Assembly: GCF_015644665.1 (NCBI RefSeq)
Contig: NZ_JADOBQ010000002.1
Coordinates: 124,001 to 188,000 of the forward strand
Direction: 5' to 3'
DNA: 64,000 bases
Origin: Roseobacter sp. MH60115
Lineage (GTDB): Bacteria; Pseudomonadota; Alphaproteobacteria; Rhodobacterales; Rhodobacteraceae
The notes beneath the pieces were generated by a model. It was given only the letters and a program-made list of their open reading frames with translations, was not told the DNA's origin and made no database searches. Shown here piece by piece: positions 1 to 64,000 of this stretch. The position numbers were made by a program, and so were the translations under genes. Each line of letters opens with the position of its first letter. Position 1 is the stretch's first letter.

Positions 1-1056
1 CGCGACCTCTCCGCCCGGCCTGCGCAATGGTACCACGGCGCGCCGGAAAGTGCCGCCTTGCAAGATCGCCTGCGCTGCACAGTGCGGGCGCTCAAGGCGG
101 CGCAGGCTCTGAACGGCGCACGGATTGGCGTGATCGGCGGGTTGGCCATGACGTTCTACAATATGGAGGTGTCGACATCGGAACTGCGCGCGCGGCTTGG
201 CGTCGATGTTGCCCATCACGATATGCATGAACTGACCGGGCGGATGGCCGCGTTGGACCCAGATCTTGTCGCCGCTGAGGTGGCAGAGATGGCCCGCGCC
301 GCCGAGATTTCCGGCGTATCGGAGGATCAGATGGCGCTGACCGCCCGCGCGGCCCTGGCGCTTGCAGAGATGGCCGAGGCGGGGGGATATGCGGCGCTAG
401 CGGTCAGCGACTGGCCCGCGTTGCAGGATGACCCGGGCATGCACCCCGGGGCTGCATTCACATGGTTGGAGGAACGTCACAACCTGCCCGTCGCGTCGGA
501 AGGTGACGTGCTGGGCGCGGTGACACAGCTTGTCGCCCGATCGGTGACCGGGCGGGTTGGCTACCTGTTGGACATGACGGAGCCTGATCTGGAGAGCGGA
601 CAGCTTTTGATGTGGCATGGCGGTGGCGGCCCCTTGTATCTGGCTGATGACGCGGGTGCGAAGTGGATCAATCACCCGATGATCGGGCGCGGCACGGAGG
701 CGGGACCGGTCTATGGCGCGATCAGCGATCTGGTCTTCCGCGACGGGCCCGTCACGGTGTTTCGGGTGGCGCGGCACGCAAGCGCCTTCTTTGGCATGAC
801 CGCGCAGGTCTCCGGCCAGGACCCGAGTGGCTTCACAGGCTGTCGCGGGTGGCTGAACAGCTTCGAGATCGACGGGCAACAGGCGGGTCTGGAAGATGTC
901 GTGGCCAGCGTGATGGCGCATGGGTTGGAGCATCACTTCGTACTGGTGCCCGGCAATGTCGTGGGCATCCTGACGGAATTCGCGTCCTGGACGGGCATGG
1001 ACATATTGGGACAGGTCCCGATGCGCGGGCATCTGGACAGGCGCGACTTTACGTAG
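1..1056 (+). CDS. L-fucose/L-arabinose isomerase family protein (5' end missing)
   Basis: The reading frame is open from the first base of the window, so the gene starts upstream; 351 residues are visible. The visible part resembles the C-terminal two thirds of L-fucose isomerase-like proteins, which interconvert aldoses and ketoses at a metal site: a Rossmann-like segment (RIGVIGGLAMTFYNMEV), then a beta-rich C-terminal domain with MWHGGGGPL and late His residues (GLEHHFVLVPGN). The family call is from overall pattern, not from a complete set of metal ligands. It converges on the nucleoside hydrolase gene with an 8 bp tail overlap, so the two are separately transcribed. A sugar-catabolism role is likely, but the substrate cannot be told from sequence. 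Confidence 0.55.
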   Translation, partial: RDLSARPAQWYHGAPESAALQDRLRCTVRALKAAQALNGARIGVIGGLAMTFYNMEVSTSELRARLGVDVAHHDMHELTGRMAALDPDLVAAEVAEMARAAEISGVSEDQMALTARAALALAEMAEAGGYAALAVSDWPALQDDPGMHPGAAFTWLEERHNLPVASEGDVLGAVTQLVARSVTGRVGYLLDMTEPDLESGQLLMWHGGGGPLYLADDAGAKWINHPMIGRGTEAGPVYGAISDLVFRDGPVTVFRVARHASAFFGMTAQVSGQDPSGFTGCRGWLNSFEIDGQQAGLEDVVASVMAHGLEHHFVLVPGNVVGILTEFASWTGMDILGQVPMRGHLDRRDFT

Positions 1057-2128
1057 CTGCGGCGGCAAGCTTGTCGTAGAAATCGAGGAAAATCTCATCG
1101 CGTTGCACATCATGCGCCTCGCGCATTGGGTGGCGGTTTGCATCCCGTTGCCAGTACAATTCCGCATCCAGAATAGGCGACTGCGTTAAGTGCGTCGGCA
1201 CCCAGTCCGGATTGATCAGCCAGGCAATGTTGATGATGTCCCAGATGACCCAAGTGCGCCGTTCCCTGTCCGAGATCGCGAACATGTCGTGCAGCGGGTT
1301 GTGGGTGTAGAGGTGATACAGGTAATCGCCGATGGCCCCACGCCCTTTGACAAACTGCGCCATCTCTGGCCGCGAAATCTTGAGCTGTGCGCCGACGTGA
1401 TAGCCGGGCAGATAGACATGCGGCACGCCGCTGTCGAAGATGATGCGCGAGGCGTGCACGTCCTGCACCAGGTTCAGCGACGGGCGGTTGCAATGCGGAG
1501 CCGACGAGGGATAGGCCGATGTCCAGATCACGACAATACGCTCCCGTATCTCCGGCGCTTTCAGCAGAGCGCTGGCGATGTTCGTCACACAGCCCATCGC
1601 CGCGATGTAGAGCGGGGCATCGCCGGTTTTGGCAAGGCGGATGATGGTGTCGACGGCATCGGAGTCCACCACGTCCTCTGGATGTCGCATGTAGCGTTGC
1701 GCACCCTTGAAGACCTTGCCCTCTGCGGGCATTCCAAGCTTTTCGTAGATGGTGCAAATCTCCGCATGGCTGAGATCCATGCCTTCTGCAGGCCCGACAA
1801 ATGTCAGATCCGCGGCGCGCCGACCTTGCCCGTGCAACCGGTCGAGCCAGCCCTGAAACCCGCCCACCAGATGCTCGTCGCGGGCCGCGCCTTCTTCCAG
1901 GGCCCGCTCCGCCGCCAGAAGCTCCGGCTGATGATGGGCAAAGGAAAACGGCACGGCTGTCACCGCTTCAACCGTCATGTGGTCCGGCGACAGCAGCGCC
2001 CAGGCAATCGCGAACTGGTCGTCGATTTCATTTGCCGCATCCGTGTCGATCAGCAACCGAACCGGCCCGTCATGTGGCAATGAGAGGCGATCCTGCATCA
2101 AGGCGGGGGGGAGCGGTGAAAAGCTCAT
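1049..2128 (-). CDS. nucleoside hydrolase (IUNH family)
   Basis: A 359-residue protein of the inosine-uridine preferring nucleoside hydrolase fold, which splits the N-glycosidic bond of ribonucleosides with a bound Ca2+. Near the N-terminus it has LLIDTDAANEIDDQFAI, a variant of the family's DTDxGxDDA calcium-binding signature: the two Asp pairs are kept but a two-residue stretch is expanded. Further family-like segments are IAAMGCVTNIASAL and the N-rich substrate region around NLVQDVHAS. The ATG start has a GAGGAGA ribosome site seven bases upstream. It is the last gene of a minus-strand run behind a GntR regulator, 12 bp after it. A related ADP-ribosyl or other N-glycoside hydrolase activity remains possible. 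Confidence 0.8.
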   Translation of the reverse strand: MSFSPLPPALMQDRLSLPHDGPVRLLIDTDAANEIDDQFAIAWALLSPDHMTVEAVTAVPFSFAHHQPELLAAERALEEGAARDEHLVGGFQGWLDRLHGQGRRAADLTFVGPAEGMDLSHAEICTIYEKLGMPAEGKVFKGAQRYMRHPEDVVDSDAVDTIIRLAKTGDAPLYIAAMGCVTNIASALLKAPEIRERIVVIWTSAYPSSAPHCNRPSLNLVQDVHASRIIFDSGVPHVYLPGYHVGAQLKISRPEMAQFVKGRGAIGDYLYHLYTHNPLHDMFAISDRERRTWVIWDIINIAWLINPDWVPTHLTQSPILDAELYWQRDANRHPMREAHDVQRDEIFLDFYDKLAAAAT

Positions 2129-2140
2129 GGGCGGGTCTCC

Positions 2141-2896
2141 TCAGACGTGGCGTGGCGTGCGGGCGGATTGGGACAGGTTGAAACTGACGGACCCGGCGCG
2201 GAAGACATCCTCGTGAAAGACAATGCGCCCGGTGTCATCAAAGGCAGAACAGGCCTGCTTCAACAGGGGCTGTCCGGGCTCGATCTGGAAGGTCTCCGCC
2301 ATGGTGTCATCGGCCAGAATGGGGCTGATGTCTTCGCAGGCCGCAGACCAGTCCAAGCCAAAACGCGCGCTGAGGATGCGTAGGATGGATTGTTCGGGTC
2401 CGCGTTCCGGGAAGTCTTCGGGCCTGGCATCCTTGAGCAGCGCGCGGGGGGCATAGGTCATCACCAGCATGCTTGGCTTGTCATCGACCAGCCTAAGGCG
2501 CACTACACGGCTGATCTCGGTGCCCTGCATCTCTTTGGGCAGGTCTGCGGTTTCCGGCGCGCCGGGGGCAAAGTGGTCCAGCGACATAAAGCGGGAGGAG
2601 GGGTCGTGCCCCGCGCGCAGCATCGCATCGGTGAAGGACGTCAGGCAGGTGTCGGAGGCGGGCGAGAGGGTCAGCACCCGGTAGCCGCTGCCTTGCTTGC
2701 TCTCGACGTAGCCATCCTGCACCAGCATGTCCAAGGCCCGTCGGATCGTCACGCGGCTCACTGAAAAATGCGTGGCCAGTTCGCTTTCGGTCGGCATGCG
2801 CCCGCCCACGGGGTACCGCCCCGCCTTGAGACGCTGGAGGATCACGCGGTACGCATGTTCGTACTTCGGTTGCGTTTCTGATTGCATGGATACCAT
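2141..2896 (-). CDS. GntR/HutC-type transcriptional regulator
   Basis: A 251-residue regulator. Residues about 12-75 form a winged helix typical of GntR proteins (GGRMPTESELATHFSVSRVT followed by IRRALDMLVQDGYVESKQGSG), and residues about 90-245 match the UTRA ligand-binding domain of the HutC subfamily. The start lies 3 bp after the aldehyde dehydrogenase stop codon. A second in-frame ATG at 2887 has a better-spaced GGGGATGG ribosome site and may be the true start. It sits inside the operon between the aldehyde dehydrogenase and nucleoside hydrolase genes, so it probably controls the operon in response to a metabolite of the pathway; the ligand is unknown. Confidence 0.88.
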   Translation of the reverse strand: MVSMQSETQPKYEHAYRVILQRLKAGRYPVGGRMPTESELATHFSVSRVTIRRALDMLVQDGYVESKQGSGYRVLTLSPASDTCLTSFTDAMLRAGHDPSSRFMSLDHFAPGAPETADLPKEMQGTEISRVVRLRLVDDKPSMLVMTYAPRALLKDARPEDFPERGPEQSILRILSARFGLDWSAACEDISPILADDTMAETFQIEPGQPLLKQACSAFDDTGRIVFHEDVFRAGSVSFNLSQSARTPRHV

Positions 2897-2899
2897 CCC

Positions 2900-4372
2900 C
2901 TATCCGACCCAGACGCTTTTGGTCTGACTATAGAGCGCGATGGCGTCCTTGCCCATTTCGCGCCCGTAGCCTGATTGTTTCACCCCGCCAAAGGGCGAGG
3001 CGGCATCCGTCTCTCCCCAGCAATTCACCCAGACCGTTCCGGCCTGCAGGGCTTCGGCAAACCGCCTGACACGCGTCACATCCTGCGACCAAAGGCCCGC
3101 CGCCAGCCCGTAGTCCGACCTGTTGGCCCGGGCCAGCACGTCGGCGTCGTCGGTGAACGTCAAAATCGACAGCACGGGGCCAAAGACCTCTTCCCGCGCG
3201 ATGGTCATCCGATCCTCAACCCCGGTGATGAGTGTCGGCGGGATGAACCAGCCCTCCCCTGGCGCCCGAACGCCGCCGATCTGAATCGTTGCACCCTGCT
3301 GTTGGCTGGTCTCGACATAACCAAGGATCATATTCATTTGTTTTTCGCTGATCACCGGGCCCAGATCATGCCCGGGTTCTTCAAGGCCGGATCCAACGCT
3401 GACTTCTCGCGCCAGCGCGCTCAGGCCGTCCACTACCTGATCATACACGCTGTCATGGACGTAGAGCCGCGCCCCCGCCGTACAGCTTTGCCCGTTGTTG
3501 CCGAAGTTTGCCCAGAAGGCACCGGGTATGGCGCGGGACAGATTGGCATCCGGGAAGATGATATTGGCCGCCTTGCCGCCCAGTTCCAGCGAGAGTTTCT
3601 TGAGATTGCCGGCAGAGGCCTTGACGATCTCGCGGCCCGTGCGCGTGCTGCCGGTAAATCCGATTTTTGCGATGCCTTTATGCGCGGCCAGTGCCGCGCC
3701 CGCATCATGGCCATAGCCGGGCACCACGTTCAAAACGCCCTCCGGCAGACCCGCTTCCAGCGCCAGATCGGCCAGGTAGAGCGCCGAGAGCGGCGTCTCT
3801 TCGGAGGGTTTCAGCACGATGGTATTGCCTGCGGCCAGGGCGGGCGCGAGTTTCCAGGCGGCCATCAGCAACGGGTAGTTCCATGGGGTGATCAACCCGC
3901 AGACCCCCACCGGCTCAATGCGTGTGTAATTCAAGCGGTCGGGTGTGCTGACCGGGATTGTCGCGCCTTCGATCTTATCCGGCCAGCCCGCGAAGTACCG
4001 GAAATGACGCGCAGACCAATGCGCATCGACATCGCGTGCGGTGGCGTATGGTTTGCCATTGTCGAGCGCGTCCAGCTGCCCGAAGATCGGTGCGCGTTCT
4101 TCGATCAAATCGGCCAGCCGCCACAGAATGCGGCCCCGGTCATGGGGCATCATCCGGCTCCATGGCCCGCCCTGAAAGGCCCGCGTCGCCGCCTGAACCG
4201 CAAGATCAATCTCCGGCGATCCTGCCCGCGCAACCTCTGCCAGAGGACGTCCGGTCGACGGGTTGATCACCGCCAGCGTTTGGGCGGTATCACAGCGCTT
4301 GCCCCCGATCCGGAGTGCCTGTTTGGCCTCGATGAAGGCGGCAACTTCTGGCAAGAGCGGGGTCATGTTCAT
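2900..4372 (-). CDS. aldehyde dehydrogenase family protein
   Basis: A 490-residue NAD(P)-dependent aldehyde dehydrogenase of normal family length. The catalytic machinery is intact: general base Glu263 in LSLELGGKAANI, nucleophile Cys297 in NNGQSCTAGARLYV, the oxyanion Asn in TPWNYPLL (around residue 165), and the FGGVKQSGYGREMG motif near the C-terminus. Close relatives oxidise betaine aldehyde, gamma-aminobutyraldehyde-type or aromatic aldehydes; the sequence does not fix which. Its ATG overlaps the stop of the acyl-CoA synthetase gene (ATGA), so translation is probably coupled. A second ATG two codons in could be used instead. Confidence 0.9.
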   Translation of the reverse strand: MNMTPLLPEVAAFIEAKQALRIGGKRCDTAQTLAVINPSTGRPLAEVARAGSPEIDLAVQAATRAFQGGPWSRMMPHDRGRILWRLADLIEERAPIFGQLDALDNGKPYATARDVDAHWSARHFRYFAGWPDKIEGATIPVSTPDRLNYTRIEPVGVCGLITPWNYPLLMAAWKLAPALAAGNTIVLKPSEETPLSALYLADLALEAGLPEGVLNVVPGYGHDAGAALAAHKGIAKIGFTGSTRTGREIVKASAGNLKKLSLELGGKAANIIFPDANLSRAIPGAFWANFGNNGQSCTAGARLYVHDSVYDQVVDGLSALAREVSVGSGLEEPGHDLGPVISEKQMNMILGYVETSQQQGATIQIGGVRAPGEGWFIPPTLITGVEDRMTIAREEVFGPVLSILTFTDDADVLARANRSDYGLAAGLWSQDVTRVRRFAEALQAGTVWVNCWGETDAASPFGGVKQSGYGREMGKDAIALYSQTKSVWVG

Positions 4373-6039
4373 GACTTGTCTCCCTGCGCCGCTTTCTCAG
4401 CTTCGCGCAGCGCACGGCGATTGATCTTGCCGGACGAGGTCATCTCGAACCCGTCGACATAGGCAAATTCGCGCGGCGCCTTGTAGCCTGCCAGCCGGAT
4501 TTTGACATGCGCGCGCAGCTGCTCGGACAGTGCCGCATCGCCGACAAAGCCCTGCTTCAACTTGATGACAGCTTTGACAATGGCGCCCCGATCCGCATCC
4601 GGTTTGCCGATCACCGCAGCTTCGGCCACACCGGGGTGGGCGAGCAGACATTCCTCGATCTCTGCCGGACCGATCCGGAAACCCGACGATTTGATCAGAT
4701 CGTCAGACCGGCCCTTGTACCAGAAATATCCGTCCTCATCCCGCACGGCCAGATCATGCGTGCGCAGGTACGGCCCCAGCGCCATCTCCGCTGTCTTTTC
4801 GGGATTGTTCAGATACCCCAGAAACCGGGTGGGAGAGGTCTGCAAGGTCACGATCTCACCCGGTTCACCGTCTGCGACCTCTTCGCCGTCTGCGTCTACC
4901 AGCAAAACCTGATGTCCCGGATAGGCGCGGCCCATGGAGCCGGGTCTGCGCGGGTAGAGCGCGGCACAGTTGCCGATCAAGTGGTTCACCTCTGTCATGC
5001 CGTAAAACTCGTTGCACACGACCTTCAGCTTCGTCTCCGCCCAGTTCAGGGTTTCAGAGGCCAGCGCTTCCCCGCCGGTACAGATGACCTTGAGGGCCAG
5101 ATCATGCACCGCACGTGGGTCGGGCGTCTGCGCCAGACGTTTGATTGCCGTGGGGGCGAGGAAGCTGTGGGTGACCCGGTGGCGGCCAATAAAGCCATAG
5201 GCGTAGTCGGCGGTGAACCGTTCCAGCGAGGTGGCGATGGGTCGCCCCGCCATCCACGCGGGGAACAACATATCCAGCAGACCACCAACCCACGCCCAAT
5301 CCGACGGGGACCAATAGACCGCATCCGCGTCCTCCATCGCGAGGTTGAAGAAGAGGTTGATCGAAGGCGTGTATGCCGCCAGTATCCGATGCCCGTGCAG
5401 GATGCCTTTCGGCTTGCCGGTCGACCCGGAAGTGTACATCAGCAGGGCGGGGTCATCGGCGCCTGTGTACTCCGGCGCAAAGTCAGGCGCATCTGTGTCC
5501 ATGGCGGCGGCAAGATCGAGATCGCCATCCTGCGGGTCGCGGCTTAGGACATGTTTGAGGTGCGGGAAATCGCTCCGGGCAGTCGCGCGCATCGGCTCCC
5601 AGGCGTCGGCCGCGGTCAGGATGACGGGCAGTTCGCAATCGTTCATTGCATGGCGCAGCGTGTCGGGACCATAGAGCTGCGACAGTGTCACGGCGGTGCC
5701 GCCCAGCTTGCAGACGGCCATATGGGCGATGGCGGTATCGGGATGCTGTCCGGTGTGCAGGCCGATCAGGCTGCCGCGTCCGTAGCCCAGTTGCCTCAGC
5801 TGCGCGGCGAGGTTGGTCGCTGCGCGGTTGATCTCAGCAAAGCTTTGCACATGCGTGACGCCGGCACTGTCCTCGAAAATCATGGCCGGATTGTCTCGCG
5901 TGGCGGTGCCGAGGTGCTTGCCCACCGTCATGTGAAAGATGTTTGCGTCTTCCGGCCACCCGATCTCGTAGCCATCACCGACTTCGGTCAGATTGAGCCC
6001 GGCATGCAGGTCGCGGGGAATGTTGATTTTTGCGCTCAC
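4369..6039 (-). CDS. AMP-dependent acyl-CoA synthetase
   Basis: A 556-residue adenylate-forming ligase that would activate a carboxylic acid to its CoA thioester with ATP. Motifs visible are the P-loop-like YTSGSTGKPKG (around residue 225), EFYGMTEVNHLIG, the hinge region YFWYKGRSDDLIKSSGFRIG, and the catalytic Lys region SSGKINRRALRE at the C-terminus. It resembles medium-chain or acetyl/propionyl-type synthetases. The open frame extends about 150 codons further upstream, but that part only mirrors the DUF35 gene in another frame; I chose GTG at 6039 because it overlaps the DUF35 stop codon (GTGA) and begins right at the conserved N-terminus. Confidence 0.87.
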   Translation of the reverse strand: MSAKINIPRDLHAGLNLTEVGDGYEIGWPEDANIFHMTVGKHLGTATRDNPAMIFEDSAGVTHVQSFAEINRAATNLAAQLRQLGYGRGSLIGLHTGQHPDTAIAHMAVCKLGGTAVTLSQLYGPDTLRHAMNDCELPVILTAADAWEPMRATARSDFPHLKHVLSRDPQDGDLDLAAAMDTDAPDFAPEYTGADDPALLMYTSGSTGKPKGILHGHRILAAYTPSINLFFNLAMEDADAVYWSPSDWAWVGGLLDMLFPAWMAGRPIATSLERFTADYAYGFIGRHRVTHSFLAPTAIKRLAQTPDPRAVHDLALKVICTGGEALASETLNWAETKLKVVCNEFYGMTEVNHLIGNCAALYPRRPGSMGRAYPGHQVLLVDADGEEVADGEPGEIVTLQTSPTRFLGYLNNPEKTAEMALGPYLRTHDLAVRDEDGYFWYKGRSDDLIKSSGFRIGPAEIEECLLAHPGVAEAAVIGKPDADRGAIVKAVIKLKQGFVGDAALSEQLRAHVKIRLAGYKAPREFAYVDGFEMTSSGKINRRALREAEKAAQGDKS

Positions 6040-6416
6040 CCGTCCCGCTCCTCGGCAAGAGCTGTCAGGCGCAGCACGGGCAGATTGTCCCCGGATGCGG
6101 CGATGATGCCCCGCGTCTCCGTTGCGGGGATTGCCTGCAGCCGCAGCGTGGTTTTCGTGTTGGCCCCGTCGAAGTGCACGAGACCGAAATCGCCGTCCAG
6201 CCCGGTGGTGCGAAACAGGACCTGCGCGGTGCCGGGCAAGTCTGTCCAGTCCCCCTCCAAGCAGCCACAGGTGCAAACCCGCAAGGGTGGAAAGCTGGTC
6301 GCGGCGCAGCTTTGACAGCGTCGGGCCCTTGCTTTGCCAGCCGACAGCCCAGCGACATAGGGTGCCATCCAGCCCGGGTTCAATGCGTAGTCGAGGCCGA
6401 GATGATGTGAAATCAT
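6036..6416 (-). CDS. DUF35 / OB-fold zinc-ribbon protein, thiolase partner
   Basis: A 126-residue protein with an N-terminal rubredoxin-like zinc ribbon (CQSC and, about 13 residues on, the CTCGC cluster) followed by an OB-fold-type beta region. Proteins of this DUF35 family are usually encoded beside thiolase-like proteins and form complexes with them; in steroid degradation ChsH2-type partners bind the Ltp2 retro-aldolase. Here the gene overlaps the upstream thiolase gene by 4 bp and the downstream acyl-CoA synthetase by 4 bp, so a thiolase-DUF35 complex is a natural inference. Zinc binding and the complex are inferred from the family. Confidence 0.85.
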   Translation of the reverse strand: MISHHLGLDYALNPGWMAPYVAGLSAGKARARRCQSCAATSFPPLRVCTCGCLEGDWTDLPGTAQVLFRTTGLDGDFGLVHFDGANTKTTLRLQAIPATETRGIIAASGDNLPVLRLTALAEERDG

Positions 6417-7594
6417 GCCGCTCTCTCCGCCCGCTCAAGGATCGTGACAGCCGAGAGTGTACAGACCCCGCCATGGGTATCCGCCAACGCATAGCGGGGC
6501 AGCGTGTCGGGCTGCAGGGCGGGATGGTACCGGCCTTCCAGGAGCAGGGCGCAGGTTGCCGTCTGCCCGACGCCGGTTGCGCCCACGGGCGCGCCTTGCC
6601 CCATCAGCCCGCCGGACAGGTTGATCGCGCAACGGCCGGCGGGCGCAAAAACTCCGTCGTTCAGGTCGCGCGATACATCCTCGCTCAGCCCCAAGGCGGC
6701 AATGGCCTGCAGTTGCGTCCCCGCGTAAGCGTCATAGAGCTCGGCAAGGCCGATCTCCGCCGGGGTCGCGCCTGCTTCGGCACAGGCCCGCTGCATCGCC
6801 ATCTGTTTTGCGGTGAAAAACCCCGGATCGGCTCGCGCGCCAAGATGCATGTGGTCCGTCGCGGCCCCCATCCCGGCAATTCTGGCTGCTCCGGCACGCC
6901 CGCGCGGTGTCGCATCGGTTCGGGACAGGATGATCGCTGCGGCCCCATCGGACAATGGCGAACAGTGTAAGCGTCGATAGGGTGAAGCGATGGCCGGGCT
7001 GTCGGCGATGTCCTGTGGGCTATCTCTGCGTGGCAAATGTGCACCGGGATTGTGGCACGCATTGCTGCGATTCTGGAGGGTCACGGAAGCCAGATCCGCC
7101 TCCGTTCCCCCATGTTCCGCTGCAAAAGCCTGAAAGGACAGGGCATAGAGCGCCGTTGAGGTCAGGCCCGTCATACCATCTGTCCAGGCGTCGAAGGAAA
7201 ACCCGTAAAGGGTGCGGACCGCATCGCCTGACAATGAGGAGGCGGAGGGATCGATGCCGATGACAGCCACATGTTTTGCCGCCCCGGCCTGAATGGCGCG
7301 GGCGGCGGTGTGCACGGCAACCTGACCGGACGCGCCGCCACCTTCACAGCGCGTGGCGGCAACCCCCGTCAGACCAAGTTCTGTGGCCAGAACCGATGCC
7401 GGGTTCAGCTGTAAATGGAAAAAATCGCTCTCGGAGGCGACGTAAAGCGCGTCGATATCCGAGTGCTCCAAGCCGGACCGTTCCAAGGCCATTTCAAAAG
7501 CCGAGAGCGCCCAGTCGCGAAAGCCGGTCCCGTCCTTGCGCCGGTTGAAGGGCGTCAGGGCAGCGCCGGTGACTGTGACGTCTCTGACTTGCAT
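6413..7594 (-). CDS. thiolase-family protein (SCP-x/lipid-transfer type), altered active site
   Basis: A 393-residue thiolase-superfamily protein, first gene of the minus-strand operon. The nucleophilic Cys is plausible at Cys83 (TRCEGGGASG), and the nucleotide-loop-like stretch GGLMGQGAPVGATG is present near residues 328-341. In ordinary thiolases this loop reads GHPxGATG, and its His is catalytic; here it is Ala335. The protein may therefore not be a simple acetyl-CoA acyltransferase: together with the adjacent DUF35 protein it could be a retro-aldolase-like or other C-C lyase/ligase acting on CoA thioesters. The operon's ligase and aldehyde dehydrogenase fit a catabolic pathway for a carboxylic acid that passes through CoA esters. 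Confidence 0.82.
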   Translation of the reverse strand: MQVRDVTVTGAALTPFNRRKDGTGFRDWALSAFEMALERSGLEHSDIDALYVASESDFFHLQLNPASVLATELGLTGVAATRCEGGGASGQVAVHTAARAIQAGAAKHVAVIGIDPSASSLSGDAVRTLYGFSFDAWTDGMTGLTSTALYALSFQAFAAEHGGTEADLASVTLQNRSNACHNPGAHLPRRDSPQDIADSPAIASPYRRLHCSPLSDGAAAIILSRTDATPRGRAGAARIAGMGAATDHMHLGARADPGFFTAKQMAMQRACAEAGATPAEIGLAELYDAYAGTQLQAIAALGLSEDVSRDLNDGVFAPAGRCAINLSGGLMGQGAPVGATGVGQTATCALLLEGRYHPALQPDTLPRYALADTHGGVCTLSAVTILERAERAA

Positions 7595-7740
7595 CTTTCA
7601 ATGGTGCTCACATTTGGCTGGATCACCGGGATACTTTGACCTAACATATTTGTAGATACAAGTTGATTTTGAAGATGAACGCGCAGGGCCGCCGTATGCC
7701 GGTTTCGGCGTTACCGTGATGGGCTGGCGAGGATTTCGCT

Positions 7741-8907
7741 TTGAGTTTGAGGTCGCTTTTGACATCCGGATTGGTCTGTTTCTGCGCAGGTGGTCTCTAT
7801 GGATGGAGCGCTCTCATCGCGCCGGTGCAGGCCGCTTACGGCGTCACCACGGCCCAGACGGGTTTGATTTTCTCTCTGGCAATCGTGAGCTTTACCGTCG
7901 CCGTTATTCTCGTGCCGCGCCTTCCCGTAAAGACATCGACCCCAAGCGCCGTGGCCTGTTTCGGACTGTTCAGTGCTCTGAGCGTTCTTGCAGCAGCGCG
8001 CATGCCGGAGTTTGAATTTTTCCTGCTGTGGTTCAGTGGAGGCTTCGGCGCCGCGAGCGGAGGCATTTACATTGCGGCCCTCGGCGTTGCCGCCTCGGCA
8101 CCTGCGCATAAGATCGCCACCCCGGCCATGGTCGCGGCCTTCGGCACCGGCGGCGCCGTATTCGGACCGCTATGGCGGGTGATGGACGCAGCGGGCTATG
8201 GGCTGGACGGGTTGCTGCTGTTGGCGGGGGGCCTCGGCGGCTGTTCTGTGTTGGCGGCTTTTACGTCGAAGCTTGGCTCCCCCATACGCAGCACGCCGCG
8301 TGCGGACCGCGTCACATCCGCCCGCCCGGCGCAGTCGGCACAGGTGCTGGCCATGATCTGGACCATCTTTGCCTTCGGGTCGTTCGGCGGGCTGATGGTG
8401 CTTGGACTGGCCTCCAAGATGATGGACGTCGCCGGAGCCGGCGTCGCCCTGGGCAGTCTCGGCCTGGCCGGCATCGCGCTTGGCAACACCTCGGGCCGTT
8501 TATCCGTTGCCCTGCTAACCCAGCACCTAACGCCGCAGACCTGCATGCTGATGGCGATGGGCCTGACGCTGGCTGGCTTGGCGATGGCCGCTTTTCACCT
8601 CAACCCGGTGATGCTGTGCGTCGCCCTGATCCTGGTGGCCACAGGCTACGGGGTCGTCGCCTCGACGGTTCCGGTCATGACCAGAGCCGCCTTTGGGGCG
8701 GATGACTTTGCCAAACGCTTTTCCGTGGTGTTTTCCGCGTGGGGGGTCGCGGGGTTTCTCGCACCTTGGGCGGGTGGGGTGATGTTCGACATGCGCGACA
8801 GCTTCATGTTGCCATTGCTATGCGCGATGGGGACCGCACTGGTGTGTGGCTGGCTGTCGGTGCGCCTGCCACGCCGTGCCACTTTGAAGGGTCTCTCTGA
8901 TCCTTGA
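7741..8907 (+). CDS. MFS transporter
   Basis: A 388-residue integral membrane protein with about twelve hydrophobic segments in two groups of six, characteristic of major facilitator carriers. The N-terminal GGLYGWSALIAPVQ resembles oxalate/formate-antiporter-like carriers. The first codon is taken as TTG 7741, because a GAGGA ribosome site lies 7 bases upstream and no ATG in frame precedes the first membrane helix. It is transcribed divergently from the thiolase operon across a 146 bp gap, so it may import the substrate of that operon; this is inference from position only. It converges on the GlxA-type regulator gene. Confidence 0.83.
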   Translation: MSLRSLLTSGLVCFCAGGLYGWSALIAPVQAAYGVTTAQTGLIFSLAIVSFTVAVILVPRLPVKTSTPSAVACFGLFSALSVLAAARMPEFEFFLLWFSGGFGAASGGIYIAALGVAASAPAHKIATPAMVAAFGTGGAVFGPLWRVMDAAGYGLDGLLLLAGGLGGCSVLAAFTSKLGSPIRSTPRADRVTSARPAQSAQVLAMIWTIFAFGSFGGLMVLGLASKMMDVAGAGVALGSLGLAGIALGNTSGRLSVALLTQHLTPQTCMLMAMGLTLAGLAMAAFHLNPVMLCVALILVATGYGVVASTVPVMTRAAFGADDFAKRFSVVFSAWGVAGFLAPWAGGVMFDMRDSFMLPLLCAMGTALVCGWLSVRLPRRATLKGLSDP

Positions 8908-8942
8908 CGAAGGGCACCCGCACAGCGGATGCCGACACCACG

Positions 8943-9980
8943 TCACTGTGACGCAGCGGAGAATTGCGCCACCCCCGGCAGGCGTTTCTTGCGATAGGCG
9001 GAGGCGGACATGCCAACATGGCGCTTGAACGCATTCCTGAAACTCGACGTCTCCGTGTAGCCGACCTCGCTGGCGATCTCCTCGATGGGCGTGTCACTTG
9101 TCTCGAGCATCTGTTTCGCTTCTTCGATGCGCAGGGTCTGGATGTAGTCGGCGGGTGATTGCCCTGTGGCACGGCGGAACCGTCGCAACAGGTTGCGTTC
9201 GGTCAATCCGGTGCGTTTGGCCATGGCAGCAACCGGCCGTGGCACCGCGTAGTTATCCGCCGCCCAGACTTGTGCCTCGGCCACTACCGCGTCTTCATGC
9301 TGTCGCCCGGCCAGCAGCGAGGCATAGTGCAATTGCCCCTCAGTATGCGGTTGCAACAGGTAGATCTTCGCCATGCGTCTGGCCTCTTCCTCGCCTGCAA
9401 AGCGGCCAATCAGGTAGAGCATCAAATCGCCCCAGGCGGACGCGCCGCCCGCTGTCACCACACGGTGCCCCTCACCTGCGGGAACCAGAATGCGCTCCCG
9501 CCGCAACTGAATATCTGGAAACTCCCGCGTCATGAAATCACCGAACCCCCAGTGCGTGGTCGCCTCCAGCCCGTTCAGCAATCCCGTGGCCGCGAGCAGG
9601 ACCGATCCCGAACATACCGATGTAATGACGGCACCCCGGGCATGGGCAGTGCGGATGTAGGTCGACATTTCACAAAATTCATCCGGCATCGGACTGGAAG
9701 GGGCGAGATGCAGATCCGGCACGATCACGACATCCGGTCGATCAAAATCGCTCAAGGCGCCATCGGGCGTGATGACCCGGCCATTCACATCCCGGTAGGA
9801 GGCACCATCGATCGACAAGAGCTTTGCGTTGAAGGCGGAGGGCCCGGCTTGCGTGCCGTGCAACATCTGCCAGTCGCGCCCGACCGAACCCATGACATCG
9901 AGAATGCCGAAAACAGTGGAGGTGCCGACGCAGGGCATGGCCAGCACGGCAGTTCGGCAGGCGGTAGGAGAAGAGGTCAT
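8943..9980 (-). CDS. GlxA-type transcriptional regulator (DJ-1/PfpI plus AraC HTH)
   Basis: A 345-residue regulator. Residues 1-190 form a class-I glutamine-amidotransferase-like DJ-1/PfpI domain with the expected nucleophile-elbow sequence ITSVCSGSVLLAATGLLNG. Residues about 235-335 are an AraC-type double helix-turn-helix (RTGLTERNLLRRFRRATGQS, then IASEVGYTETSSFRNAFKRH). The open frame reaches 10070, but I place the start at ATG 9980 (MTSSPTACR) where the conserved domain begins. It is divergent from the methyltransferase gene with 116 bp between starts, so it is a good candidate regulator of the downstream methyltransferase-monooxygenase genes. The effector is unknown. Confidence 0.88.
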   Translation of the reverse strand: MTSSPTACRTAVLAMPCVGTSTVFGILDVMGSVGRDWQMLHGTQAGPSAFNAKLLSIDGASYRDVNGRVITPDGALSDFDRPDVVIVPDLHLAPSSPMPDEFCEMSTYIRTAHARGAVITSVCSGSVLLAATGLLNGLEATTHWGFGDFMTREFPDIQLRRERILVPAGEGHRVVTAGGASAWGDLMLYLIGRFAGEEEARRMAKIYLLQPHTEGQLHYASLLAGRQHEDAVVAEAQVWAADNYAVPRPVAAMAKRTGLTERNLLRRFRRATGQSPADYIQTLRIEEAKQMLETSDTPIEEIASEVGYTETSSFRNAFKRHVGMSASAYRKKRLPGVAQFSAASQ

Positions 9981-10096
9981 GCGATATGTCCGATTTTCAC
10001 CGCTTTGATCTGTTCGCCGCATATCACGACTCGCAAGCATCCGGCAATAACACTGCAGGCACAGAGGCATCCCGCCTCATGACGTGGAGCAAGATC

Positions 10097-11179
10097 ATGA
10101 CAGAACAAACCCCCTTTTCGTCATTTGACGAGGCCAAGGCGGAAGCCTTTGCACATCGTCTGGTGGGCGCTTTGAACGCGGGTGCACTGTCCCTGATGAC
10201 ATCGCTGGGGCATCGCAGCGGGCTTTTCGATGTACTTGCCGACCTGCCTGACGCCACTTCCCAGGCCCTTGCGGACAAGGCCAATCTGGCGGAGCGCTAC
10301 GTGCGGGAATGGCTCGGCGTGATGGTCACCTCGGAGGTGGTCGCCTATGATGCAACCGCCCAGACCTACCGGCTGCCACCCGAACACGCTGCTTTCCTGA
10401 CGCGCGCCGCCAGTCCCAACAACATCGCCGTGACCAGCCAGTTCATCGGTGTCGCTGCCGCCGTCGAAGAAGAGATGCTGGCGCGGTTTCAGGATGGAGC
10501 AGGCACCCACTACCATCACTACGACCGGTTCCACGAGGTCATGGGCGAAGACAGCGCTCAGACGGTTGTGGCGGCGCTGGTCGATCACATCTTGCCCATC
10601 GTTCCGGGGCTGCGCGAACGGCTTGAAGAGGGGATCGATGTCGTCGACATGGGGTGTGGTGGAGGCTGGGCCATGCTGCATTTGGCCGAAACCTTTCCCG
10701 CCAGCAGGTTCACCGGTGTCGATCTTTGTGCGGATGCGTTTGACGCGGCGCAGGCCGAGGCCCGGCAAAAAGGTCTGACCAATCTGACCTACACACAGCA
10801 GGATCTGTCCAAGGTTGAGCAGCTCGGCACATATGATCTGGTGACAGCCTTTGACGCCATACACGATCAAAAGGACCCCCAAGGGGCGCTGGATCTGATC
10901 TTCAACGCGTTGAAGGAGGGGGGCGTTTTCCTGATGCAGGACATTGGCGGGTCGCGGGACCTGCAGCTCAATATCCAGAACCCCTTTGCGCCGCTGCTCT
11001 ACACCATCTCGCTGATGCACTGCACGCCGATCTCCGTCGGTCAGGGCGGGCCCGGCCTGGGCGCGATGTGGGGCGTTGAAACCGCGCAGGAGTTTCTGAC
11101 CCGCGCCGGGTTTGGGCAGATCGAGATGCTGCGCCTGCCGCATGATCCGATCAACGCCTACTTTGTCGCCCGGCCCTGA
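10097..11179 (+). CDS. class I SAM-dependent methyltransferase with winged-helix N-terminus
   Basis: A 360-residue protein. Residues about 20-90 look like the winged-helix dimerisation region found in O-methyltransferase-like proteins and in the S-adenosylmethionine-dependent Rv2258c group. The Rossmann methyltransferase core starts at VVDMGCGGGWAMLHLAETFP (SAM motif I) and continues with FTGVDLCADAF and DLVTAFDAIHDQKDP. The frame is open from 9986, but ATG 10097 has a GGAG site 7 bases upstream and is the best start. The next gene, a flavin monooxygenase, follows after 27 bp, so both probably act in one pathway. The substrate is not evident. Confidence 0.8.
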   Translation: MTEQTPFSSFDEAKAEAFAHRLVGALNAGALSLMTSLGHRSGLFDVLADLPDATSQALADKANLAERYVREWLGVMVTSEVVAYDATAQTYRLPPEHAAFLTRAASPNNIAVTSQFIGVAAAVEEEMLARFQDGAGTHYHHYDRFHEVMGEDSAQTVVAALVDHILPIVPGLRERLEEGIDVVDMGCGGGWAMLHLAETFPASRFTGVDLCADAFDAAQAEARQKGLTNLTYTQQDLSKVEQLGTYDLVTAFDAIHDQKDPQGALDLIFNALKEGGVFLMQDIGGSRDLQLNIQNPFAPLLYTISLMHCTPISVGQGGPGLGAMWGVETAQEFLTRAGFGQIEMLRLPHDPINAYFVARP

Positions 11180-11206
11180 TGCCTTTTTCCTGAGTGGAGA
11201 GTTTTG

Positions 11207-12532
11207 ATGTCACAGAGTTCTACAAACGGCGCCATCGTCATTGGGGCAGGCCTCTCTGGTCTGGCCGCCGCATACGAGCTGCGGGCCCGAAATATTTCGG
11301 TCACCGTGCTGGAGGCAAAGGACCAGATCGCCAGCCCTTGGCGGTCACGGCATCCGCAATTGCGGCTCAACATACACCGCCACTATGCGTCCCTGCCCGG
11401 CAAGAAGATGACCTGCAAGGATGGGGTTTTTGTGCGCCGGGATACGGTTGTCGAGTTCCTGGAGGACTATGCAAGCGATCTCGATGCGCCGATCCATTTC
11501 GGAACGCGGGTGCAGCAGGTGGCGCGCGCGGCGGAAGGGTGGCGGGTGGTCACCAACAAAGGCGTGTTGTCCGCCACCCATCTGATTGTCGCCACCGGTC
11601 GCGAGCAGCACCCGAGCCTGCCGGTCTGGCCGGGTCTCGACGATTTTGGCGGAACGGTCATCCATGCGGCAGACTTTGAGGATGTTCGCGCATATGACGG
11701 GAAAAACGTGCTGGTTGTTGGCGCCGGGAACTCCGGTACCGATATCCTGAACCACCTGTCGCGCGCCGCCCCTGCGAAACTCTGGGTCTCGCTCAGACAT
11801 GGTCCGTCGATTTTGCCGACCCGTATCCTTGGCTTTCCGCTGCACCGCTTGGCGGGTCTGTTTCTGCGCTTTCCCAAGTGGTCGCTTGATCCACTCTTTG
11901 CCGCAACCCAATGGGTCGCATTCGGGAACCTGCGACGGCACGGCCTGCGGCGGCACAAGCTCGGCGGCAACACCCGCATGATGACCGAAGGGGTGACCTT
12001 TGCAATGGATGACGGCTTTGTCGCCGCGTTGAAATCGGGCCGGGTTGAGGCGGTTGCCGAAACGGTTGGATTCACAGCAGACACCGTTCAACTGATGGAT
12101 GGACGCGCGGTGAAGGCAGATGTGGTCATCTGCGCGACCGGATACCGGACCGGCCTCGAATCCCTGTTCGGGGAATTCGGAGTCCTGAACGATGCGGGCC
12201 AGCCGTTGCGCCCGACAGGCGCGCCAGATCCCAGCAATCCCGGTCTGTGGTTCACCGGATATGCACCTAAATTAAAAGGATTTTTTCACACCGCAGGCGA
12301 AAGTGCGACGCGCATCGCGACAGCCATCGGTGGATCAGAAAAAAGTTTGCCCACCGTGAACAGCGTCACATACGGCACGGGCGAGATCGCTCAAAAGGCG
12401 CTAAAAGTGAATGGAGTTAACGATGATTATTACAGTGATGAATCGCCGGGGCCGGCACAGTCCGAGCCTGCACGGAGTTTTGACAAAATGGCGCTTAGCC
12501 CTGCGCCAGAAACGCGCGTTGAGAAGGCTTGA
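11207..12532 (+). CDS. flavin-containing monooxygenase-like NAD(P)/FAD oxidoreductase
   Basis: A 441-residue flavoprotein. It has the FAD Rossmann motif near the N-terminus (VIGAGLSGLAAAYELRAR), a second dinucleotide motif (VVGAGNSGTDI) for NADPH, an FMO-like FGGTVIHAADF and the CATGYRTG motif near the C-terminus, as in YUCCA/FMO-like oxygenases that insert oxygen at N, S or carbonyl carbons. ATG 11207 follows GGAGAG. The last roughly 36 codons overlap the DUF1127 gene in another frame, and this tail (rich in Ser, Pro and Asp) looks unlike the conserved core, so the protein's end may have been extended over its neighbour. The substrate is unknown. Confidence 0.85.
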   Translation: MSQSSTNGAIVIGAGLSGLAAAYELRARNISVTVLEAKDQIASPWRSRHPQLRLNIHRHYASLPGKKMTCKDGVFVRRDTVVEFLEDYASDLDAPIHFGTRVQQVARAAEGWRVVTNKGVLSATHLIVATGREQHPSLPVWPGLDDFGGTVIHAADFEDVRAYDGKNVLVVGAGNSGTDILNHLSRAAPAKLWVSLRHGPSILPTRILGFPLHRLAGLFLRFPKWSLDPLFAATQWVAFGNLRRHGLRRHKLGGNTRMMTEGVTFAMDDGFVAALKSGRVEAVAETVGFTADTVQLMDGRAVKADVVICATGYRTGLESLFGEFGVLNDAGQPLRPTGAPDPSNPGLWFTGYAPKLKGFFHTAGESATRIATAIGGSEKSLPTVNSVTYGTGEIAQKALKVNGVNDDYYSDESPGPAQSEPARSFDKMALSPAPETRVEKA

Positions 12533-12623
12533 CGACATGCCTGACTACCTGTTGCGGGACATGGGGTTGGAGCACCTGACCCGCGCGGAACGCTACCGAT
12601 TTGGCCAGGATTACTGGCGCTGA
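12423..12623 (+). CDS. DUF1127 domain protein (small, basic)
   Basis: A 66-residue protein. The C-terminal half carries the DUF1127 signature: basic WRLALRQKRALRRLDDMPDYL followed by LRDMGL. In Rhodobacterales and rhizobia such short basic proteins have been linked to RNA binding and to phosphate or stress regulation; the role here is open. ATG 12423 has GGAG six bases upstream; a longer frame begins at 12411. The first 110 bp overlap the monooxygenase gene in a different frame on the same strand, which is an unusually long overlap. Confidence 0.8.
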   Translation: MIITVMNRRGRHSPSLHGVLTKWRLALRQKRALRRLDDMPDYLLRDMGLEHLTRAERYRFGQDYWR

Positions 12624-12661
12624 TTTCGCAGATAGACCCACCTCGAAAAGAGAGACGACAG

Positions 12662-14176
12662 ATGCAGAAGTCTTACAGAAACCAAAGCACCCGGACAGTC
12701 TTGGGCCGTCTGGTGGTCACGGCCAGTGCCATTGCATTGGTGGCCATGTCCGTCGGCGGCGTGTTTCAGGCTGATGCCGGACAAAAGGTGCTGCCTGGCT
12801 CCCTGACTGACGAAGATTTCCTTTATGACGGCGCGCCGCCAGAGGCGATGGTATCGCTGGGCCGCGCCCTGTTCTTTGATCCGATTCTGTCCGGAAACCG
12901 CAATATCTCCTGCGGCACCTGCCATGACCCGGCGCGCGGCAGCAGCGACGGCGTTGCCCTCTCCATCGGCGAGGGCGGTACCGGGTTTGGCCCCGAACGG
13001 CGCACGGCGCAGGGCGTCACCCAGCGGATTCCCCGTAACGCGCAGGCGCTCTGGAATATCGGTGCCCGGGAATACGTATCGATGTTTCATGATGGCCGTC
13101 TGGAGCCTGATCCACACAGGATTTTCCAAAGCGGATATTGGAGCCCTGCGCGGGAAGACCTGCCGGAGGGTCTCGACACGCTGCTGGCCGCACAGGCGAT
13201 GTTCCCGGTCTTGTCCGCGTCTGAAATGGCGGGACAAAAGGGGGAAAACCCGGTTGCAACTGCGGTCGCCGAAGACCGGGTGGGCGATGCCTGGGACCTG
13301 CTGGCGGCGCGTTTGGACGCGGTGCCGGAATACCAGGACCGCTTTCGCCATGCCTTTCCCGAGATGGGCGATGATGCACCGGTTTCCTTCGTGCAGGCCG
13401 CCCGCGCGCTTGCGGCCTTCCAGACCGTTGCGTTCCGGTCTGATCAAAGCCCTTTTGACAGTTGGGTGGCCGGCGATCAGACCGCTCTGACCGCAGCGCA
13501 GAGGCGCGGATTTGCCCTCTTCCTTGGGAAAGCGGGATGCGGCAGCTGCCATTCCGGCACCCTGCTGACCGATCATGGTTTCCACGCGATCGCCGTGCCG
13601 CAGATCGGCCCCGGCAAGGGCCATGGTGCGGACACCGGCTATTGGCGCGCCTCTGGTTTCAAAGACAGGCTGGAGGACGAAGGACGCTACCGTGTGACCT
13701 TTGACGATGCGGACCTCTTTGCCTTTCGCACGCCCAGTCTGCGCAATGTTGCCTTGACCGGTCCCTGGGGTCACAACGGCGCGTTTGACGATCTGGAGGC
13801 GATGGTGCGCCATCATCTGGACAGCGTTGCGTCGCTCAATGCCTATGACGCCACCGCCATCGATCTGCTGCCGCTGGATCGGGTGATCGAACCCAAAGGG
13901 GAAGGCTCCAAACTGCTCTTTCCCCTCGTCGGCAGCCCCCAGCGCGCTGCCTTTGATCTGCGCGATACATGGGTGCATCGCTCAGAGGCTCTGCGGAACC
14001 GTATTGCCGAGGCCTCCCAACTGGCGCCGGTGTCTCTGTCGGATCGCGAGGTCGATGCCCTGCTGGCCTTCCTGCACAGCCTGACCGACCCGACCGCTGT
14101 CGACCGCAGTCATCTGATCCCGGACACTGTGCCCTCCGGTTTGCCGCCGCAACCGGGTCGCGCGCGGGGAGGATAG
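12662..14176 (+). CDS. dihaem cytochrome c peroxidase/MauG-family protein
   Basis: A 504-residue periplasmic protein with a hydrophobic N-terminal export segment (residues about 17-38). Two CxxCH haem-attachment motifs are visible, CGTCH at residues 84-88 and CGSCH near residue 295, and the segments LFFDPILSGNRNI and FRTPSLRNVALTGPWGHNG are typical of bacterial dihaem peroxidases and MauG-like enzymes. It is much longer than ordinary cytochrome c peroxidases (about 330 residues), as MauG-like dihaem oxidases often are. A small secreted protein gene follows, so the enzyme may oxidise or modify that partner; this is inference. Peroxidase versus MauG-type chemistry cannot be decided without the distal ligand. 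Confidence 0.85.
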   Translation: MQKSYRNQSTRTVLGRLVVTASAIALVAMSVGGVFQADAGQKVLPGSLTDEDFLYDGAPPEAMVSLGRALFFDPILSGNRNISCGTCHDPARGSSDGVALSIGEGGTGFGPERRTAQGVTQRIPRNAQALWNIGAREYVSMFHDGRLEPDPHRIFQSGYWSPAREDLPEGLDTLLAAQAMFPVLSASEMAGQKGENPVATAVAEDRVGDAWDLLAARLDAVPEYQDRFRHAFPEMGDDAPVSFVQAARALAAFQTVAFRSDQSPFDSWVAGDQTALTAAQRRGFALFLGKAGCGSCHSGTLLTDHGFHAIAVPQIGPGKGHGADTGYWRASGFKDRLEDEGRYRVTFDDADLFAFRTPSLRNVALTGPWGHNGAFDDLEAMVRHHLDSVASLNAYDATAIDLLPLDRVIEPKGEGSKLLFPLVGSPQRAAFDLRDTWVHRSEALRNRIAEASQLAPVSLSDREVDALLAFLHSLTDPTAVDRSHLIPDTVPSGLPPQPGRARGG

Positions 14177-14334
14177 CGCCTGCACTGACCCCGGTGTCTT
14201 CGCTGACCACCGTATCGATCGAGATCCGCTGCCAGCGCCGCGCGTGCGGTGCTGCAGCCTTCCCTACCGGTTTCCCCATCCGAAGCCGGAATTTCCAACC
14301 AAGCATATTTGCTTTCAATCTAAAGGACTGAAAA

Positions 14335-15108
14335 ATGACCAAATTTCTCGTTTCAACGGCAGTGTCCATGGTTCTTGGCGCTGCGACCGTGGCAGCGGAG
14401 ACGCAGGAGGTGCAATTCGATTCCGGCGTTCCCGTGGGTAATGTGGCCAATACGTCGGCCACCCCAGCCGTCGCGGATGCACCCGAACATATGACTCTGA
14501 ACTTTATCTTTCACATCGACGAAGGGATGGCGGAGCAGGACGTCTTCTATGAAAAGGTGCAAGGGTCGGGCGAGGTTTTCCGGCCCACGGCCGCCACGCG
14601 GGACATGGATGCGCCGCTCTATGCGCCAGCGGTTCCTGTGGCGCACAACTTCCTCGATACCGAAGACACCGGGCCCTATCCAAAGGGTCGCGCGCTCGGC
14701 CTGACGTTGGGGGAGTGGTTCGCCGCCAAGGGCAATGGCACCTACACCTGCGAGAACGGCGTGGGCAAGGTGGATTTCTCATTTGAAAACCTCGTGCCCG
14801 ATGGCGTCTATACGATATGGCACGACTTTATGGTCTGGCCGCCAACCGACCCGTTCATTGGCACATATGACCTGCCCTTCGGGGCGCGCGACGGGTCCGA
14901 GAATGTCTTTGTTGCCGATGCAGACGGGTCGGCCGAATTCATCCGCACCATATCACCCTGTCTGCAGCTGACAGGCGAGCATCTGATGGCGGATCTTGCC
15001 GTGGCGTGGCATTCGGATGGCAAGACCTATGGCCCGCTGACCGGTGAGTTTTCCACCGTGACCCATGTGCAGATGTACGTGGGCCTGCCAAAGCGCGCGG
15101 GCATGTGA
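14335..15108 (+). CDS. secreted protein of unknown function, next to dihaem cytochrome
   Basis: A 257-residue protein with a Sec signal peptide (TKFLVSTAVSMVLGAATVAAE, cleavage after about residue 20). The mature part is acidic and aromatic-rich, with YTIWHDFMVWPPTDPF and repeated Asp/Gly turns suggestive of a beta-sandwich. Only two Cys are evident in the mature chain, so one disulfide is possible. I do not recognise the family. It lies 158 bp after the dihaem cytochrome gene and ends in a clear terminator; a substrate or partner role for the cytochrome is possible but unproven. Confidence 0.7.
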   Translation: MTKFLVSTAVSMVLGAATVAAETQEVQFDSGVPVGNVANTSATPAVADAPEHMTLNFIFHIDEGMAEQDVFYEKVQGSGEVFRPTAATRDMDAPLYAPAVPVAHNFLDTEDTGPYPKGRALGLTLGEWFAAKGNGTYTCENGVGKVDFSFENLVPDGVYTIWHDFMVWPPTDPFIGTYDLPFGARDGSENVFVADADGSAEFIRTISPCLQLTGEHLMADLAVAWHSDGKTYGPLTGEFSTVTHVQMYVGLPKRAGM

Positions 15109-15114
15109 TGGGTT

Positions 15115-15151
15115 GAACCGGGGCGGGCAATCGCACCGCCCGGGTTCTTTT
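15115..15151 (+). terminator. intrinsic terminator after the secreted-protein gene
   Basis: GAACCGGGGCGG pairs with CCGCCCGGGTTC across a 9-base loop with a single mismatch and is followed by TTTT. It stands 6 bp past the stop codon, before the convergent aldo/keto reductase gene. Confidence 0.8.
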
Positions 15152-15194
15152 GTCAGATTATGTGCCGTGGGGTTGCAGCTTGTGCCCCAGCTGT

Positions 15195-16190
<996 letters not shown>

Positions 16191-16262
16191 TCATTGGACC
16201 CTCAAGATAGTTTTCCGAAAAGGCAGTAGAAATACCTACGATTGGAATGCTATTTTTTGAAA

Positions 16263-17177
16263 ATGAAAAATATGCGCCTCAAGTGGGACGATGCGCCGGT
16301 CTTTCTGGCCGTGGCGCGTAGCGGGACCCTGACCGGGGCCGCCGATATGCTCGGCACAGGTATTGCGACGGTTTCACGCCGCATTCAGCGGCTGGAGGAG
16401 GCCTTGGGCATGCCGCTCTTCGTGCATCATCAGACGGGCTATAAGCTGACGGATGAAGGGGCGGCGTTGCTGCCGCGTGCCGAAGCTTTGGAGGAGGCGA
16501 TGCTCAGCTTTCGGGCGGGTGTGACGGCAGAGGCAGAGGTCACGGGGCACGTGCGTCTGGCCACGGCGGAGAACCTGGCCAACCCGATCATCATTCCGAC
16601 CCTGCCCGCGCTTCTGGGCAGGCACCCTCATCTCACGCTGGACGTGATCACCGATGTGGCAACCGCGAACCTGCACCGGCGCGAGGCCGATCTTGCCGTG
16701 CGGATGGTGCGCCCGACCGGCGGGAATGTCACGATCCGCCGGATCGGGACGATTGGGTTCGGACTTTACGGATCACCCGGCTACATGGCCGCGCGCCGGG
16801 CACACCCGGAAGAGGGGCTGCTGGAGAACGACCGCGTCATCGGGTGGTCGGAGCGGCAAAACACGCTTCCGGCCGCGCAATGGATCGAAAGGGCCCTGCG
16901 GGGCAGGGCGCCGGTGCTGATGACCTCAACGCTTGCCGCGCAGATGTCCGCAGCGCAGGCGGGCATCGGGCTCGCCGTTCTGCCGCATTTTCTGGCGCGG
17001 GAGGCGGGGCTGCAGCCCTTGTCCGTCGAACTGGGTCTCGATCAGCCGATCTGGCTGGTTCTGCACAGCGACCTTTCCGCGTCGCAACGCGTCCGTGTTG
17101 TTGCCGATCACCTTGTGGAGGTATTCCGGCAGAACGGCGACCGGTTGAAACAGGCGCGTGCCGAAAAGCCCAGGTGA
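16263..17177 (+). CDS. LysR-family transcriptional regulator
   Basis: A regulator of about 304 residues. Residues 5-65 form the LysR winged helix (TLTGAADMLGTGIATVSRRI), followed by a periplasmic-binding-protein-like effector domain from about residue 90. I take ATG 16263 (MKNMRLKWDD); ATG 16272 is equally possible, and no strong ribosome site separates them. Its position divergent from the aldo/keto reductase gene suggests it regulates that gene and itself. Confidence 0.88.
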   Translation: MKNMRLKWDDAPVFLAVARSGTLTGAADMLGTGIATVSRRIQRLEEALGMPLFVHHQTGYKLTDEGAALLPRAEALEEAMLSFRAGVTAEAEVTGHVRLATAENLANPIIIPTLPALLGRHPHLTLDVITDVATANLHRREADLAVRMVRPTGGNVTIRRIGTIGFGLYGSPGYMAARRAHPEEGLLENDRVIGWSERQNTLPAAQWIERALRGRAPVLMTSTLAAQMSAAQAGIGLAVLPHFLAREAGLQPLSVELGLDQPIWLVLHSDLSASQRVRVVADHLVEVFRQNGDRLKQARAEKPR

Positions 17178-17214
17178 CCCCCCAGGCGTCTCCGCGTATG
17201 ATGATCAAACCCCG

Positions 17215-18180
17215 CTAAGTAGGCGTCAGAACGGCGACCGCGAATTGTTTTGCGTCATCGCAATGCATTTGCTTGACCGCCCATCCGGAGGCCTGCGCCA
17301 GTTGTGTCAGGCTGTCCACGGTGTATTTTCGCGACATGCTGACATCGATAGCTTCGCCTTCCGTGAAGGCAATCTGCCTACCTGCCAGGTCAACGGTTTG
17401 GGCCTTGCCGGAGATCAACGACATTTCGATGCGGGCATCCTGCGCGTTCCATATTGCCTGATACGAATAATCGGCAATTTTGAAATCCGCGCCCAGTTCC
17501 GCGTTCATCCGCACCAGCACATTGGTGATGAACTGCGCGGTCACGCCTGCTGCATCGTCATAGGCATCGACAAGCACGCCCGGTGCCTTGACCAGATCAA
17601 CCCCCAGAATGAAGGCTTCCATTTCGGGCCAGGCCCGCGCGCGGGACAGAAGGTCAATGGCATCCGTTGGCGTGATGTTCCCGATGGTCGAGCCTGGAAA
17701 GAACCCCACCTTGGGCCGCGAGGCCATATCGTCCGGCAGGGCGACAGGTTGGAGAAAATCGCCGACAATCGGGCGCACGGACAGATCGGGATAACGCGCG
17801 CGCAGGTCGTCCGCGGTCAGGTTCAGGAAAGCGGCGGAGATGTCGATGGGCACATAGGCCGACAGATGTCGCCCGGCATCCAGCAGCGTGCGCGTCTTGA
17901 CGCTCGCGCCCGAGCCCAGTTCGACAAGAGCACCACCCGTCGGCACCAGCTGTGCAAGGTCATCTGCATGGCGCTGCAAAATCGAGATTTCGGTGCGTGT
18001 CAGATAGTATTCGGGCCGGGTCGTGATCTGCTCGAAGAGCGCACTGCCGGTCTGGTCATACAACCACTTGGGATTGATGGACTTTTCAGGCCCGCCCAGA
18101 CCCGCCCAAGCATCCCGCAGGAAGTCTGACGCGGGGGCGGTGACGATGTCGCCTGCGGTGATCGGTTCTGCATGTCCCAT
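17215..18180 (-). CDS. egtD: L-histidine N-alpha-methyltransferase (ergothioneine)
   Basis: A 321-residue protein of EgtD length and pattern. It would trimethylate histidine with SAM to hercynine, the first step of ergothioneine synthesis. Family-typical features are YLTRTEISIL near residue 65, the SAM site ALVELGSGASVKTRTLL, and GFFPGSTIGN. ATG 18180 was chosen because it lies 2 bp after the egtB stop codon and is the family's usual start; the open frame extends further into egtB as a shadow. egtB and egtD form a two-gene operon. Confidence 0.93.
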   Translation of the reverse strand: MGHAEPITAGDIVTAPASDFLRDAWAGLGGPEKSINPKWLYDQTGSALFEQITTRPEYYLTRTEISILQRHADDLAQLVPTGGALVELGSGASVKTRTLLDAGRHLSAYVPIDISAAFLNLTADDLRARYPDLSVRPIVGDFLQPVALPDDMASRPKVGFFPGSTIGNITPTDAIDLLSRARAWPEMEAFILGVDLVKAPGVLVDAYDDAAGVTAQFITNVLVRMNAELGADFKIADYSYQAIWNAQDARIEMSLISGKAQTVDLAGRQIAFTEGEAIDVSMSRKYTVDSLTQLAQASGWAVKQMHCDDAKQFAVAVLTPT

Positions 18181-18182
18181 GA

Positions 18183-19442
18183 TCAGACGTCCTTTGCCAG
18201 CCGCAGACCCATCATCTGCCACCGCTGATGGGGATAAAAGAATGTCCGGTACGTGGGCCGCATCTGGTCTCTGGGCGTCGCGCAGGATCCACCGCGCAAA
18301 ACGCGCTGATTGACCATGAATTTGCCGTTGTACTCCCCCAATGCGCCGTCGGGTGCCTGGAAACCGGGGTAGGGCGCAAAATCCGACGCCGTCCATTCCC
18401 AGACATCGCCCCAGACCCCGTCCCCGGGCAGCGGGCGCAGGGCCCCTGTGGCCCCGGCATCGCCCATCAGGTTCCCGGTGATCGCGTGATCCCTGAACGC
18501 CACCTCATGCTCGGCTTCGGTGGGCAGGCGCGCCCCGGCCCAGCGGGCAAACGCATCCGCTTCGTAGTAGCTGACATGCACGACGGGCGCTTCGAGTGCG
18601 ACAGGCTGCGGGCCACGCAGCGTGTAGGTCCACCATTCCCCGTCGGCCTGCCACCAGTAGAGCGGATGCTCCCACCCTTCGCGCAGGGCAACATCATGGC
18701 CTTCCATCAACCAGTGCCGCGGGTCGGCATATCCGCCATCCTCCATAAAGGCGATCCAGTCGCGGTTGGTGACCGGGCGGGTGCCGATGTCATAGGGCTG
18801 CAAGAACGTCTTGTGCCGTGGCCCCTCGCAATCATAGGCGAACCCTGGGCCACCATGGCCGATATCCACCAACCCGCCTTCGTGACGTGTATAGCCTTGC
18901 GTGACTTCCGCTGTAACGGGCAGCGGTTCAGGGTCCTTGTAGACGGGCAGAAGGGGGTTGAAGCTGAGCCCATGCAGCAGGTCGGTCACCAACAATTCCT
19001 GATGCTGCATTTCATGGTGGCACCCAAGCTCCACCAGCGCAGCGATCTCATCACCGTCATCGCGTCCCGCCGACATCAGCGTGGCCAGAGCATCCTCGAC
19101 ATGGGCGCGATAGGCGCGCACCGCCTCGCCGCCCGGACGGGACACCAGCCCCCGGCGGTCCCGCGCATGGCGCGGCCCGGCCTGCGTGTAGTAGGAGTTG
19201 AACAGAAACGCGAAACGGTCATCCGGCGAGACATATCCAGGCTGGCGCGGCTTGAGGATGAACTCCTCAAAAAACCACGTCGTGTGTGCGAGATGCCACT
19301 TCGCCGGGGAGGCATCCTCCATGCTTTGCAGCATCGTGTCTTCCGGGGTCAGCGGAGCAACCAGCGCGTCCGTACGCATCCGCGTGCGTTCAAAGAGCAT
19401 CAGCGCATCGCGTGGGGGCAGTGGGGCGGGAGAGACATTCAT
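18183..19442 (-). CDS. egtB: ergothioneine biosynthesis protein EgtB
   Basis: A 419-residue non-haem iron sulfoxide synthase. It joins hercynine with a thiol donor (gamma-glutamyl-cysteine or cysteine) using O2. The N-terminal DinB-like helical domain carries the iron ligands: His in WHLAHTTWFFEEF (residues 50-53) and the HxxxH pair in CHHEMQHQE (His143, His147). The C-terminal half is an FGE/sulfatase-modifying-factor-type domain (VWEWTASDFAPYPGF and RVLRGGSCATPRDQMRPTYR). No egtA, egtC or egtE is in the window, so the carbon-sulfur lyase must lie elsewhere. Confidence 0.92.
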   Translation of the reverse strand: MNVSPAPLPPRDALMLFERTRMRTDALVAPLTPEDTMLQSMEDASPAKWHLAHTTWFFEEFILKPRQPGYVSPDDRFAFLFNSYYTQAGPRHARDRRGLVSRPGGEAVRAYRAHVEDALATLMSAGRDDGDEIAALVELGCHHEMQHQELLVTDLLHGLSFNPLLPVYKDPEPLPVTAEVTQGYTRHEGGLVDIGHGGPGFAYDCEGPRHKTFLQPYDIGTRPVTNRDWIAFMEDGGYADPRHWLMEGHDVALREGWEHPLYWWQADGEWWTYTLRGPQPVALEAPVVHVSYYEADAFARWAGARLPTEAEHEVAFRDHAITGNLMGDAGATGALRPLPGDGVWGDVWEWTASDFAPYPGFQAPDGALGEYNGKFMVNQRVLRGGSCATPRDQMRPTYRTFFYPHQRWQMMGLRLAKDV

Positions 19443-19872
19443 GGGGCATTTTCCTTGCGGGCGCCGTGGCGCGGAACGGATAAGTCGGAACTCTGACCAT
19501 GGGCATGGCTGCTGTCAGTTCTTGTCACTTGGAACCTGGTGTTGGGGAATTTTGGACCATGGAGGGTTTGGGACAGCGTGGCAGGCAGGCGAACACCACT
19601 CGGGCGATGGGTCGCATCTTCGGCCGGTGTGATCGCTGGGTCGCTCATCAGGGCCCCGTTTCGTGAGCTTCTAATGTTGGTCGCCGCACCTGCGTCAGCA
19701 AGGCCAAACGCGCTTGAAATGTTCAACGCTGCGTGATCTGCGCGTGACTTTGCCGATTGGTTTGGGATTCCGCCTGTCGATCCTGGATCAAGTGACGCCG
19801 TGCTCGCTCTTGACCACCTGGTCGATCATCCCCTCCGATTGGCGCCGTATCCAGCCTGAGGCGCGCGCCGTT
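19443..19872. other. 430 bp without a recognisable gene, upstream of egtB
   Basis: This gap lies between the end of cysG and the start of egtB, both on the minus strand, so it should hold the egtBD promoter. Short frames cross it on both strands but none has family resemblance or a convincing ribosome site. No clear terminator for cysG was seen by eye. Confidence 0.6.
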
Positions 19873-21294
19873 TCATCCGGCGCAAGAAATGGCTTTCTCG
19901 TTTTGCGCCATGTTGGCTGGGAGCACGGCCCGCGCGGCCTGGGTCTTGGGCCACGTCAGCATGATCACGGCACATCCCGAGAGATCACTCTTTGCAACGT
20001 CATCCGCGAGGTGCCCGACCGTCGTGTGCACATGGCGCTCGGTCGCCTTGGAAATATCCGCAGCGATCTGCACAGTCCGATCCGGGCTTACACCGCGCGC
20101 CAGCAGGTCGGATTGTATCCGTGCGGCCTGCCCCACGGACATGTAAAAGGCGGTTGTGGTGCCCGGCAGGCAGAGGCGTGTGCTATCGGGCACCCCATCC
20201 CCCGCCTGCGATTGCCCGGTGGTCAGGATCAGGCTGTCGCTGATCCCGCGTTCGGTCAGCGGGCGTTTTGTCGCTGCGGCCATGGCGCAGGCGGCGGTGA
20301 TGCCCGGCACAACCTCGATCGGGATGTTTGCGGCTTCTGATGCGGCAATTTCCTCACCGGCGCGGGCAAAAACGGATGGATCGCCGGATTTCAACCGAAC
20401 CACGCGTTTGCCTTGCCGCGCGGCGGCGATGATCACATCGTTGATGCGGTCCTGTGGCCAGGCATGCGCGCCGACGACCTTTCCGACAAAGACGCGCTCC
20501 GCGTCCCGCCGCGCCAGTTCCAGCGCTTCAGGGTCGACAAGGCGGTCGTAGTAGATGACATCGGCCTCCTGCAGCCGCTGCACGGCGCGCAGGGTCAAAA
20601 GATCGCGGGCACCCGGCCCCGCGCCAACCAGGGCAATGCTGCCTGTCCCGGCAGTATCCGGCGCGCGGCCCGCGTGAAGCGCCTGTTTGACAAGGCTGGT
20701 GGCGTGGCTTTCGGCGCCTCTGGTCCACGCGTTGCGTGGCGTTTCGGCAAAGACCCAGCGCCAGAAGGCGCGGCGGTGCTCACGCGGCACGCGGGCGGCA
20801 ACCGCGCCGCGCAATCGCCCGGCAAAGGCGGCCAGCCCGCCGAGGTTGGGCGCCAGCATCTCTTCGACCCCGGTCTTGATCTGGCGGGCCAGAACCGGGG
20901 CCGTGCCTTCCGTGCCGATGGCGACAACCACCGGATCACGATCCACCAGAGAGGGGGTCGTCAGGTCGCAGAGCTCCGGTTGATCCACCACATTGACAGG
21001 GCAGCGTGCCGCCTTGGCCAACGCATGCAGGGCTGCGTCCGACCCGGGGCAGCCGGTTGCCACAAACGCCATGGCGGCCCCATCGAAGAGGGCGGCATCA
21101 ATCGGGCCTTTGTGCCATGTGGCCTTACCGCTGCGTACCATAGCGGCCAGCTCTTCCTCGATTTCCGGGGCGGCCAGCACAATCTGGGCATCGGTTTTCA
21201 GGATCAGCCGCGCCTTTTGCGCCGCCTGTTCACCACCGCCCGCGATGACCACGCGTCGCCCTGTGGTCTTAATGAACATCGGAAAGCTTTTCAT
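19873..21294 (-). CDS. cysG: sirohaem synthase (bifunctional CysG)
   Basis: A 473-residue fusion. Residues 1-200 are the precorrin-2 dehydrogenase/ferrochelatase part (RRVVIAGGGEQAAQKARL NAD site; PNLGGLAAFAGRLR). Residues about 215-455 are the uroporphyrinogen-III C-methyltransferase part (IALVGAGPGARDLLTLRA, VIYYDRLVD, VRLKSGDPSVFARAGEE, VVPGITAACAMAA). It makes sirohaem, the cofactor of the nitrite reductase encoded upstream in the same run. The start is ATG 21294, 22 bp after the nasA stop; a longer frame exists upstream but overlaps nasA. Confidence 0.93.
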   Translation of the reverse strand: MKSFPMFIKTTGRRVVIAGGGEQAAQKARLILKTDAQIVLAAPEIEEELAAMVRSGKATWHKGPIDAALFDGAAMAFVATGCPGSDAALHALAKAARCPVNVVDQPELCDLTTPSLVDRDPVVVAIGTEGTAPVLARQIKTGVEEMLAPNLGGLAAFAGRLRGAVAARVPREHRRAFWRWVFAETPRNAWTRGAESHATSLVKQALHAGRAPDTAGTGSIALVGAGPGARDLLTLRAVQRLQEADVIYYDRLVDPEALELARRDAERVFVGKVVGAHAWPQDRINDVIIAAARQGKRVVRLKSGDPSVFARAGEEIAASEAANIPIEVVPGITAACAMAAATKRPLTERGISDSLILTTGQSQAGDGVPDSTRLCLPGTTTAFYMSVGQAARIQSDLLARGVSPDRTVQIAADISKATERHVHTTVGHLADDVAKSDLSGCAVIMLTWPKTQAARAVLPANMAQNEKAISCAG

Positions 21295-21316
21295 GGGGCG
21301 GTTCCTCTCCTTGAGA

Positions 21317-23947
21317 TCACTCGGCGGCCTGCAGGTTGGATGTCTGGGGTAGAAGTGCGGTGAGTTCCGGGCGGCAGGCGCCGCAATTCGTGCCAGCCTG
21401 CAACGCCTCGCCAATCGCCTCGACGGTCAAGAGGTTCCCGTTTTCGATGGCGGTGGCGATGGTGTTCAGCCCCACCCCGAAACACGCGCATATCGTGGGG
21501 CCGGGATCGACCCGCCCGACGGGTGCCCGCCCCGTCAGTGTCGCGGTAGCCTCGGACCCCGGCAGTGTCGCGAGGTAGTCGCGCATGACCGCCACGGGGT
21601 GCGGGCTGATGAAAAGCGCGGCCTTGAGCACGCCGTTTTCCGAAAAGGCCAGCCGCGCAGTTCCCTTGCTGATGTCCTGCAGCATCTGCAGCTCTGCATC
21701 CTCCAGCCCGAAAAGTAGGCGCGCTTCGCCTTCCCAATCCGTCACCGGGGTCCGCCCGGCCAGTTCGCTACGCCATCCGGCATCCGTGCGCACCTGCGCC
21801 CAATAGGCGGTCGTTGGGGTCATCTCGGTTTGGGAAATCGCAAACCCGTACCAGGCCGCTGCAAATCTTTTGGCCGAAACGGGGGCCGCTTTGCTCTCCG
21901 GCTGGCCGGAAAGAGGGTCCGTTGCGGCGGGCACCAGCGCGTCAATCCGGGCGGCGGGTGCGGTTTGTCCGGTCCAATGGATCGGGGCAAAAAGCGTCCC
22001 CGGTTGCTGCGCTTCCGTCAGACGCGCGCGCAGGATGGCGCGCCCGGTTGCGTTGTCCAGCGCCACCAGATCGGCGGCTGACACACCCAGGTGTTTCGCA
22101 TCCTGCGGGTGAATATCCACGTAAGGTTCTGCCAGATGCGCCGAGAGGCGCGGCGACAGGGCCGTCCGCGTCATCGTGTGCCACTGGTCCCGGTTGCGCC
22201 CGGTATTGAGCACAAATGGATGTTCCGCCGTGACCGCTGCGGCTGGCGGGCGGGCGGCGACAGGCAGCATCCGTGCCTTGCCATCCGGATGGAAAAACCG
22301 GCCATCCTCGAAAAACCGGCCACCTTTTTTGCTTTTGCTGACCGGCCAGCGGGTTGGCGGCAAGGTGTCATAGGCGTCATCTGTCAGGTCGTGCAGACCC
22401 GAGATGTCAAAGTCGCGGCCCAATGCGCCTGCGACCCCGGACAAAGCCGCATGTTCTTTGAAAATCTCTGCGGGCGAAGTATAGGCGAACGCCTGTTCCC
22501 AGCCCATGCGCTGGCCGACCGCGCAAAGGATCTGCCAATCGGGGCGTGCCTCGCCGGGGGCGGCAAGCACGGCGCGCTGACGGCTGATCGTCCGGTCGGA
22601 ATTGGTAACGGTGCCGCTTTTTTCCGCCCAGGCGGTGGCGGGCAGCAGCACATCCGCCAGCTGTGCGGTGTCGGTGCGCGCGGTGATGTCACTCACCACG
22701 GTGAAGTCGCATTGCGCAATCGCGTCGCGCACGGCATCCGCATCGGGCATCGAAACAACCGGGTTCGTGTGAATGATCCAAAGCGCCTTGATCTTGCGCG
22801 CAGCCACGGCCTGAAACAGCTCCACGGCCTTGAGGCCGGCCTTTTCGGGCATTGCCGGCGCGTCCCAAAAGTCTTGCACTGCCGCGCGGTGGTCTGCGTT
22901 CTCGATCTCCAGATGGCTGGCAAGCGTATTGGCGAGCCCACCCACTTCGCGCCCGCCCATGGCATTGGGCTGGCCGGTGACGGAAAACGGACCACACCCT
23001 TTCGTGCCGATACGACCGGTGGCGAGATGACAGTTCAGAATGGCATTGACCTTGTCACTGCCGGAGGTGGATTGGTTCACCCCCTGGCTGAACACGGTGA
23101 CCACCCTGGGGGTATCGATCCAGAGGCGGCAGAAGGCCTTGATCTGCTCCCGCGACAGGCCGGTGGCCGCCACATCATCCGCCTGTGCCGCCGCGAGGGC
23201 AGCACTGAAGCCTTCGACATGACGCAGGTAGTCCGCGTCTATCCGGCCTTCCTGCGCGATCTGCGCCAGCAGGTGATTGAAGAGCGCGACGTCACTGCCC
23301 GCCGCGAGGGGCAGATGCAAATCGGCGCCTTCGCAGGTGGCCGTCCTGCGCGGGTCAATCACGATGATCCGGGTGCCGCGTTTCGCCTTCGCCGCAAGCA
23401 GGCGTTGGTGCAACACCGGGTGACACCACGCCAGGTTGGAGCCTACAAGCACGACGAGATCCGCCGCGTCCAAGTCTTCGTAGGTGCCGGGTACCGTGTC
23501 TGCCCCAAAGGCGCGTTTATGCCCGACCACGGTCGAGGCCATGCACAGCCGTGAATTTGTGTCGATGTTGGCCGACCCGATGAAGCCTTTCATTAGCTTG
23601 TTGGCGACATAGTAATCTTCGGTCAGCAATTGCCCTGAGACGTAAAAGGCCACGCTGTCCGGGCCGTGGCTTGCGATGGCCGATTTGAACTTGTCCGCGA
23701 CAAGATCAAGCGCTGTATCCCAAGGCGCGCGCTGTCCATTGATCTGCGGGTGCAGCAGGCGCTGTTCCAGTCCAACGGTCTGCCCCAATGCCGTGCCTTT
23801 TGAGCAAAGCCGTCCCTGATTGGCCGGATGGTCCGGATCCCCGCGCACGGCAAGCCCGCCCTGACCGTCCGGACGCAGCAGAACCCCGCAGCCCACACCG
23901 CAATAGGGGCAGGTGGACCGTGTCTCGGGCAGGCCGCTGCCGTCCAT
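21317..23947 (-). CDS. nasA: assimilatory nitrate reductase catalytic subunit
   Basis: An 876-residue cytoplasmic molybdopterin enzyme reducing nitrate to nitrite. At the N-terminus, TCPYCGVGCGV with a later CSKGT provides the [4Fe-4S] ligands. The Mo-bis-MGD domains follow (GSNLAWCHPVLHQR, VTVFSQGVNQSTSGSDKVNA, TGQPNAMGGREVGG). The extra C-terminal domain ICACFGVGLN...NCGACRPEL is a BFD-like [2Fe-2S] module, as in NasA proteins that take electrons from a flavodoxin/ferredoxin-type donor or reductase. ATG 23947 overlaps the nirD stop codon by one base. No separate NasC-type electron-transfer gene is seen. Confidence 0.94.
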   Translation of the reverse strand: MDGSGLPETRSTCPYCGVGCGVLLRPDGQGGLAVRGDPDHPANQGRLCSKGTALGQTVGLEQRLLHPQINGQRAPWDTALDLVADKFKSAIASHGPDSVAFYVSGQLLTEDYYVANKLMKGFIGSANIDTNSRLCMASTVVGHKRAFGADTVPGTYEDLDAADLVVLVGSNLAWCHPVLHQRLLAAKAKRGTRIIVIDPRRTATCEGADLHLPLAAGSDVALFNHLLAQIAQEGRIDADYLRHVEGFSAALAAAQADDVAATGLSREQIKAFCRLWIDTPRVVTVFSQGVNQSTSGSDKVNAILNCHLATGRIGTKGCGPFSVTGQPNAMGGREVGGLANTLASHLEIENADHRAAVQDFWDAPAMPEKAGLKAVELFQAVAARKIKALWIIHTNPVVSMPDADAVRDAIAQCDFTVVSDITARTDTAQLADVLLPATAWAEKSGTVTNSDRTISRQRAVLAAPGEARPDWQILCAVGQRMGWEQAFAYTSPAEIFKEHAALSGVAGALGRDFDISGLHDLTDDAYDTLPPTRWPVSKSKKGGRFFEDGRFFHPDGKARMLPVAARPPAAAVTAEHPFVLNTGRNRDQWHTMTRTALSPRLSAHLAEPYVDIHPQDAKHLGVSAADLVALDNATGRAILRARLTEAQQPGTLFAPIHWTGQTAPAARIDALVPAATDPLSGQPESKAAPVSAKRFAAAWYGFAISQTEMTPTTAYWAQVRTDAGWRSELAGRTPVTDWEGEARLLFGLEDAELQMLQDISKGTARLAFSENGVLKAALFISPHPVAVMRDYLATLPGSEATATLTGRAPVGRVDPGPTICACFGVGLNTIATAIENGNLLTVEAIGEALQAGTNCGACRPELTALLPQTSNLQAAE

Positions 23948-24276
23948 CAGGCAGCGCTCCTCTTGCCGACCGCATGCCCATCGAGCAGAATGCGCCCCGC
24001 CTCGACCCGCACCGGGAAGGTCTCGATCTGCCCGTCTTCGCCCAAGGCCGCGCCGGTATTCAGGTCGAACACCCAGTTGTGCAGCGGGCAGGTCACCTTC
24101 TGGCCGTGAATGATGCCTTCCGAAAGCGGCCCGCCCTTGTGCGGACAACTGTTCGAGGCGGCAAAGACCTCTGTCTCATCCGTGCGGAAAAGCGCGATAC
24201 AGCCTACGGGCGTTTTCACCAATCGTGCACCGCGCAGGGGCACATCCTCGATGCTTCCAACGTCAATCCAGTTCAT
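23947..24276 (-). CDS. nirD: nitrite reductase small subunit
   Basis: A 109-residue Rieske-fold protein. Unlike many NirD proteins it keeps full Rieske-like ligands, CPHKGG and CPLHNW, so it could carry a [2Fe-2S] cluster. It overlaps nirB by 4 bp (ATGA) and abuts nasA, consistent with stoichiometric production of the NADH-nitrite reductase subunits. Confidence 0.92.
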   Translation of the reverse strand: MNWIDVGSIEDVPLRGARLVKTPVGCIALFRTDETEVFAASNSCPHKGGPLSEGIIHGQKVTCPLHNWVFDLNTGAALGEDGQIETFPVRVEAGRILLDGHAVGKRSAA

Positions 24277-26705
24277 TCCGCAGCCTCCAGTGTCAAATCC
24301 GCGAGGGGTGCAAATTTCGGAGGTTCCTTGGCCTGTTCCGCCCAGGGGTCCTTGCGATAGATCGACTGGCTCAACTCGAACCGGTCGACCAAGGCGCGGC
24401 GTGTGTCCAGATCACCGATCTGTTCCTGAATCCACTCAAGCCCAACCTTGGCCATCCATTTGTAGATGCGGTCCAGATATTTGGCATGTTCGCGGTAAAG
24501 CTGCGTAACGGCTATGACAACGGCGATGGTCTCTTCCTCCGTCGGGACCTGAATGAGAGGCTGAACCTCTTTCACGTCCATGCCCGCGGCCCCGCCAATG
24601 CCGATCTGAAAGCCGCTGTCGACGCAGACGATCCCGATGTCCTTGCAGGTCGCCTCGGCGCAGTTGCGCGGGCATCCTGATACGCCCAGCTTGAGTTTAT
24701 GCGGCGTCCAGGACCCCCAAAGGAGTTTCTCCAGCCTGATCCCCAGACCGGTGCTGTCCTGCGTGCCAAAGCGGCAATGGTCGGTGCCAACACATGTTTT
24801 CACGGTGCGCAGACCCTTTGAGTAGGCGTGCCCGGAGACCAGACCGGCCTTGTTGAGGTCGGACCAGATATGCGGCAGATCTTCGCCTTTCACGCCCAAC
24901 AGGTCGATCCGCTGCCCGCCGGTGACCTTGACCGTCGGCACATCGTATTTGTCCGCTGCATCGGCAATGGCGCGCAGCTCATCCGCGTTGGTGATCCCGC
25001 CCCACATACGCGGCACAACCGAAAAGGTGCCGTCTTTCTGGATGTTCGCGTGTTTGCGTTCGTTCACGAAACGGCTTTGGGGGTCGTCCTTGTATTCGAT
25101 CGGCCAATCGGCCAGCAGGTAAAAGTTGATCGCCGGGCGGCACACATGGCAGCCATTGGGCGTTGTCCATCCCAGCTCTTGCCAGACGGCGGGCTGCGAT
25201 TTCAGCGCCTGTGACTTGATCAGCCGCCGCACGTCCTCGTGGGTCAGATCGGTGCAGCCGCATACGGGTTGCGGCGCCGGCATCTGGAAATCATCGCCCA
25301 GCGTGACCTGAAGCAGCTGTTCCACCAACCCGGTGCAGGTGCCGCAGGAAGCGCTGGCCTTGGTTTTGGCGCGCAAGCGGCCCAGATCGGTTGCGCCCTC
25401 TGCGATGGCGTCGGTGATGGTGCTTTTGCAAATGCCGTTGCAGCCGCAGATTTCCGCCTCAGGCGGCAATGCTGCAACGGCTGAGAGCGGGTCCGCGGTA
25501 TCGCCCCCCTGATAGGCCGGGCCAAAGATCAGCGTCTCGCGCATTTCGTCGATCTCGGTGCCATCCTTGATCAGCCCGAAGAACCAGTTGCCGTCCGCCG
25601 TATCGCCGTACATGACAGCGCCGATCAGCCTGTCGTCTTCGATCACGAGGCGTTTGTAGATGCCGCGCGACGGGTCCCGGAAAACGATATCCTCCCGCCC
25701 CTCGGCATCTGCAAAATCGCCCGCGCTGAAGAGGTCACAGCCGGTGACTTTCAGCTTGGTCGCCACGTCTTTCACCACAAAGGCGCCTGTCTCGCCCAGC
25801 AGCCCCTGCGCCACGATCTTCGCCTGATCATAAAGCGGCGCCACAAGGCCAAAGAGGTGCCCGTCAAACTCCACGCATTCGCCGACGCCATAGACATCCG
25901 GGTCGGTCTTGGATTGCATCTGCGCGTTGACCTCGATGCCGCGCGCAACCTCAAGGCCCGCATCCGTCGCCAGCCGCGTTTCAGGGCGGATGCCCACGGC
26001 CATCACAACCAGATCCGCCTCCAGCCCGGTGTTGTCCTCCAGCATCACGCCTTCAACGCGATCCTCGCCCAGAATCGCGGCGGTGGAGGCCTGTGTGATG
26101 ATCTTGATGCCACGCTTTTCCAGATCGCGGCGCAGGAGATACCCCGCTGCTTCGTCCAGCTGACGTTCCATCAGATGGCCCATCAGGTGCAGCACGGTAA
26201 CCTCCATGCCCCGTTCGGCCAATCCTGCCGCCGCCTCAAGGCCCAGCAGACCGCCGCCGATGACGACGGCCTTGCCGCCCTTGTCGGCGGCTTTGATCAT
26301 CGCATTGGTGTCGTCGAGATCGCGATAGGTGATCACACCGGGCAAGTCCTTGCCTTCAACGGGGATGATGAAGGGCGCGGAGCCGGTGGCGATCAGCAGC
26401 TTGTCATAGGCGACGGTGCCGTTTTCACCGGTGACGGTTTTTGCGTCACGATCAATGCCCACCACATGTTCGCCAAACCGGCAGGTGATGTTGCGATCCG
26501 CGTACCAGGTATCGTCGTGGGTGACGATGTCCTCATAGGTCTTGTCCCCCGACAGCACCGGAGAGAGCATGATGCGGTTGTAATTGCCGCGCGCTTCGGC
26601 GTTGAAAATCGTAATGTCATAGGCGTCGGGTTCTGCATCCGTCAGGTGCTCCAGCACCCGGCCAGAGGCCATGCCCGCGCCGATGACGACCAGTTTCTGC
26701 TTCAT
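24273..26705 (-). CDS. nirB: assimilatory NAD(P)H-nitrite reductase large subunit
   Basis: An 810-residue enzyme reducing nitrite to ammonium. In order: an FAD/NAD(P)H pyridine-nucleotide oxidoreductase domain (VVIGAGMASGRVLEHL, then AVVIGGGLLGLEAAAGLAER), a BFD-like [2Fe-2S] domain (CGCNGICKS... CGTCTG), a second Cys-rich segment (VCGCTD... NGCHVC), and the sirohaem/[4Fe-4S] sulfite-reductase-like domains (TCVGTDHCRFGTQDS and LGVSGCPRNCAEATCKD). I chose ATG 26705 because GGAG lies 8 bases upstream; ATG 26711 and GTG 26714 are too close to that site. Confidence 0.94.
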   Translation of the reverse strand: MKQKLVVIGAGMASGRVLEHLTDAEPDAYDITIFNAEARGNYNRIMLSPVLSGDKTYEDIVTHDDTWYADRNITCRFGEHVVGIDRDAKTVTGENGTVAYDKLLIATGSAPFIIPVEGKDLPGVITYRDLDDTNAMIKAADKGGKAVVIGGGLLGLEAAAGLAERGMEVTVLHLMGHLMERQLDEAAGYLLRRDLEKRGIKIITQASTAAILGEDRVEGVMLEDNTGLEADLVVMAVGIRPETRLATDAGLEVARGIEVNAQMQSKTDPDVYGVGECVEFDGHLFGLVAPLYDQAKIVAQGLLGETGAFVVKDVATKLKVTGCDLFSAGDFADAEGREDIVFRDPSRGIYKRLVIEDDRLIGAVMYGDTADGNWFFGLIKDGTEIDEMRETLIFGPAYQGGDTADPLSAVAALPPEAEICGCNGICKSTITDAIAEGATDLGRLRAKTKASASCGTCTGLVEQLLQVTLGDDFQMPAPQPVCGCTDLTHEDVRRLIKSQALKSQPAVWQELGWTTPNGCHVCRPAINFYLLADWPIEYKDDPQSRFVNERKHANIQKDGTFSVVPRMWGGITNADELRAIADAADKYDVPTVKVTGGQRIDLLGVKGEDLPHIWSDLNKAGLVSGHAYSKGLRTVKTCVGTDHCRFGTQDSTGLGIRLEKLLWGSWTPHKLKLGVSGCPRNCAEATCKDIGIVCVDSGFQIGIGGAAGMDVKEVQPLIQVPTEEETIAVVIAVTQLYREHAKYLDRIYKWMAKVGLEWIQEQIGDLDTRRALVDRFELSQSIYRKDPWAEQAKEPPKFAPLADLTLEAAE

Positions 26706-26710
26706 CTTCA

Positions 26711-28423
26711 TCACTCCGCTGCGACCGCTTTGGGGGATCGTGAGGTGTTCACAGGCGCGCCTGCGGTGGGTTTCGGGGTTGGCTTGGCGCCGTGTTCGTA
26801 TTCTTCGAGGAAATCGAGCACTTCCTGCCGATAGGCGTAGTAGTCTGGGTGCTCCAGCAGCGCCTTGCGTGTGCGTGGACGGGGCAGTGGCACATCGACG
26901 ATCTTGCCGATGGTTGCTTGCGGGCCATTGGTCATCATCACCACGCGGTCCGCCAGAAGGATGGCCTCATCCACGTCATGGGTCACGCAAACGGCGGTGA
27001 CCTTGGTGCGGGACCAGACCTCCATCAGCACTTCCTGCAGCTCCCAGCGCGTCAGGCTGTCGAGCATGCCGAAAGGTTCATCCAGCAGCAAAAGCTTGGG
27101 GCTGAGCGCAAAGGCGCGCGCGATGCCGACCCGTTGTTTCATGCCGTTCGACAGATCGCTGGCGGGCTTGTCCATCGCATCAGCCAGCCCCACGCGCTCA
27201 AGGTAGTATTCCACCACCTCCTGGCGTTCCGTCCGCGTGGCCGAGGGGTAGACCTTGTCCACGCCGATGGCCACGTTCTGCTTGGCCGTCAGCCAGGGAA
27301 AGAGGTTTGGCGACTGGAAAACTACCGCGCGTTCGGGATCGGCACCTTCGACGTGGCGACCATCGAGCTTGATCGCCCCCTTGGAGATTTCATTGAGGCC
27401 TGCCGCCATGGTCAGCACCGTGGATTTGCCACAGCCCGAATGCCCGATCAGCGAAATGAACTCTCCCCGGTCGACCTTGAGATCGAAATCTTCCACAACG
27501 GTGAGCGGCCCCTTGGGGGTCGGGTAGACCTTGTGCAGCTGTGAAAAGTCGAGGAACCGGTTGTCGATCAGGCCCTTTTGCGCATCCGCCACGGCGGTGG
27601 GCACACCGTGAATGGGCGTCACGTCCGGCAGCAGGCGCGCGCCTTCGACCTTGGCTTCGATCCCCACATCCATCAGGTATTTTGTCACATCGGCGCGCAG
27701 GCGCTTGAAACTGTCGTCGTGATTCATCGCGATGCGGTCACGGGGCCGGGCGATGTTGACCTTGAACTCCGCGCCAAGGGTGCCGTCGGGGTTTAGGGCG
27801 ATGATGCGATCGGCGAGGATGATCGCCTCATCCACGTCGTTGGTGATCAGCACGCAGGTCTTCTTGTCCGCCTCCCAGATGCGTTCGATTTCATCCGCGA
27901 GATTTGCCCGCGTCAGCGCGTCAAGGGCGGACAACGGTTCATCCAGCAGCAGCATCTCCGGGTTCATGGCCAGTGCGCGGGCCACATTGACCCGTTGCCG
28001 CATGCCGCCAGACAGCTCCGCCGGGCGGCGGCTGGCGGCGTGGCTGAGGCCGACCATATTGACGTAGTGCGCGGTTTTCTCCGCCCTCTCCGCCTTGGAC
28101 AGTTTGGGAAAGACCGTGTCCACGGCCAGACGCACATTGCCCGTCACCGTCAGCCAAGGCATCAGCGAATAGCTTTGAAAGATCACGCCCCGTTCCGGCC
28201 CGGGACCGGTGATCGGCGCACCCTTGAAGGTGGCGCTGCCCTCTGTCGGCGTCTCGATCCCGGCCATCAGGTTGATCAGCGTGGTCTTACCGGTACCGGA
28301 AAACCCGAGGATCACCAGAAATTCGCCGGTTTGCACATCAAGGTCGATGTTCTTGAGCACATCCGATTGCGCGGTGCCGGTGCCAAAGCTTTTGGAGCAG
28401 TTCTTGAGGCTTAAAAGTGTCAT
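26711..28423 (-). CDS. nitrate ABC transporter, two fused ATP-binding domains
   Basis: A 570-residue protein containing two complete ABC ATPase domains in one chain. Domain 1 has Walker A GFSGTGKTT, signature LSGGMRQRV and Walker B LLLDEPLSALD. Domain 2, starting near residue 300, has GHSGCGKST, LSNGMKQRV and LLLDEPFGMLD. Cyanobacterial nitrate transporters use two separate ATPases, NrtC (with an NrtA-like domain) and NrtD; here one gene supplies both and has no NrtA-like domain. ATG 28423 is used; GTG 28432, which overlaps the nrtB stop, is an alternative. Confidence 0.92.
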   Translation of the reverse strand: MTLLSLKNCSKSFGTGTAQSDVLKNIDLDVQTGEFLVILGFSGTGKTTLINLMAGIETPTEGSATFKGAPITGPGPERGVIFQSYSLMPWLTVTGNVRLAVDTVFPKLSKAERAEKTAHYVNMVGLSHAASRRPAELSGGMRQRVNVARALAMNPEMLLLDEPLSALDALTRANLADEIERIWEADKKTCVLITNDVDEAIILADRIIALNPDGTLGAEFKVNIARPRDRIAMNHDDSFKRLRADVTKYLMDVGIEAKVEGARLLPDVTPIHGVPTAVADAQKGLIDNRFLDFSQLHKVYPTPKGPLTVVEDFDLKVDRGEFISLIGHSGCGKSTVLTMAAGLNEISKGAIKLDGRHVEGADPERAVVFQSPNLFPWLTAKQNVAIGVDKVYPSATRTERQEVVEYYLERVGLADAMDKPASDLSNGMKQRVGIARAFALSPKLLLLDEPFGMLDSLTRWELQEVLMEVWSRTKVTAVCVTHDVDEAILLADRVVMMTNGPQATIGKIVDVPLPRPRTRKALLEHPDYYAYRQEVLDFLEEYEHGAKPTPKPTAGAPVNTSRSPKAVAAE

Positions 28424-28428
28424 GCCGC

Positions 28429-29511
28429 TCACCGGTTGTTCGTGAAGGTAAAGAGCGATTGCAGCGCGTACATCACCCGGTCGAGCAGGAAGCCGATGAT
28501 CCCGATGGTCAGCACGGCCACGATGATCTTGGCCAGCGATTGGGACGATCCGTTCTGGAATTCATCCCAGACGAATTTGCCGAGTCCGGGGTTCTGCGCG
28601 AGCATTTCCGCCGCGATCAGAACCATCCAGCCGACACCGAGCGACAGGCGCAACCCAGTAAAGATCAGCGGCAGGGCCGAGGGCAGGACCAGTTTGGTGA
28701 TCTTGGTCCAAGTGTTCATCTTCAGCACCTTGGAGACGTTGACCAGATCCTTGTCGATGCTCGATACCCCCAGGGCGGTGTTGATCAGCGTCGGCCAGAG
28801 CGAGCAGAGCGTGACGGTAATGGCCGAGACGAGGAAGGATTTCGCAAACCAGCCGTCCTGCGTGACATAGACGGCGCTGACAACCATCGTAACAATCGGC
28901 AGCCATGCCAGTGGCGAGACCGGTTTGAAAATCTGAATGAGCGGGTTCAGCGCCGCATTCGCCGTAGCTGAGAGGCCCGCCGCGATGCCCAGTGGAATAG
29001 CCACAACACTGGCGATCAGAAAGCCGAAAAAGACGGTTTTGATCGAGGTCGCGATTTGAGCGTAATAGGAGGGCGCGCCGGTAAAGGGGATGTCCTTGAC
29101 CTTTTCCGGCTGGCCGTTGGCAATGAAACGTTCGTTGCGCTTGTCCACACGCTCTTCGTGTTTGGCGCGTTTTTCCGCCTTGGCCTGCGCGTCCCCGTGC
29201 AGGTTCTTGGCTTCTGCCCAAACGGCGGCTGGCCCGGGGATTGCCCCCAGCGAGGTCTGCACCTGCGGGGCAAGGGTTGCCCACATCACCAAAAAGGCGC
29301 TGATCGCCAGCAGGGGCACCACCAGCAGCCGCCAAATCTCGGAAAGCTGCGCGCGCGGGTTGTCCCCGGCGGCGGCCTTCAACAGTGGCGTCATCCAGCT
29401 CAGCCCCAGAACCTGGAACCATTTGTCGGCCGTATTGATGCGGGTGAAGAGGCGGGCCTTGCGCGCGGCGCGGGCTTCGTCATTCAGAGTTGTGGGATCA
29501 ATCGCGGTCAT
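28429..29511 (-). CDS. nrtB: nitrate ABC transporter permease
   Basis: A 360-residue inner-membrane permease of the NrtB/SsuC type with about six hydrophobic helices after a long N-terminal extension. The EAA-loop-like segment LPLIFTGLRLSLGVGWMVLIA is the expected contact with the ATPase. An unusual charged insertion rich in Lys, Glu and Arg (residues about 105-135) lies between the first and second membrane segments. ATG 29511 follows an AGGTG site; GTG 29520 is an alternative. Confidence 0.92.
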   Translation of the reverse strand: MTAIDPTTLNDEARAARKARLFTRINTADKWFQVLGLSWMTPLLKAAAGDNPRAQLSEIWRLLVVPLLAISAFLVMWATLAPQVQTSLGAIPGPAAVWAEAKNLHGDAQAKAEKRAKHEERVDKRNERFIANGQPEKVKDIPFTGAPSYYAQIATSIKTVFFGFLIASVVAIPLGIAAGLSATANAALNPLIQIFKPVSPLAWLPIVTMVVSAVYVTQDGWFAKSFLVSAITVTLCSLWPTLINTALGVSSIDKDLVNVSKVLKMNTWTKITKLVLPSALPLIFTGLRLSLGVGWMVLIAAEMLAQNPGLGKFVWDEFQNGSSQSLAKIIVAVLTIGIIGFLLDRVMYALQSLFTFTNNR

Positions 29512-29540
29512 GGGACGCACCTTTGTGATCTGGAGGGAGA

Positions 29541-29578
29541 GCTCGGTCTGGTCGCCTTGCGACGGAACCAGACCGAGC
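29541..29578 (-). repeat. intercistronic 12-bp perfect inverted repeat between nrtA and nrtB
   Basis: GCTCGGTCTGGT and ACCAGACCGAGC are perfectly complementary across a 14-base loop in the gap between nrtA and nrtB. No T-run follows in the minus-strand direction, so it is more likely an RNA-stabilising or partial processing hairpin that raises nrtA (binding protein) over nrtB than a full terminator. Confidence 0.75.
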
Positions 29579-29583
29579 GACCA

Positions 29584-30954
29584 TTACCCTTGGACTTCGT
29601 TGCCAATGACGCGCTGCTCGCCCTTTAGCCCGATGGGCAGGCTGTCGAGATAGGCGTTGGGGGTTTTGCCGTCATAGCCAATCTGGTCGATGATATCCTC
29701 GGCCGGGGTCGCGGCCTTGTAGCCATCGCTGTCCCAATCGAAGTCATCCGCATTGGCCAGCCCTTCATCGACCAGCAGACGGGCGGCTTCGAGATAAATC
29801 TCTGGTTTGTAGACGGATTTGGCCACTTCGTCATACCAGCTGTCGGGCTTGGCTTCGGCGATCTGCCCCCAGCGGCGCATCTGCGTCAGGTACCAGACCG
29901 CATCAGAGTAATAAGGGTAGGTGGCGTTGTAGCGGAAGAAGACGTTGAAATCGGGCACATCGCGGATGTCGCCTTTTTCAAACTCGAATGTGCCGGTCAT
30001 GGAAGCCGCGATGACATCGAAATCCGCGCCAACGTATTCCGGACGGCTCAGGATTTCGACCGCTTCCTCCCGGTTGGCGTTGTCGTTTTCATCCAGCCAG
30101 ATCGCCGCGCGGATCAGCGCCTTGACCACGGCGAGGGTCGTGTTGGGGTTTTCATCGGCAAACCCTTGCGTGATGCCAAAGACCTTTTCGGGGTTGTTCT
30201 TCCACAGCTGGTAGTCGGTGATCACCGGCACACCGATGCCTTTGGCGACGGCCTGCTGGTTCCACGGCTCACCCACGGCGTAGCCATAGATGGTGCCAGC
30301 CTCCAGCGTGGCGGGCATCTGCGGCGGTGGCGTCACGGAAAGCAGAGCCTCCGCACCGATCTGGCCGGAAATGTTGTCCGGCGCATAATACCCCGGATTG
30401 ATCCCGCCCGCGGCCAGCCAGTAGCGCAGTTCGTAGTTATGGGTCGATACCGGGAAAACCATGCCCATGTTGAAGGGTTTGCCCTTGGCGTTATAGTCCT
30501 CGATCACCGGTCTGAGCGCCTCGGCAGAGATCGGGTGCTGCGGGCGACCGTCTTCCATCGACGGTACATGCGGGCGCATCGCCTCCCAGACGTCGTTGGA
30601 CACGGTGATCCCGTTGCCGTTCAGATCCATCGAGAAAGGCGTGATGATATGCGCCTTGGTGCCATAGCCGATGGTTGCAGCCAGCGGTTGCCCGGCCAGC
30701 ATGTGGGCCCCGTCCAACTGCCCGTCGATCACGCCGTCCAGCAGCACTTTCCAATTGGCCTGAGCCTCAAGAGTGACAAACAGCCCTTCGTCATCGAAGT
30801 ACCCCTGCTCGTAGGCAACCGCCAGCGGGGCCATATCGGTCAGTTTGATGAACCCGAATGTCAGTTCATCCTTTTCCAGTTCCAACGCCTCGGCAAAGGC
30901 TGGAGAGGTCAGCGCTGTGGACGCCAAAGCCGCAAGTACAAGCTTTTTCATCAT
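29584..30954 (-). CDS. nrtA: nitrate ABC transporter substrate-binding protein
   Basis: A 456-residue CmpA/NrtA-type solute-binding protein exported by a Sec signal peptide (residues 1-21, ending SPAFA). Typical segments are [40 protein letters not shown] and the [17 protein letters not shown] region, which lines the anion site in relatives. The start ATG 30954 has AAGGA five bases upstream; a second ATG follows directly. The gene is preceded by the attenuator leader described separately and is the first structural gene of the nitrate operon. Confidence 0.92.
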
Positions 30955-30992
30955 GAGTATCCTTTCGGTGCGTGGCCCAAGGTTCGGGCAAC

Positions 30993-31046
30993 AAAAAAAG
31001 ACCGCCGACGCAGTTCACCGGGAGGAGGTGAAAAGGTCGAGCGGCC
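30993..31046 (-). terminator. leader intrinsic terminator (attenuator) upstream of nrtA
   Basis: On the minus strand GGCCGCT pairs with GGCGGTC (with G-U pairs) and TTCACC pairs with GGTGAA across an internal loop. TCCTCCC closes the hairpin, and a run of seven T residues follows (30993-30999). It ends about 39 bp before the nrtA start codon, so transcription would stop before the operon unless it is overridden. Confidence 0.8.
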
Positions 31047-31104
31047 TTGCTCTGGGTATTCCCTGTCGTAGGGAGAATTCCTGGGACGGGCACCGTTGCC
31101 TGTC
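31039..31104 (-). promoter_or_regulatory. probable NasT (ANTAR) two-hairpin RNA motif in the nrt leader
   Basis: Hairpin 1 (31085-31104) reads GACAGGCAACGGTGCCCGTC on the minus strand, with hexaloop AACGGT. Hairpin 2 (31039-31052) reads GAGCAAGGCCGCTC, with hexaloop AAGGCC. Both loops have A at position 1 and G at position 4, the known consensus for ANTAR-protein targets. Hairpin 2 shares eight bases with the 5' arm of the terminator (31039-31046), so the two cannot form together. The nearby nasT gene encodes an ANTAR protein. The linker between the hairpins is about 32 nt and contains another small hairpin (CCCT...AGGG), which is longer than in many described motifs. Confidence 0.72.
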
Positions 31105-31220
31105 TGTGCAGACACTGTCCGACGTGGTTTGCGATCTGCCAAGTCTTAAGAGTGGAAATCCGATAAAGAATGCTGCGACGCGGCGCTTGATTGCTGCGGC
31201 CGCACAAATTTTTGGCAGAA

Positions 31221-32390
31221 TTATTCCTGTGGCTCAAAGATGCGCCCATCGAAGAACGAATCCCTGTAGAGAATCACGCGCCCTTCGGCGGAGGCCACGG
31301 CGGTGTCGGCGCTCAGGGAGCCTTCGACCTTGCCGGAAGCGCCGGGCAGATCGGCCTCCGTGTGATGCATCGCCTGTCGGTAGAGATCGGGGCGAAAGAC
31401 CGATGCGGCCGCGCGTGCGATTTCGGGCGGTTTGCCTGAGCGGCGTGCCAGTCTGTCTGCGATCCACGCGGCCTGGCTGCGCCATGGGAAGGTGGCGGAT
31501 CCGTTGTGGAACTCCACAAAACGGTCTGCGTGCCGTTCTTCGCCCTTGCGCGAGATGACCAGTTGACCGGACAGCGCCCGCTCCAGCACTTCCGCCGAGA
31601 GGTTCAGGTATCCGGGGCGGCTCAGCATTTCAGCGGCGAGCAGGGCGCTTCCATCCTGAGCCAGCCACCGGCCCGCGCGCCACACCGCGCGGATCAGTCG
31701 GAACAAGAGCGATTGTTCCGTCTCCGCCCAGTCGGTGCGAACCGCCAGCACCTTTTCCGGCGCGAAGTTCCAGATGGCCGATCCCGGCAACAGCAGTGCG
31801 GCGCCGTTCTGATCGACCGCGCGGGACCCCCAGGGTTCGCCCACGCAGAAGGCGTCGATCTCGCCTGCCGTGATGGCATCCCCCATCAGGGGCGGCGGTA
31901 CGGTGCGGATGTCGAGATCGCCCGACAGGTCCCAGCCCAGCGATTCCAGCCAATAGCTCACCAGTTCGCAATGCATCGAGAAGGGGAAGGGCACCCCGAT
32001 CCTGAGCCTGCCCGTCTTGGCCTTGAAGAGCGCGGCCCCGGCGGCGTGCGGATCGCGAAAGTCGAAGTCATGCCCGAGATCACGCAGCTTGCGTTCCAGC
32101 TGGTCATTTACGCCAATGACATTGCCGTTCACCGACATGACGGAGACAGCCGCCAGGGCTGTACCCACGCCCCCCAGCCCCATCGACGCCGCAATGGGCA
32201 CGGGCGAGAGCATATGCGCGGCATCCACCTGCCCGAAGCTGAGCATGTCGCGCAGGCTCGACCAGGACGGCGCGGGCCTGAGGTCGAGCGCGATGCCTTC
32301 CTCTGCGGCAAAGCCCATCTCATGCGCCACGATCAAGGGGGCCGCGTCCACCAGCGGGATGAATCCTGCGGTCAGCGTCACCGTCCTCAT
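31221..32390 (-). CDS. nasS: nitrate sensor NasS (CmpA/NrtA-like)
   Basis: A 389-residue protein of the NrtA/CmpA solute-binding fold that lacks a signal peptide (it begins MRTVTLTAGFIPLVDAAPLIV) and so stays in the cytoplasm. In known NasS/NasT systems NasS binds NasT in the absence of nitrate or nitrite and releases it when the anion binds. Its start overlaps the nasT stop by 4 bp (ATGA), and the nrt leader follows. The pairing with an ANTAR gene makes the sensor assignment strong. Confidence 0.9.
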   Translation of the reverse strand: MRTVTLTAGFIPLVDAAPLIVAHEMGFAAEEGIALDLRPAPSWSSLRDMLSFGQVDAAHMLSPVPIAASMGLGGVGTALAAVSVMSVNGNVIGVNDQLERKLRDLGHDFDFRDPHAAGAALFKAKTGRLRIGVPFPFSMHCELVSYWLESLGWDLSGDLDIRTVPPPLMGDAITAGEIDAFCVGEPWGSRAVDQNGAALLLPGSAIWNFAPEKVLAVRTDWAETEQSLLFRLIRAVWRAGRWLAQDGSALLAAEMLSRPGYLNLSAEVLERALSGQLVISRKGEERHADRFVEFHNGSATFPWRSQAAWIADRLARRSGKPPEIARAAASVFRPDLYRQAMHHTEADLPGASGKVEGSLSADTAVASAEGRVILYRDSFFDGRIFEPQE

Positions 32391-32974
32391 GACAACAGCC
32401 CTGCGGTGCTGACCAGCGCGCCCGCCACATCGGCAAGCCGTTTGTTCTGGTCCATCGCCGCCTTGCGCAGCAGCGCGTAGGCTTCGTCTTCCGTCAGGTC
32501 CCGCGATTTCATGATGATGCCCTTGGCGCGGTCGATCACCTTGCGCTCTTCAAGGGCGCGCTTGGTTTCTGCCAGTTCGTTGCGCATCCGCTGCATCATC
32601 CGGAAGCGCACAAGGGCGGCGTCCAGAACGGGTTTGAGCCGGTCAGGCTGCAAGCCGTCCACGACATAGGCGGAAAATCCGGCCTCGATCGCCAGGGCGG
32701 TCAGACCTTCGGTGCTTTGATCCACGAACATGGCCACCGGGCGTTCTGTCGGGCCGGAGGCCAGCGCCAGTTCCTCCAGCATGTCGCGGGACGGATCGGC
32801 CATATCGATCAACACGACATCGGGCTGCAAGACCTCGATCTGCCGCGTCAGGCTGCTGGGTTCAGCCACCACGTGGATCATATGGTCAATGCCCGCCTCG
32901 CGCAGGCCATCGACGATCTGCAAGGCGCGATCCTTGCTTGGTTCGACAACAATGATCGTAAGCGCGTCTGACAT
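32387..32974 (-). CDS. nasT: nitrate regulatory antiterminator NasT (ANTAR)
   Basis: A 195-residue response-regulator-like protein. The N-terminal receiver-like domain (TIIVVEPSKDRALQIVDGL, with DVVLIDMADPSRD) is followed by a coiled-coil helix and the C-terminal ANTAR RNA-binding domain (LEERKVIDRAKGIIMKSRDL, then TEDEAYALLRKAAMDQNKRL). It is expected to bind the leader hairpins and prevent termination when released by NasS. ATG 32974 (MSDALTIIV) is preferred over the 15-codon longer frame. Confidence 0.92.
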   Translation of the reverse strand: MSDALTIIVVEPSKDRALQIVDGLREAGIDHMIHVVAEPSSLTRQIEVLQPDVVLIDMADPSRDMLEELALASGPTERPVAMFVDQSTEGLTALAIEAGFSAYVVDGLQPDRLKPVLDAALVRFRMMQRMRNELAETKRALEERKVIDRAKGIIMKSRDLTEDEAYALLRKAAMDQNKRLADVAGALVSTAGLLS

Positions 32975-33374
32975 TCGGACAGTTAGGGGCGTTTCGCCGG
33001 GATTGAAAATCCTGGACACGAATGCGCCTTCGTATTTTTAGTCAGTCGCACAATTTTTGATCACCCAAAGAGGCAAAATCCGTCGGCGCATGAGCGGAGT
33101 TCGGACAACCGGAGAGATTTTGCCGACTAAGCGGACCTTTGCCGCCCTGACCGCCGCGTTAACGAATTCCTCAAAAGCGTTATGTTTCGTGCTACGATTG
33201 AAAATTCATTTCAAGCATTAGACAAACATTCTTTCGACGGGGACACAGAAGCGCACAACATCGTCTGGACAAAAGGGGTGCCAAGCCTTGCTAAGCGTCG
33301 TTGTCGGGTAGCATCTACCCATCCACCTAAACCGAAAAACGCGCCATTCCCGCTCGGATTTGAGGGACACTTCG
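32975..33374. other. 400 bp divergent control region between nasT and the sigma-54 activator
   Basis: No gene is recognisable. A 9-bp inverted repeat, GGCAAAATC (33072-33080) and GATTTTGCC (33116-33124), lies in the middle with about 35 bp between arms; inner GTCGGC/GCCGAC pairs give an alternative fold. The region must carry promoters for nasTS (minus) and for the activator (plus); I cannot assign -35/-10 boxes with confidence. Confidence 0.55.
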
Positions 33375-34313
33375 ATGGATGCTTTGGCCGCCATTCAGGG
33401 GGAGAGTTCGTGGGCGGATACGCTGCGAACCTATCTTCCGAAGGTGGCGCGCAGTCAGGCGCCTGTCCTGATCACCGGAGAAACCGGGACCGGCAAGGAG
33501 CGGATTGCACAGGCCGTGCATGACCTGAGTCCGCGCAGGCGGCATCGGTTTGTGGCGATCAATTGCGCCGCGTTGCCCGAGGGTCTGATCGAAACAGAAC
33601 TCTTCGGCCATGAGCGGGGGGCCTTCACCGGGGCCGTGACCCGCTACGACGGGCGCGCCGTACAGGCGGATGGCGGCACGCTTTTTCTCGATGAGATTGG
33701 CGAGATGAGCCTGACCGGCCAGGCCAAGCTGCTGCGCTTTTTGGAAGCGGGCAAGATCGACCGGATTGGTGCTACGCAGGAAACCACGGTGGATGTGCGC
33801 TTTGTCGCCGCCACCAATCAGGCGCTGGAGGAGCTGGTGGCAGAGCACCGCTTTCGCGCGGATCTCTACTATCGGCTGAACGTCGCGCGGATCGAAGTGG
33901 ACCCGCTTCGGGCGCGGCCTGATGACATTCGCGTGCTTGCCGAGGGTTTCATTGATGAGTTGAACAGGCGTGACGGCCGTGCGGTCGCCGGCCCGGACCG
34001 ACGGCTGGCGCGGCTCTTCGAAGGCTATGCCTGGCCCGGCAATGTGCGCGAATTGCGCAACATGATCGAGGCGGTTTTCATCGACCCGCCCGAGGGCGAG
34101 ATTACCGTGTCGGACCTGCCGCCCGCCTTTCAGACATTGATTTCCGGCCACCGCACCGTGTTGTCCACCGAAAAGGACGACCTGATCGAGGCATTGAACC
34201 GCACCAAGTGGAACAAGGCGGAGGCGGCACGGCTGCTGAACATGTCCCGGATGAGCGTCTACCGGAAGATCGAAAAGTACCGCATCGCGCGCAGCCCGCT
34301 CGCACCCCGGTAA
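33375..34313 (+). CDS. PspF-like sigma-54 enhancer-binding activator without receiver domain
   Basis: A 312-residue bacterial enhancer-binding protein. It consists almost entirely of a sigma-54-interacting AAA+ ATPase domain (residues 5-235): Walker A GETGTGKERIA, the sigma-54 contact loop GAFTGA, Walker B GGTLFLDEIGEM, and arginine-finger region FRADLYYRLNV. A C-terminal Fis-type helix-turn-helix follows (NKAEAARLLNMSRMSVYRKI). There is no receiver, GAF or PAS domain, as in PspF, so control must come from a partner protein or from its own expression. ATG 33375 follows GAGGGA. It sits directly upstream of a sigma-54 promoter and of an operon ending in an rpoN gene. Confidence 0.92.
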   Translation: MDALAAIQGESSWADTLRTYLPKVARSQAPVLITGETGTGKERIAQAVHDLSPRRRHRFVAINCAALPEGLIETELFGHERGAFTGAVTRYDGRAVQADGGTLFLDEIGEMSLTGQAKLLRFLEAGKIDRIGATQETTVDVRFVAATNQALEELVAEHRFRADLYYRLNVARIEVDPLRARPDDIRVLAEGFIDELNRRDGRAVAGPDRRLARLFEGYAWPGNVRELRNMIEAVFIDPPEGEITVSDLPPAFQTLISGHRTVLSTEKDDLIEALNRTKWNKAEAARLLNMSRMSVYRKIEKYRIARSPLAPR

Positions 34314-34394
34314 CACCGTATCCCTACCGCGTGTTTTGGACAGTGAACGCCATTCGCCCCTTTCGGTCGCTTTGAAGTGGCGGGTATTCCGACC

Positions 34395-34445
34395 CTGTAA
34401 CAGCATCCGCGTCGCGCTGTGACACATGCCTGTGACGGATGTGAC
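34395..34445 (+). promoter_or_regulatory. candidate enhancer (UAS) for the sigma-54 activator
   Basis: Three TGTGAC copies (34418, 34431, 34440) and a CTGTAACAG palindrome-like element (34395-34403) lie roughly 80-135 bp upstream of the expected transcription start, the usual place for enhancer-binding-protein sites. An AT-rich stretch (34470-34497) between them and the promoter could be a bending or IHF site. Binding is inferred. Confidence 0.5.
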
Positions 34446-34501
34446 AGGGCGTGAAATTGTCAAGCGTCTGTAAATAAAAGAAAATCATAAACGTAAGGCC
34501 G

Positions 34502-34517
34502 TGGCACGTTTCTTGCA
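34502..34517 (+). promoter_or_regulatory. sigma-54 (-24/-12) promoter
   Basis: TGGCACGTTTCTTGCA matches the consensus TGGCAC-N5-TTGCA exactly, with GG and GC separated by 10 bases. The start of transcription is expected near 34528, about 20 bp before the first gene. The element lies inside the upstream part of the open frame of the DUF3467 gene, which argues that translation does not begin at GTG 34501. Confidence 0.92.
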
Positions 34518-34548
34518 CCTATTAGAGGGAACAGCGGGAGAACTGCCA

Positions 34549-34923
34549 ATGGCGGATGGTCATGCGCCTCCGAGCGACGGGCGAACGCTTATCGCCGGAT
34601 ATGCGAATTACTTCGAAGTGGGGCATAACCCTTACGAGTTCCTGATCGACTTCGGGCAAATCGACCCGCAGCGCGGAACGGCAACCATCAACAGCCGATT
34701 GGCGCTGGGTCCGACCCATGCGAAATTGCTGATGCGCCTGTTGTCGCGCTCCGTCGAACAGTTCGAACGGGACTTCGGCGCGATTGCCGATGTCCGCGAA
34801 GATGACCCGCTGGCCAGTATTCTCGACATTTCCCCAGATTTTGAACGCCGGGCCGCGGAGGCCCGACGTAAGCCCCGATCCTCCGGGTCGGGATCCGCCC
34901 TCGACGATCCCAAGGACAGGTGA
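34549..34923 (+). CDS. DUF3467 domain protein, first gene of the sigma-54 island
   Basis: A 124-residue soluble protein. The core (ANYFEVGHNPYEFLIDFGQI, then THAKLLMRLLSRSVEQFERD) matches the small DUF3467 family, whose function is unknown. The tail after residue 95 is charged and Pro/Ser/Gly-rich, probably disordered. I chose ATG 34549 because GGGAG lies eight bases upstream and because the alternative GTG 34501 falls inside the -24/-12 promoter. The next gene starts 5 bp after its stop. Confidence 0.82.
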   Translation: MADGHAPPSDGRTLIAGYANYFEVGHNPYEFLIDFGQIDPQRGTATINSRLALGPTHAKLLMRLLSRSVEQFERDFGAIADVREDDPLASILDISPDFERRAAEARRKPRSSGSGSALDDPKDR

Positions 34924-34928
34924 CCCCC

Positions 34929-37900
34929 ATGCGCTCAGACATCAGCCCGAACCGTATCTCGATCAGTGACCGCTATCCCATGCTGGGCTTCACCATCCGA
35001 AGCCACGGGATGCCGCAACTGGCAGAAGTCACGCTGGCAACCGACCCGGCCCTGTTTCGGAATGCGGAGAAACGGTCCCCTGATAACTTCTTCTCCACGG
35101 CGTCGATGGGGCCGCTGCAGATTTTGGAGGGCGAGGCCGTCTATATCGTACCCGCTGAGGTGCTGGCGCGTTTCGTCGGTAAGGAGAAGCTCTACTTCGC
35201 GCTGGCCACGCGCCCGGCGGATCAAAGCACAGGGTATCAGGTGCAGGTCATGCCGGACGCGGACAGTGTTTACATCACGCTTGCGGGGTTGACCGGGCGC
35301 AGCCTGCGACGTGTGCGGATGTTCCCGAACCGCGCGCAACAGGTGCCGGGATACGGCAGTAATGGTAAGGCGGGTCTGACCTGGGCCGGGGACACCGCGC
35401 GACCCAGCACGGATGAGGTGGACGCACCGCAGAACGGGCGGGCGGGGCAGAACGGGCAGGCCTCTCAAACGCCAAACGGTCAGAACGGCGCTGAGGCACC
35501 GGCGGCCAAACCCGCGCCTTACAACGATGGATTTGGCGATCTGCCGCCGTTGCCCGAAGACGCGCCGCCCGCCGCGCGTGTCGTGCCTGGGCCGGAGGAG
35601 GAGATCGACGCGGACGACGTCGCCGAGAATGAGGATGACGACGTCAGCGTCGAGGAAGAGGCCGAGATTCAAGCGGAGGAGGAGACCCCTCCCGAAGACG
35701 CAGCCATCGCGGCCTCGCTGGGCGAGACGCAACCGGCTGTGCGCGACGTGCGGGTCGGCGAGAAAATCGCGGCCCAGGCGCCGGAGACATCCGCGATGGG
35801 CACGGCGATGAAGATCGCCCTCGACGCTGCCATCCTCGCCAATCCGCCGCTTGCAACCACGGTTGCGGCCATCCGCCTTGCCAACCGTCAGGGTCTGTCC
35901 GTTGGTCTGGGCATTGCCGTTTCAGGCGGGTTCGCCGCCGGGGGCGCCCTGGGCACGGGCATCATCTTTGCGCCGGGCAACAAGATGGGCGTCTACGGCG
36001 TGGGCGAGCTTGATCTCGGGGCGATTTTCTCGATCAGTGGTACCATACAGATGACCGTTCTGAACGGCGGTGTCTCGGCCTTCGAAGGGATCACCTATGT
36101 GGCCGGGTTCTCTGCGGGTGAGGGGATTGTGGGCGGCGGTGCTGCCATCTTCGACACCAGCAACGAATTCATCGGTGTCTCGGTTGAGATTGGTCTCGGC
36201 ATCGGCTCGCCGCTGGATGTCTATGCGGGCGTGCAGCGCGGCGTGTCGCAAAGCCTGGGTTTTGCAGCGGCCTTCGGCGCGAACCCGGTTCTGGCCGAAC
36301 CGATGCTGCGCGACAGCAGCGCCGACGCGCGCCGCTATGCGCCCCGGTGGCGGCACCTGCTGCGCTGGCGCGTGCCCTCCGCCATCCGCTCCGAGGTCAG
36401 CAGACGCGGGTTCAGTATCCAGACTTTCGCCAGCGCGCGCGGTGATCTGAATCTTGATCTGCTGGAGGTGAAAGTCAGCCGCCTGCCGTCCGGCCAATCC
36501 GCCGAAGACCTGATCCGGCACATCCGCATCAACATGGCACGCTTCGTCAATCCGACGCTGACCCGGTTCGATTTCTTCTCCGCAGCGGATTCGCGCAAAT
36601 GGAGCGGGTCGAGCCCCGAAGGCACCATGTTCAACCTGCGCATCCCCGGCGACAACGCGGCGGTCGTGGCCTCCAAGGTGGAGCCGCGCAAATGGCGTTT
36701 TACCACCATCGAAACCCCTACAACGGGCACGCATCCCGTCTCCGGTCACCGCGAATTCGGCATTCGGGAAACGGATGACGACGGCTATATCATCTACACC
36801 CGCGGTGCGGATCGGTTCACCTATCCCAGCGCGATGGGCGCGCTCGAAACGCCTGCTTTCGCCGTGGCGGAACGGCTGTGGCGCAGTTTCCAGGAAAAGG
36901 TGGCCGAACATGTCAATCGCAACGGGGGATCGGCCCGTGTGTTGACCCCGTTCCGGCGGCATTTCTCCTGGCGTGATACCACGCGTGCGCTGGCGGGCTC
37001 GGGCCGCAGCGGGTCGCAGGCCCTGGGTGCGAACAGCGACCCCTACACGCTCGAAATCAAGTACCGCATGTTCATTCCCTCCCCGGCGATCACCGGACCG
37101 TTCAGTGATGACTACGGCGGCGACGGGCGTGGGTTCTCCTACGATCAGGGCAGCAGCCGGGGCGAAATCGTGGCGTCGGTCAAACTGACCCGTGGCATGG
37201 GCATCGAACGCCTGCGCGTTCTGCGCCGTCATTGGAGCGAATCCAAGGCCTATGACAGCGATGATACCTATGCGGTCAGCGGCAAACCGGACTGGTGGCT
37301 GGGCAGACGGTCAGGTGCCACGCCTACAGAACGCAAGACGCTGCGCGCCAATGACGACAATCTGAACGTCGAGATGGGCACCTCCGGGCGCTGGGCGATA
37401 CAGGCAGCGCTGGAGAATGCCTCCGTTGTCAGCGTGAAGGCCGAAGGATCTATGCCGCTGTCGCGTGTTGCCCCCGACATCGACGCCGATGTTGCCGTCT
37501 TCATCCGCATGCACAACGGTCAGATCCAGGTCAAGGCTGGTGGGCGGCATGACGGCTTCCCCTGTCATGAGCTTTATGTGAATGGCCGATCGATCTATCG
37601 CTATGATCCGGTGGCCGCCGGGAACGGACCCAGCTCGCTGGCCGGGTGGGGAGATACCGAGGTCAACACGCGTTGGGTCACCGTCGCGCGCCCCGGATCA
37701 AGTGCGCAGGCGCTTGCGATCAACGAGAGCTTTACGATCAATTGGGATGATGTCGATCAGGTGGCGCAGCCCACCAATGCAAGCTGTTGGGCCGCCGCCG
37801 CCGCCATGGTTGTCGGCTGGCGGGACAAGATCAGCCTGTCGCCGAGCATGGTTGCTGAAATCGCGGGCAGGCCGATCAAAAAGGGCCTGAACCCGGATAA

Positions 37901-39695
37901 TGTGCAGGACCTTGCAGAGGCTCTGGAGCTGACAGCAATGGCGGGGCAGAGCTTCACCGCCGAAGGGTTCCGCGATCTGCTGGAAGACAATGGCCCGCTT
38001 TGGGTCGGCGTGGCGCTGCCCGGATCGCTGCACGCGGTTGTCGTGACCGGCATGTACAACGATGAAAATGGCGACCTGATGGTGCGGATCACGGACCCTT
38101 GGGATCGGATCGTCGGCACGCCGGGCACGCCTGGCAGTCACAAATCCACCCATCTCACCGGCAGCCGCTACATCATGACATGGCCCGCCTTCCAGCAGGA
38201 ATATGAGCTGATGGGGGCGTCAACCACCGGGCGGTCCTTCCAGATATTGCATGCGGGTGGGCACCACGGTCATACGCTGAACCGGGGAACGCAGGCGCCG
38301 CCTCCGGGCTATGCGGCTGCGCTGATGAAGGATGCGGCATCTGCGCCGCCTTCCGCCCCTGCACCCACACCCAATGGTGCGGCGACGCCTGCAGCGATTG
38401 CCGTCACGATTTCGGAGGAGGTCGCGCCGATTGCGCCTGCCGCCGTGATCCCCGTGAGCGGTCCGAATGGCGTGCCGACCGAAACACGCTGGACCACCGC
38501 CGTGACGGAGATATTGAGTGCCGATCATGTCGCGGCGCTGGCGCAACTTCCGGCATTGGCGGCCAAACGCGGTTGGACCATTGCCGTAGGGCTCGACACC
38601 CCGCAAAGCTACGCTGCGCCGGGCGTGGGCGTGGCCCCCGGTGGTACGATCTTCCGCTATGGTGGCGATCCCTCTGCTGCGGCAAGCGCTGCAGACCCGG
38701 CCAAGCTGCTGGTGACCATTGCCGAAGGGGAGCCGCAACTCTTCACGCAATGGGCCAAAGCACGCTCTTTCGCAACGGATACCCAGGTGACCGGGGCCGT
38801 GCTGCTGGATGCCGCTGATCTGCCGCTGGCACTGGCCATGCGCCTTGCGTCAGGCCCGACACTACCAAGCCAGATCGAGGCGATTTCGACGGCTGTCACA
38901 ACCGCCTTTACCCCCAGTCCGGCAGCAGCTGCACCTGCGCCGGCGGTACCTGCCGTGCCCCCGCCCGCTGCGCCTGTGGCGCAACCACCGGCATCCGAGG
39001 GTGCACCACAGCACCCGGGCAACGGTGCAGCTGCGGCCCCTGCAGTTCCGCCCGCCGCCGCCTCGGCGCTGGCTGCGATGATGCAGGCGAGCGCGGGCAC
39101 GCCCGCACCCGGCCCACAGAACGGCGCGATGCCGCCCATGCCCGGACAGCCGGTGCCGCCCCCCATCGAACCACCGATCATGCCACCGCAGCCAACCCCG
39201 CATCCGGACGGAGATTTTCCGCCGCCGGGTGTGACGATCCACCGATCGGACGTGGACCGCAACGGCGTGCGCTATGCGCTCTTCCTGATGGACGGCAGCG
39301 TATATCCCGACATGCCGCCTGCCGTCGCGCAGCCGCTGATACCGGGGCAACAGGTCGTGCTGGACGACTGGCCCTATCTCGATGGGCCATCGGGCCGCAG
39401 CAAGGGCGGCGTCGTGCTCGACTGGTCCTACGGCGGTGGAGCCGTGGGCAATGTCCGGACGGCCCCCGGCAGCCCGGCTGTGCACGATGGGTGGGCCGTT
39501 GCCGTCACCACGGATGTAGGACCTGGGCCATCGGATTCGGACGAAACCAAGCTGCAGGTCACCGTCCGGACGGCCTTCACCAAACAGGGGGAACAGACCC
39601 GGACCGGTGTCTGCCACGTGATCCTCTGCGGCTCCGGCAAGCATGAGGTCAGCCACGCGGATGAGAGCCTCGCCCCGCAAGCGGCCATGGCATAG
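34929..39695 (+). CDS. 1588-residue multidomain protein with papain-like cysteine protease domain
   Basis: A very large protein with no signal peptide. Residues about 1-150 are a conserved-looking N-terminal beta domain (ISISDRYPMLGFTI, AVYIVPAEVLARFVG). Residues 150-270 are a Pro- then Asp/Glu-rich linker. Residues 280-460 are Gly-rich with long repetitive beta-like segments (GLSVGLGIAVSGGFAAGGAL). Residues about 935-1080 hold a papain-like (C39/C70-type) domain with Cys953 in TNASCWAAAAAMVVGW, His1035 in LPGSLHAVVVTG and Asp1056 in ITDPWDR, so the triad appears intact. Pro/Ala-rich linkers follow (around 1115-1165 and 1325-1430), then a final beta domain. It may be a scaffold or effector that is self-processed. 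ATG 34929 is chosen over GTG 34920, which overlaps the preceding stop. Confidence 0.82.
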   Translation: MRSDISPNRISISDRYPMLGFTIRSHGMPQLAEVTLATDPALFRNAEKRSPDNFFSTASMGPLQILEGEAVYIVPAEVLARFVGKEKLYFALATRPADQSTGYQVQVMPDADSVYITLAGLTGRSLRRVRMFPNRAQQVPGYGSNGKAGLTWAGDTARPSTDEVDAPQNGRAGQNGQASQTPNGQNGAEAPAAKPAPYNDGFGDLPPLPEDAPPAARVVPGPEEEIDADDVAENEDDDVSVEEEAEIQAEEETPPEDAAIAASLGETQPAVRDVRVGEKIAAQAPETSAMGTAMKIALDAAILANPPLATTVAAIRLANRQGLSVGLGIAVSGGFAAGGALGTGIIFAPGNKMGVYGVGELDLGAIFSISGTIQMTVLNGGVSAFEGITYVAGFSAGEGIVGGGAAIFDTSNEFIGVSVEIGLGIGSPLDVYAGVQRGVSQSLGFAAAFGANPVLAEPMLRDSSADARRYAPRWRHLLRWRVPSAIRSEVSRRGFSIQTFASARGDLNLDLLEVKVSRLPSGQSAEDLIRHIRINMARFVNPTLTRFDFFSAADSRKWSGSSPEGTMFNLRIPGDNAAVVASKVEPRKWRFTTIETPTTGTHPVSGHREFGIRETDDDGYIIYTRGADRFTYPSAMGALETPAFAVAERLWRSFQEKVAEHVNRNGGSARVLTPFRRHFSWRDTTRALAGSGRSGSQALGANSDPYTLEIKYRMFIPSPAITGPFSDDYGGDGRGFSYDQGSSRGEIVASVKLTRGMGIERLRVLRRHWSESKAYDSDDTYAVSGKPDWWLGRRSGATPTERKTLRANDDNLNVEMGTSGRWAIQAALENASVVSVKAEGSMPLSRVAPDIDADVAVFIRMHNGQIQVKAGGRHDGFPCHELYVNGRSIYRYDPVAAGNGPSSLAGWGDTEVNTRWVTVARPGSSAQALAINESFTINWDDVDQVAQPTNASCWAAAAAMVVGWRDKISLSPSMVAEIAGRPIKKGLNPDNVQDLAEALELTAMAGQSFTAEGFRDLLEDNGPLWVGVALPGSLHAVVVTGMYNDENGDLMVRITDPWDRIVGTPGTPGSHKSTHLTGSRYIMTWPAFQQEYELMGASTTGRSFQILHAGGHHGHTLNRGTQAPPPGYAAALMKDAASAPPSAPAPTPNGAATPAAIAVTISEEVAPIAPAAVIPVSGPNGVPTETRWTTAVTEILSADHVAALAQLPALAAKRGWTIAVGLDTPQSYAAPGVGVAPGGTIFRYGGDPSAAASAADPAKLLVTIAEGEPQLFTQWAKARSFATDTQVTGAVLLDAADLPLALAMRLASGPTLPSQIEAISTAVTTAFTPSPAAAAPAPAVPAVPPPAAPVAQPPASEGAPQHPGNGAAAAPAVPPAAASALAAMMQASAGTPAPGPQNGAMPPMPGQPVPPPIEPPIMPPQPTPHPDGDFPPPGVTIHRSDVDRNGVRYALFLMDGSVYPDMPPAVAQPLIPGQQVVLDDWPYLDGPSGRSKGGVVLDWSYGGGAVGNVRTAPGSPAVHDGWAVAVTTDVGPGPSDSDETKLQVTVRTAFTKQGEQTRTGVCHVILCGSGKHEVSHADESLAPQAAMA

Positions 39696-39707
39696 GGAGC
39701 CGCGCGC

Positions 39708-40805
39708 GTGACCGGTAAATATCATCAGGGACTTCCCCCACCACCGCCTGCCCCGGCACGGGCGGTGGCTGCCCCGCTGGCACGAGACATCTTTGGCAAC
39801 GAAATCCCGCCACAGCCCGGCGCGCAGCCGCAACAACCCTTTCAGGATCCGGCCGCGGAGAAGAAACCGCCCCGCGAAAAGGCCACCGATGCGCTGGGGC
39901 GGCGCACGGGCGCGCTGCTGGATGAAATCGACTTCCCGGCCTTTGTCGCCTCCCTCGTTGACGGCACCTTCAACGGTATCACCGACAGCGCCATCCGGCA
40001 GATGGAGGCCTATGCCGATCTGGTGGCCGCTGTTGCCAAGCCGCTAGACCAGTTTGCCCGCGAAAACGTGACCCGCAATCAGGCGCGGGACTGGCTGGCA
40101 GAACAATACCCCGGTGACGTGCAGCTGGTGAACACCGGCAATGAATACCAACTGACACCGCGCCAGGCCTCCGAAGAGGAGTTCACCGAACCGCCTAGCT
40201 GGCTGGCGGATTTCGGGCTGGACGGCAATGAGCTGTCGGGCGAGTTTCTGGAACAATCCGTTCTGCCCGCCGCGCGCGAACGGGTGGCGCAACAACGGCT
40301 GTCGACACTGGCGACCATGGTGCTGACCGGCATGAACCGCGTCGTGGTCAAGGACGGCACCATCGGTGCACGGCTGCGGTTCCGTGCTGCGGCCTCGGAC
40401 AGCGTTGCGCTGGATTTCGCGACCTCGAACGATCCCGCATCCGGGCAGACGCAATGGGGGCGGCGCGGCACGCAGCGCGGGTCCGCCGTGACCAAGGTGT
40501 CGACCATCGACGTCAACGCGCAGTCGGATTCCGAGCTGGAAGCGCGGCTCTATGGCGATGTGAAAATCAACTTTGCCTCCGAGACCCTGCCGCTCGACCG
40601 CTTCATGGATCAGGCGGAAATGGCCATTCTGGAGCGCCACTCCCGCAATCGGGCCGCCATTGCGCGCGCCGAACAGCAGCCAGTTGCACCGACGCCGGCA
40701 CCAACCCCGGCACCGGCCCCTGCGCCGGTCGCACCACAACCGGCTGCACCGGCACCTGCGGCGCTCCCACCCGCGCCTAATCCGCAGGGAGGCGGCGGAT
40801 CATGA
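39708..40805 (+). CDS. island paralogue family member A (365 aa)
   Basis: First of four related proteins in the island. Shared block 1 (FPAFVASLVDGTFNGITDSA, IRQMEAYADLVAAVA, then NQARDWLAEQYP) is at residues about 83-140. Block 2 (ATMVLTGMNRVVVKDGTIGA) is at about 203-222, and block 3 (VKINFASETLPLDRFMD) near 285. It lacks the N-terminal helical segment found in the other three and ends in a Pro/Ala-rich tail of about 40 residues. No signal peptide or membrane helix. GTG 39708 is used; GGGAG lies eight bases upstream. Family unknown to me. Confidence 0.78.
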   Translation: MTGKYHQGLPPPPPAPARAVAAPLARDIFGNEIPPQPGAQPQQPFQDPAAEKKPPREKATDALGRRTGALLDEIDFPAFVASLVDGTFNGITDSAIRQMEAYADLVAAVAKPLDQFARENVTRNQARDWLAEQYPGDVQLVNTGNEYQLTPRQASEEEFTEPPSWLADFGLDGNELSGEFLEQSVLPAARERVAQQRLSTLATMVLTGMNRVVVKDGTIGARLRFRAAASDSVALDFATSNDPASGQTQWGRRGTQRGSAVTKVSTIDVNAQSDSELEARLYGDVKINFASETLPLDRFMDQAEMAILERHSRNRAAIARAEQQPVAPTPAPTPAPAPAPVAPQPAAPAPAALPPAPNPQGGGGS

Positions 40806-41050
40806 GCCTTCTGCGTCCCCTGCATGAAACCCTGACGGATATCGCCGATGGTGCGATGACCGAAACGCTGGTGGCCGCAGGTCACTTGCCGCTGCGGGTT
40901 ACCTCGTTGGAAATGTCCGTGCCGCTGGATGTCCGCTGGGCGGCGGATGAGGGCGTTTTTCAGGCCGATTTCCCGCTGTTTCGGCGCCGCACTGAATTTG
41001 ATCCGGAACCCGCACAGCTGACCATCACGCTGGGGGAGGTGCCGGTATGA
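40802..41050 (+). CDS. small conserved-looking protein of the sigma-54 island
   Basis: An 82-residue soluble protein of alternating hydrophobic pattern, probably beta-rich (LRVTSLEMSVPLDVRW, then ADFPLFRRRTEF and QLTITLGEVPV). It overlaps the preceding gene by 4 bp (ATGA) and the following gene by 4 bp (ATGA), which is why I consider it a real gene despite its size. Function unknown. Confidence 0.75.
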   Translation: MSLLRPLHETLTDIADGAMTETLVAAGHLPLRVTSLEMSVPLDVRWAADEGVFQADFPLFRRRTEFDPEPAQLTITLGEVPV

Positions 41051-41874
41051 ACGCGCAGGCCACCCTCCCCCTCGAAAACTTTATCCAGGCGGTTCAGAGC
41101 CAGTTGGACAAGGCGCAATCGGCCATGGCCGTCAAGGCGCGCAACCTCAACCTGCCGATGACCTTTGCCATCAAGGACATCAATCTGGACCTGCGGGCGC
41201 ATGTGGAATTCGCCGCCGGTGAAATCCGCATACGGCCTGCGGGCGCGGATGAGAAAGAAGCCAGCGTGTTTCACATCGTCTTCACCGCCATTACCCGACC
41301 GATGATTGAGGAAAACGCCGCCGCCTTCGCCACGGACCCTGATGATCAGGCGCTGGATACGCTGGATGAAGACCTGACCGAGGAAGAGCGGCGCAAGCTG
41401 GAATGGGTCGGCGTGCGCACCGTGGGCAAGCTGCGCGAGTTGGAGCGCAAGGGCATCGGTGGTGAAATCGGGCGGGTCACCAACCTGCCGGTTGACCGGT
41501 TGCGCAAGGCGCTGCGCCGCGCGGCATCGCCCATGGTCGAGGACGTCTCACCGGTGGACCGCGACGATGACACACCCGGGCAACTGCGCCGCATCCTGCG
41601 GGTCCGGGGCCGGAACCTGATCGAGGAGGGGCGCACGCCTGCTGTCCGTATCGACGGGCGGCCCACGCCGATCCTCAAGGCAACACCGCGAGAGATTCTG
41701 CTGGCGCCCGAGGCGGACCAATGGTCCGGCGAAATGCGGGTGGAAGCGGCACCGGACCTCTCTACCTCCATGAGTTTTGATCTGTCGGCTTTTTCCGCAC
41801 CCGTAGCACCTGTTTCGCCTTCGCAGAATGGCTCGGCAGGGGCCCTGCCGCCCGCACCGGAGGGCGTGTCATGA
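41047..41874 (+). CDS. 275-aa island protein with helix-hairpin-helix-like and beta-sandwich segments
   Basis: Residues 1-85 form a first domain (LNLPMTFAIKDINLDLRAHV, FHIVFTAITRP). Residues about 110-155 (ERRKLEWVGVRTVGKL, GRVTNLPVDRLRKALRRAA) look like a helix-hairpin-helix pair of the kind that binds DNA or mediates protein contacts. Residues about 175-235 (RRILRVRGRNLIEEG, VRIDGRPTPIL, SGEMRVEAAPD) resemble an IPT/TIG-like immunoglobulin fold. These assignments are by eye. Start and stop overlap both neighbours, so expression is coupled. Unknown function. Confidence 0.72.
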   Translation: MNAQATLPLENFIQAVQSQLDKAQSAMAVKARNLNLPMTFAIKDINLDLRAHVEFAAGEIRIRPAGADEKEASVFHIVFTAITRPMIEENAAAFATDPDDQALDTLDEDLTEEERRKLEWVGVRTVGKLRELERKGIGGEIGRVTNLPVDRLRKALRRAASPMVEDVSPVDRDDDTPGQLRRILRVRGRNLIEEGRTPAVRIDGRPTPILKATPREILLAPEADQWSGEMRVEAAPDLSTSMSFDLSAFSAPVAPVSPSQNGSAGALPPAPEGVS

Positions 41875-43319
41875 ACCTTCTGATGCCGTGGGCCGACCCG
41901 GATGACCGGGTGTATTCCTCTCCCACCAGCCTGCTGGTCAAGATGCGGCTGGGGGAGGCGCCTGACCATGCGCCGGCGCTGCTGGATGTGCATGACTGCT
42001 GCCATGATCCCGCGCATCATCTGGATCGGGGCCCGGTGGACCGCATCCTGTCGCGCTACGCGGGGGCGGTCCGTGCCGCGCGGTTACATTGCGCCGCCCG
42101 CGGTCAACATACGCGCGGGCATCGCCATCGTGGATACGATGATGTGGAACAGGTCACGGGTGTCGCACGGACCTTCTTTGTCAAAGTGCCGCGCGGTGCG
42201 CCGATTGCGCGGATATGCGACCGGTTGCGCCAGATTGCCGCCGTCGAAGCGGTCACACCAAACTACATGACAGCGCAGAATATGGATGCCGAACCGGGGC
42301 TGGAGCGACCGCGCGCGACCAACGACGCAACTGCATGGCACCCGCGCAACATGGTCGGTGCAGCGGAGGCATTGGAGCATGAACCCGGTGATCCGGGCAT
42401 CCTGATCGGTGTCATCGACAGCGGTCTGGCGCAGGGGCATCCCGAATTGGCGGGCCGTGTGCGGGAGGGCGGATTTGATACCGTCAAACTGCACAGCACC
42501 GACGTCGCCCCGGGGGTGCATCTACTGGGCGATTACACAGAGAACGATCCTCATCCTGTGGATGATTTCGTCGGGCACGGCATGGGGTGCGCCGGGATCA
42601 TCGCGGCGCTTGGCCTCAACATGCCGCCCGGGTTGGCCGGGCAGTGCCGCGTGCTGCCGATGCGCGCGCTGGGGGCGGCGAAGTTACCGGACAAAGTCCT
42701 GCCGGTGGGATTGGGCGCGCTGTCCGATCTCGATCTGGCGATCACATTGGCCGTCAACCTGGGGGCGAAGGTGCTGAACCTGAGCTTTGGCACCAGCGAC
42801 GCCGCACTCGCCCCGAACAGCCCGCGTCCGCATCAGGATGCAATCCGGTATGCGGCGGCGCGGGGGTGCGTGATTATCGTGGCCTCCGGGAACTCCGGGC
42901 GCGAAGAGCGTTTCTGGCCCGCCGCCTATCCGGAGGTCATCACCGTCGGTGCCGTGGATGCCACCGGGCAGCCCGCCGCCTTCTCCACACGCGGCAATCA
43001 CGTGACGCTGTCGGCACCGGGCGCGCGCATCCTGACGACCTCGCTGGGCAGCTATCAATATGCCACGGGGACAAGTTTCGCCGCGCCCTTTGTCGCGGGT
43101 GCTGCCGCCCTGCTGGTGTCACGTGCCGCCCGCATGTCTCATCCGCTGGATGGCCAGCAGGCGCGCGACATCCTCATCCGCTCCTGCCAGCCGTTTCCCG
43201 GCGGGGCAACTCATTCCGGTGCGGGGGCGGGTATTCTCGATGCCGCCGCCGCACTGACCACCCTGGACGAGATGATCGTCCATTCACCCGGAGAGACGGG
43301 AGGGCAGCATGTGCATTGA
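41871..43319 (+). CDS. subtilisin-like serine protease (S8), cytoplasmic
   Basis: A 482-residue S8 peptidase. The catalytic triad is complete: Asp183 (LIGVIDSGLAQGHPEL), His236 (DDFVGHGMGCAGII), Ser402 (GTSFAAPFVAGAA), with the oxyanion Asn341 in ASGNSG. A region of about 170 residues precedes the catalytic domain and includes a propeptide-inhibitor-like segment (ARTFFVKVPRGAPIARICDR ... AVEAVTPNY). There is no signal peptide, so it probably acts in the cytoplasm or is exported by another route. It lies in the middle of the island and overlaps the preceding gene by 4 bp; processing of island proteins is a natural guess. Confidence 0.92.
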   Translation: MNLLMPWADPDDRVYSSPTSLLVKMRLGEAPDHAPALLDVHDCCHDPAHHLDRGPVDRILSRYAGAVRAARLHCAARGQHTRGHRHRGYDDVEQVTGVARTFFVKVPRGAPIARICDRLRQIAAVEAVTPNYMTAQNMDAEPGLERPRATNDATAWHPRNMVGAAEALEHEPGDPGILIGVIDSGLAQGHPELAGRVREGGFDTVKLHSTDVAPGVHLLGDYTENDPHPVDDFVGHGMGCAGIIAALGLNMPPGLAGQCRVLPMRALGAAKLPDKVLPVGLGALSDLDLAITLAVNLGAKVLNLSFGTSDAALAPNSPRPHQDAIRYAAARGCVIIVASGNSGREERFWPAAYPEVITVGAVDATGQPAAFSTRGNHVTLSAPGARILTTSLGSYQYATGTSFAAPFVAGAAALLVSRAARMSHPLDGQQARDILIRSCQPFPGGATHSGAGAGILDAAAALTTLDEMIVHSPGETGGQHVH

Positions 43320-43375
43320 GCTGAGCCTGTTCGCCCGTCCATTCCCGCCATCGAGCACAATCAAGGAGACTTGAC

Positions 43376-45127
43376 ATGGCACTTTACAAAACCCGTTTCC
43401 GCGATATTGCATTGCGGGAGATCAAGGAACACCTCAAGCTGACCAACCGCAAGGCGCAGTTGGACAAGAAGATCGCGGACAAGCTGCAACTGGCGCAGAC
43501 CGAGCAGGAAGAACTCGACCGCATCAACAAGGTGCTGAAGGTCATCGACGCGGCCACGGACCCCAAGGAAACGGCCAACCCGCTCTTTGCTGCCTTCCGT
43601 TACCTGATGCAGGACGAGGATTGCGCCAACAAGGAAACGTTGGTCGGGCATGATGACGGCAGGCTGAAGTTTGCGAAGCTGGCATCTGATGGCTCCAAAA
43701 CGCCGAAGATGTCCTCGGTGTCGTCGCCCAAGGATGAGAACATCGTCCTGGCGGCGCTGACCCTCGGCATCCTGGAATTGGAAGGTACGGATGCGCCGCA
43801 GATCATCGCGGCCTCAAGCCCGGTGCCTGCCGGGTTCTGCATTGTCCCGGACCGGTCGGACGCGCGCTGGAACAGCGTGTCGCAGGCCTTCTACTCCGCC
43901 TTGGGTGAAGCCAAGGGCATGGAAGACCTTGCCCGTCTGGTGCTGCCGATCCTGGCGGAAGAAGGCAATGCGGACGGCCGCGGCGGTCGAGACCCCGAGG
44001 TGATGGTCCGCGAGTTCGCGGAAATCATGCGCGAACTGGTACGGCGCGGTGTTTCGGCAGATGAAATCCAACTGCGCCGCCGCGTGAACGAAGCGCTGAA
44101 CCGTTTTCAGCATATCGACGAGGCCGGGCCCTATACCCGCGTCGCCACCCGCGACAACGGCATCAACCCGCCTGATCTGGAGGCGCTGGACCGCTACAAC
44201 CTTGTGCCGGAAAACATCCGGTTGATGGGCGTGATGTTCGTCTCGGCGATGTTCGATGAAATCCGGGCATTCCAGTGTCTGGACTACTGTGTCGAAGCAA
44301 GCCAGCGGGGCGAAATCGTTCTGGTCGGCAATAATGATGTGGGCCAGTGGCTCTTCAACTACTGGCGTGACGCGCCCAACCGGTTGAGCGATCTGGAGCG
44401 GCGTACATTCCTGTCGCAGACCATCGGTGTGCCGGGCGGCGAGCCAGGGTATTCGCGCAATGAGAATGCCCAGCCGCTGATGCTGCACCTGTGCAGCAAC
44501 GTCTCAAAGCTGATCACCCAGTACCGCGAGGCGGAAAACGTCTCGTTCATCTTCCAGCAGCGTGCCCGCAAGGCCGCGCGCGATCTGGCGGCGAACCTGT
44601 CATTGCACGGCTACGGCATGGCCTACTATGCCGCGGGCGAGCTTCAGAAACAGCTGAACTTCGTGATCGATGTGTTGAGCCACCCGGAAATCCGCGCGAA
44701 CTTCGGGGCGCGGGACATGTGGCAGGTCTGTGATCAGATCAATACGCTGCATCTGCCCGGCGGGCCGAAGAACACGCTGAAATATCAGACGCTTGCGACC
44801 TGCGGGACGATCATCACCGCGTGGCTGGCCAACAACGCCCATCACATCATGTCGAGCACCGGACAGCTGCTGGATATGGGCGAAGTGCGCAATCCGTCGC
44901 CCTATCCGCCCGGGCAGAAGGCGATCACGCATCCCAATGATTTCGACTTTGTGAATGCCTGCGAACTGTACCTGTCGGAATACGCGATCCCGGATACGGA
45001 GACCAACCAATATGCGGCGATGCGTGCTGCGGAAGAGCAACCGTCCCGGCCCATCCAGATGCCTTCGGTGGTGCAGGAAATCGTGGGCGACATTGGCGAC
45101 CTTGGCATTGGTCTGAGCCGCCACTGA
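43376..45127 (+). CDS. 583-aa island protein with N-terminal coiled coil
   Basis: A soluble protein of unknown family. Residues about 10-55 are a strongly charged, heptad-like coiled coil (REIKEHLKLTNRKAQLDKKI). The remainder is mostly helical. Residues about 277-505 are related to almost the full length of the 344-residue protein encoded at 48816: both contain a WR...ER..F....GV pattern, an LC segment, and NLS...E....... followed by FGARDMWQV or FAARDVWDV. AAGGAG precedes the ATG; a 56 bp gap separates it from the protease gene, the largest gap within the operon apart from that before rpoN. Confidence 0.76.
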   Translation: MALYKTRFRDIALREIKEHLKLTNRKAQLDKKIADKLQLAQTEQEELDRINKVLKVIDAATDPKETANPLFAAFRYLMQDEDCANKETLVGHDDGRLKFAKLASDGSKTPKMSSVSSPKDENIVLAALTLGILELEGTDAPQIIAASSPVPAGFCIVPDRSDARWNSVSQAFYSALGEAKGMEDLARLVLPILAEEGNADGRGGRDPEVMVREFAEIMRELVRRGVSADEIQLRRRVNEALNRFQHIDEAGPYTRVATRDNGINPPDLEALDRYNLVPENIRLMGVMFVSAMFDEIRAFQCLDYCVEASQRGEIVLVGNNDVGQWLFNYWRDAPNRLSDLERRTFLSQTIGVPGGEPGYSRNENAQPLMLHLCSNVSKLITQYREAENVSFIFQQRARKAARDLAANLSLHGYGMAYYAAGELQKQLNFVIDVLSHPEIRANFGARDMWQVCDQINTLHLPGGPKNTLKYQTLATCGTIITAWLANNAHHIMSSTGQLLDMGEVRNPSPYPPGQKAITHPNDFDFVNACELYLSEYAIPDTETNQYAAMRAAEEQPSRPIQMPSVVQEIVGDIGDLGIGLSRH

Positions 45128-45148
45128 AGCCCTGAGAGGAGACATGTT

Positions 45149-46180
45149 ATGTTTACGCATCCATTGGCCAACCGGGTCAAACACAAGCTGTCGCGATGGG
45201 CTGATCATCTGAACACGGCCAATCCGGCGGGGGATCTGGAGCCGCTGATTGAACGGACCTTTGTGCGGGATGATCCGGCCGCCTATGCCCGCAATATGCT
45301 GATGCCCATGGCCCTGCCGGTCGAACCCTCCTTTGCCGAGGATCAGCCCGACAAGATGCGGATCACGCTGCAGCCGCTGCCGCCCGAAGCCCCGGGGATC
45401 GACCGGCGTGATACGGTCACGGCGGCCATGCGGTCTTTTGTCAACGGGCTGGCGGGGCGCGAGGCGGTGCGCTGGTTCGATCAGGCCTCGGAACCGCACC
45501 GGGGGTTTCACGGCAATGCCGCGCTGAACTATGGCGCTTTCTTTGGCACCGCACACGATCGCAACGGGCTGCACACCACCAAGGTCTATTACGAAACGCC
45601 CGAAGGGCAGGGGGCGATCGACGGGCTGCCCCCCAGCCTGGTGCGGGTGGTCATGACCGCGCTGCAGGGCATTCCGGGCCTCAAGCCGCTTTTCACCACC
45701 ATTGCCGCGCGGCGTGATGCGGGAGAGCAGCGCCTGACCTTCGCCTGTACCGCGCCGCTGAAGCTGGCGGACCTGCAACCGACACTGGATGTGCTGGGGT
45801 TGGGGCACCGGTTGGGCAGTATCATGCAAACGCTGGGTCTGGTTCTCGGCGGCAAGTTCGATCTGCCCGCGCACAGTACACTTCTGGCCTTTGGCCACGG
45901 ACCCGCCGGGCCGGATTTCGAAATCTACGTGTTGCTGAGCGCCATCGACGACGTGCCGCCCAGCTTTCTCAGCCTGCTGACGATGGGGCTGGCGGAACGG
46001 CCCAGATCACTGCGGGCGCTGGAACGCTGGATGGGGGCGCTGACCCCCGAAGATGACTATTGGCCGGGGCGTTTTTCGATCATCAGCCTGCGGACCAACC
46101 GCGTCAGCCCGCCGCGCGTGAGCCTCTACCTGCGCCCCGCGGAATTCGAACTTCCCACGCCCGAGCAGACAGCCGCCTGA
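45149..46180 (+). CDS. 343-aa island protein, unknown (possible prenyltransferase-like fold)
   Basis: A soluble protein with no signal peptide. The second half has a repetitive alpha-beta rhythm ending in FSIISLRTNRVSPPRVSLYL, which loosely resembles the last strands of ABBA-fold aromatic prenyltransferases; the resemblance is weak and I do not assign that activity. ATG 45149 follows GAGAGGAGA. It is separated by 21 and 17 bp from its neighbours, so it is clearly part of the operon. Confidence 0.7.
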   Translation: MFTHPLANRVKHKLSRWADHLNTANPAGDLEPLIERTFVRDDPAAYARNMLMPMALPVEPSFAEDQPDKMRITLQPLPPEAPGIDRRDTVTAAMRSFVNGLAGREAVRWFDQASEPHRGFHGNAALNYGAFFGTAHDRNGLHTTKVYYETPEGQGAIDGLPPSLVRVVMTALQGIPGLKPLFTTIAARRDAGEQRLTFACTAPLKLADLQPTLDVLGLGHRLGSIMQTLGLVLGGKFDLPAHSTLLAFGHGPAGPDFEIYVLLSAIDDVPPSFLSLLTMGLAERPRSLRALERWMGALTPEDDYWPGRFSIISLRTNRVSPPRVSLYLRPAEFELPTPEQTAA

Positions 46181-46197
46181 CATAAGGAGCGCGTCCC

Positions 46198-47577
46198 ATG
46201 TTTAAAATTGCCCCCCCGGCCCCTGCTGCCGCCCTGCAGGATGGCAAGGCACCGAACATCCATGTGCGCCGCAAAGTGCGGGAGCTTCTGGAGAAATCCG
46301 AGGCGTTTCAGGCGCTGGACGACAGGGAACGCCAGACCTTTGCAAACAACATGGCCAAGGTCGCCGATTTCCTGGCCAGCCCGATGGGGGTGCCCGGCAA
46401 CACGATCCCCGGCGGGTTGGGCACGACGGCCCGCGCGCTTGAGGACGATCCGCAGCCGGTGCAGGAGGCGACTTTTCAGGAACGCATGGACGCCGTGGAA
46501 GATGTCGCTGCAGGTCCGTTCCGCGCCGAGGCCGCCCGCGAGGGGGCTGAAGTTGCGGGATTGCTGCTCGATCAGGTGCGGTTCGATGATTTCGTTGGCG
46601 GGTTGATCCAGAACGTCTTCCAAAGCATCGTGCAATCTTCCATCGAACAGATGGAGCAATATCAGGAACTCATTGCCTCGGTGGCACAGAGCCTCGATTC
46701 CTTCATGGATCAGCATGTGTCTGAAAATCAGGGGCGCGACCATATGGTCGACAAGTTCCCCGATCTGTTTGAAATTGGCATGGATGACTGGGGCGGATTT
46801 GATGACGGCCCCGCGCAACCCAAGCTCAAGCTGCGCGAGGGCGTTGAAGAAGACGCGGCCCTGCGCAAGGTCAACAATTCGATCTCTTTCGAAAATGGTG
46901 AGCTGAAGACCCTCGATCTGAGCGATGAGAATGTCGAGAAGGCGCTGGTGCACAACGCCCGGCTGCAACTGGCCAAGCAGCGCCAGCAAATGATGGCCTC
47001 GCTGATCCTGATGGGGATCAACCGGATCGTGGTGACGGATGGCCGGATTTCGGCGAAAATCCTCTATGATTTCCGGGCGGGGGACCGGCAGATTTCACGC
47101 CGATCCGCCACGGCGATGGATGTGGCCCGCGATGCGGACGGCAATGTCCAGACGGTCAGGTCCGGTGAAAGCGAAATGGAAATCGATTCCAGCAGCGAGC
47201 GCCGGGGCCGCAGCTATGATGGCGATGGCGGCTCCGAAGGCGGGACGCGCAACGCGGAGTTCTACCTCAAGGGCAAACACAAGTATCAGGACAAGCCGGT
47301 GATCACCGCCTCGGCCAGCGCCATGACCGGATCGGAGACGCAGATCCAGACCAAGGTGCAGCTGGCGGGCAATGTCTCGGTCAACTTCAAATCGGACTAT
47401 CTGCCGCTGGAGAAGATGGCGACGCCGGGGATGATCGCCGCGATCCAAGGCAACTCTTCGCCGGTGGACCCGAACGTTCTGCCCTCCGCCAGACAGGTGG
47501 CCCCGGCACCGGGCGAGGCCGGCGCCACCGGGCAGACCCCAGCAGGTACCGGGACGCTCCCGGCACCGCCGTCTTAA
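46198..47577 (+). CDS. island paralogue family member B (459 aa)
   Basis: Second of the four paralogues. An N-terminal helical segment (RRKVRELLEKSEAFQALDDR) is shared with members C and D. Block 1 (FDDFVGGLIQNVFQSIVQSS, IEQMEQYQELIASVAQSLDS) is at about residues 128-175, block 2 (QMMASLILMGINRIVVTDGR) at about 263-282, and block 3 (VSVNFKSDYLPLEKMATPGM) near 394. A Gly/Asp/Ser-rich region with many charges (about 325-350) separates blocks 2 and 3. No export signal. Function unknown. Confidence 0.78.
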   Translation: MFKIAPPAPAAALQDGKAPNIHVRRKVRELLEKSEAFQALDDRERQTFANNMAKVADFLASPMGVPGNTIPGGLGTTARALEDDPQPVQEATFQERMDAVEDVAAGPFRAEAAREGAEVAGLLLDQVRFDDFVGGLIQNVFQSIVQSSIEQMEQYQELIASVAQSLDSFMDQHVSENQGRDHMVDKFPDLFEIGMDDWGGFDDGPAQPKLKLREGVEEDAALRKVNNSISFENGELKTLDLSDENVEKALVHNARLQLAKQRQQMMASLILMGINRIVVTDGRISAKILYDFRAGDRQISRRSATAMDVARDADGNVQTVRSGESEMEIDSSSERRGRSYDGDGGSEGGTRNAEFYLKGKHKYQDKPVITASASAMTGSETQIQTKVQLAGNVSVNFKSDYLPLEKMATPGMIAAIQGNSSPVDPNVLPSARQVAPAPGEAGATGQTPAGTGTLPAPPS

Positions 47578-47589
47578 AGGGGCCAGCTG

Positions 47590-48816
47590 ATGCAGCCCGC
47601 ACATCCTCCTGACTGGACAAGCGCCGAAGCGCTGGATGCCGCGCGGCGGCAGACCCGGGCATTTCTGGAGGCAATGCCCAATTACGAGGCACTGAGCCAG
47701 ACTGAGAAGCAGTCGATGGCTCGGAACACCGCCAAGGTCCTGTCCTACATGACCGACCCCGACGGCGTGCTGTCCGAAATCGGAGACGGTGATGCAGCAC
47801 CCCCACCACACCGGCCCCCGCCCGCGGCGGCCCTGTCGGATGCGGCGGTGAATGCCACCAAGGAGGCCCTCTCCGAGAGTCCCGGTTTTGCCGGACAGGA
47901 TTTCGTTGCCGGTGCGGTGGAGCAGGGCGTCGAGCAATACGGCGAGTTGATTCAGAAGGTGGATTTCCCCAAATTCGTCGGCGGGCTGATCACCAATGTG
48001 TTTCAGGCCATGGTGGAGGCCAGCATCGAACAGATGCGCGCCTATGGCGAGTTGATCGCGAATGTCAGCAAGACCGTCGATCAGTTCATGGCGGACAATA
48101 TCAGCCAGTCCGCCGGGCGCGACTACATGGCCGAAAAATACCCCGGCGAACTGGGTGTCGGCTTCTTCTCCAGCGCTGACAGCTTTGCCGAAGGCGGCGA
48201 GGACGCCGGTGCTGAGACGCAGGCCCGGCTGGAAGCGCGCGGCGAGGATCCGGAGGTGTCGCTGGCCCGCATCAGCAAGGAGATGAACGTCAACCCGCCG
48301 ATATCGGATATATCGGATGCCGATGCGGAACTGCGGCTGGTCACCGCCGCCCGGCTTGAAATGGCCAAGTCCCGCCAGCAACTATTGAGCTCGATGGTCA
48401 TGCTGGGCATCAACCGCATTGTGGTGACGGATGGATCGATCCGCGCGAAAGTCATCTTTGACATGCGCGCCCATGACACTGCCGGGCGGCAATACACCGC
48501 ATCGATGCACGACAAGAAAACCGATGCCTCCTCGTTCAGTGCGCGGGCCGGTTATGGGTCATGGTATTCGCCGGTCTCCGGCTCCATCGGCACCTCGACC
48601 AGCAGTGAACATGTGGCGACGGTCGGCTCCGCCGTGGACGAGACATCGGAATCCAAGGCCGAGGTCAAATCGCGGCTGTCGGGTGAGGTGCGGGTCAACT
48701 TCAAATCCGACTACCTGCCGCTCGAAAAAATGGCGACGCCGGGCATGATTTCCACCATTCAGGGCAATTCCAGCCCGTTCAATCCCAATGCAGACCCAGC
48801 CGAGGGAGGCGCGTGA
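47590..48816 (+). CDS. island paralogue family member C (408 aa)
   Basis: Third paralogue and the closest to member B: block 3 reads VNFKSDYLPLEKMATPGM in both. Block 1 (FPKFVGGLITNVFQAMVEAS, IEQMRAYGELIANVSKTVDQ, then GRDYMAEKYPGELGVG) is at about residues 124-185, and block 2 (QLLSSMVMLGINRIVVTDGS) near 264. The N-terminal helical segment (RRQTRAFLEAMPNYEALSQT) is shared. A Ser/Tyr/Gly-rich loop fills the space between blocks 2 and 3. Function unknown. Confidence 0.78.
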   Translation: MQPAHPPDWTSAEALDAARRQTRAFLEAMPNYEALSQTEKQSMARNTAKVLSYMTDPDGVLSEIGDGDAAPPPHRPPPAAALSDAAVNATKEALSESPGFAGQDFVAGAVEQGVEQYGELIQKVDFPKFVGGLITNVFQAMVEASIEQMRAYGELIANVSKTVDQFMADNISQSAGRDYMAEKYPGELGVGFFSSADSFAEGGEDAGAETQARLEARGEDPEVSLARISKEMNVNPPISDISDADAELRLVTAARLEMAKSRQQLLSSMVMLGINRIVVTDGSIRAKVIFDMRAHDTAGRQYTASMHDKKTDASSFSARAGYGSWYSPVSGSIGTSTSSEHVATVGSAVDETSESKAEVKSRLSGEVRVNFKSDYLPLEKMATPGMISTIQGNSSPFNPNADPAEGGA

Positions 48817-49847
48817 TGATACATCAACCGCTCTTTACCCATGCTCATGCGACCCAACCGCCGCCCGCGCCGGAAGAGGTGCTGGACCAGCTGCTGGAAG
48901 ATGGCAGCCGTCACGCCGCCGCTGCACAGGCGTCGGTGTTCGCGGTGGGTCTCGATATGCTTGGCGATATCGAGCTGCCCCCAAGTGCCGCAACCCAGGT
49001 GGACCGCGCGCAGATGCGGGCGCTTGGGGCGCTCTATCTGGCGGCTGATCTGGAGCCTGCGGGTATCATCTCTTCTGTGGAAACGCTGTCGTCTCTGGCC
49101 TCCTCTGGGGCGCTGGGTATTGATCTGGGCCCGGTGGCAGGGCCCTTGCACGCTTTCTGGCGCAAGCGTCATCAACGTCCTGATCCATCCGAGCGCGGGG
49201 CGTTTTACGCCCGGCTCTTCGGTGTGTCATACGGCCCCGCCCCGGCGGATGGCGTCGCCAACATGGCCTTCGAAGCGCGGATGCTGGAGCTCTGCGAGGC
49301 GATCTACAGATTGGACGAACAACAGGCGCGCTATTCCAATGATGCGCCTTCCGCGAATACGGCGCGCATCCGATCCGCTGCGCGGGGCATGTTGGGCAAC
49401 CTGTCGCGCGCGGGCGGTGGCATCACGCCGTTCCTTGCAACCGAATTGATGGCGGCGCTGAAAGAGGCGCTCGCGATCCTCAAACACCCGCATCTGCGTG
49501 GTCTCTTTGCGGCGCGGGACGTCTGGGACGTAATCGCAGGCATCCGCAGGCGCGCCCGGATGACCGGGGGTGATCCGCGCATGTTCGTGGATCGGGGCCG
49601 CGCGGGCATGACAATCATTGTCTGGCTGGCGGATGCCGCCGAACGGTTACGACAATACGGCCAACCGATTGTCGGACGCGGTGATCCGGTCATCCCGGCG
49701 GCTGTGGAGTGGTTGCAGGCCTCGCTGACGATCAGCGAGTTGCACGCGCGCACCCAAGCGCCCGCACCGCCACCGCCGGGGCAAGGGGGGCTCTGGGGCC
49801 AGGGGAATACCGCGCCGGTGTCGGATTGGGCCGACCTGGGGGTGTGA
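48816..49847 (+). CDS. 344-aa-class island protein, paralogue of the 583-aa protein
   Basis: A soluble, mostly helical 343-residue protein. Residues about 63-290 match residues about 277-505 of the 583-residue protein (for example MRALGALYLAADLE, LHAFWRKRHQRPDPSERGAF, and FAARDVWDVIAGI). It lacks the coiled-coil N-terminus of that protein and has a Pro-rich tail. ATG 48816 shares one base with the stop of the preceding gene and follows GGGAGG. Pairing of two unequal paralogues suggests a hetero-assembly; this is inference. Confidence 0.75.
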   Translation: MIHQPLFTHAHATQPPPAPEEVLDQLLEDGSRHAAAAQASVFAVGLDMLGDIELPPSAATQVDRAQMRALGALYLAADLEPAGIISSVETLSSLASSGALGIDLGPVAGPLHAFWRKRHQRPDPSERGAFYARLFGVSYGPAPADGVANMAFEARMLELCEAIYRLDEQQARYSNDAPSANTARIRSAARGMLGNLSRAGGGITPFLATELMAALKEALAILKHPHLRGLFAARDVWDVIAGIRRRARMTGGDPRMFVDRGRAGMTIIVWLADAAERLRQYGQPIVGRGDPVIPAAVEWLQASLTISELHARTQAPAPPPPGQGGLWGQGNTAPVSDWADLGV

Positions 49848-49851
49848 CGCC

Positions 49852-51315
49852 ATGACTGCGGTCGCCGCCCTCCCTGCAGCGCCGAACCGGCCCCGCAATG
49901 ACGTGCGCCACGGTGTCCGCGCCCTGCTGACCGCCGCTGAAGGGTTCGACACGCTTGATCCTCAAACCCGTCTGGATGTTGCCAAATCACTGGTACGTAT
50001 TTCCTCCACCGCGCTGACACTGGCCGAAGAAGCGGGGTCCGATCCGCCCTCGCCGCTGCCCCGCAAACGCCGCGCGCCGCTGGCAGAGGGTCAATCTGCC
50101 GGGCGCGCCTATTCCGGCACCGCTATCGACCAGATCGCGCCCCAGACAGAGCGCATTCTGAACGCAGTCTCCTTTCCGCGTTTCGTGGGGGAATTGATCA
50201 CGGGCGTGTTCAAGGCGATGAATGAATCGAACGAACAACAGCTTGAAAGCTATGTGGAATTGATCCGCAATGTGGCCGCGACCACCGACGGGTTCGCCGA
50301 TGCGAACATCGGCGACATGGGCGCGCGCCAGTGGCTGGTGGAGCGGTTCCCGGGTACCTTTCGCATCGAAGGGGACACGGAGGAAGGGTTCGACAATCCA
50401 AACGAGATGTCGCCGGACGAGCGGGCGGAATGGATGGCGGAGCGGGCGGAGAACCAGCGCCTTGAACTCAGCCCCGGGGCGGAAATGCCGTCCGAAGGCG
50501 CGTTGCGGACGGCGCTTGGGGTTCCAAGCGGTCAATCCGTGCCCACGGGAAGTCCGGAGTCTCTGGTGGGTCCCGTTCGCACGCTGCTGGCGCGCAACAA
50601 ACAGCAGATGCTGGCCACGATGGTGATGATGGGCATGCAGCGGATCGTTATCGATTCCGGTCGTCTGAATGCATCGATGCGGTTTCACATTGATGCCTCC
50701 AGTGCCGCGACGGATGACCGTGGCTCCCGTTTCGATGTGCGCAATGAGGTTCAGGCCGGGGTTAAGGCGCAATTTGGCCCCTGGGGAGCCTCGGCCAAGA
50801 TGAAGAACACCATCGGCTATGTCTCGACCGAGCGGACACAGACCGAAGAGGAGGTCAACGCGGACCTCGAGCTCGACAGCGCGGTGGAGCTGATTTTCCG
50901 CACCGACTACGTGCCGCTTGAGCGGCTGGCGGGCACGGGCGATGTGAACCGCATTCGCGTAAATGCGCTGAACCCGACCGAAGAACGGCGCGTGGCCGAG
51001 GAACGCAGGACAGCGCGTGAAACCCGGCGGACCAGCCAGCGCAATCAACGCAGCCAGAACCTGAACCAGGGGCTGCAGCCAACACAGTTCACGCAAGGTG
51101 ACGAAGAGCTGGAGGTACCGGACCCCACCGGAGCTGAAGAAGAGGGGGCGGGCGAAGAAGACGCCAACGTCGAAGAAAGCGGCGGCGAGGCAGCCGCAGA
51201 AGATGGTGGCGCACAGGAAGAGGCCCCCACCGACGGCGAAGGTGGTGGCGAGCCTGACCCCACGGATGAGGGGGCCACCCAAGAAGGCGGCGAAACCGCC
51301 GAGGAGGCTGCGTGA
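49852..51315 (+). CDS. island paralogue family member D (487 aa), acidic tail
   Basis: Fourth and most divergent paralogue. The N-terminal helical segment (DVRHGVRALLTAAEGFDTLD), block 1 (FPRFVGELITGVFKAMNESN, then LESYVELIRNVAATTDGFAD), block 2 (QQMLATMVMMGMQRIVIDSG) and block 3 (ELIFRTDYVPLERLAGTG) are all present in order. After block 3 comes an Arg/Gln-rich stretch (about 380-410) and then about 75 residues dominated by Glu, Gly and Ala, probably disordered. Function unknown. Confidence 0.77.
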   Translation: MTAVAALPAAPNRPRNDVRHGVRALLTAAEGFDTLDPQTRLDVAKSLVRISSTALTLAEEAGSDPPSPLPRKRRAPLAEGQSAGRAYSGTAIDQIAPQTERILNAVSFPRFVGELITGVFKAMNESNEQQLESYVELIRNVAATTDGFADANIGDMGARQWLVERFPGTFRIEGDTEEGFDNPNEMSPDERAEWMAERAENQRLELSPGAEMPSEGALRTALGVPSGQSVPTGSPESLVGPVRTLLARNKQQMLATMVMMGMQRIVIDSGRLNASMRFHIDASSAATDDRGSRFDVRNEVQAGVKAQFGPWGASAKMKNTIGYVSTERTQTEEEVNADLELDSAVELIFRTDYVPLERLAGTGDVNRIRVNALNPTEERRVAEERRTARETRRTSQRNQRSQNLNQGLQPTQFTQGDEELEVPDPTGAEEEGAGEEDANVEESGGEAAAEDGGAQEEAPTDGEGGGEPDPTDEGATQEGGETAEEAA

Positions 51316-51376
51316 CTTGCCCCTCGACCGAAACGCGTTGCTGCCCTAGACTGATGCGGTCCGCAAGAGGACGATC

Positions 51377-52648
51377 ATGATGCAACCAGACCTTCGCCTT
51401 GTTCCCAAACCGGCGCTGCATGTCAGTGCGCGGCTGTGCGGTATGGTCGGGCTGCTGCGCATGAACAACGACGAGTTGAGCCGCCACGTCTCCGAAATGG
51501 CCGCGCGCAACCCGCTGCTCGATTTCACACCTACCGGGCGGGGCGGGCAGGATGCCTATGACGCGCCGGTCGTTGCAGCCGAAGACAGTCTTTATGCGCA
51601 TGTCCTGAGCGCAATCAATGTGGCTTTCGACGATCCGTCGCAGCTGCGGGTTGCGCATGCCTTTGCCGAAGCGTTGGAACCCAGCGGCTGGTTGGGACAG
51701 CCGGTGGCCTCCATCGCCGAACATGCGGGCGTGACAGTACGGCAGGCGGAGGCCGTCCTGGCCCGTCTGCAGGATTTTGAACCGACCGGGCTATTCGCCC
51801 GCGATTTGGCCGACTGCCTGCGGCTTCAGTTGATCGAGAATGGCGATTGGGATGACGCGGCTGCGGCCGTCATCGCGCATTTGGGCGTTATGCTCGTAGG
51901 GGGTGCCGATGCCTTGACCGATGCCACAGGCCTCGCGCCCGGCGTTGTCGCGGACAAGCTGGCAGCTATCCGTGCCTGCAACCCCAAACCCGGTGCCGCG
52001 TTTCAGCAGGACGATCCCAGCCTGCGACGCCGCCCCGATATCATCGTGCGCAAGGAGGCGCGCGGTTGGCAGATCGAACTGGATCGATCGACATTGCCGA
52101 GTTTCGATCTGATGCGTACGGGCAAGGCCGCTGATCCGATGCTCGCCAAATTGCGCCGTGATGCGCGCTGGCTGGTCAATGCGGTGCGTCTGCGCAACCA
52201 GATGACGCTCGATGTGGCGCGGACGGTGATTGGCCATCAGGTGGGGTTTCTAGAACGTGGCACGCTTGGGTTGAAGCCGCTGCGCCGCCGCGACGTGGCT
52301 GAGCGGTTGGGCGTGCATGAAAGCACGGTGGGGCGTGTCGCAACGGGGTTGCTGGTGCAGACACCTGTCCAGATGCTTGAACTGACGCGTTTCTTTTCCC
52401 GCGCGCTTGGACGTAAACGCGGGCGGCACGCATCGCGCCGGAAACTCAAGGCGCTGCTGCGCGACATGATTGTCGCCGAAGATCCCGACAGCCCACTGAC
52501 CGATCAGGCGCTTGCCGGGATGCTGTCCAGACGCGAAGCCAAGGTGTCGCGCAGGACGGTCGCAAAGTACCGACAGTCGCTTGGCATCGAAGGCGCCCCT
52601 GCGCGGGCGGGCTGCCGCACGTCCGTGGGGGCAACGACTAACGTGTGA
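51377..52648 (+). CDS. rpoN: RNA polymerase sigma-54 factor (RpoN paralogue), divergent region I
   Basis: A 423-residue sigma-54 factor, last gene of the island. The RpoN box (SRRTVAKYRQ, residues 391-400) that reads the -24 element is preserved, as are the core-binding region and the -12 helix-turn-helix region (RRDVAERLGVHESTVGRVAT). Region I (LRLVPKPALHVSARLCGMVG, then LLRMNNDELSRHVSEMAARN) keeps the NPLL end but has lost the usual Gln-rich LRQSQxLxMTPQLQ start, and the acidic region II is nearly absent. Main housekeeping rpoN genes normally sit beside hpf/ptsN, which are not here, so this is a second copy. It overlaps the convergent phytochrome gene by 11 bp. Confidence 0.92.
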   Translation: MMQPDLRLVPKPALHVSARLCGMVGLLRMNNDELSRHVSEMAARNPLLDFTPTGRGGQDAYDAPVVAAEDSLYAHVLSAINVAFDDPSQLRVAHAFAEALEPSGWLGQPVASIAEHAGVTVRQAEAVLARLQDFEPTGLFARDLADCLRLQLIENGDWDDAAAAVIAHLGVMLVGGADALTDATGLAPGVVADKLAAIRACNPKPGAAFQQDDPSLRRRPDIIVRKEARGWQIELDRSTLPSFDLMRTGKAADPMLAKLRRDARWLVNAVRLRNQMTLDVARTVIGHQVGFLERGTLGLKPLRRRDVAERLGVHESTVGRVATGLLVQTPVQMLELTRFFSRALGRKRGRHASRRKLKALLRDMIVAEDPDSPLTDQALAGMLSRREAKVSRRTVAKYRQSLGIEGAPARAGCRTSVGATTNV

Positions 52649-55172
52649 GCTTGAAAAGCTGCTCCTGAAGTTCGTCGTTCGACACCGGTTTGCTCAGCAG
52701 CGGCGTGTCTTTGAGGGGCTCTGGGAGTACGGCATTTCCGCCATATCCTGTCACGAAAAGGAACGGCAGATCCATTCTCTGCAGCTTCATGGCAACCTCG
52801 AAACTGTCTTGATTCTGGCCGAGATTGACATCCAGAATGGCCAGCGCAACAGGTTCGATGTCCAGAAACGCAAGTGCGTCGACCGAGTTTGCAAAGATCT
52901 CTACTTCGGCAAAGCCGAATTCCCGCATCTGATCGCTCATTTCCTTGGCGATGAGGTAGTTATCTTCCAGCAGCAGGACCGGGCCGCGGACGTCCTTGGC
53001 GGAAAAGCGTTTTGCACCCGGCGCGCGCGGATTGGCCCGGGGCTCTAAGTCCCGCGGCGCCTCGGTATCGTCAAAGTGTCGATCAGGCAGCAGGAAAACC
53101 GCTTTGACACCCGTGGGTTCAAAGATCAGCTGTGCGCTCCCGCCAAGCTCGTGCGGCACGGCGTGCTCGATCATCGCCCGGCCAAAGCCATTGGCGGCTG
53201 ACGTGTTAACCGTCGGCCCACCATGTTCCTGCCAGGTGACCTGCATGGCATCCGGCAGGCGCTCCAGCATGATGCGGACCTCCCCCTCCTCGACGCTCAG
53301 GGCACCGTATTTTACCGTGTTGGTTGCCAGTTCATGCATCACGAGGGAAAAAATCGGGGCGGTTTCGGCGAGCAGGTTGCGGTCCGGACCTTCAAGGTGA
53401 AGCCGACTTTCCGCCACCTTTGTGAACGGTTCAAATTCCTTCTTGATGAGGCTCTTGATCGATACTGAGCTGGTCAAGGACTGCGCGTTCAACTCGTGCG
53501 AGGCGGCCAATGCGCGGATGCGGCTTTCGATGGCGTCGGCGTAGCCGTCGATTGACGTGTATCGCCTGCGCGACTGACGCGAAACGGACCTTACCAACGC
53601 AAGGATATTGCGCACTCGGTGGTTCAATTCGTCGATCATCAGCGATTGCTGCCGGTTCATCGTGTTCATCAGGGTCTGGCGCTCGGAAGCATGCAGCAGC
53701 GTCCGCACGTGCCCGATGAAGTACTGATCGTCCGCCGACCATGTTTTGCTGCGGCCTGCAACGTTTTCGATATAGACCGAAAAGGACCCGCGCGGAGACA
53801 GTCGGAGTTTTCCATCAACCTCGGTGACGGGTTTGTCGGGCTTGCCCGCCCACGCCACATCCTGCGAGACCTCCCGGCGGAAGATGCAAATCGCGCTGTC
53901 CGGCAGAATGCTCGCAACCAGCGCACCGGCGCATCCATTCGTTTCCTTGGCCAGATCGGGAAAAGCGTCGACCAGATTGTCAATGGCGATCACGGTGCCG
54001 ACTTGACCACTTGCGTGGATCTGAAGCTGTCGCAGGAGCTCCGGTTTGGGTGACATGCCGAAGGAGGAGGTTGTGGTCGCCCCGATGGCCGCGATCCCGT
54101 CAGCATCGATCACCTCCATCACAAGCGGTGCGATCTCAGGCAGCAGTTTCTCCATCCTGAAATCTCGGGCGGGATCGCTCACGATGGTCTCTTCAAGCCT
54201 TCTGATGCGGCCGAGCGTTTCCTCGTTGCGAATGGCCAGAAGCTTTGCCGAAAACACCGGTACGAAGCTTTTCAACACCTCCCGCAGCGTGGCCGGTGGC
54301 ACTTTCCGGCTGCGATTGTGCAGTGAAATGATGCCCCACAGGCGATCTTCGACGACAATATTCAACGTCATCGTTGCCTTGCTGCCGAGGTTGGTCAGAT
54401 ACTGCATGTGAACAGGGGACACGCCGCGGCAGGCAGCCAGTGTGATGTCCAGAGGCGGCAAATCCGCGCCGGCGGCCACCAGCGGAACCGGCACCTGATC
54501 CACGTCTTCGATCAGCCTGACCGGGACTTTCTTCATGATGGCGCGCGCCTGTTCGGGAATATCCCAATGTGGAAAGCGCAGCCCTGCAAAGCTCGGCATG
54601 GAGGACCGGCAGGTCTCTGAGATGACTTCGCCGTTAAATTCATGGTCGAACTGATAAATCATCACGCGGTCATAGCCCGTGAAATGCCGGATCAGGTTGA
54701 CGGTCAGGTCCATCAGTTCCTGCTTTTCGGTGCACGCGTGGACTTGTGCCATCAGAAAGCTCATCGACCGCAGGGCCTCTGCACCGTTCAGAATGTCCTC
54801 GCGTGTCTTCTCGATTTCGACGACATGCATGCCGCCGCTTTCAAAAGCGCCGATGGCGCAGAGCATGCCATTGATTTCGCTGTTGAAGACAGAGAGGTTT
54901 TCGTCCGAAAACTCGTTTCGCGACGCTGCATTGCGCAGCTCGTGCCAGATTTCCGGCCCAAGATGGTCTTTGGCGGATGTGCCAAGCAGTTTGTTCAGGG
55001 GCTTTCCAAGCAGGTCGGAGCAGTTTTCGCTCGCATAGCGCACCAGACCGGTGTCAGGATCATAGGCAAGCAGATAGCCAAAGGGTTGCACGATGCCGGG
55101 GATATGCACCGGTTCGCTGGCACAGGTGTCGAGCGCTTGCTGTAGCTCCGCCTCGGTCAAACGCTGGCCCAT
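52638..55172 (-). CDS. bacteriophytochrome HWE-type histidine kinase with C-terminal receiver
   Basis: An 844-residue red/far-red photoreceptor kinase. In order: PAS domain beginning with Cys17 (DTCASEPVHIPGIVQPFG), the expected biliverdin attachment site; GAF with FPHWDIPEQARAIM and ACRGVSPVHMQYLTNLG; PHY; an HWE/HisKA_2 kinase with phospho-His518 in DELNHRVRN and ATPase motif MHELATNTVKYGAL; and a C-terminal receiver (VLLLEDNYLIAKEM, AILDVNLG, LLSKPV). ATG 55172 follows GGAG. No haem oxygenase gene for biliverdin is in the window. A response regulator gene is divergent next door. Confidence 0.93.
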   Translation of the reverse strand: MGQRLTEAELQQALDTCASEPVHIPGIVQPFGYLLAYDPDTGLVRYASENCSDLLGKPLNKLLGTSAKDHLGPEIWHELRNAASRNEFSDENLSVFNSEINGMLCAIGAFESGGMHVVEIEKTREDILNGAEALRSMSFLMAQVHACTEKQELMDLTVNLIRHFTGYDRVMIYQFDHEFNGEVISETCRSSMPSFAGLRFPHWDIPEQARAIMKKVPVRLIEDVDQVPVPLVAAGADLPPLDITLAACRGVSPVHMQYLTNLGSKATMTLNIVVEDRLWGIISLHNRSRKVPPATLREVLKSFVPVFSAKLLAIRNEETLGRIRRLEETIVSDPARDFRMEKLLPEIAPLVMEVIDADGIAAIGATTTSSFGMSPKPELLRQLQIHASGQVGTVIAIDNLVDAFPDLAKETNGCAGALVASILPDSAICIFRREVSQDVAWAGKPDKPVTEVDGKLRLSPRGSFSVYIENVAGRSKTWSADDQYFIGHVRTLLHASERQTLMNTMNRQQSLMIDELNHRVRNILALVRSVSRQSRRRYTSIDGYADAIESRIRALAASHELNAQSLTSSVSIKSLIKKEFEPFTKVAESRLHLEGPDRNLLAETAPIFSLVMHELATNTVKYGALSVEEGEVRIMLERLPDAMQVTWQEHGGPTVNTSAANGFGRAMIEHAVPHELGGSAQLIFEPTGVKAVFLLPDRHFDDTEAPRDLEPRANPRAPGAKRFSAKDVRGPVLLLEDNYLIAKEMSDQMREFGFAEVEIFANSVDALAFLDIEPVALAILDVNLGQNQDSFEVAMKLQRMDLPFLFVTGYGGNAVLPEPLKDTPLLSKPVSNDELQEQLFKLTR

Positions 55173-55336
55173 CTGATGTCTCCGTTTGCCTGGCGCGTTG
55201 CGTTTACATCCGCAGATATCCCATACCTTACGGGCGGTTGTGTCTCGAACGGTCCAATATGGTTCTTCCCTCTGGTCTTATCGTAGTGCATAAATACACG
55301 CTAGGGGTGAAAAACGCGATTTCGGTGGAGGAAAAA

Positions 55337-55744
55337 TTGGCACGCATTCTTCTGATGGAAGACGATCTGACATTGAGCTATCAGCTGTCGCTGAGCCTGG
55401 AAAAGGCGGGTCACACCGTGCAAACCTGCAGTTCGGCCTCGGCCGCGCAGGAAGAGCTTATGCTGGCGGAATTTGATCTGCTGATCACGGATGTTATCGT
55501 CAAGGTGAGTGGGCAAGCAGTGCCTGATGGAGGGATCGGCCTGATTTCATGGGTTCGGCGGCAGGAAAAGCACTGCAAGATGCCCATCATCGCGATCACC
55601 GGCACGACCAAGTTTCCCGGCATGGAGCATATCCTGTCAACCGCGCGCCAGATTGGTGCGGACATCGGCATGGAAAAGCCAATAGATATCGAATACCTCT
55701 TTGAAAAAATTGATTTTCTGGCACCTTCGACGTCCAAGGCATAG
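55337..55744 (+). CDS. single-domain response regulator
   Basis: A CheY-like receiver protein of about 135 residues with ILLMEDD (acidic pocket), phospho-Asp52 in DLLITDVIV, Thr in IIAITGTT and Lys in GMEKPI. There is no output domain, so it probably passes phosphate or binds a partner. I chose TTG 55337 because GGAGG lies five bases upstream and the receiver fold begins there; ATG 55259 gives a 26-residue longer protein. It is divergent from the phytochrome kinase gene, its likely partner. Confidence 0.82.
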   Translation: MARILLMEDDLTLSYQLSLSLEKAGHTVQTCSSASAAQEELMLAEFDLLITDVIVKVSGQAVPDGGIGLISWVRRQEKHCKMPIIAITGTTKFPGMEHILSTARQIGADIGMEKPIDIEYLFEKIDFLAPSTSKA

Positions 55745-55903
55745 GTCGCCTGCGACGTCTTTTTGTATCCGCCCTGTGTGCAAATATTGCCTGGCCTAGG
55801 TCATTTTTTATGGCTCGATGGCGTGAAGCTTTTAGACCTTTGCGATTTTCGAGGATACCCTTGGGTAGAAACACACCAATAAGGCGTTCCGGAAAGGAAT
55901 GGC

Positions 55904-57391
55904 ATGAAGACATTTGGCAGGCGAGCCCTTTTGCTGGGCACCGGTGCCGCGGTCGGCGCTCTCGCCACCCGTTATCTGCAACCCAATCTCACACCGATTG
56001 CCGATACCCTGCTGACTGAGGGGCCGGCGTCGGAGCTTACGCTGAATGACGCCAGCGAGTTGAGCGCGACGCCGGTTCATCGCCATATCACCCTGACAGA
56101 AGACCCGACGGACGCGCTAGTTGATCGTCTGCGCGCCGAAATGGCCGAGGCCAAAAACGGGGGGCGCCCGATCAATATCGGGGCCGCACGGCATTCCATG
56201 GGTGGACAGGCCATCCCAAGGGGTGGCCACGCGGTTACTTTCGACAACGGTTTGGTCGAACTCGACAGTCAAGCAAGGACCTACCGCGTCCATGCCGGGG
56301 CGCGCTGGTCGCAGGTGATCGCAGCGCTCGACCCCATGGGGTTTTCGCCGCAGGTGATGCAGTCCAACCATGACTTTGGCGTTGCGGCGACATTTTGCGT
56401 GAATGCCCATGGCTGGGCGGTGCCCTTTGGCCCGATGGGCGCCACCGTGCGGAGCATCGAGTTGCTGTTGCCCGAGGGCGATCTGGTGCGCTGTTCCCGG
56501 CAGGAGAACCCGGAGCTTTTTGCCATGAGCATGGGGGGTTATGGGCTCACCGGCGCCATTGTCGCCATGGAGGTGGCGGCGGAACCGAACCTCAGGCTTG
56601 CCCCCTCATTCGAACGCATGCCCGCAGAGACCTTTGGTGAGGTCTTCGTGGAGGCGGTCAATGATCCGCAGGTGAACATGGCCTACGGCAGGCTGAACGT
56701 GGATCACGACTCCTTTTTCGAAGAGGCATTTCTGGTCACCTACCGCCCGTCTGCGGATCAATCCGATCTGCCCGCGGCTGCAGGGTCCGGCGCCGTGTCT
56801 CGTCTGGCCAGCCGTGTCTATCGTGCGCAATTGGGCAATGAACCGGGCAAGGCCTTGCGATGGGCCTTTGAGACACAACTCGGACCCATGGTTGGTGGCG
56901 GGCCGACCACGCGCAACTCTCTGATCAACGAACCCGTGGTCACGCTGGACGACCGCAATCCCCATCGGGTCGATATTCTGCATGAATATTTCGTGGCACC
57001 GGACCGGTTCCCGGAATTCCTGCAGGTCTGTCGCGATATCATTCCGGCCTCCTACCAGGAGTTTCTCAATGTCACGTTGCGGTTTGTGGATCGCGATCCC
57101 GAAAGCTGGCTCAGTTACGCGACCGTGCCCCGTATTGCGGCGGTGATGTCCTTCAGTCAGGAGAAAACAGCCCGCGGAGAAGCCGACATGCAGCGGATGA
57201 CCCGGGCCCTTGTCGGGGCCATCACCGAAATCGGCGGCAGTTACTATTTGCCCTACCGTCCGCATCCGACCCCGGCGCAATTTCAAAACGCCTACCCGCG
57301 TGCCGTGGAGTTCGCGGCGGCAAAACGTGTGCTGGATCCGGGCGGGCTCTATCGCAGCGCGTTCTGGGACACTTATCTGGAGCCGCTATGA
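55904..57391 (+). CDS. FAD-dependent oxidase (aldonolactone oxidase/FAD_binding_4 type), Tat-exported
   Basis: A 495-residue flavoprotein of the vanillyl-alcohol-oxidase fold. The N-terminus (RRALLLGTGAAVGALATRYL) looks like a Tat signal, though only one Arg pair is present. The FAD domain (INIGAARHSMGGQAIPRGGH) has a His positioned like the covalent-FAD His of aldonolactone oxidases; SMGGYGLTGAIVAMEV follows. The C-terminal cap is ALO-like. It is the first gene of a four-gene operon and overlaps the next by 4 bp. The substrate could be a sugar lactone or alditol. Confidence 0.82.
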   Translation: MKTFGRRALLLGTGAAVGALATRYLQPNLTPIADTLLTEGPASELTLNDASELSATPVHRHITLTEDPTDALVDRLRAEMAEAKNGGRPINIGAARHSMGGQAIPRGGHAVTFDNGLVELDSQARTYRVHAGARWSQVIAALDPMGFSPQVMQSNHDFGVAATFCVNAHGWAVPFGPMGATVRSIELLLPEGDLVRCSRQENPELFAMSMGGYGLTGAIVAMEVAAEPNLRLAPSFERMPAETFGEVFVEAVNDPQVNMAYGRLNVDHDSFFEEAFLVTYRPSADQSDLPAAAGSGAVSRLASRVYRAQLGNEPGKALRWAFETQLGPMVGGGPTTRNSLINEPVVTLDDRNPHRVDILHEYFVAPDRFPEFLQVCRDIIPASYQEFLNVTLRFVDRDPESWLSYATVPRIAAVMSFSQEKTARGEADMQRMTRALVGAITEIGGSYYLPYRPHPTPAQFQNAYPRAVEFAAAKRVLDPGGLYRSAFWDTYLEPL

Positions 57392-57792
57392 GCATTCTGC
57401 AAAAGATCTGCCTTGTCTATGTCGTCGTGCTGCTGGCCGCGGCCTCGCTCAACTACATCCCCGGGCTGACGGATGCGGAGGGGCTGGCCTTTGGTATCTT
57501 TGCGCTCGATATCTTCGACGACGCCCTGCATGTCGCCTCGGCGCTCTGGGCGCTTTTTGCGGCGCTCTGGTCTAAGCAATCCGCCAGGTTCTTTCTCATC
57601 GTGTTCGGCGCGCTTTATCTGGGCGATGGTGTCTTCGGTTTCTTCACCGGCTATGGCTATCTTGATCTGGGCATCTTCACCAACGCTTCTGCTGGACTGT
57701 CATTCACCTTCCTGCGGCTTGCAGCGAACGTGCCGCACCTGCTGTTGGGTGCGGTCGCGCTTTGGGCCGGTCTGAAACTGGATCGCGCGTGA
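57388..57792 (+). CDS. small membrane protein (DUF4383-like)
   Basis: A 134-residue protein with four hydrophobic helices (starting at LQKICLVYVVVLLAAASLNY; last near LLLGAVALWAGLKL). The arrangement resembles DUF4383-type small membrane proteins. Its ATG overlaps the oxidase stop and its TGA overlaps the next start, so the operon is translationally coupled. Function unknown. Confidence 0.75.
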   Translation: MSILQKICLVYVVVLLAAASLNYIPGLTDAEGLAFGIFALDIFDDALHVASALWALFAALWSKQSARFFLIVFGALYLGDGVFGFFTGYGYLDLGIFTNASAGLSFTFLRLAANVPHLLLGAVALWAGLKLDRA

Positions 57793-58835
57793 TTTCCCTG
57801 TTGTGGCGCGTCATCCGAGGCGCGGTCCTCCTTTTGCTGCTGCTTGTCGTTGTGTTGCTGATTCCAGTTGCCCATAATGAGATTGCCTGCCGGGGCGAGA
57901 GCATTCCCGATGACTACGCGGCGATCCTGCCACCAGAGCATCACCGTCCGGAGAGCCGCACGTATCTGACCTATCCTGAATGGCATATCGTGCATGCCTA
58001 CGACGACTATGCGCAGGTCATCGCAACCGGTGATCCGCATGATTTTGGGTTTCTGCAGGGTATTCACGGGTTCTGGGCCGCGCTATGCGACCTGTCGAAA
58101 ATATCAGGCCAGCACGGTGGATTTCCCTGGGAGACCAAGCAAATGGTTTATGTGATCGGCATCAGTTTCACCGTCGAATTGGTGTTAAGGGCCGCCTATG
58201 AGGAAACCGTCGGGCGTGCCGTGGTTTGGTTTCGCGGCCCTGCGCGCGCCCCGCTGGACGATCTTTTCGCACAACAGGCGCGCGGATATGCGACCTTCCT
58301 GCAGCAGGTGCCGTGGTACCAATGGGATTTCCTCGCAGACGCTGCGGCGCTGGAGAACTCCGTCGCAACAGGTTTGCGCGATCGCGAACGGCAGATCGCG
58401 CTGGGTTTGGAATACAAGGCAAAAGCGGTCTATGCGCAGGCCATCGCCGCTGCGGTCGAGAATGTTGGAGCGGATGCGTTAACCTTGCGTATGATTGTGA
58501 CAGGGTATTCTGGCCCCGCGCCGGACGGTGTCAGCGTGGTCGCGCAACGCGACGAAGGTACGGAGCTTGAAACGCCGCGGTACCGCGCGCTGACCGAGTT
58601 GATGCTGCGCATGGCGCAGGAGGGTGTGGATTTTGTGGAGATTGCAGGAAATGATGACATCATGCTGACCGTTCTTGCAGATGCAGCTGAATTCGAGGAT
58701 GCTCGCAGCTCCATGCGCCGCCAGGGCTATGGGGATCACCGCCATCTGGTCGGGCTCAAGGTACGTGATCTAGGGGACCGCCTGCGCGGATTTCTGGCGG
58801 CGGGCGTGACCGTGGAACACATTCATGATTATTAA
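57789..58835 (+). CDS. membrane-anchored protein of unknown function
   Basis: A 348-residue protein with one N-terminal membrane anchor (GAVLLLLLLVVVLLIPVA), then a soluble part. The first 60 residues after the anchor contain TYLTYPEWHIVHAYDDYAQV, rich in aromatic residues and suggestive of a conserved family I cannot name. GTG 57789 is chosen because it overlaps the preceding TGA (GTGA). Unknown function, same operon as the FAD oxidase. Confidence 0.75.
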   Translation: MISLLWRVIRGAVLLLLLLVVVLLIPVAHNEIACRGESIPDDYAAILPPEHHRPESRTYLTYPEWHIVHAYDDYAQVIATGDPHDFGFLQGIHGFWAALCDLSKISGQHGGFPWETKQMVYVIGISFTVELVLRAAYEETVGRAVVWFRGPARAPLDDLFAQQARGYATFLQQVPWYQWDFLADAAALENSVATGLRDRERQIALGLEYKAKAVYAQAIAAAVENVGADALTLRMIVTGYSGPAPDGVSVVAQRDEGTELETPRYRALTELMLRMAQEGVDFVEIAGNDDIMLTVLADAAEFEDARSSMRRQGYGDHRHLVGLKVRDLGDRLRGFLAAGVTVEHIHDY

Positions 58836-59106
58836 ATGGCTGATGGGATTGGGTGTTCTGGGTGTCGGCTGGCTTGCGCTTCTGGCCTCGGTGATGCTGC
58901 TGTCGAGCGATGCGCCTGCGGCCCTGGTCCCGCTTGCGACGGCGAATTTTATCGATGCCTTGCCGGACCACATCTCGATTACAGATACCACGGCGCTTGG
59001 CACGGTGCTGGTCAGCAAGGATGCGGGTTTTGTCGCGCAACTCTACCAGGCAGGGGCAATTGTCGTGCTGCCCGCAGGACTGATGGGGTGTGCCCCACTG
59101 ACCTAA
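58825..59106 (+). CDS. small membrane-anchored protein
   Basis: A 93-residue protein with an N-terminal hydrophobic segment (WLMGLGVLGVGWLALLASVM) and a short hydrophobic C-terminal stretch. It overlaps the preceding gene by 11 bp and is the last gene of the four-gene operon. Unknown function. Confidence 0.68.
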   Translation: MIIKWLMGLGVLGVGWLALLASVMLLSSDAPAALVPLATANFIDALPDHISITDTTALGTVLVSKDAGFVAQLYQAGAIVVLPAGLMGCAPLT

Positions 59107-60296
59107 CGCCGGAGAATTGAGTAAGACAGGCAAAGAGCCGGTGTCGGAACATCGCTTACGATAGCATGCCGCAGGTGAATTCCGCGTATCAGTTTCTCTG
59201 TGCTGGACGCGCCGCTCGGGTTTTAGATGGAAGGCCCATCTGAAGGGCAGGGTTTCCCCGTTTTTTGGAAGCGGTTTTGCTGCACTTCCTGAATGTGCTA
59301 ACCGCAATATCTGCTCACGCGGGATGCGTCAGGATCGGTGCGCAGGCACACCGTGCACTCCAGAGCGGAATCGGAGTCCGACGGCCAATGGGGGTCAGAG
59401 TTTCACCCAGTCGTTCGGATCAGACCACGGTAATCAGGCGCTCGCGGTCACAAACGCTTTTGACCAACTTTTGGTGGTTGTTTGCCCAGCCAGCCCTTGC
59501 CCGCGTCGGGCCGATCACTGTTGCCACACATCACAGTTTCGAAGCCTTTGAAAATCAAACCAACGGCCACTGCGACAAAGGGTGCATTGGGCGTGAGCAC
59601 CTAGGCGGTGAGATGGAGGATGCTCTGAGAATAGCTGAGTGCATCGACATATAACCCATGTTGGCGCAGGACACCTGCCGTTCGCCAATCAAGAACAGAT
59701 ATCGGCGCGCATCACAGACTTGGACGGAAGCGGCAAAAACGGTAAATTCGATTTCCTTGTTATGTGTGCTGGGAACAAGGAGGTTGCTGCAGATGGTCGG
59801 AAATCTGTGCCGTAATACGGTGACAAAACCGGTCGGTTGTGTAGTCTCTACCGCTGATTGGACGCCGAACGAGCGGGTCGCGGACGAAGCAATCTCTCTC
59901 AGTCATCATGTCAATTGCCATTTCGATCTATCCAACAAAAGCTCTGGCCCGGAAAAGAACGCTGCGTTTAAGCGCGCAATAGGCAGTGTGATTGGAATGC
60001 CTGCGACCATCTCGCCCAGTGAAACTGATACCGGCACGGCCTGGGGTGAATCGGTTGTTATTCGGAATTAGGACAGTAAATCCATGTCGATCGCACCCGA
60101 CGGATCGAGAGATCCTGCGCCAACTTTGATTTCTACCTCGGTGATCGCAAAGCAGGTGTGTTTTTTGAGCCACCCCGAAGGCATCGTTCCTGACCAGTAG
60201 AGTTTACAGGGTACCGCAGGGGGCTGCCATATGCGACTTTCCAATGTGCTCAGCCAATGTGGTTTACCGGAGGCCCCGCTCTTCAGTGTATTGGGA
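59107..60296. other. about 1.2 kb without a recognisable gene
   Basis: Short frames of 80-138 codons cross this stretch on both strands, but none shows a family motif, a convincing ribosome site, or the codon use of the neighbours. The base composition is visibly less GC-rich than the flanks. It may be eroded DNA left by an old insertion or deletion; no transposase, terminal repeat or tRNA was found by eye. Confidence 0.55.
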
Positions 60297-60599
60297 CTAC
60301 GCACCCAGCCTTTCCGCTTCACGGTCGATCGACCATTCGATCAGGCCGCGCCAGATGGTCTCCACAAGGACCGGATCCAGGCCTTGTGCACGGGCCCGCG
60401 TCGCAACATTGTTCACCACTTCCTCAACCCTGTCCGTGATACGTGCAGGAAGCCCTTCGGCTTCTTTTATCACGATGGCGCGGTCGATATAGCGGCTTCG
60501 TTCAACAAGAAGATCAATCAGATCCGCGTCAATGGCATCTATTTCAACACGTAGATCCTGCATTTTGTTACAGAGATTTGGCGGCTTACGGGCGGTCAT
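60297..60599 (-). CDS. chorismate mutase (AroQ class)
   Basis: A 100-residue all-helical AroQ-type chorismate mutase, converting chorismate to prephenate for Phe/Tyr synthesis or acting as an isochorismate-pyruvate lyase-like variant. The first helix (LRVEIDAIDADLIDLLVERS), the charged turn AIVIKEAEGLPARITDR and the last helix are all present. ATG 60599 follows AAGGAA. It is encoded alone. Confidence 0.9.
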   Translation of the reverse strand: MTARKPPNLCNKMQDLRVEIDAIDADLIDLLVERSRYIDRAIVIKEAEGLPARITDRVEEVVNNVATRARAQGLDPVLVETIWRGLIEWSIDREAERLGA

Positions 60600-60994
60600 C
60601 GCGCTTCCTTTTTTGGCGTTAATTTCTGATGGGCTCACGTGTCGATGGGTGTCGTCTCTTGCATGCCAGATATATTTGCATGTCCTGAAATCACAAGATG
60701 GTACCGTGCCGTCTCTTGTCTTTGAGCCTGGCTTATCGGGGAGGTTAACTTGGCGGACGGTCGTATTCCTTCAGGGGGCCCTTGGAATGCGCGTTCGCAT
60801 TTACATTGTGTGACCTGCCCAAGGCATAGGTGCGGCCCCAATCTTCGCCGAAATTCGGAATATCTCGGAAAGTCGCGCGCAGCTGACTTTGGTCAAGAAG
60901 GCTGCACAACTGGACGGAAGCCCAATGTGGCTTCATCAAGCGTTTGCACCGCGCAACTTGTGCGCGGTGCATTGTGTCGGTTTGGCCGTGAAGG
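60600..60994. other. 395 bp intergenic, with terminator-like hairpin after the chemoreceptor gene
   Basis: No gene is recognisable. A perfect 10-bp inverted repeat, GCACCGCGCA and TGCGCGGTGC (60946-60970), lies about 25 bp past the stop of the chemoreceptor gene; it lacks a T-run, so it is a weak or processing terminator. The rest should contain the chorismate mutase promoter. Confidence 0.6.
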
Positions 60995-63415
60995 TCAGTT
61001 CATTGCCGCTTGCTCGGACACTGTGGCGCGCGCGTCTGTTTTGAAACACCCGCTGGTTTCAATGAGCGCGTCGGTTCTGACCTTGAGCGCGGCAGTCGAT
61101 GCCGCAGTTTCTTCAAACATCGCAGCATTTTGCTGGGTGACACCGTCCAGTTCATTCATGGCACCGCTCACCTGGGTGAGGGCCGCAGTCTGTTCAATAG
61201 TCGCGTTTGCAACTGAATGCATGGCGTCGTTCAGGCCTTCGATGAAGTCTGAAATTCGGGATATCGCATCACCCGTCTCGTCCACCTGTTTCGCGCCTTT
61301 GGTTACCTGTGCTTCGCTGGTTTCGATCAGCGTGTTGATCTCACTGGCCGCCGTTGCCGCGCGTTGCGCGAGTGCGCGCACTTCTGAGGCGACGACGCTG
61401 AAGCCACGCCCACTTTCTCCGGCTCTGGCCGCTTCAACACCCGCGTTGAGCGCAAGCAGGTTCGTTTGAAACGAAATATCATCGATCAGCGAAGTGACCT
61501 TCGAAATTTCCTTGGATGCATGCACAATTGCAGCCATGGATGCCACTGCTCGCTTCACGACATCCCCGGTCTTGTTGGCGATATCCAGCGCTTCGTTGGT
61601 GAGGTCTCGCGCTTCCCCTGCCTGCGTGGACACGGACTCGACAGACGCTGACAGCTCCGTCACGGCGCTGGACGATTCCTGCAAAGATGCCGCCTGCGAC
61701 TCGGTGCGTTTGGCCAAGGAATTCGTTGCATTGGCAATTGCATCCGTGTCGGCATCAATCGCTTGTGCATTCTCGAGCACCGCATCGACGAGTTTTGCGA
61801 TCTGCATCAGTGAGGCATTGAACGATTTTTGCAGCTCGCGGAACGCGCCCTTGAAGTCCCCGTCCATGCGCGCGCTCAGATCGCCGTCATGCATCTTGTC
61901 TGTCACAGCGAAAATCGCTTCCAGGCCCGTCTCCACCGTTTCCAGTAGTTCATCGACGTGTCGCCCGACCAGGGCCAGATCCTCATGCTTCGATGCCATC
62001 GCGACGCGTGTGGAGAAATCCCCGTTGCCAGCGGCTTGAGAAACCTGTCCGATCCGCTCCTGCAGCGCATCCTGCTCCTTCTGACGCTGGGATGCTTCCG
62101 CTGCAGCACGCTCACGTTCCTCATGGAGCGCCTTTTGCTCCGCAAGCATTCTCATCTGCTCTTCCGCCATGACCCGATGCTCTTCCGCCGCTTTCTCGGC
62201 CGCTTCGGTCAGTTCAAGATTTCGGATCAGTGAAGAGCGGAAGGAACTCGCCGCTTCGGCGATAGAACCAATTTCAGTTGCGCCCGCCAGGTCGCTGAAC
62301 GTCACGGACGTGTTCCCCTGCGCCAACGCCGAGATGCGTTCGGAAAGATCTTTGGCAGGTGCAACGGCGGAGGTTTTGAGTATGCGCCCGATCCCGAGCG
62401 CCAGCGCCGCACAGATTAGTGCAGTTGCCGATGCAATGACCATCCCAATGTATTTGGAGGACCGAATATCGTCGTCCAGATCCCTCGTTTGCTCGTAAAG
62501 GCTCACATCGATTGTCGAATCGAGCTGTGCAAGCGCTTCAAGGGCAGGGCCATCCGACACTTTCACAAGGGCGTCAATTTCCGTGGCTGAGAGACCCTCC
62601 GCTACCGCCCTCTGGGCTTGTTCCAAACCCTGTTCATACTGCGAAACAACCTCTCTCAAGGCGTCGAGCGCCGCGATCTCCGTGTCGTTGGTGGGCAGGG
62701 ATGCGTAGAGCTCGATATCGAACTTTGCCCGCTCCAGTGACGCCGTGATCTTTTCGACGCGCGGGGCGTCCTTGCGCAACACGTAGTTCTTGAAATGGTG
62801 GATCATGCCGCCATAGCCAAGTGCGCTGCGCAGGTCGCTCAACAATCCGGACTTGCTCTTGCTTCCTTCTTCCGCAGAGAGGCCTGTGGCTTCCACATAC
62901 GCAAGTTGTTGAGCGGCGGCGATGGCGGCAAGAGCGTCGAGTGCTGGGGAATCGTCAATCTTGACGACGGCATCAATGTCCTCCGGCGTGGCCCCTGTCT
63001 CCACCATGGCTTTGACGTCATTGGACTTTGCCAGATAGGCGGCAACGACGGCGGTGATGTTCTCTGCATGTACCTTGTTTTCGGGGCTGGTTCTGGCCAG
63101 CCGCTCCAGCGCGATTTTCGCAGCGTGGGCGTCATCAGAGATATCGTCGAAATGCCGTTCCGTGCCTCTGAGGACATAGTTCTTGAAGGAGTGGATCAAA
63201 CCGCCGTAACCGACCGACGTAATGACCTCGCCCAACTCAATACCAACCGGGTCGGCAGAATGCGACAGGATGCCTGCATCGCGTTCGGATTCCATCAAAA
63301 GATAGACGATGACGGCAGCACAGGCCGTCAACAGCAAGCCCGCAGATGTCAATGCCGCGACGATCATGCGAAAAAGAGTATCAAGCGAGGTATTTTTGAG
63401 CGATTCCGGTAACAT
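60995..63415 (-). CDS. methyl-accepting chemotaxis protein with duplicated sensory module
   Basis: An 806-residue chemoreceptor. Membrane helices are at about residues 17-40 and 323-343. Between them lie two copies of one sensory module (residues about 62-166 and 193-298), each with GYGGxIHxFKNYVLR and a VKxxDxPALxAL end. A HAMP domain follows ([20 protein letters not shown]), then a Glu/Ala-rich coiled coil and a second HAMP-like stretch, and the signalling domain with the conserved hairpin tip ([20 protein letters not shown], then [20 protein letters not shown]). There is no NWETF-type receptor tail. No other chemotaxis gene is in the window. Confidence 0.92.
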
Positions 63416-63747
63416 ATCGGCCTCCTAGCGAGTGGTCGGTCCCGATCTGTATGCCTTGGGATACCCTAACAACCGGTTAGCTTTGAGGTAAAATCTGCAC
63501 TTTTCTGCATACTCGGAAAAACCTCAAAGATCAGAACATGTTGCGTGGCAGAACCGGTGAAACTGGTGACTCGAATGCCTTCGCTCTTGGCATGAAGCGG
63601 GGTGTTGGGGTAGTCTGTTTTGGCCGACTGAGGGCGGCACCCAGGTCCGCGGAAAGCCGTCATCGGCGCCCTTTCATATCGCTTAGAACACTTTGGTGTT
63701 TCTCATGCCCGATCCAGCGGACCGAAGGGCAGGATATGAGGAAACCC
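63416..63747. other. 332 bp divergent intergenic region
   Basis: Control region between the chemoreceptor and ankyrin-type genes, which are transcribed away from each other. A short minus-strand frame in it shows no family resemblance. I cannot assign promoter boxes with confidence. Confidence 0.55.
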
Positions 63748-64000
63748 ATGACAAAATCCCTTGATCAACTGCGACGTGATGCGAAGGCGTTGCGCCGGGC
63801 GTACGAGGCCGATGAGATCTATGCGCGGCAACGCGTCGCCAACCACCCGCCGCGCCCTGATGGCGCTCCGCTGAAACATGCTGATTTCCTGCATGTCATC
63901 GCCCGCGAAGCTCAGTTCGAAAGCTGGCCTGCTCTGAAACTCGCCGCAGAACTGCAGGGGCTTGATCGGGCGGCCCTGCAACAACGGCTCAAAATCGCGA
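63748..64000 (+). CDS. ankyrin repeat-type protein, N-terminus only (3' end beyond window)
   Basis: An open frame from ATG 63748 runs past the window edge; 84 residues are visible. The segment LKHADFLHVIAREAQFESWP is the typical N-terminal leader of bacterial ankyrin-repeat proteins in proteobacteria; the repeats themselves lie outside. GAGGA is upstream of the ATG. The minus-strand frame over the same bases is a shadow. Confidence 0.6.
   Translation, partial: MTKSLDQLRRDAKALRRAYEADEIYARQRVANHPPRPDGAPLKHADFLHVIAREAQFESWPALKLAAELQGLDRAALQQRLKIA

Follow-up and report, generated by a model that had tools for sequence, protein, structure and literature searches.

The window, by which we mean the whole 64,000-nucleotide stretch of Roseobacter sp. 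MH60115 DNA that was analysed, contains a bEBP activator gene, a -24/-12 sigma-54 promoter and an operon that ends in rpoN (Table 1). The operon was initially annotated with 12 genes after the promoter but has 13, as the 82-aa gene had been overlooked; the gaps within it (-4 to +61 bp) are as claimed.

Table 1. Features of the sigma-54 head and of the operon, in window coordinates
Feature	Position	Strand	Description
bEBP activator	33360..34313	+	317 aa; TTG start, in-frame ATG at 33375; AAA+ with GAFTGA, Fis-type HTH
Putative enhancer region	34390..34450	.	TGTSACA half-sites upstream of the -24 element
-24/-12 sigma-54 promoter TGGCACGTTTCTTGCA	34502..34517	+	exact consensus
DUF3467 protein	34549..34923	+	124 aa; first operon gene; Pfam DUF3467 E 1.2e-13
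Multi-hydrolase carrier	34920..39695	+	1591 aa; Peptidase_C70 at 942-1062
A1	39708..40805	+	family A, 365 aa; colinear; no Pfam match at E <= 1
Small gene	40802..41050	+	82 aa; ORF overlapping each neighbouring gene by 4 bp
Trypco2-like protein	41047..41874	+	275 aa; Trypco2 E 0.02, below cut-off
S8 subtilisin-like protease	41871..43319	+	482 aa; Pfam S8 E 8.3e-40
B1	43376..45127	+	583 aa; highly conserved; query that gave the 61 loci
C	45149..46180	+	343 aa; predicted DMATS-type (ABBA) prenyltransferase fold
A2	46198..47577	+	family A, 459 aa; by alignment and colinearity
A3	47590..48816	+	family A, 408 aa; by alignment and colinearity
B2	48813..49847	+	344 aa; shorter B1 paralogue; colinear
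A4	49852..51315	+	family A, 487 aa; acidic C-terminal tail; by alignment and colinearity
RpoN (sigma-54)	51377..52648	+	423 aa; CBD, DBD, RpoN box

The sigma-54 head

The activator matches Sigma54_activat (E 4.7e-66) and HTH_8 (E 9.6e-13) in Pfam and is without an N-terminal sensor domain. Its GAFTGA motif, the only one among the own-genome loci L004-L015, is kept or nearly kept in 19 of 19 homologues. The promoter is the sole exact match to TGGCACN5TTGCW within the window, but since the whole genome holds 9 such matches (this one included) and the reversed pattern gives 4, the exact match on its own is modest evidence. As a prediction from sequence it is convincing through its positional conservation across loci, with a strong -24/-12 site 41-107 bp upstream of DUF3467 in 19/19 activator loci, this site outscoring every other in its locus in 14 of the 19. 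An AAA+ activator with GAFTGA and an HTH, and a -24/-12 promoter before the operon, make up a predicted sigma-54 transcription unit, in agreement with the initial annotation of an activator gene followed by a consensus promoter. For DUF3467, the first operon gene, the ATG at 34549 is the most likely start; a GTG at 34501 was rejected as a mechanical ORF start that overlaps the promoter.

In the putative enhancer region, TGTSACA half-sites are found at -84 and -62 relative to the -24 element. TGTCACA/TGTGACA is the commonest 7-mer of the activator-DUF3467 intergenic stretch (15 of 20 loci), and the TGTSACA palindrome is strictly the best of its locus in 14 of 20, both counts being made on the same loci from which the motif was derived. 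The palindrome is absent from four related Sphingomonas loci, and the window's own best match to it is not above chance across the whole window.

RpoN has CBD (E 3.4e-33) and DBD (E 2.9e-40) matches over cut-off, an AID match just under it (E 3.3e-4, 20.9 bits against 23.8), an rpoN_sigma TIGR02395 score in NCBIfam of 280.8 bits against a cut-off of 277.35, and the RpoN box RRTVAKYR. It had been described as a second sigma-54 factor, but whole-genome searches showed that this 99.96%-complete genome encodes no further one (the other DBD match, at 22.1 bits, is under cut-off and covers 40 of 160 positions). As had been proposed, activator, promoter and sigma factor are all supplied by the island itself.

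Conservation of the block and its interchangeable heads

The full colinear core is present in 48 of the 61 related loci, ten to eleven genes being inherited together as a single block, so that the gene set recurs with its neighbourhood conserved, where separate occurrence of the genes had been named as grounds for refutation; the 82-aa gene is found in 46 of these 48. The strictly colinear ten-gene core spans Proteobacteria and Actinobacteria, and among further genomes B1 was found in 2 of 18 from the genus and 1 of 294 from the family. The distribution is patchy and mobile, and the cassette appears to move horizontally.

The head of activator, DUF3467 and promoter is found in 19 of the 61 loci, DUF3467 being present in those 19 and in none without the activator. 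All 8 activator-less loci that were tested have BTAD regulators (7 of them scoring over cut-off), and a Cellulomonas block is nested within the activator clade; the block is thus controlled by a head that can be exchanged, of which there are at least two kinds, sigma-54 and SARP-type. Because rpoN adjoins the block in only 3 of 61 loci (two Roseobacter and Ruegeria sp. Ofav3-42) and the activator head is in 19, the initial label of a sigma-54 system with rpoN as a general component does not hold: a SARP-type head can drive the cassette instead. Every host genome of the 19 activator loci has a sigma-54, and the sigma-54-less genomes, 2 of 49 searched, are both without the activator at the block. 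As a separate observation, the genus Roseobacter is mostly without sigma-54.

Proteins of the block

A1-A4 are indeed four paralogues, as first suggested (26-30% identity to A1 in a MAFFT alignment), and B1 and B2 likewise form a paralogous pair (hhalign E 2.9e-26). A low-confidence AlphaFold2 model of A3 (pLDDT 69.4) gave weak matches only and no confident fold match, and B1 gave no convincing Pfam match across 22 homologues. Trypco2 is matched by 20 of 37 homologues of the Trypco2-like protein at E <= 1 (best 2e-4). The earlier statement that most of the genes belong to no recognised family held for several core genes, core proteins being largely without a named family in Pfam, NCBIfam, PHROGs and PADLOC (each covering part of the proteins). 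In PHROGs, where ten proteins were scanned (A3 and S8 left out), the one match was that of DUF3467, to a family without an assigned function, and no sheath, tube or baseplate proteins of contractile injection systems or phage tails were found; B1 and A3 were absent from the phage records searched. No description of the block was found in the literature searched, a coverage outside which most subscription journals lie. By 19-residue hydropathy, no block protein has a signal-like N-terminus or a clear membrane helix (highest values 1.75 in RpoN and 1.60 in the large protein), which agrees with the claim that both proteases, papain-like and subtilisin-like, are without signal peptides; both retain their catalytic residues.

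Conservation along the large protein shows a constant N-domain (~1-160), a variable middle and a constant C-domain (~1440-1591), carriers of this kind being 900-1800 aa long. The window protein matches C70 (E 2.9e-24) and DUF3238 (E 1.2e-5) in Pfam, and its papain-like residues are kept in homologues (Cys956 in 40/45, His1038 in 42/45). Counted by eye, 93 proteins share the N-domain, in 23 different Pfam combinations (19 if two trypsin models are taken as one), C70 occurring in 74 of them and Amidase_2 in 46. The 35 carriers within blocks have C70 (32), Trypsin_2 (19), Amidase_2 (16) and C92 (11). Most of the swappable middle modules are peptidases or peptidoglycan amidases. On this evidence the papain-like protein, as an exchangeable multi-hydrolase carrier, resembles cargo more than a maturation protease. 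The subtilase, with its triad (Asp183, His236, Ser402) kept in 56/56 homologues, is the better processing candidate, processing itself being possible; an identity as a type VII secretion mycosin was rejected (160.7 bits against a cut-off of 278.75).

The predicted fold of C is a ten-stranded alpha-beta-beta-alpha barrel, as in DMATS/ABBA prenyltransferases, and C is ~14% identical to the DMATS-type aromatic prenyltransferases CymD, PriB and IptA. Window C matches no Pfam or NCBIfam family at E <= 1, and the prenyltransferase model finds nothing in its own genome, window C included; homologues of C reach E 1.3e-4 and 4.3e-4 at best, short of the curated cut-off. In a weak profile alignment (E 0.028), E59, R71, K145 and Y147 are largely retained and the second basic set appears replaced, with Q-x-x-T-F at the strand where DMATS enzymes have an R-x-K-x-Y-like sequence. 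As the family model misses window C and one DMATS basic motif looks replaced, C may be non-catalytic. DMATS enzymes lie beside a metabolite pathway, whereas C sits in a multi-protein operon.

Possible function and comparison with known systems

We give about even weight to the block being a cassette that moves horizontally and encodes an inducible protein assembly, made in the cytosol, whose task is to prepare an exchangeable multi-hydrolase effector. The activator would be held inactive in trans by a partner, for which DUF3467 is the candidate because it is found only with the activator and by analogy with PspA/PspF. Once freed, the activator would drive sigma-54 RNA polymerase at the promoter, and rpoN as last gene would close a positive loop; the cassette's sigma-54 completes the head, since no other exists in the host. 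Together with the Trypco2-like protein, the four family A and two family B proteins would form the scaffold, the parts would be matured by the subtilase and by the proteases within the carrier, and C would prenylate a partner or bind a tryptophan-like group on it. The loaded assembly would then exit the cell by a non-Sec route or lysis, its hydrolases acting on the walls and proteins of other cells, although the peptidoglycan amidases of a signal-less carrier could instead have an intracellular role or be harmless cargo. More tentatively, this may be a new effector-delivery apparatus in which a soluble, non-phage, non-membrane assembly of A and B loads a carrier that bears one to four swappable hydrolases, the prenyltransferase-fold protein fastens cargo or particle to membranes by a prenyl group, and roseobacter cassettes move with a private rpoN, sigma-54 being mobile cargo.

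It is rather unlikely that the block instead acts in intracellular conflict, as a defence in which a peptidase cascade with a Trypco2 adaptor shuts down or kills the host on infection. The Trypco2-like gene, the co-occurrence of trypsin, papain-like and S8 peptidases and the patchy, mobile distribution would suit this, and the available part of PMC7159879 describes multi-peptidase conflict systems (trypsin/S8/papain-like) with Trypco2 beside trypsin. However, Pfam scans of the block proteins found no NTPase (the activator's AAA+ aside), nuclease or TIR-like component, PADLOC gave generic subtilase/IetS models only for the ten proteins scanned, an extracellular target better suits the peptidoglycan amidase modules, and a dedicated inducible sigma-54 or SARP head would in our judgement be unusual.

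An assembly for housekeeping or stress inside the cell, such as a protease or storage compartment that plays no part between cells, would explain why all the proteins look soluble and unexported by hydropathy and why the gene set is strictly stoichiometric, but the very patchy occurrence of B1 and the swappable wall-hydrolase modules make it improbable. Least probable is a peptide or protein natural-product pathway, with prenyltransferase and subtilase modifying and cutting a precursor. An S8 protease together with an ABBA prenyltransferase is a cyanobactin theme, and besides the predicted DMATS-type barrel of C the subtilase also matches the PatA family (E 9.4e-26); at 90.7 bits against a cut-off of 421.05, however, a PatA identity was rejected, no YcaO or short precursor gene was recognised in the block, and four A and two B large proteins with a carrier of such size do not fit.

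The colinear core of largely unnamed families is a tractable new system with an on-switch defined to the base pair. As rpoN and the activator have no visible other partner, an rpoN knockout should silence the block alone in this genome. The loci also make routes of sigma-54 regulon transfer testable (keeping the head and using the host rpoN, bringing rpoN, or swapping to SARP), and a prenyltransferase barrel outside a metabolite pathway raises the question of bacterial protein prenylation.

Like polymorphic toxin systems, as far as the accessible part of PMC3482391 describes them, the carrier joins a constant part to exchangeable enzymatic domains; it differs in having several modules per protein, placed mid-protein between two constant ends, and in that no immunity partner was recognised on reading the operon. 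The C-terminal toxin layout was rejected, as a constant C-domain follows the variable middle. With the Trypco2/multi-peptidase conflict systems, in the part of PMC7159879 available, the cassette shares the Trypco2-like protein and the trypsin-like, papain-like and S8 peptidases; it is without a recognised NTPase/nuclease core and adds families A and B, the DMATS barrel and wall-amidase modules. In Rhodobacter (Cereibacter) sphaeroides, according to the accessible parts of PMC7277832 and PMC11999139, rpoN2 lies with FleQ/FleT in the horizontally acquired fla1 locus, and RpoN3/AprX is also present. That species has four rpoN genes whereas the cassette rpoN is its genome's only one, the fla1 cargo is flagella and that of the cassette is not, and most relatives of the cassette use a host rpoN or no sigma-54; fla1 is nevertheless, in the same bacterial order as the window cassette, a cluster with its own sigma-54 and cognate activator.

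Layout of the island and its carrier protein

In the source genome (4.76 Mb, 99.96% complete, with roseobacters as close relatives) the activator gene is followed, after 235 bp, by 13 genes all running in one direction with intergenic distances of -4 to +61 bp, in the order DUF3467, carrier, A1, an 82-aa gene, Trypco2-like, S8 subtilase, B1, C, A2, A3, B2, A4 and rpoN (A1-A4 being paralogues of one another, as are B1 and B2, and C having a DMATS-type prenyltransferase fold). The initial annotation had counted 12 genes after the promoter, but its description of them as co-directional with gaps of up to 61 bp holds. The neighbours downstream of rpoN are the same as in two other genomes of the genus (G002 and G015).

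Features of the island and of the gene downstream of it in the window
Feature	Position	Length	Remarks
Activator	33360-34313	317 aa	Sigma-54 activation domain and Fis-type HTH, no domain N-terminal to them
-24/-12 element	34502-34517		Sole exact consensus match within the window
Carrier		1591 aa	Papain-like C70 domain
rpoN	51377-52648		Last operon gene
Bacteriophytochrome-like kinase	52638-55172		Convergent with rpoN, 3' ends overlapping by 11 bp

Among 45 homologues of the carrier, residues 1-160 and the last 150 are nearly always present and the middle is variable, with Peptidase_C70 in 32, Trypsin_2 in 19, Trypsin in 16, Amidase_2 in 16, C39_2 in 12, C92 in 11, DUF3238 in 7 and NlpC/P60 in 2 of the 35 carriers scanned, and an amidase-like motif in 22 of the 45. 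The N-domain is common to 93 proteins of the protein database (block membership being established for part of this set, and domain counts made by eye), 91 of which carry between one and four Pfam domains from a set of eight; C70 occurs in 74 and Amidase_2 in 46, and there are 23 combinations, or 19 with both trypsin models merged. Constant ends with swappable hydrolases are what one expects of exchangeable cargo, suggesting that the carrier may be of this kind.

Recurrence and distribution of the block

A B1 profile search of the named genome collection yielded 61 loci, of which 48 have the full core of ten genes in one and the same order (carrier, A1, Trypco2-like, S8, B1, C, A2, A3, B2 and A4). 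Contig ends fall inside the block in 12 of the other 13, and the last, from a Pyrinomonadaceae MAG, has B1 only (a B1-like gene at L060:7783-8679, with no further block gene in 12.2 kb). The idea that the island's whole gene set recurs as a block was thus borne out for the core but not for its regulatory genes, as the activator and DUF3467 occur together in only 19 of the 61 loci (DUF3467 never without the activator) and rpoN adjoins the block, as in the window, only in L031, L032 and L033 (two Roseobacter and Ruegeria sp. Ofav3-42).

Full loci occur, among other hosts, in Roseobacter, Ruegeria, Sphingomonas, Erythrobacter, Burkholderia, Massilia, Ramlibacter, Chitiniphilus, Lysobacter, Xanthomonas, Aliikangiella and two Cellulomonas (Actinobacteria). 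The block is rare inside any one group, B1 being found in 2 of 18 other genomes of the genus (G002 and G015) and in 1 of 294 others sampled across the family (G319). This last genome, of another genus, has a divergent, partly rearranged block (L137, G319:C35:32000-51500) which includes a carrier-like protein of 961 aa. One of 72,556 plasmids carried B1, a Burkholderia pyrrocinia replicon whose A1, 82-aa, Trypco2-like, B1, C, A2, A3, B2 and A4 genes are all annotated as hypothetical; phage records gave no match to B1 or A3, and viral contigs none to B1 patterns.

Sigma-54 and the regulatory head

All 19 activator loci have a strong -24/-12 site 41-107 bp 5' of DUF3467, which across the whole locus and both strands is strictly the best in 14, shares first place in three (L034, L041, L042) and is surpassed in two (L046, L047). 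In 15 of 20 loci this stretch also contains TGTCACA/TGTGACA half-sites, located 50-125 bp upstream of the -24 element, a placement as expected for an enhancer, and we regard them as a putative one; in the roseobacters L031 and L032 three of them are spaced by 22 bp. In 14 of 20 loci the half-site palindrome strictly outranks every other match in the locus; it is missing from four related Sphingomonas loci, and the window's match to it (three mismatches) is not above chance.

Loci without the activator have a different gene upstream of the block, and all eight of these proteins tested matched BTAD (E <= 0.01), seven over the cut-off, the eighth (L089) being over the cut-off for the Trans_reg_C HTH. 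L089, from Ruegeria sp. R13_0, represents a second, distant block lineage in a roseobacter without sigma-54, its wHTH/BTAD-like regulator replacing the activator. Six activator-less loci (including L079:1821-2144 and L062:1502-1852) have a protein of about 107 aa, without a Pfam match, before the carrier in the DUF3467 position. As the Cellulomonas blocks are nested in the activator-bearing clade (support 1.0) but have BTAD regulators, the move to Actinobacteria was accompanied by a head swap; the regulatory head is exchangeable.

Although initially annotated as a second RpoN, the island's is the sole convincing sigma-54 of the source genome (Pfam core-binding and DNA-binding models, whole genome). 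GAFTGA is found only in the island activator among the genome's loci matching the activation domain (L004-L015), with GAFNGA in one other, and seven of nine exact promoter matches genome-wide (against four for the reversed pattern) lie inside open frames of at least 150 codons, the exceptions being the island's and L020. The single sigma-54, the single GAFTGA activator and the two promoter matches outside long frames make this sigma-54 look dedicated to the island, with a few further targets possible.

Sigma-54 was present in 47 of the 49 block genomes searched (50 of the 61 loci), the two without it, Cellulomonas humilata and Ruegeria R13_0, having BTAD/HTH heads. In the two Roseobacter genomes and the Ruegeria genome with adjoining rpoN, the island gene is the only convincing sigma-54; the remaining hosts with the activator carry sigma-54 as a separate gene (about E 1e-65). 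A block-bearing actinobacterium, Cellulomonas Root930, has a sigma-54 DNA-binding-domain match (L191, G066:C1; E 3.7e-27). Of the island proteins, RpoN shows the lowest conservation relative to L032 (82% against 92-99% for the others) and, together with the 82-aa protein, relative to L033 (53% against 67-85%). Of the 18 further genomes of the genus, 11 lack a convincing sigma-54, and in five (G003, G005, G006, G007, G016) a divergent sigma-54 gene stands apart from any block of this type, with neighbours that we take, by eye, to be a monooxygenase-like cluster (L131, L133, L134, L135) or a phage-tail sheath/tube-like cluster (L132). These divergent genes beside other operons suggest that cargo-borne rpoN may be a habit of the genus, and private sigma-54 a general transfer strategy there.

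Interpretation and known systems

Our account of the block's regulation draws on sequence and comparative evidence; the assembly, export and target of its products we infer. We give about even chances to the functional reading, in which the assembly prepares an exchangeable hydrolase effector, its main rival being an intracellular defence cascade of peptidases. No description of the block was found in the open-access library searched, and we rate it, as a system, as categorically new. Cargo-borne sigma-54 we rate as ordinary regulatory logic already known in kind, of which the island's head is a variant: rpoN2 of Rhodobacter sphaeroides, located within the horizontally acquired fla1 locus (PMC7277832), is a precedent for cargo-borne rpoN, and RpoN3, which acts with its own activator AprX (PMC11999139), is one for a sigma-54 with its own activator.
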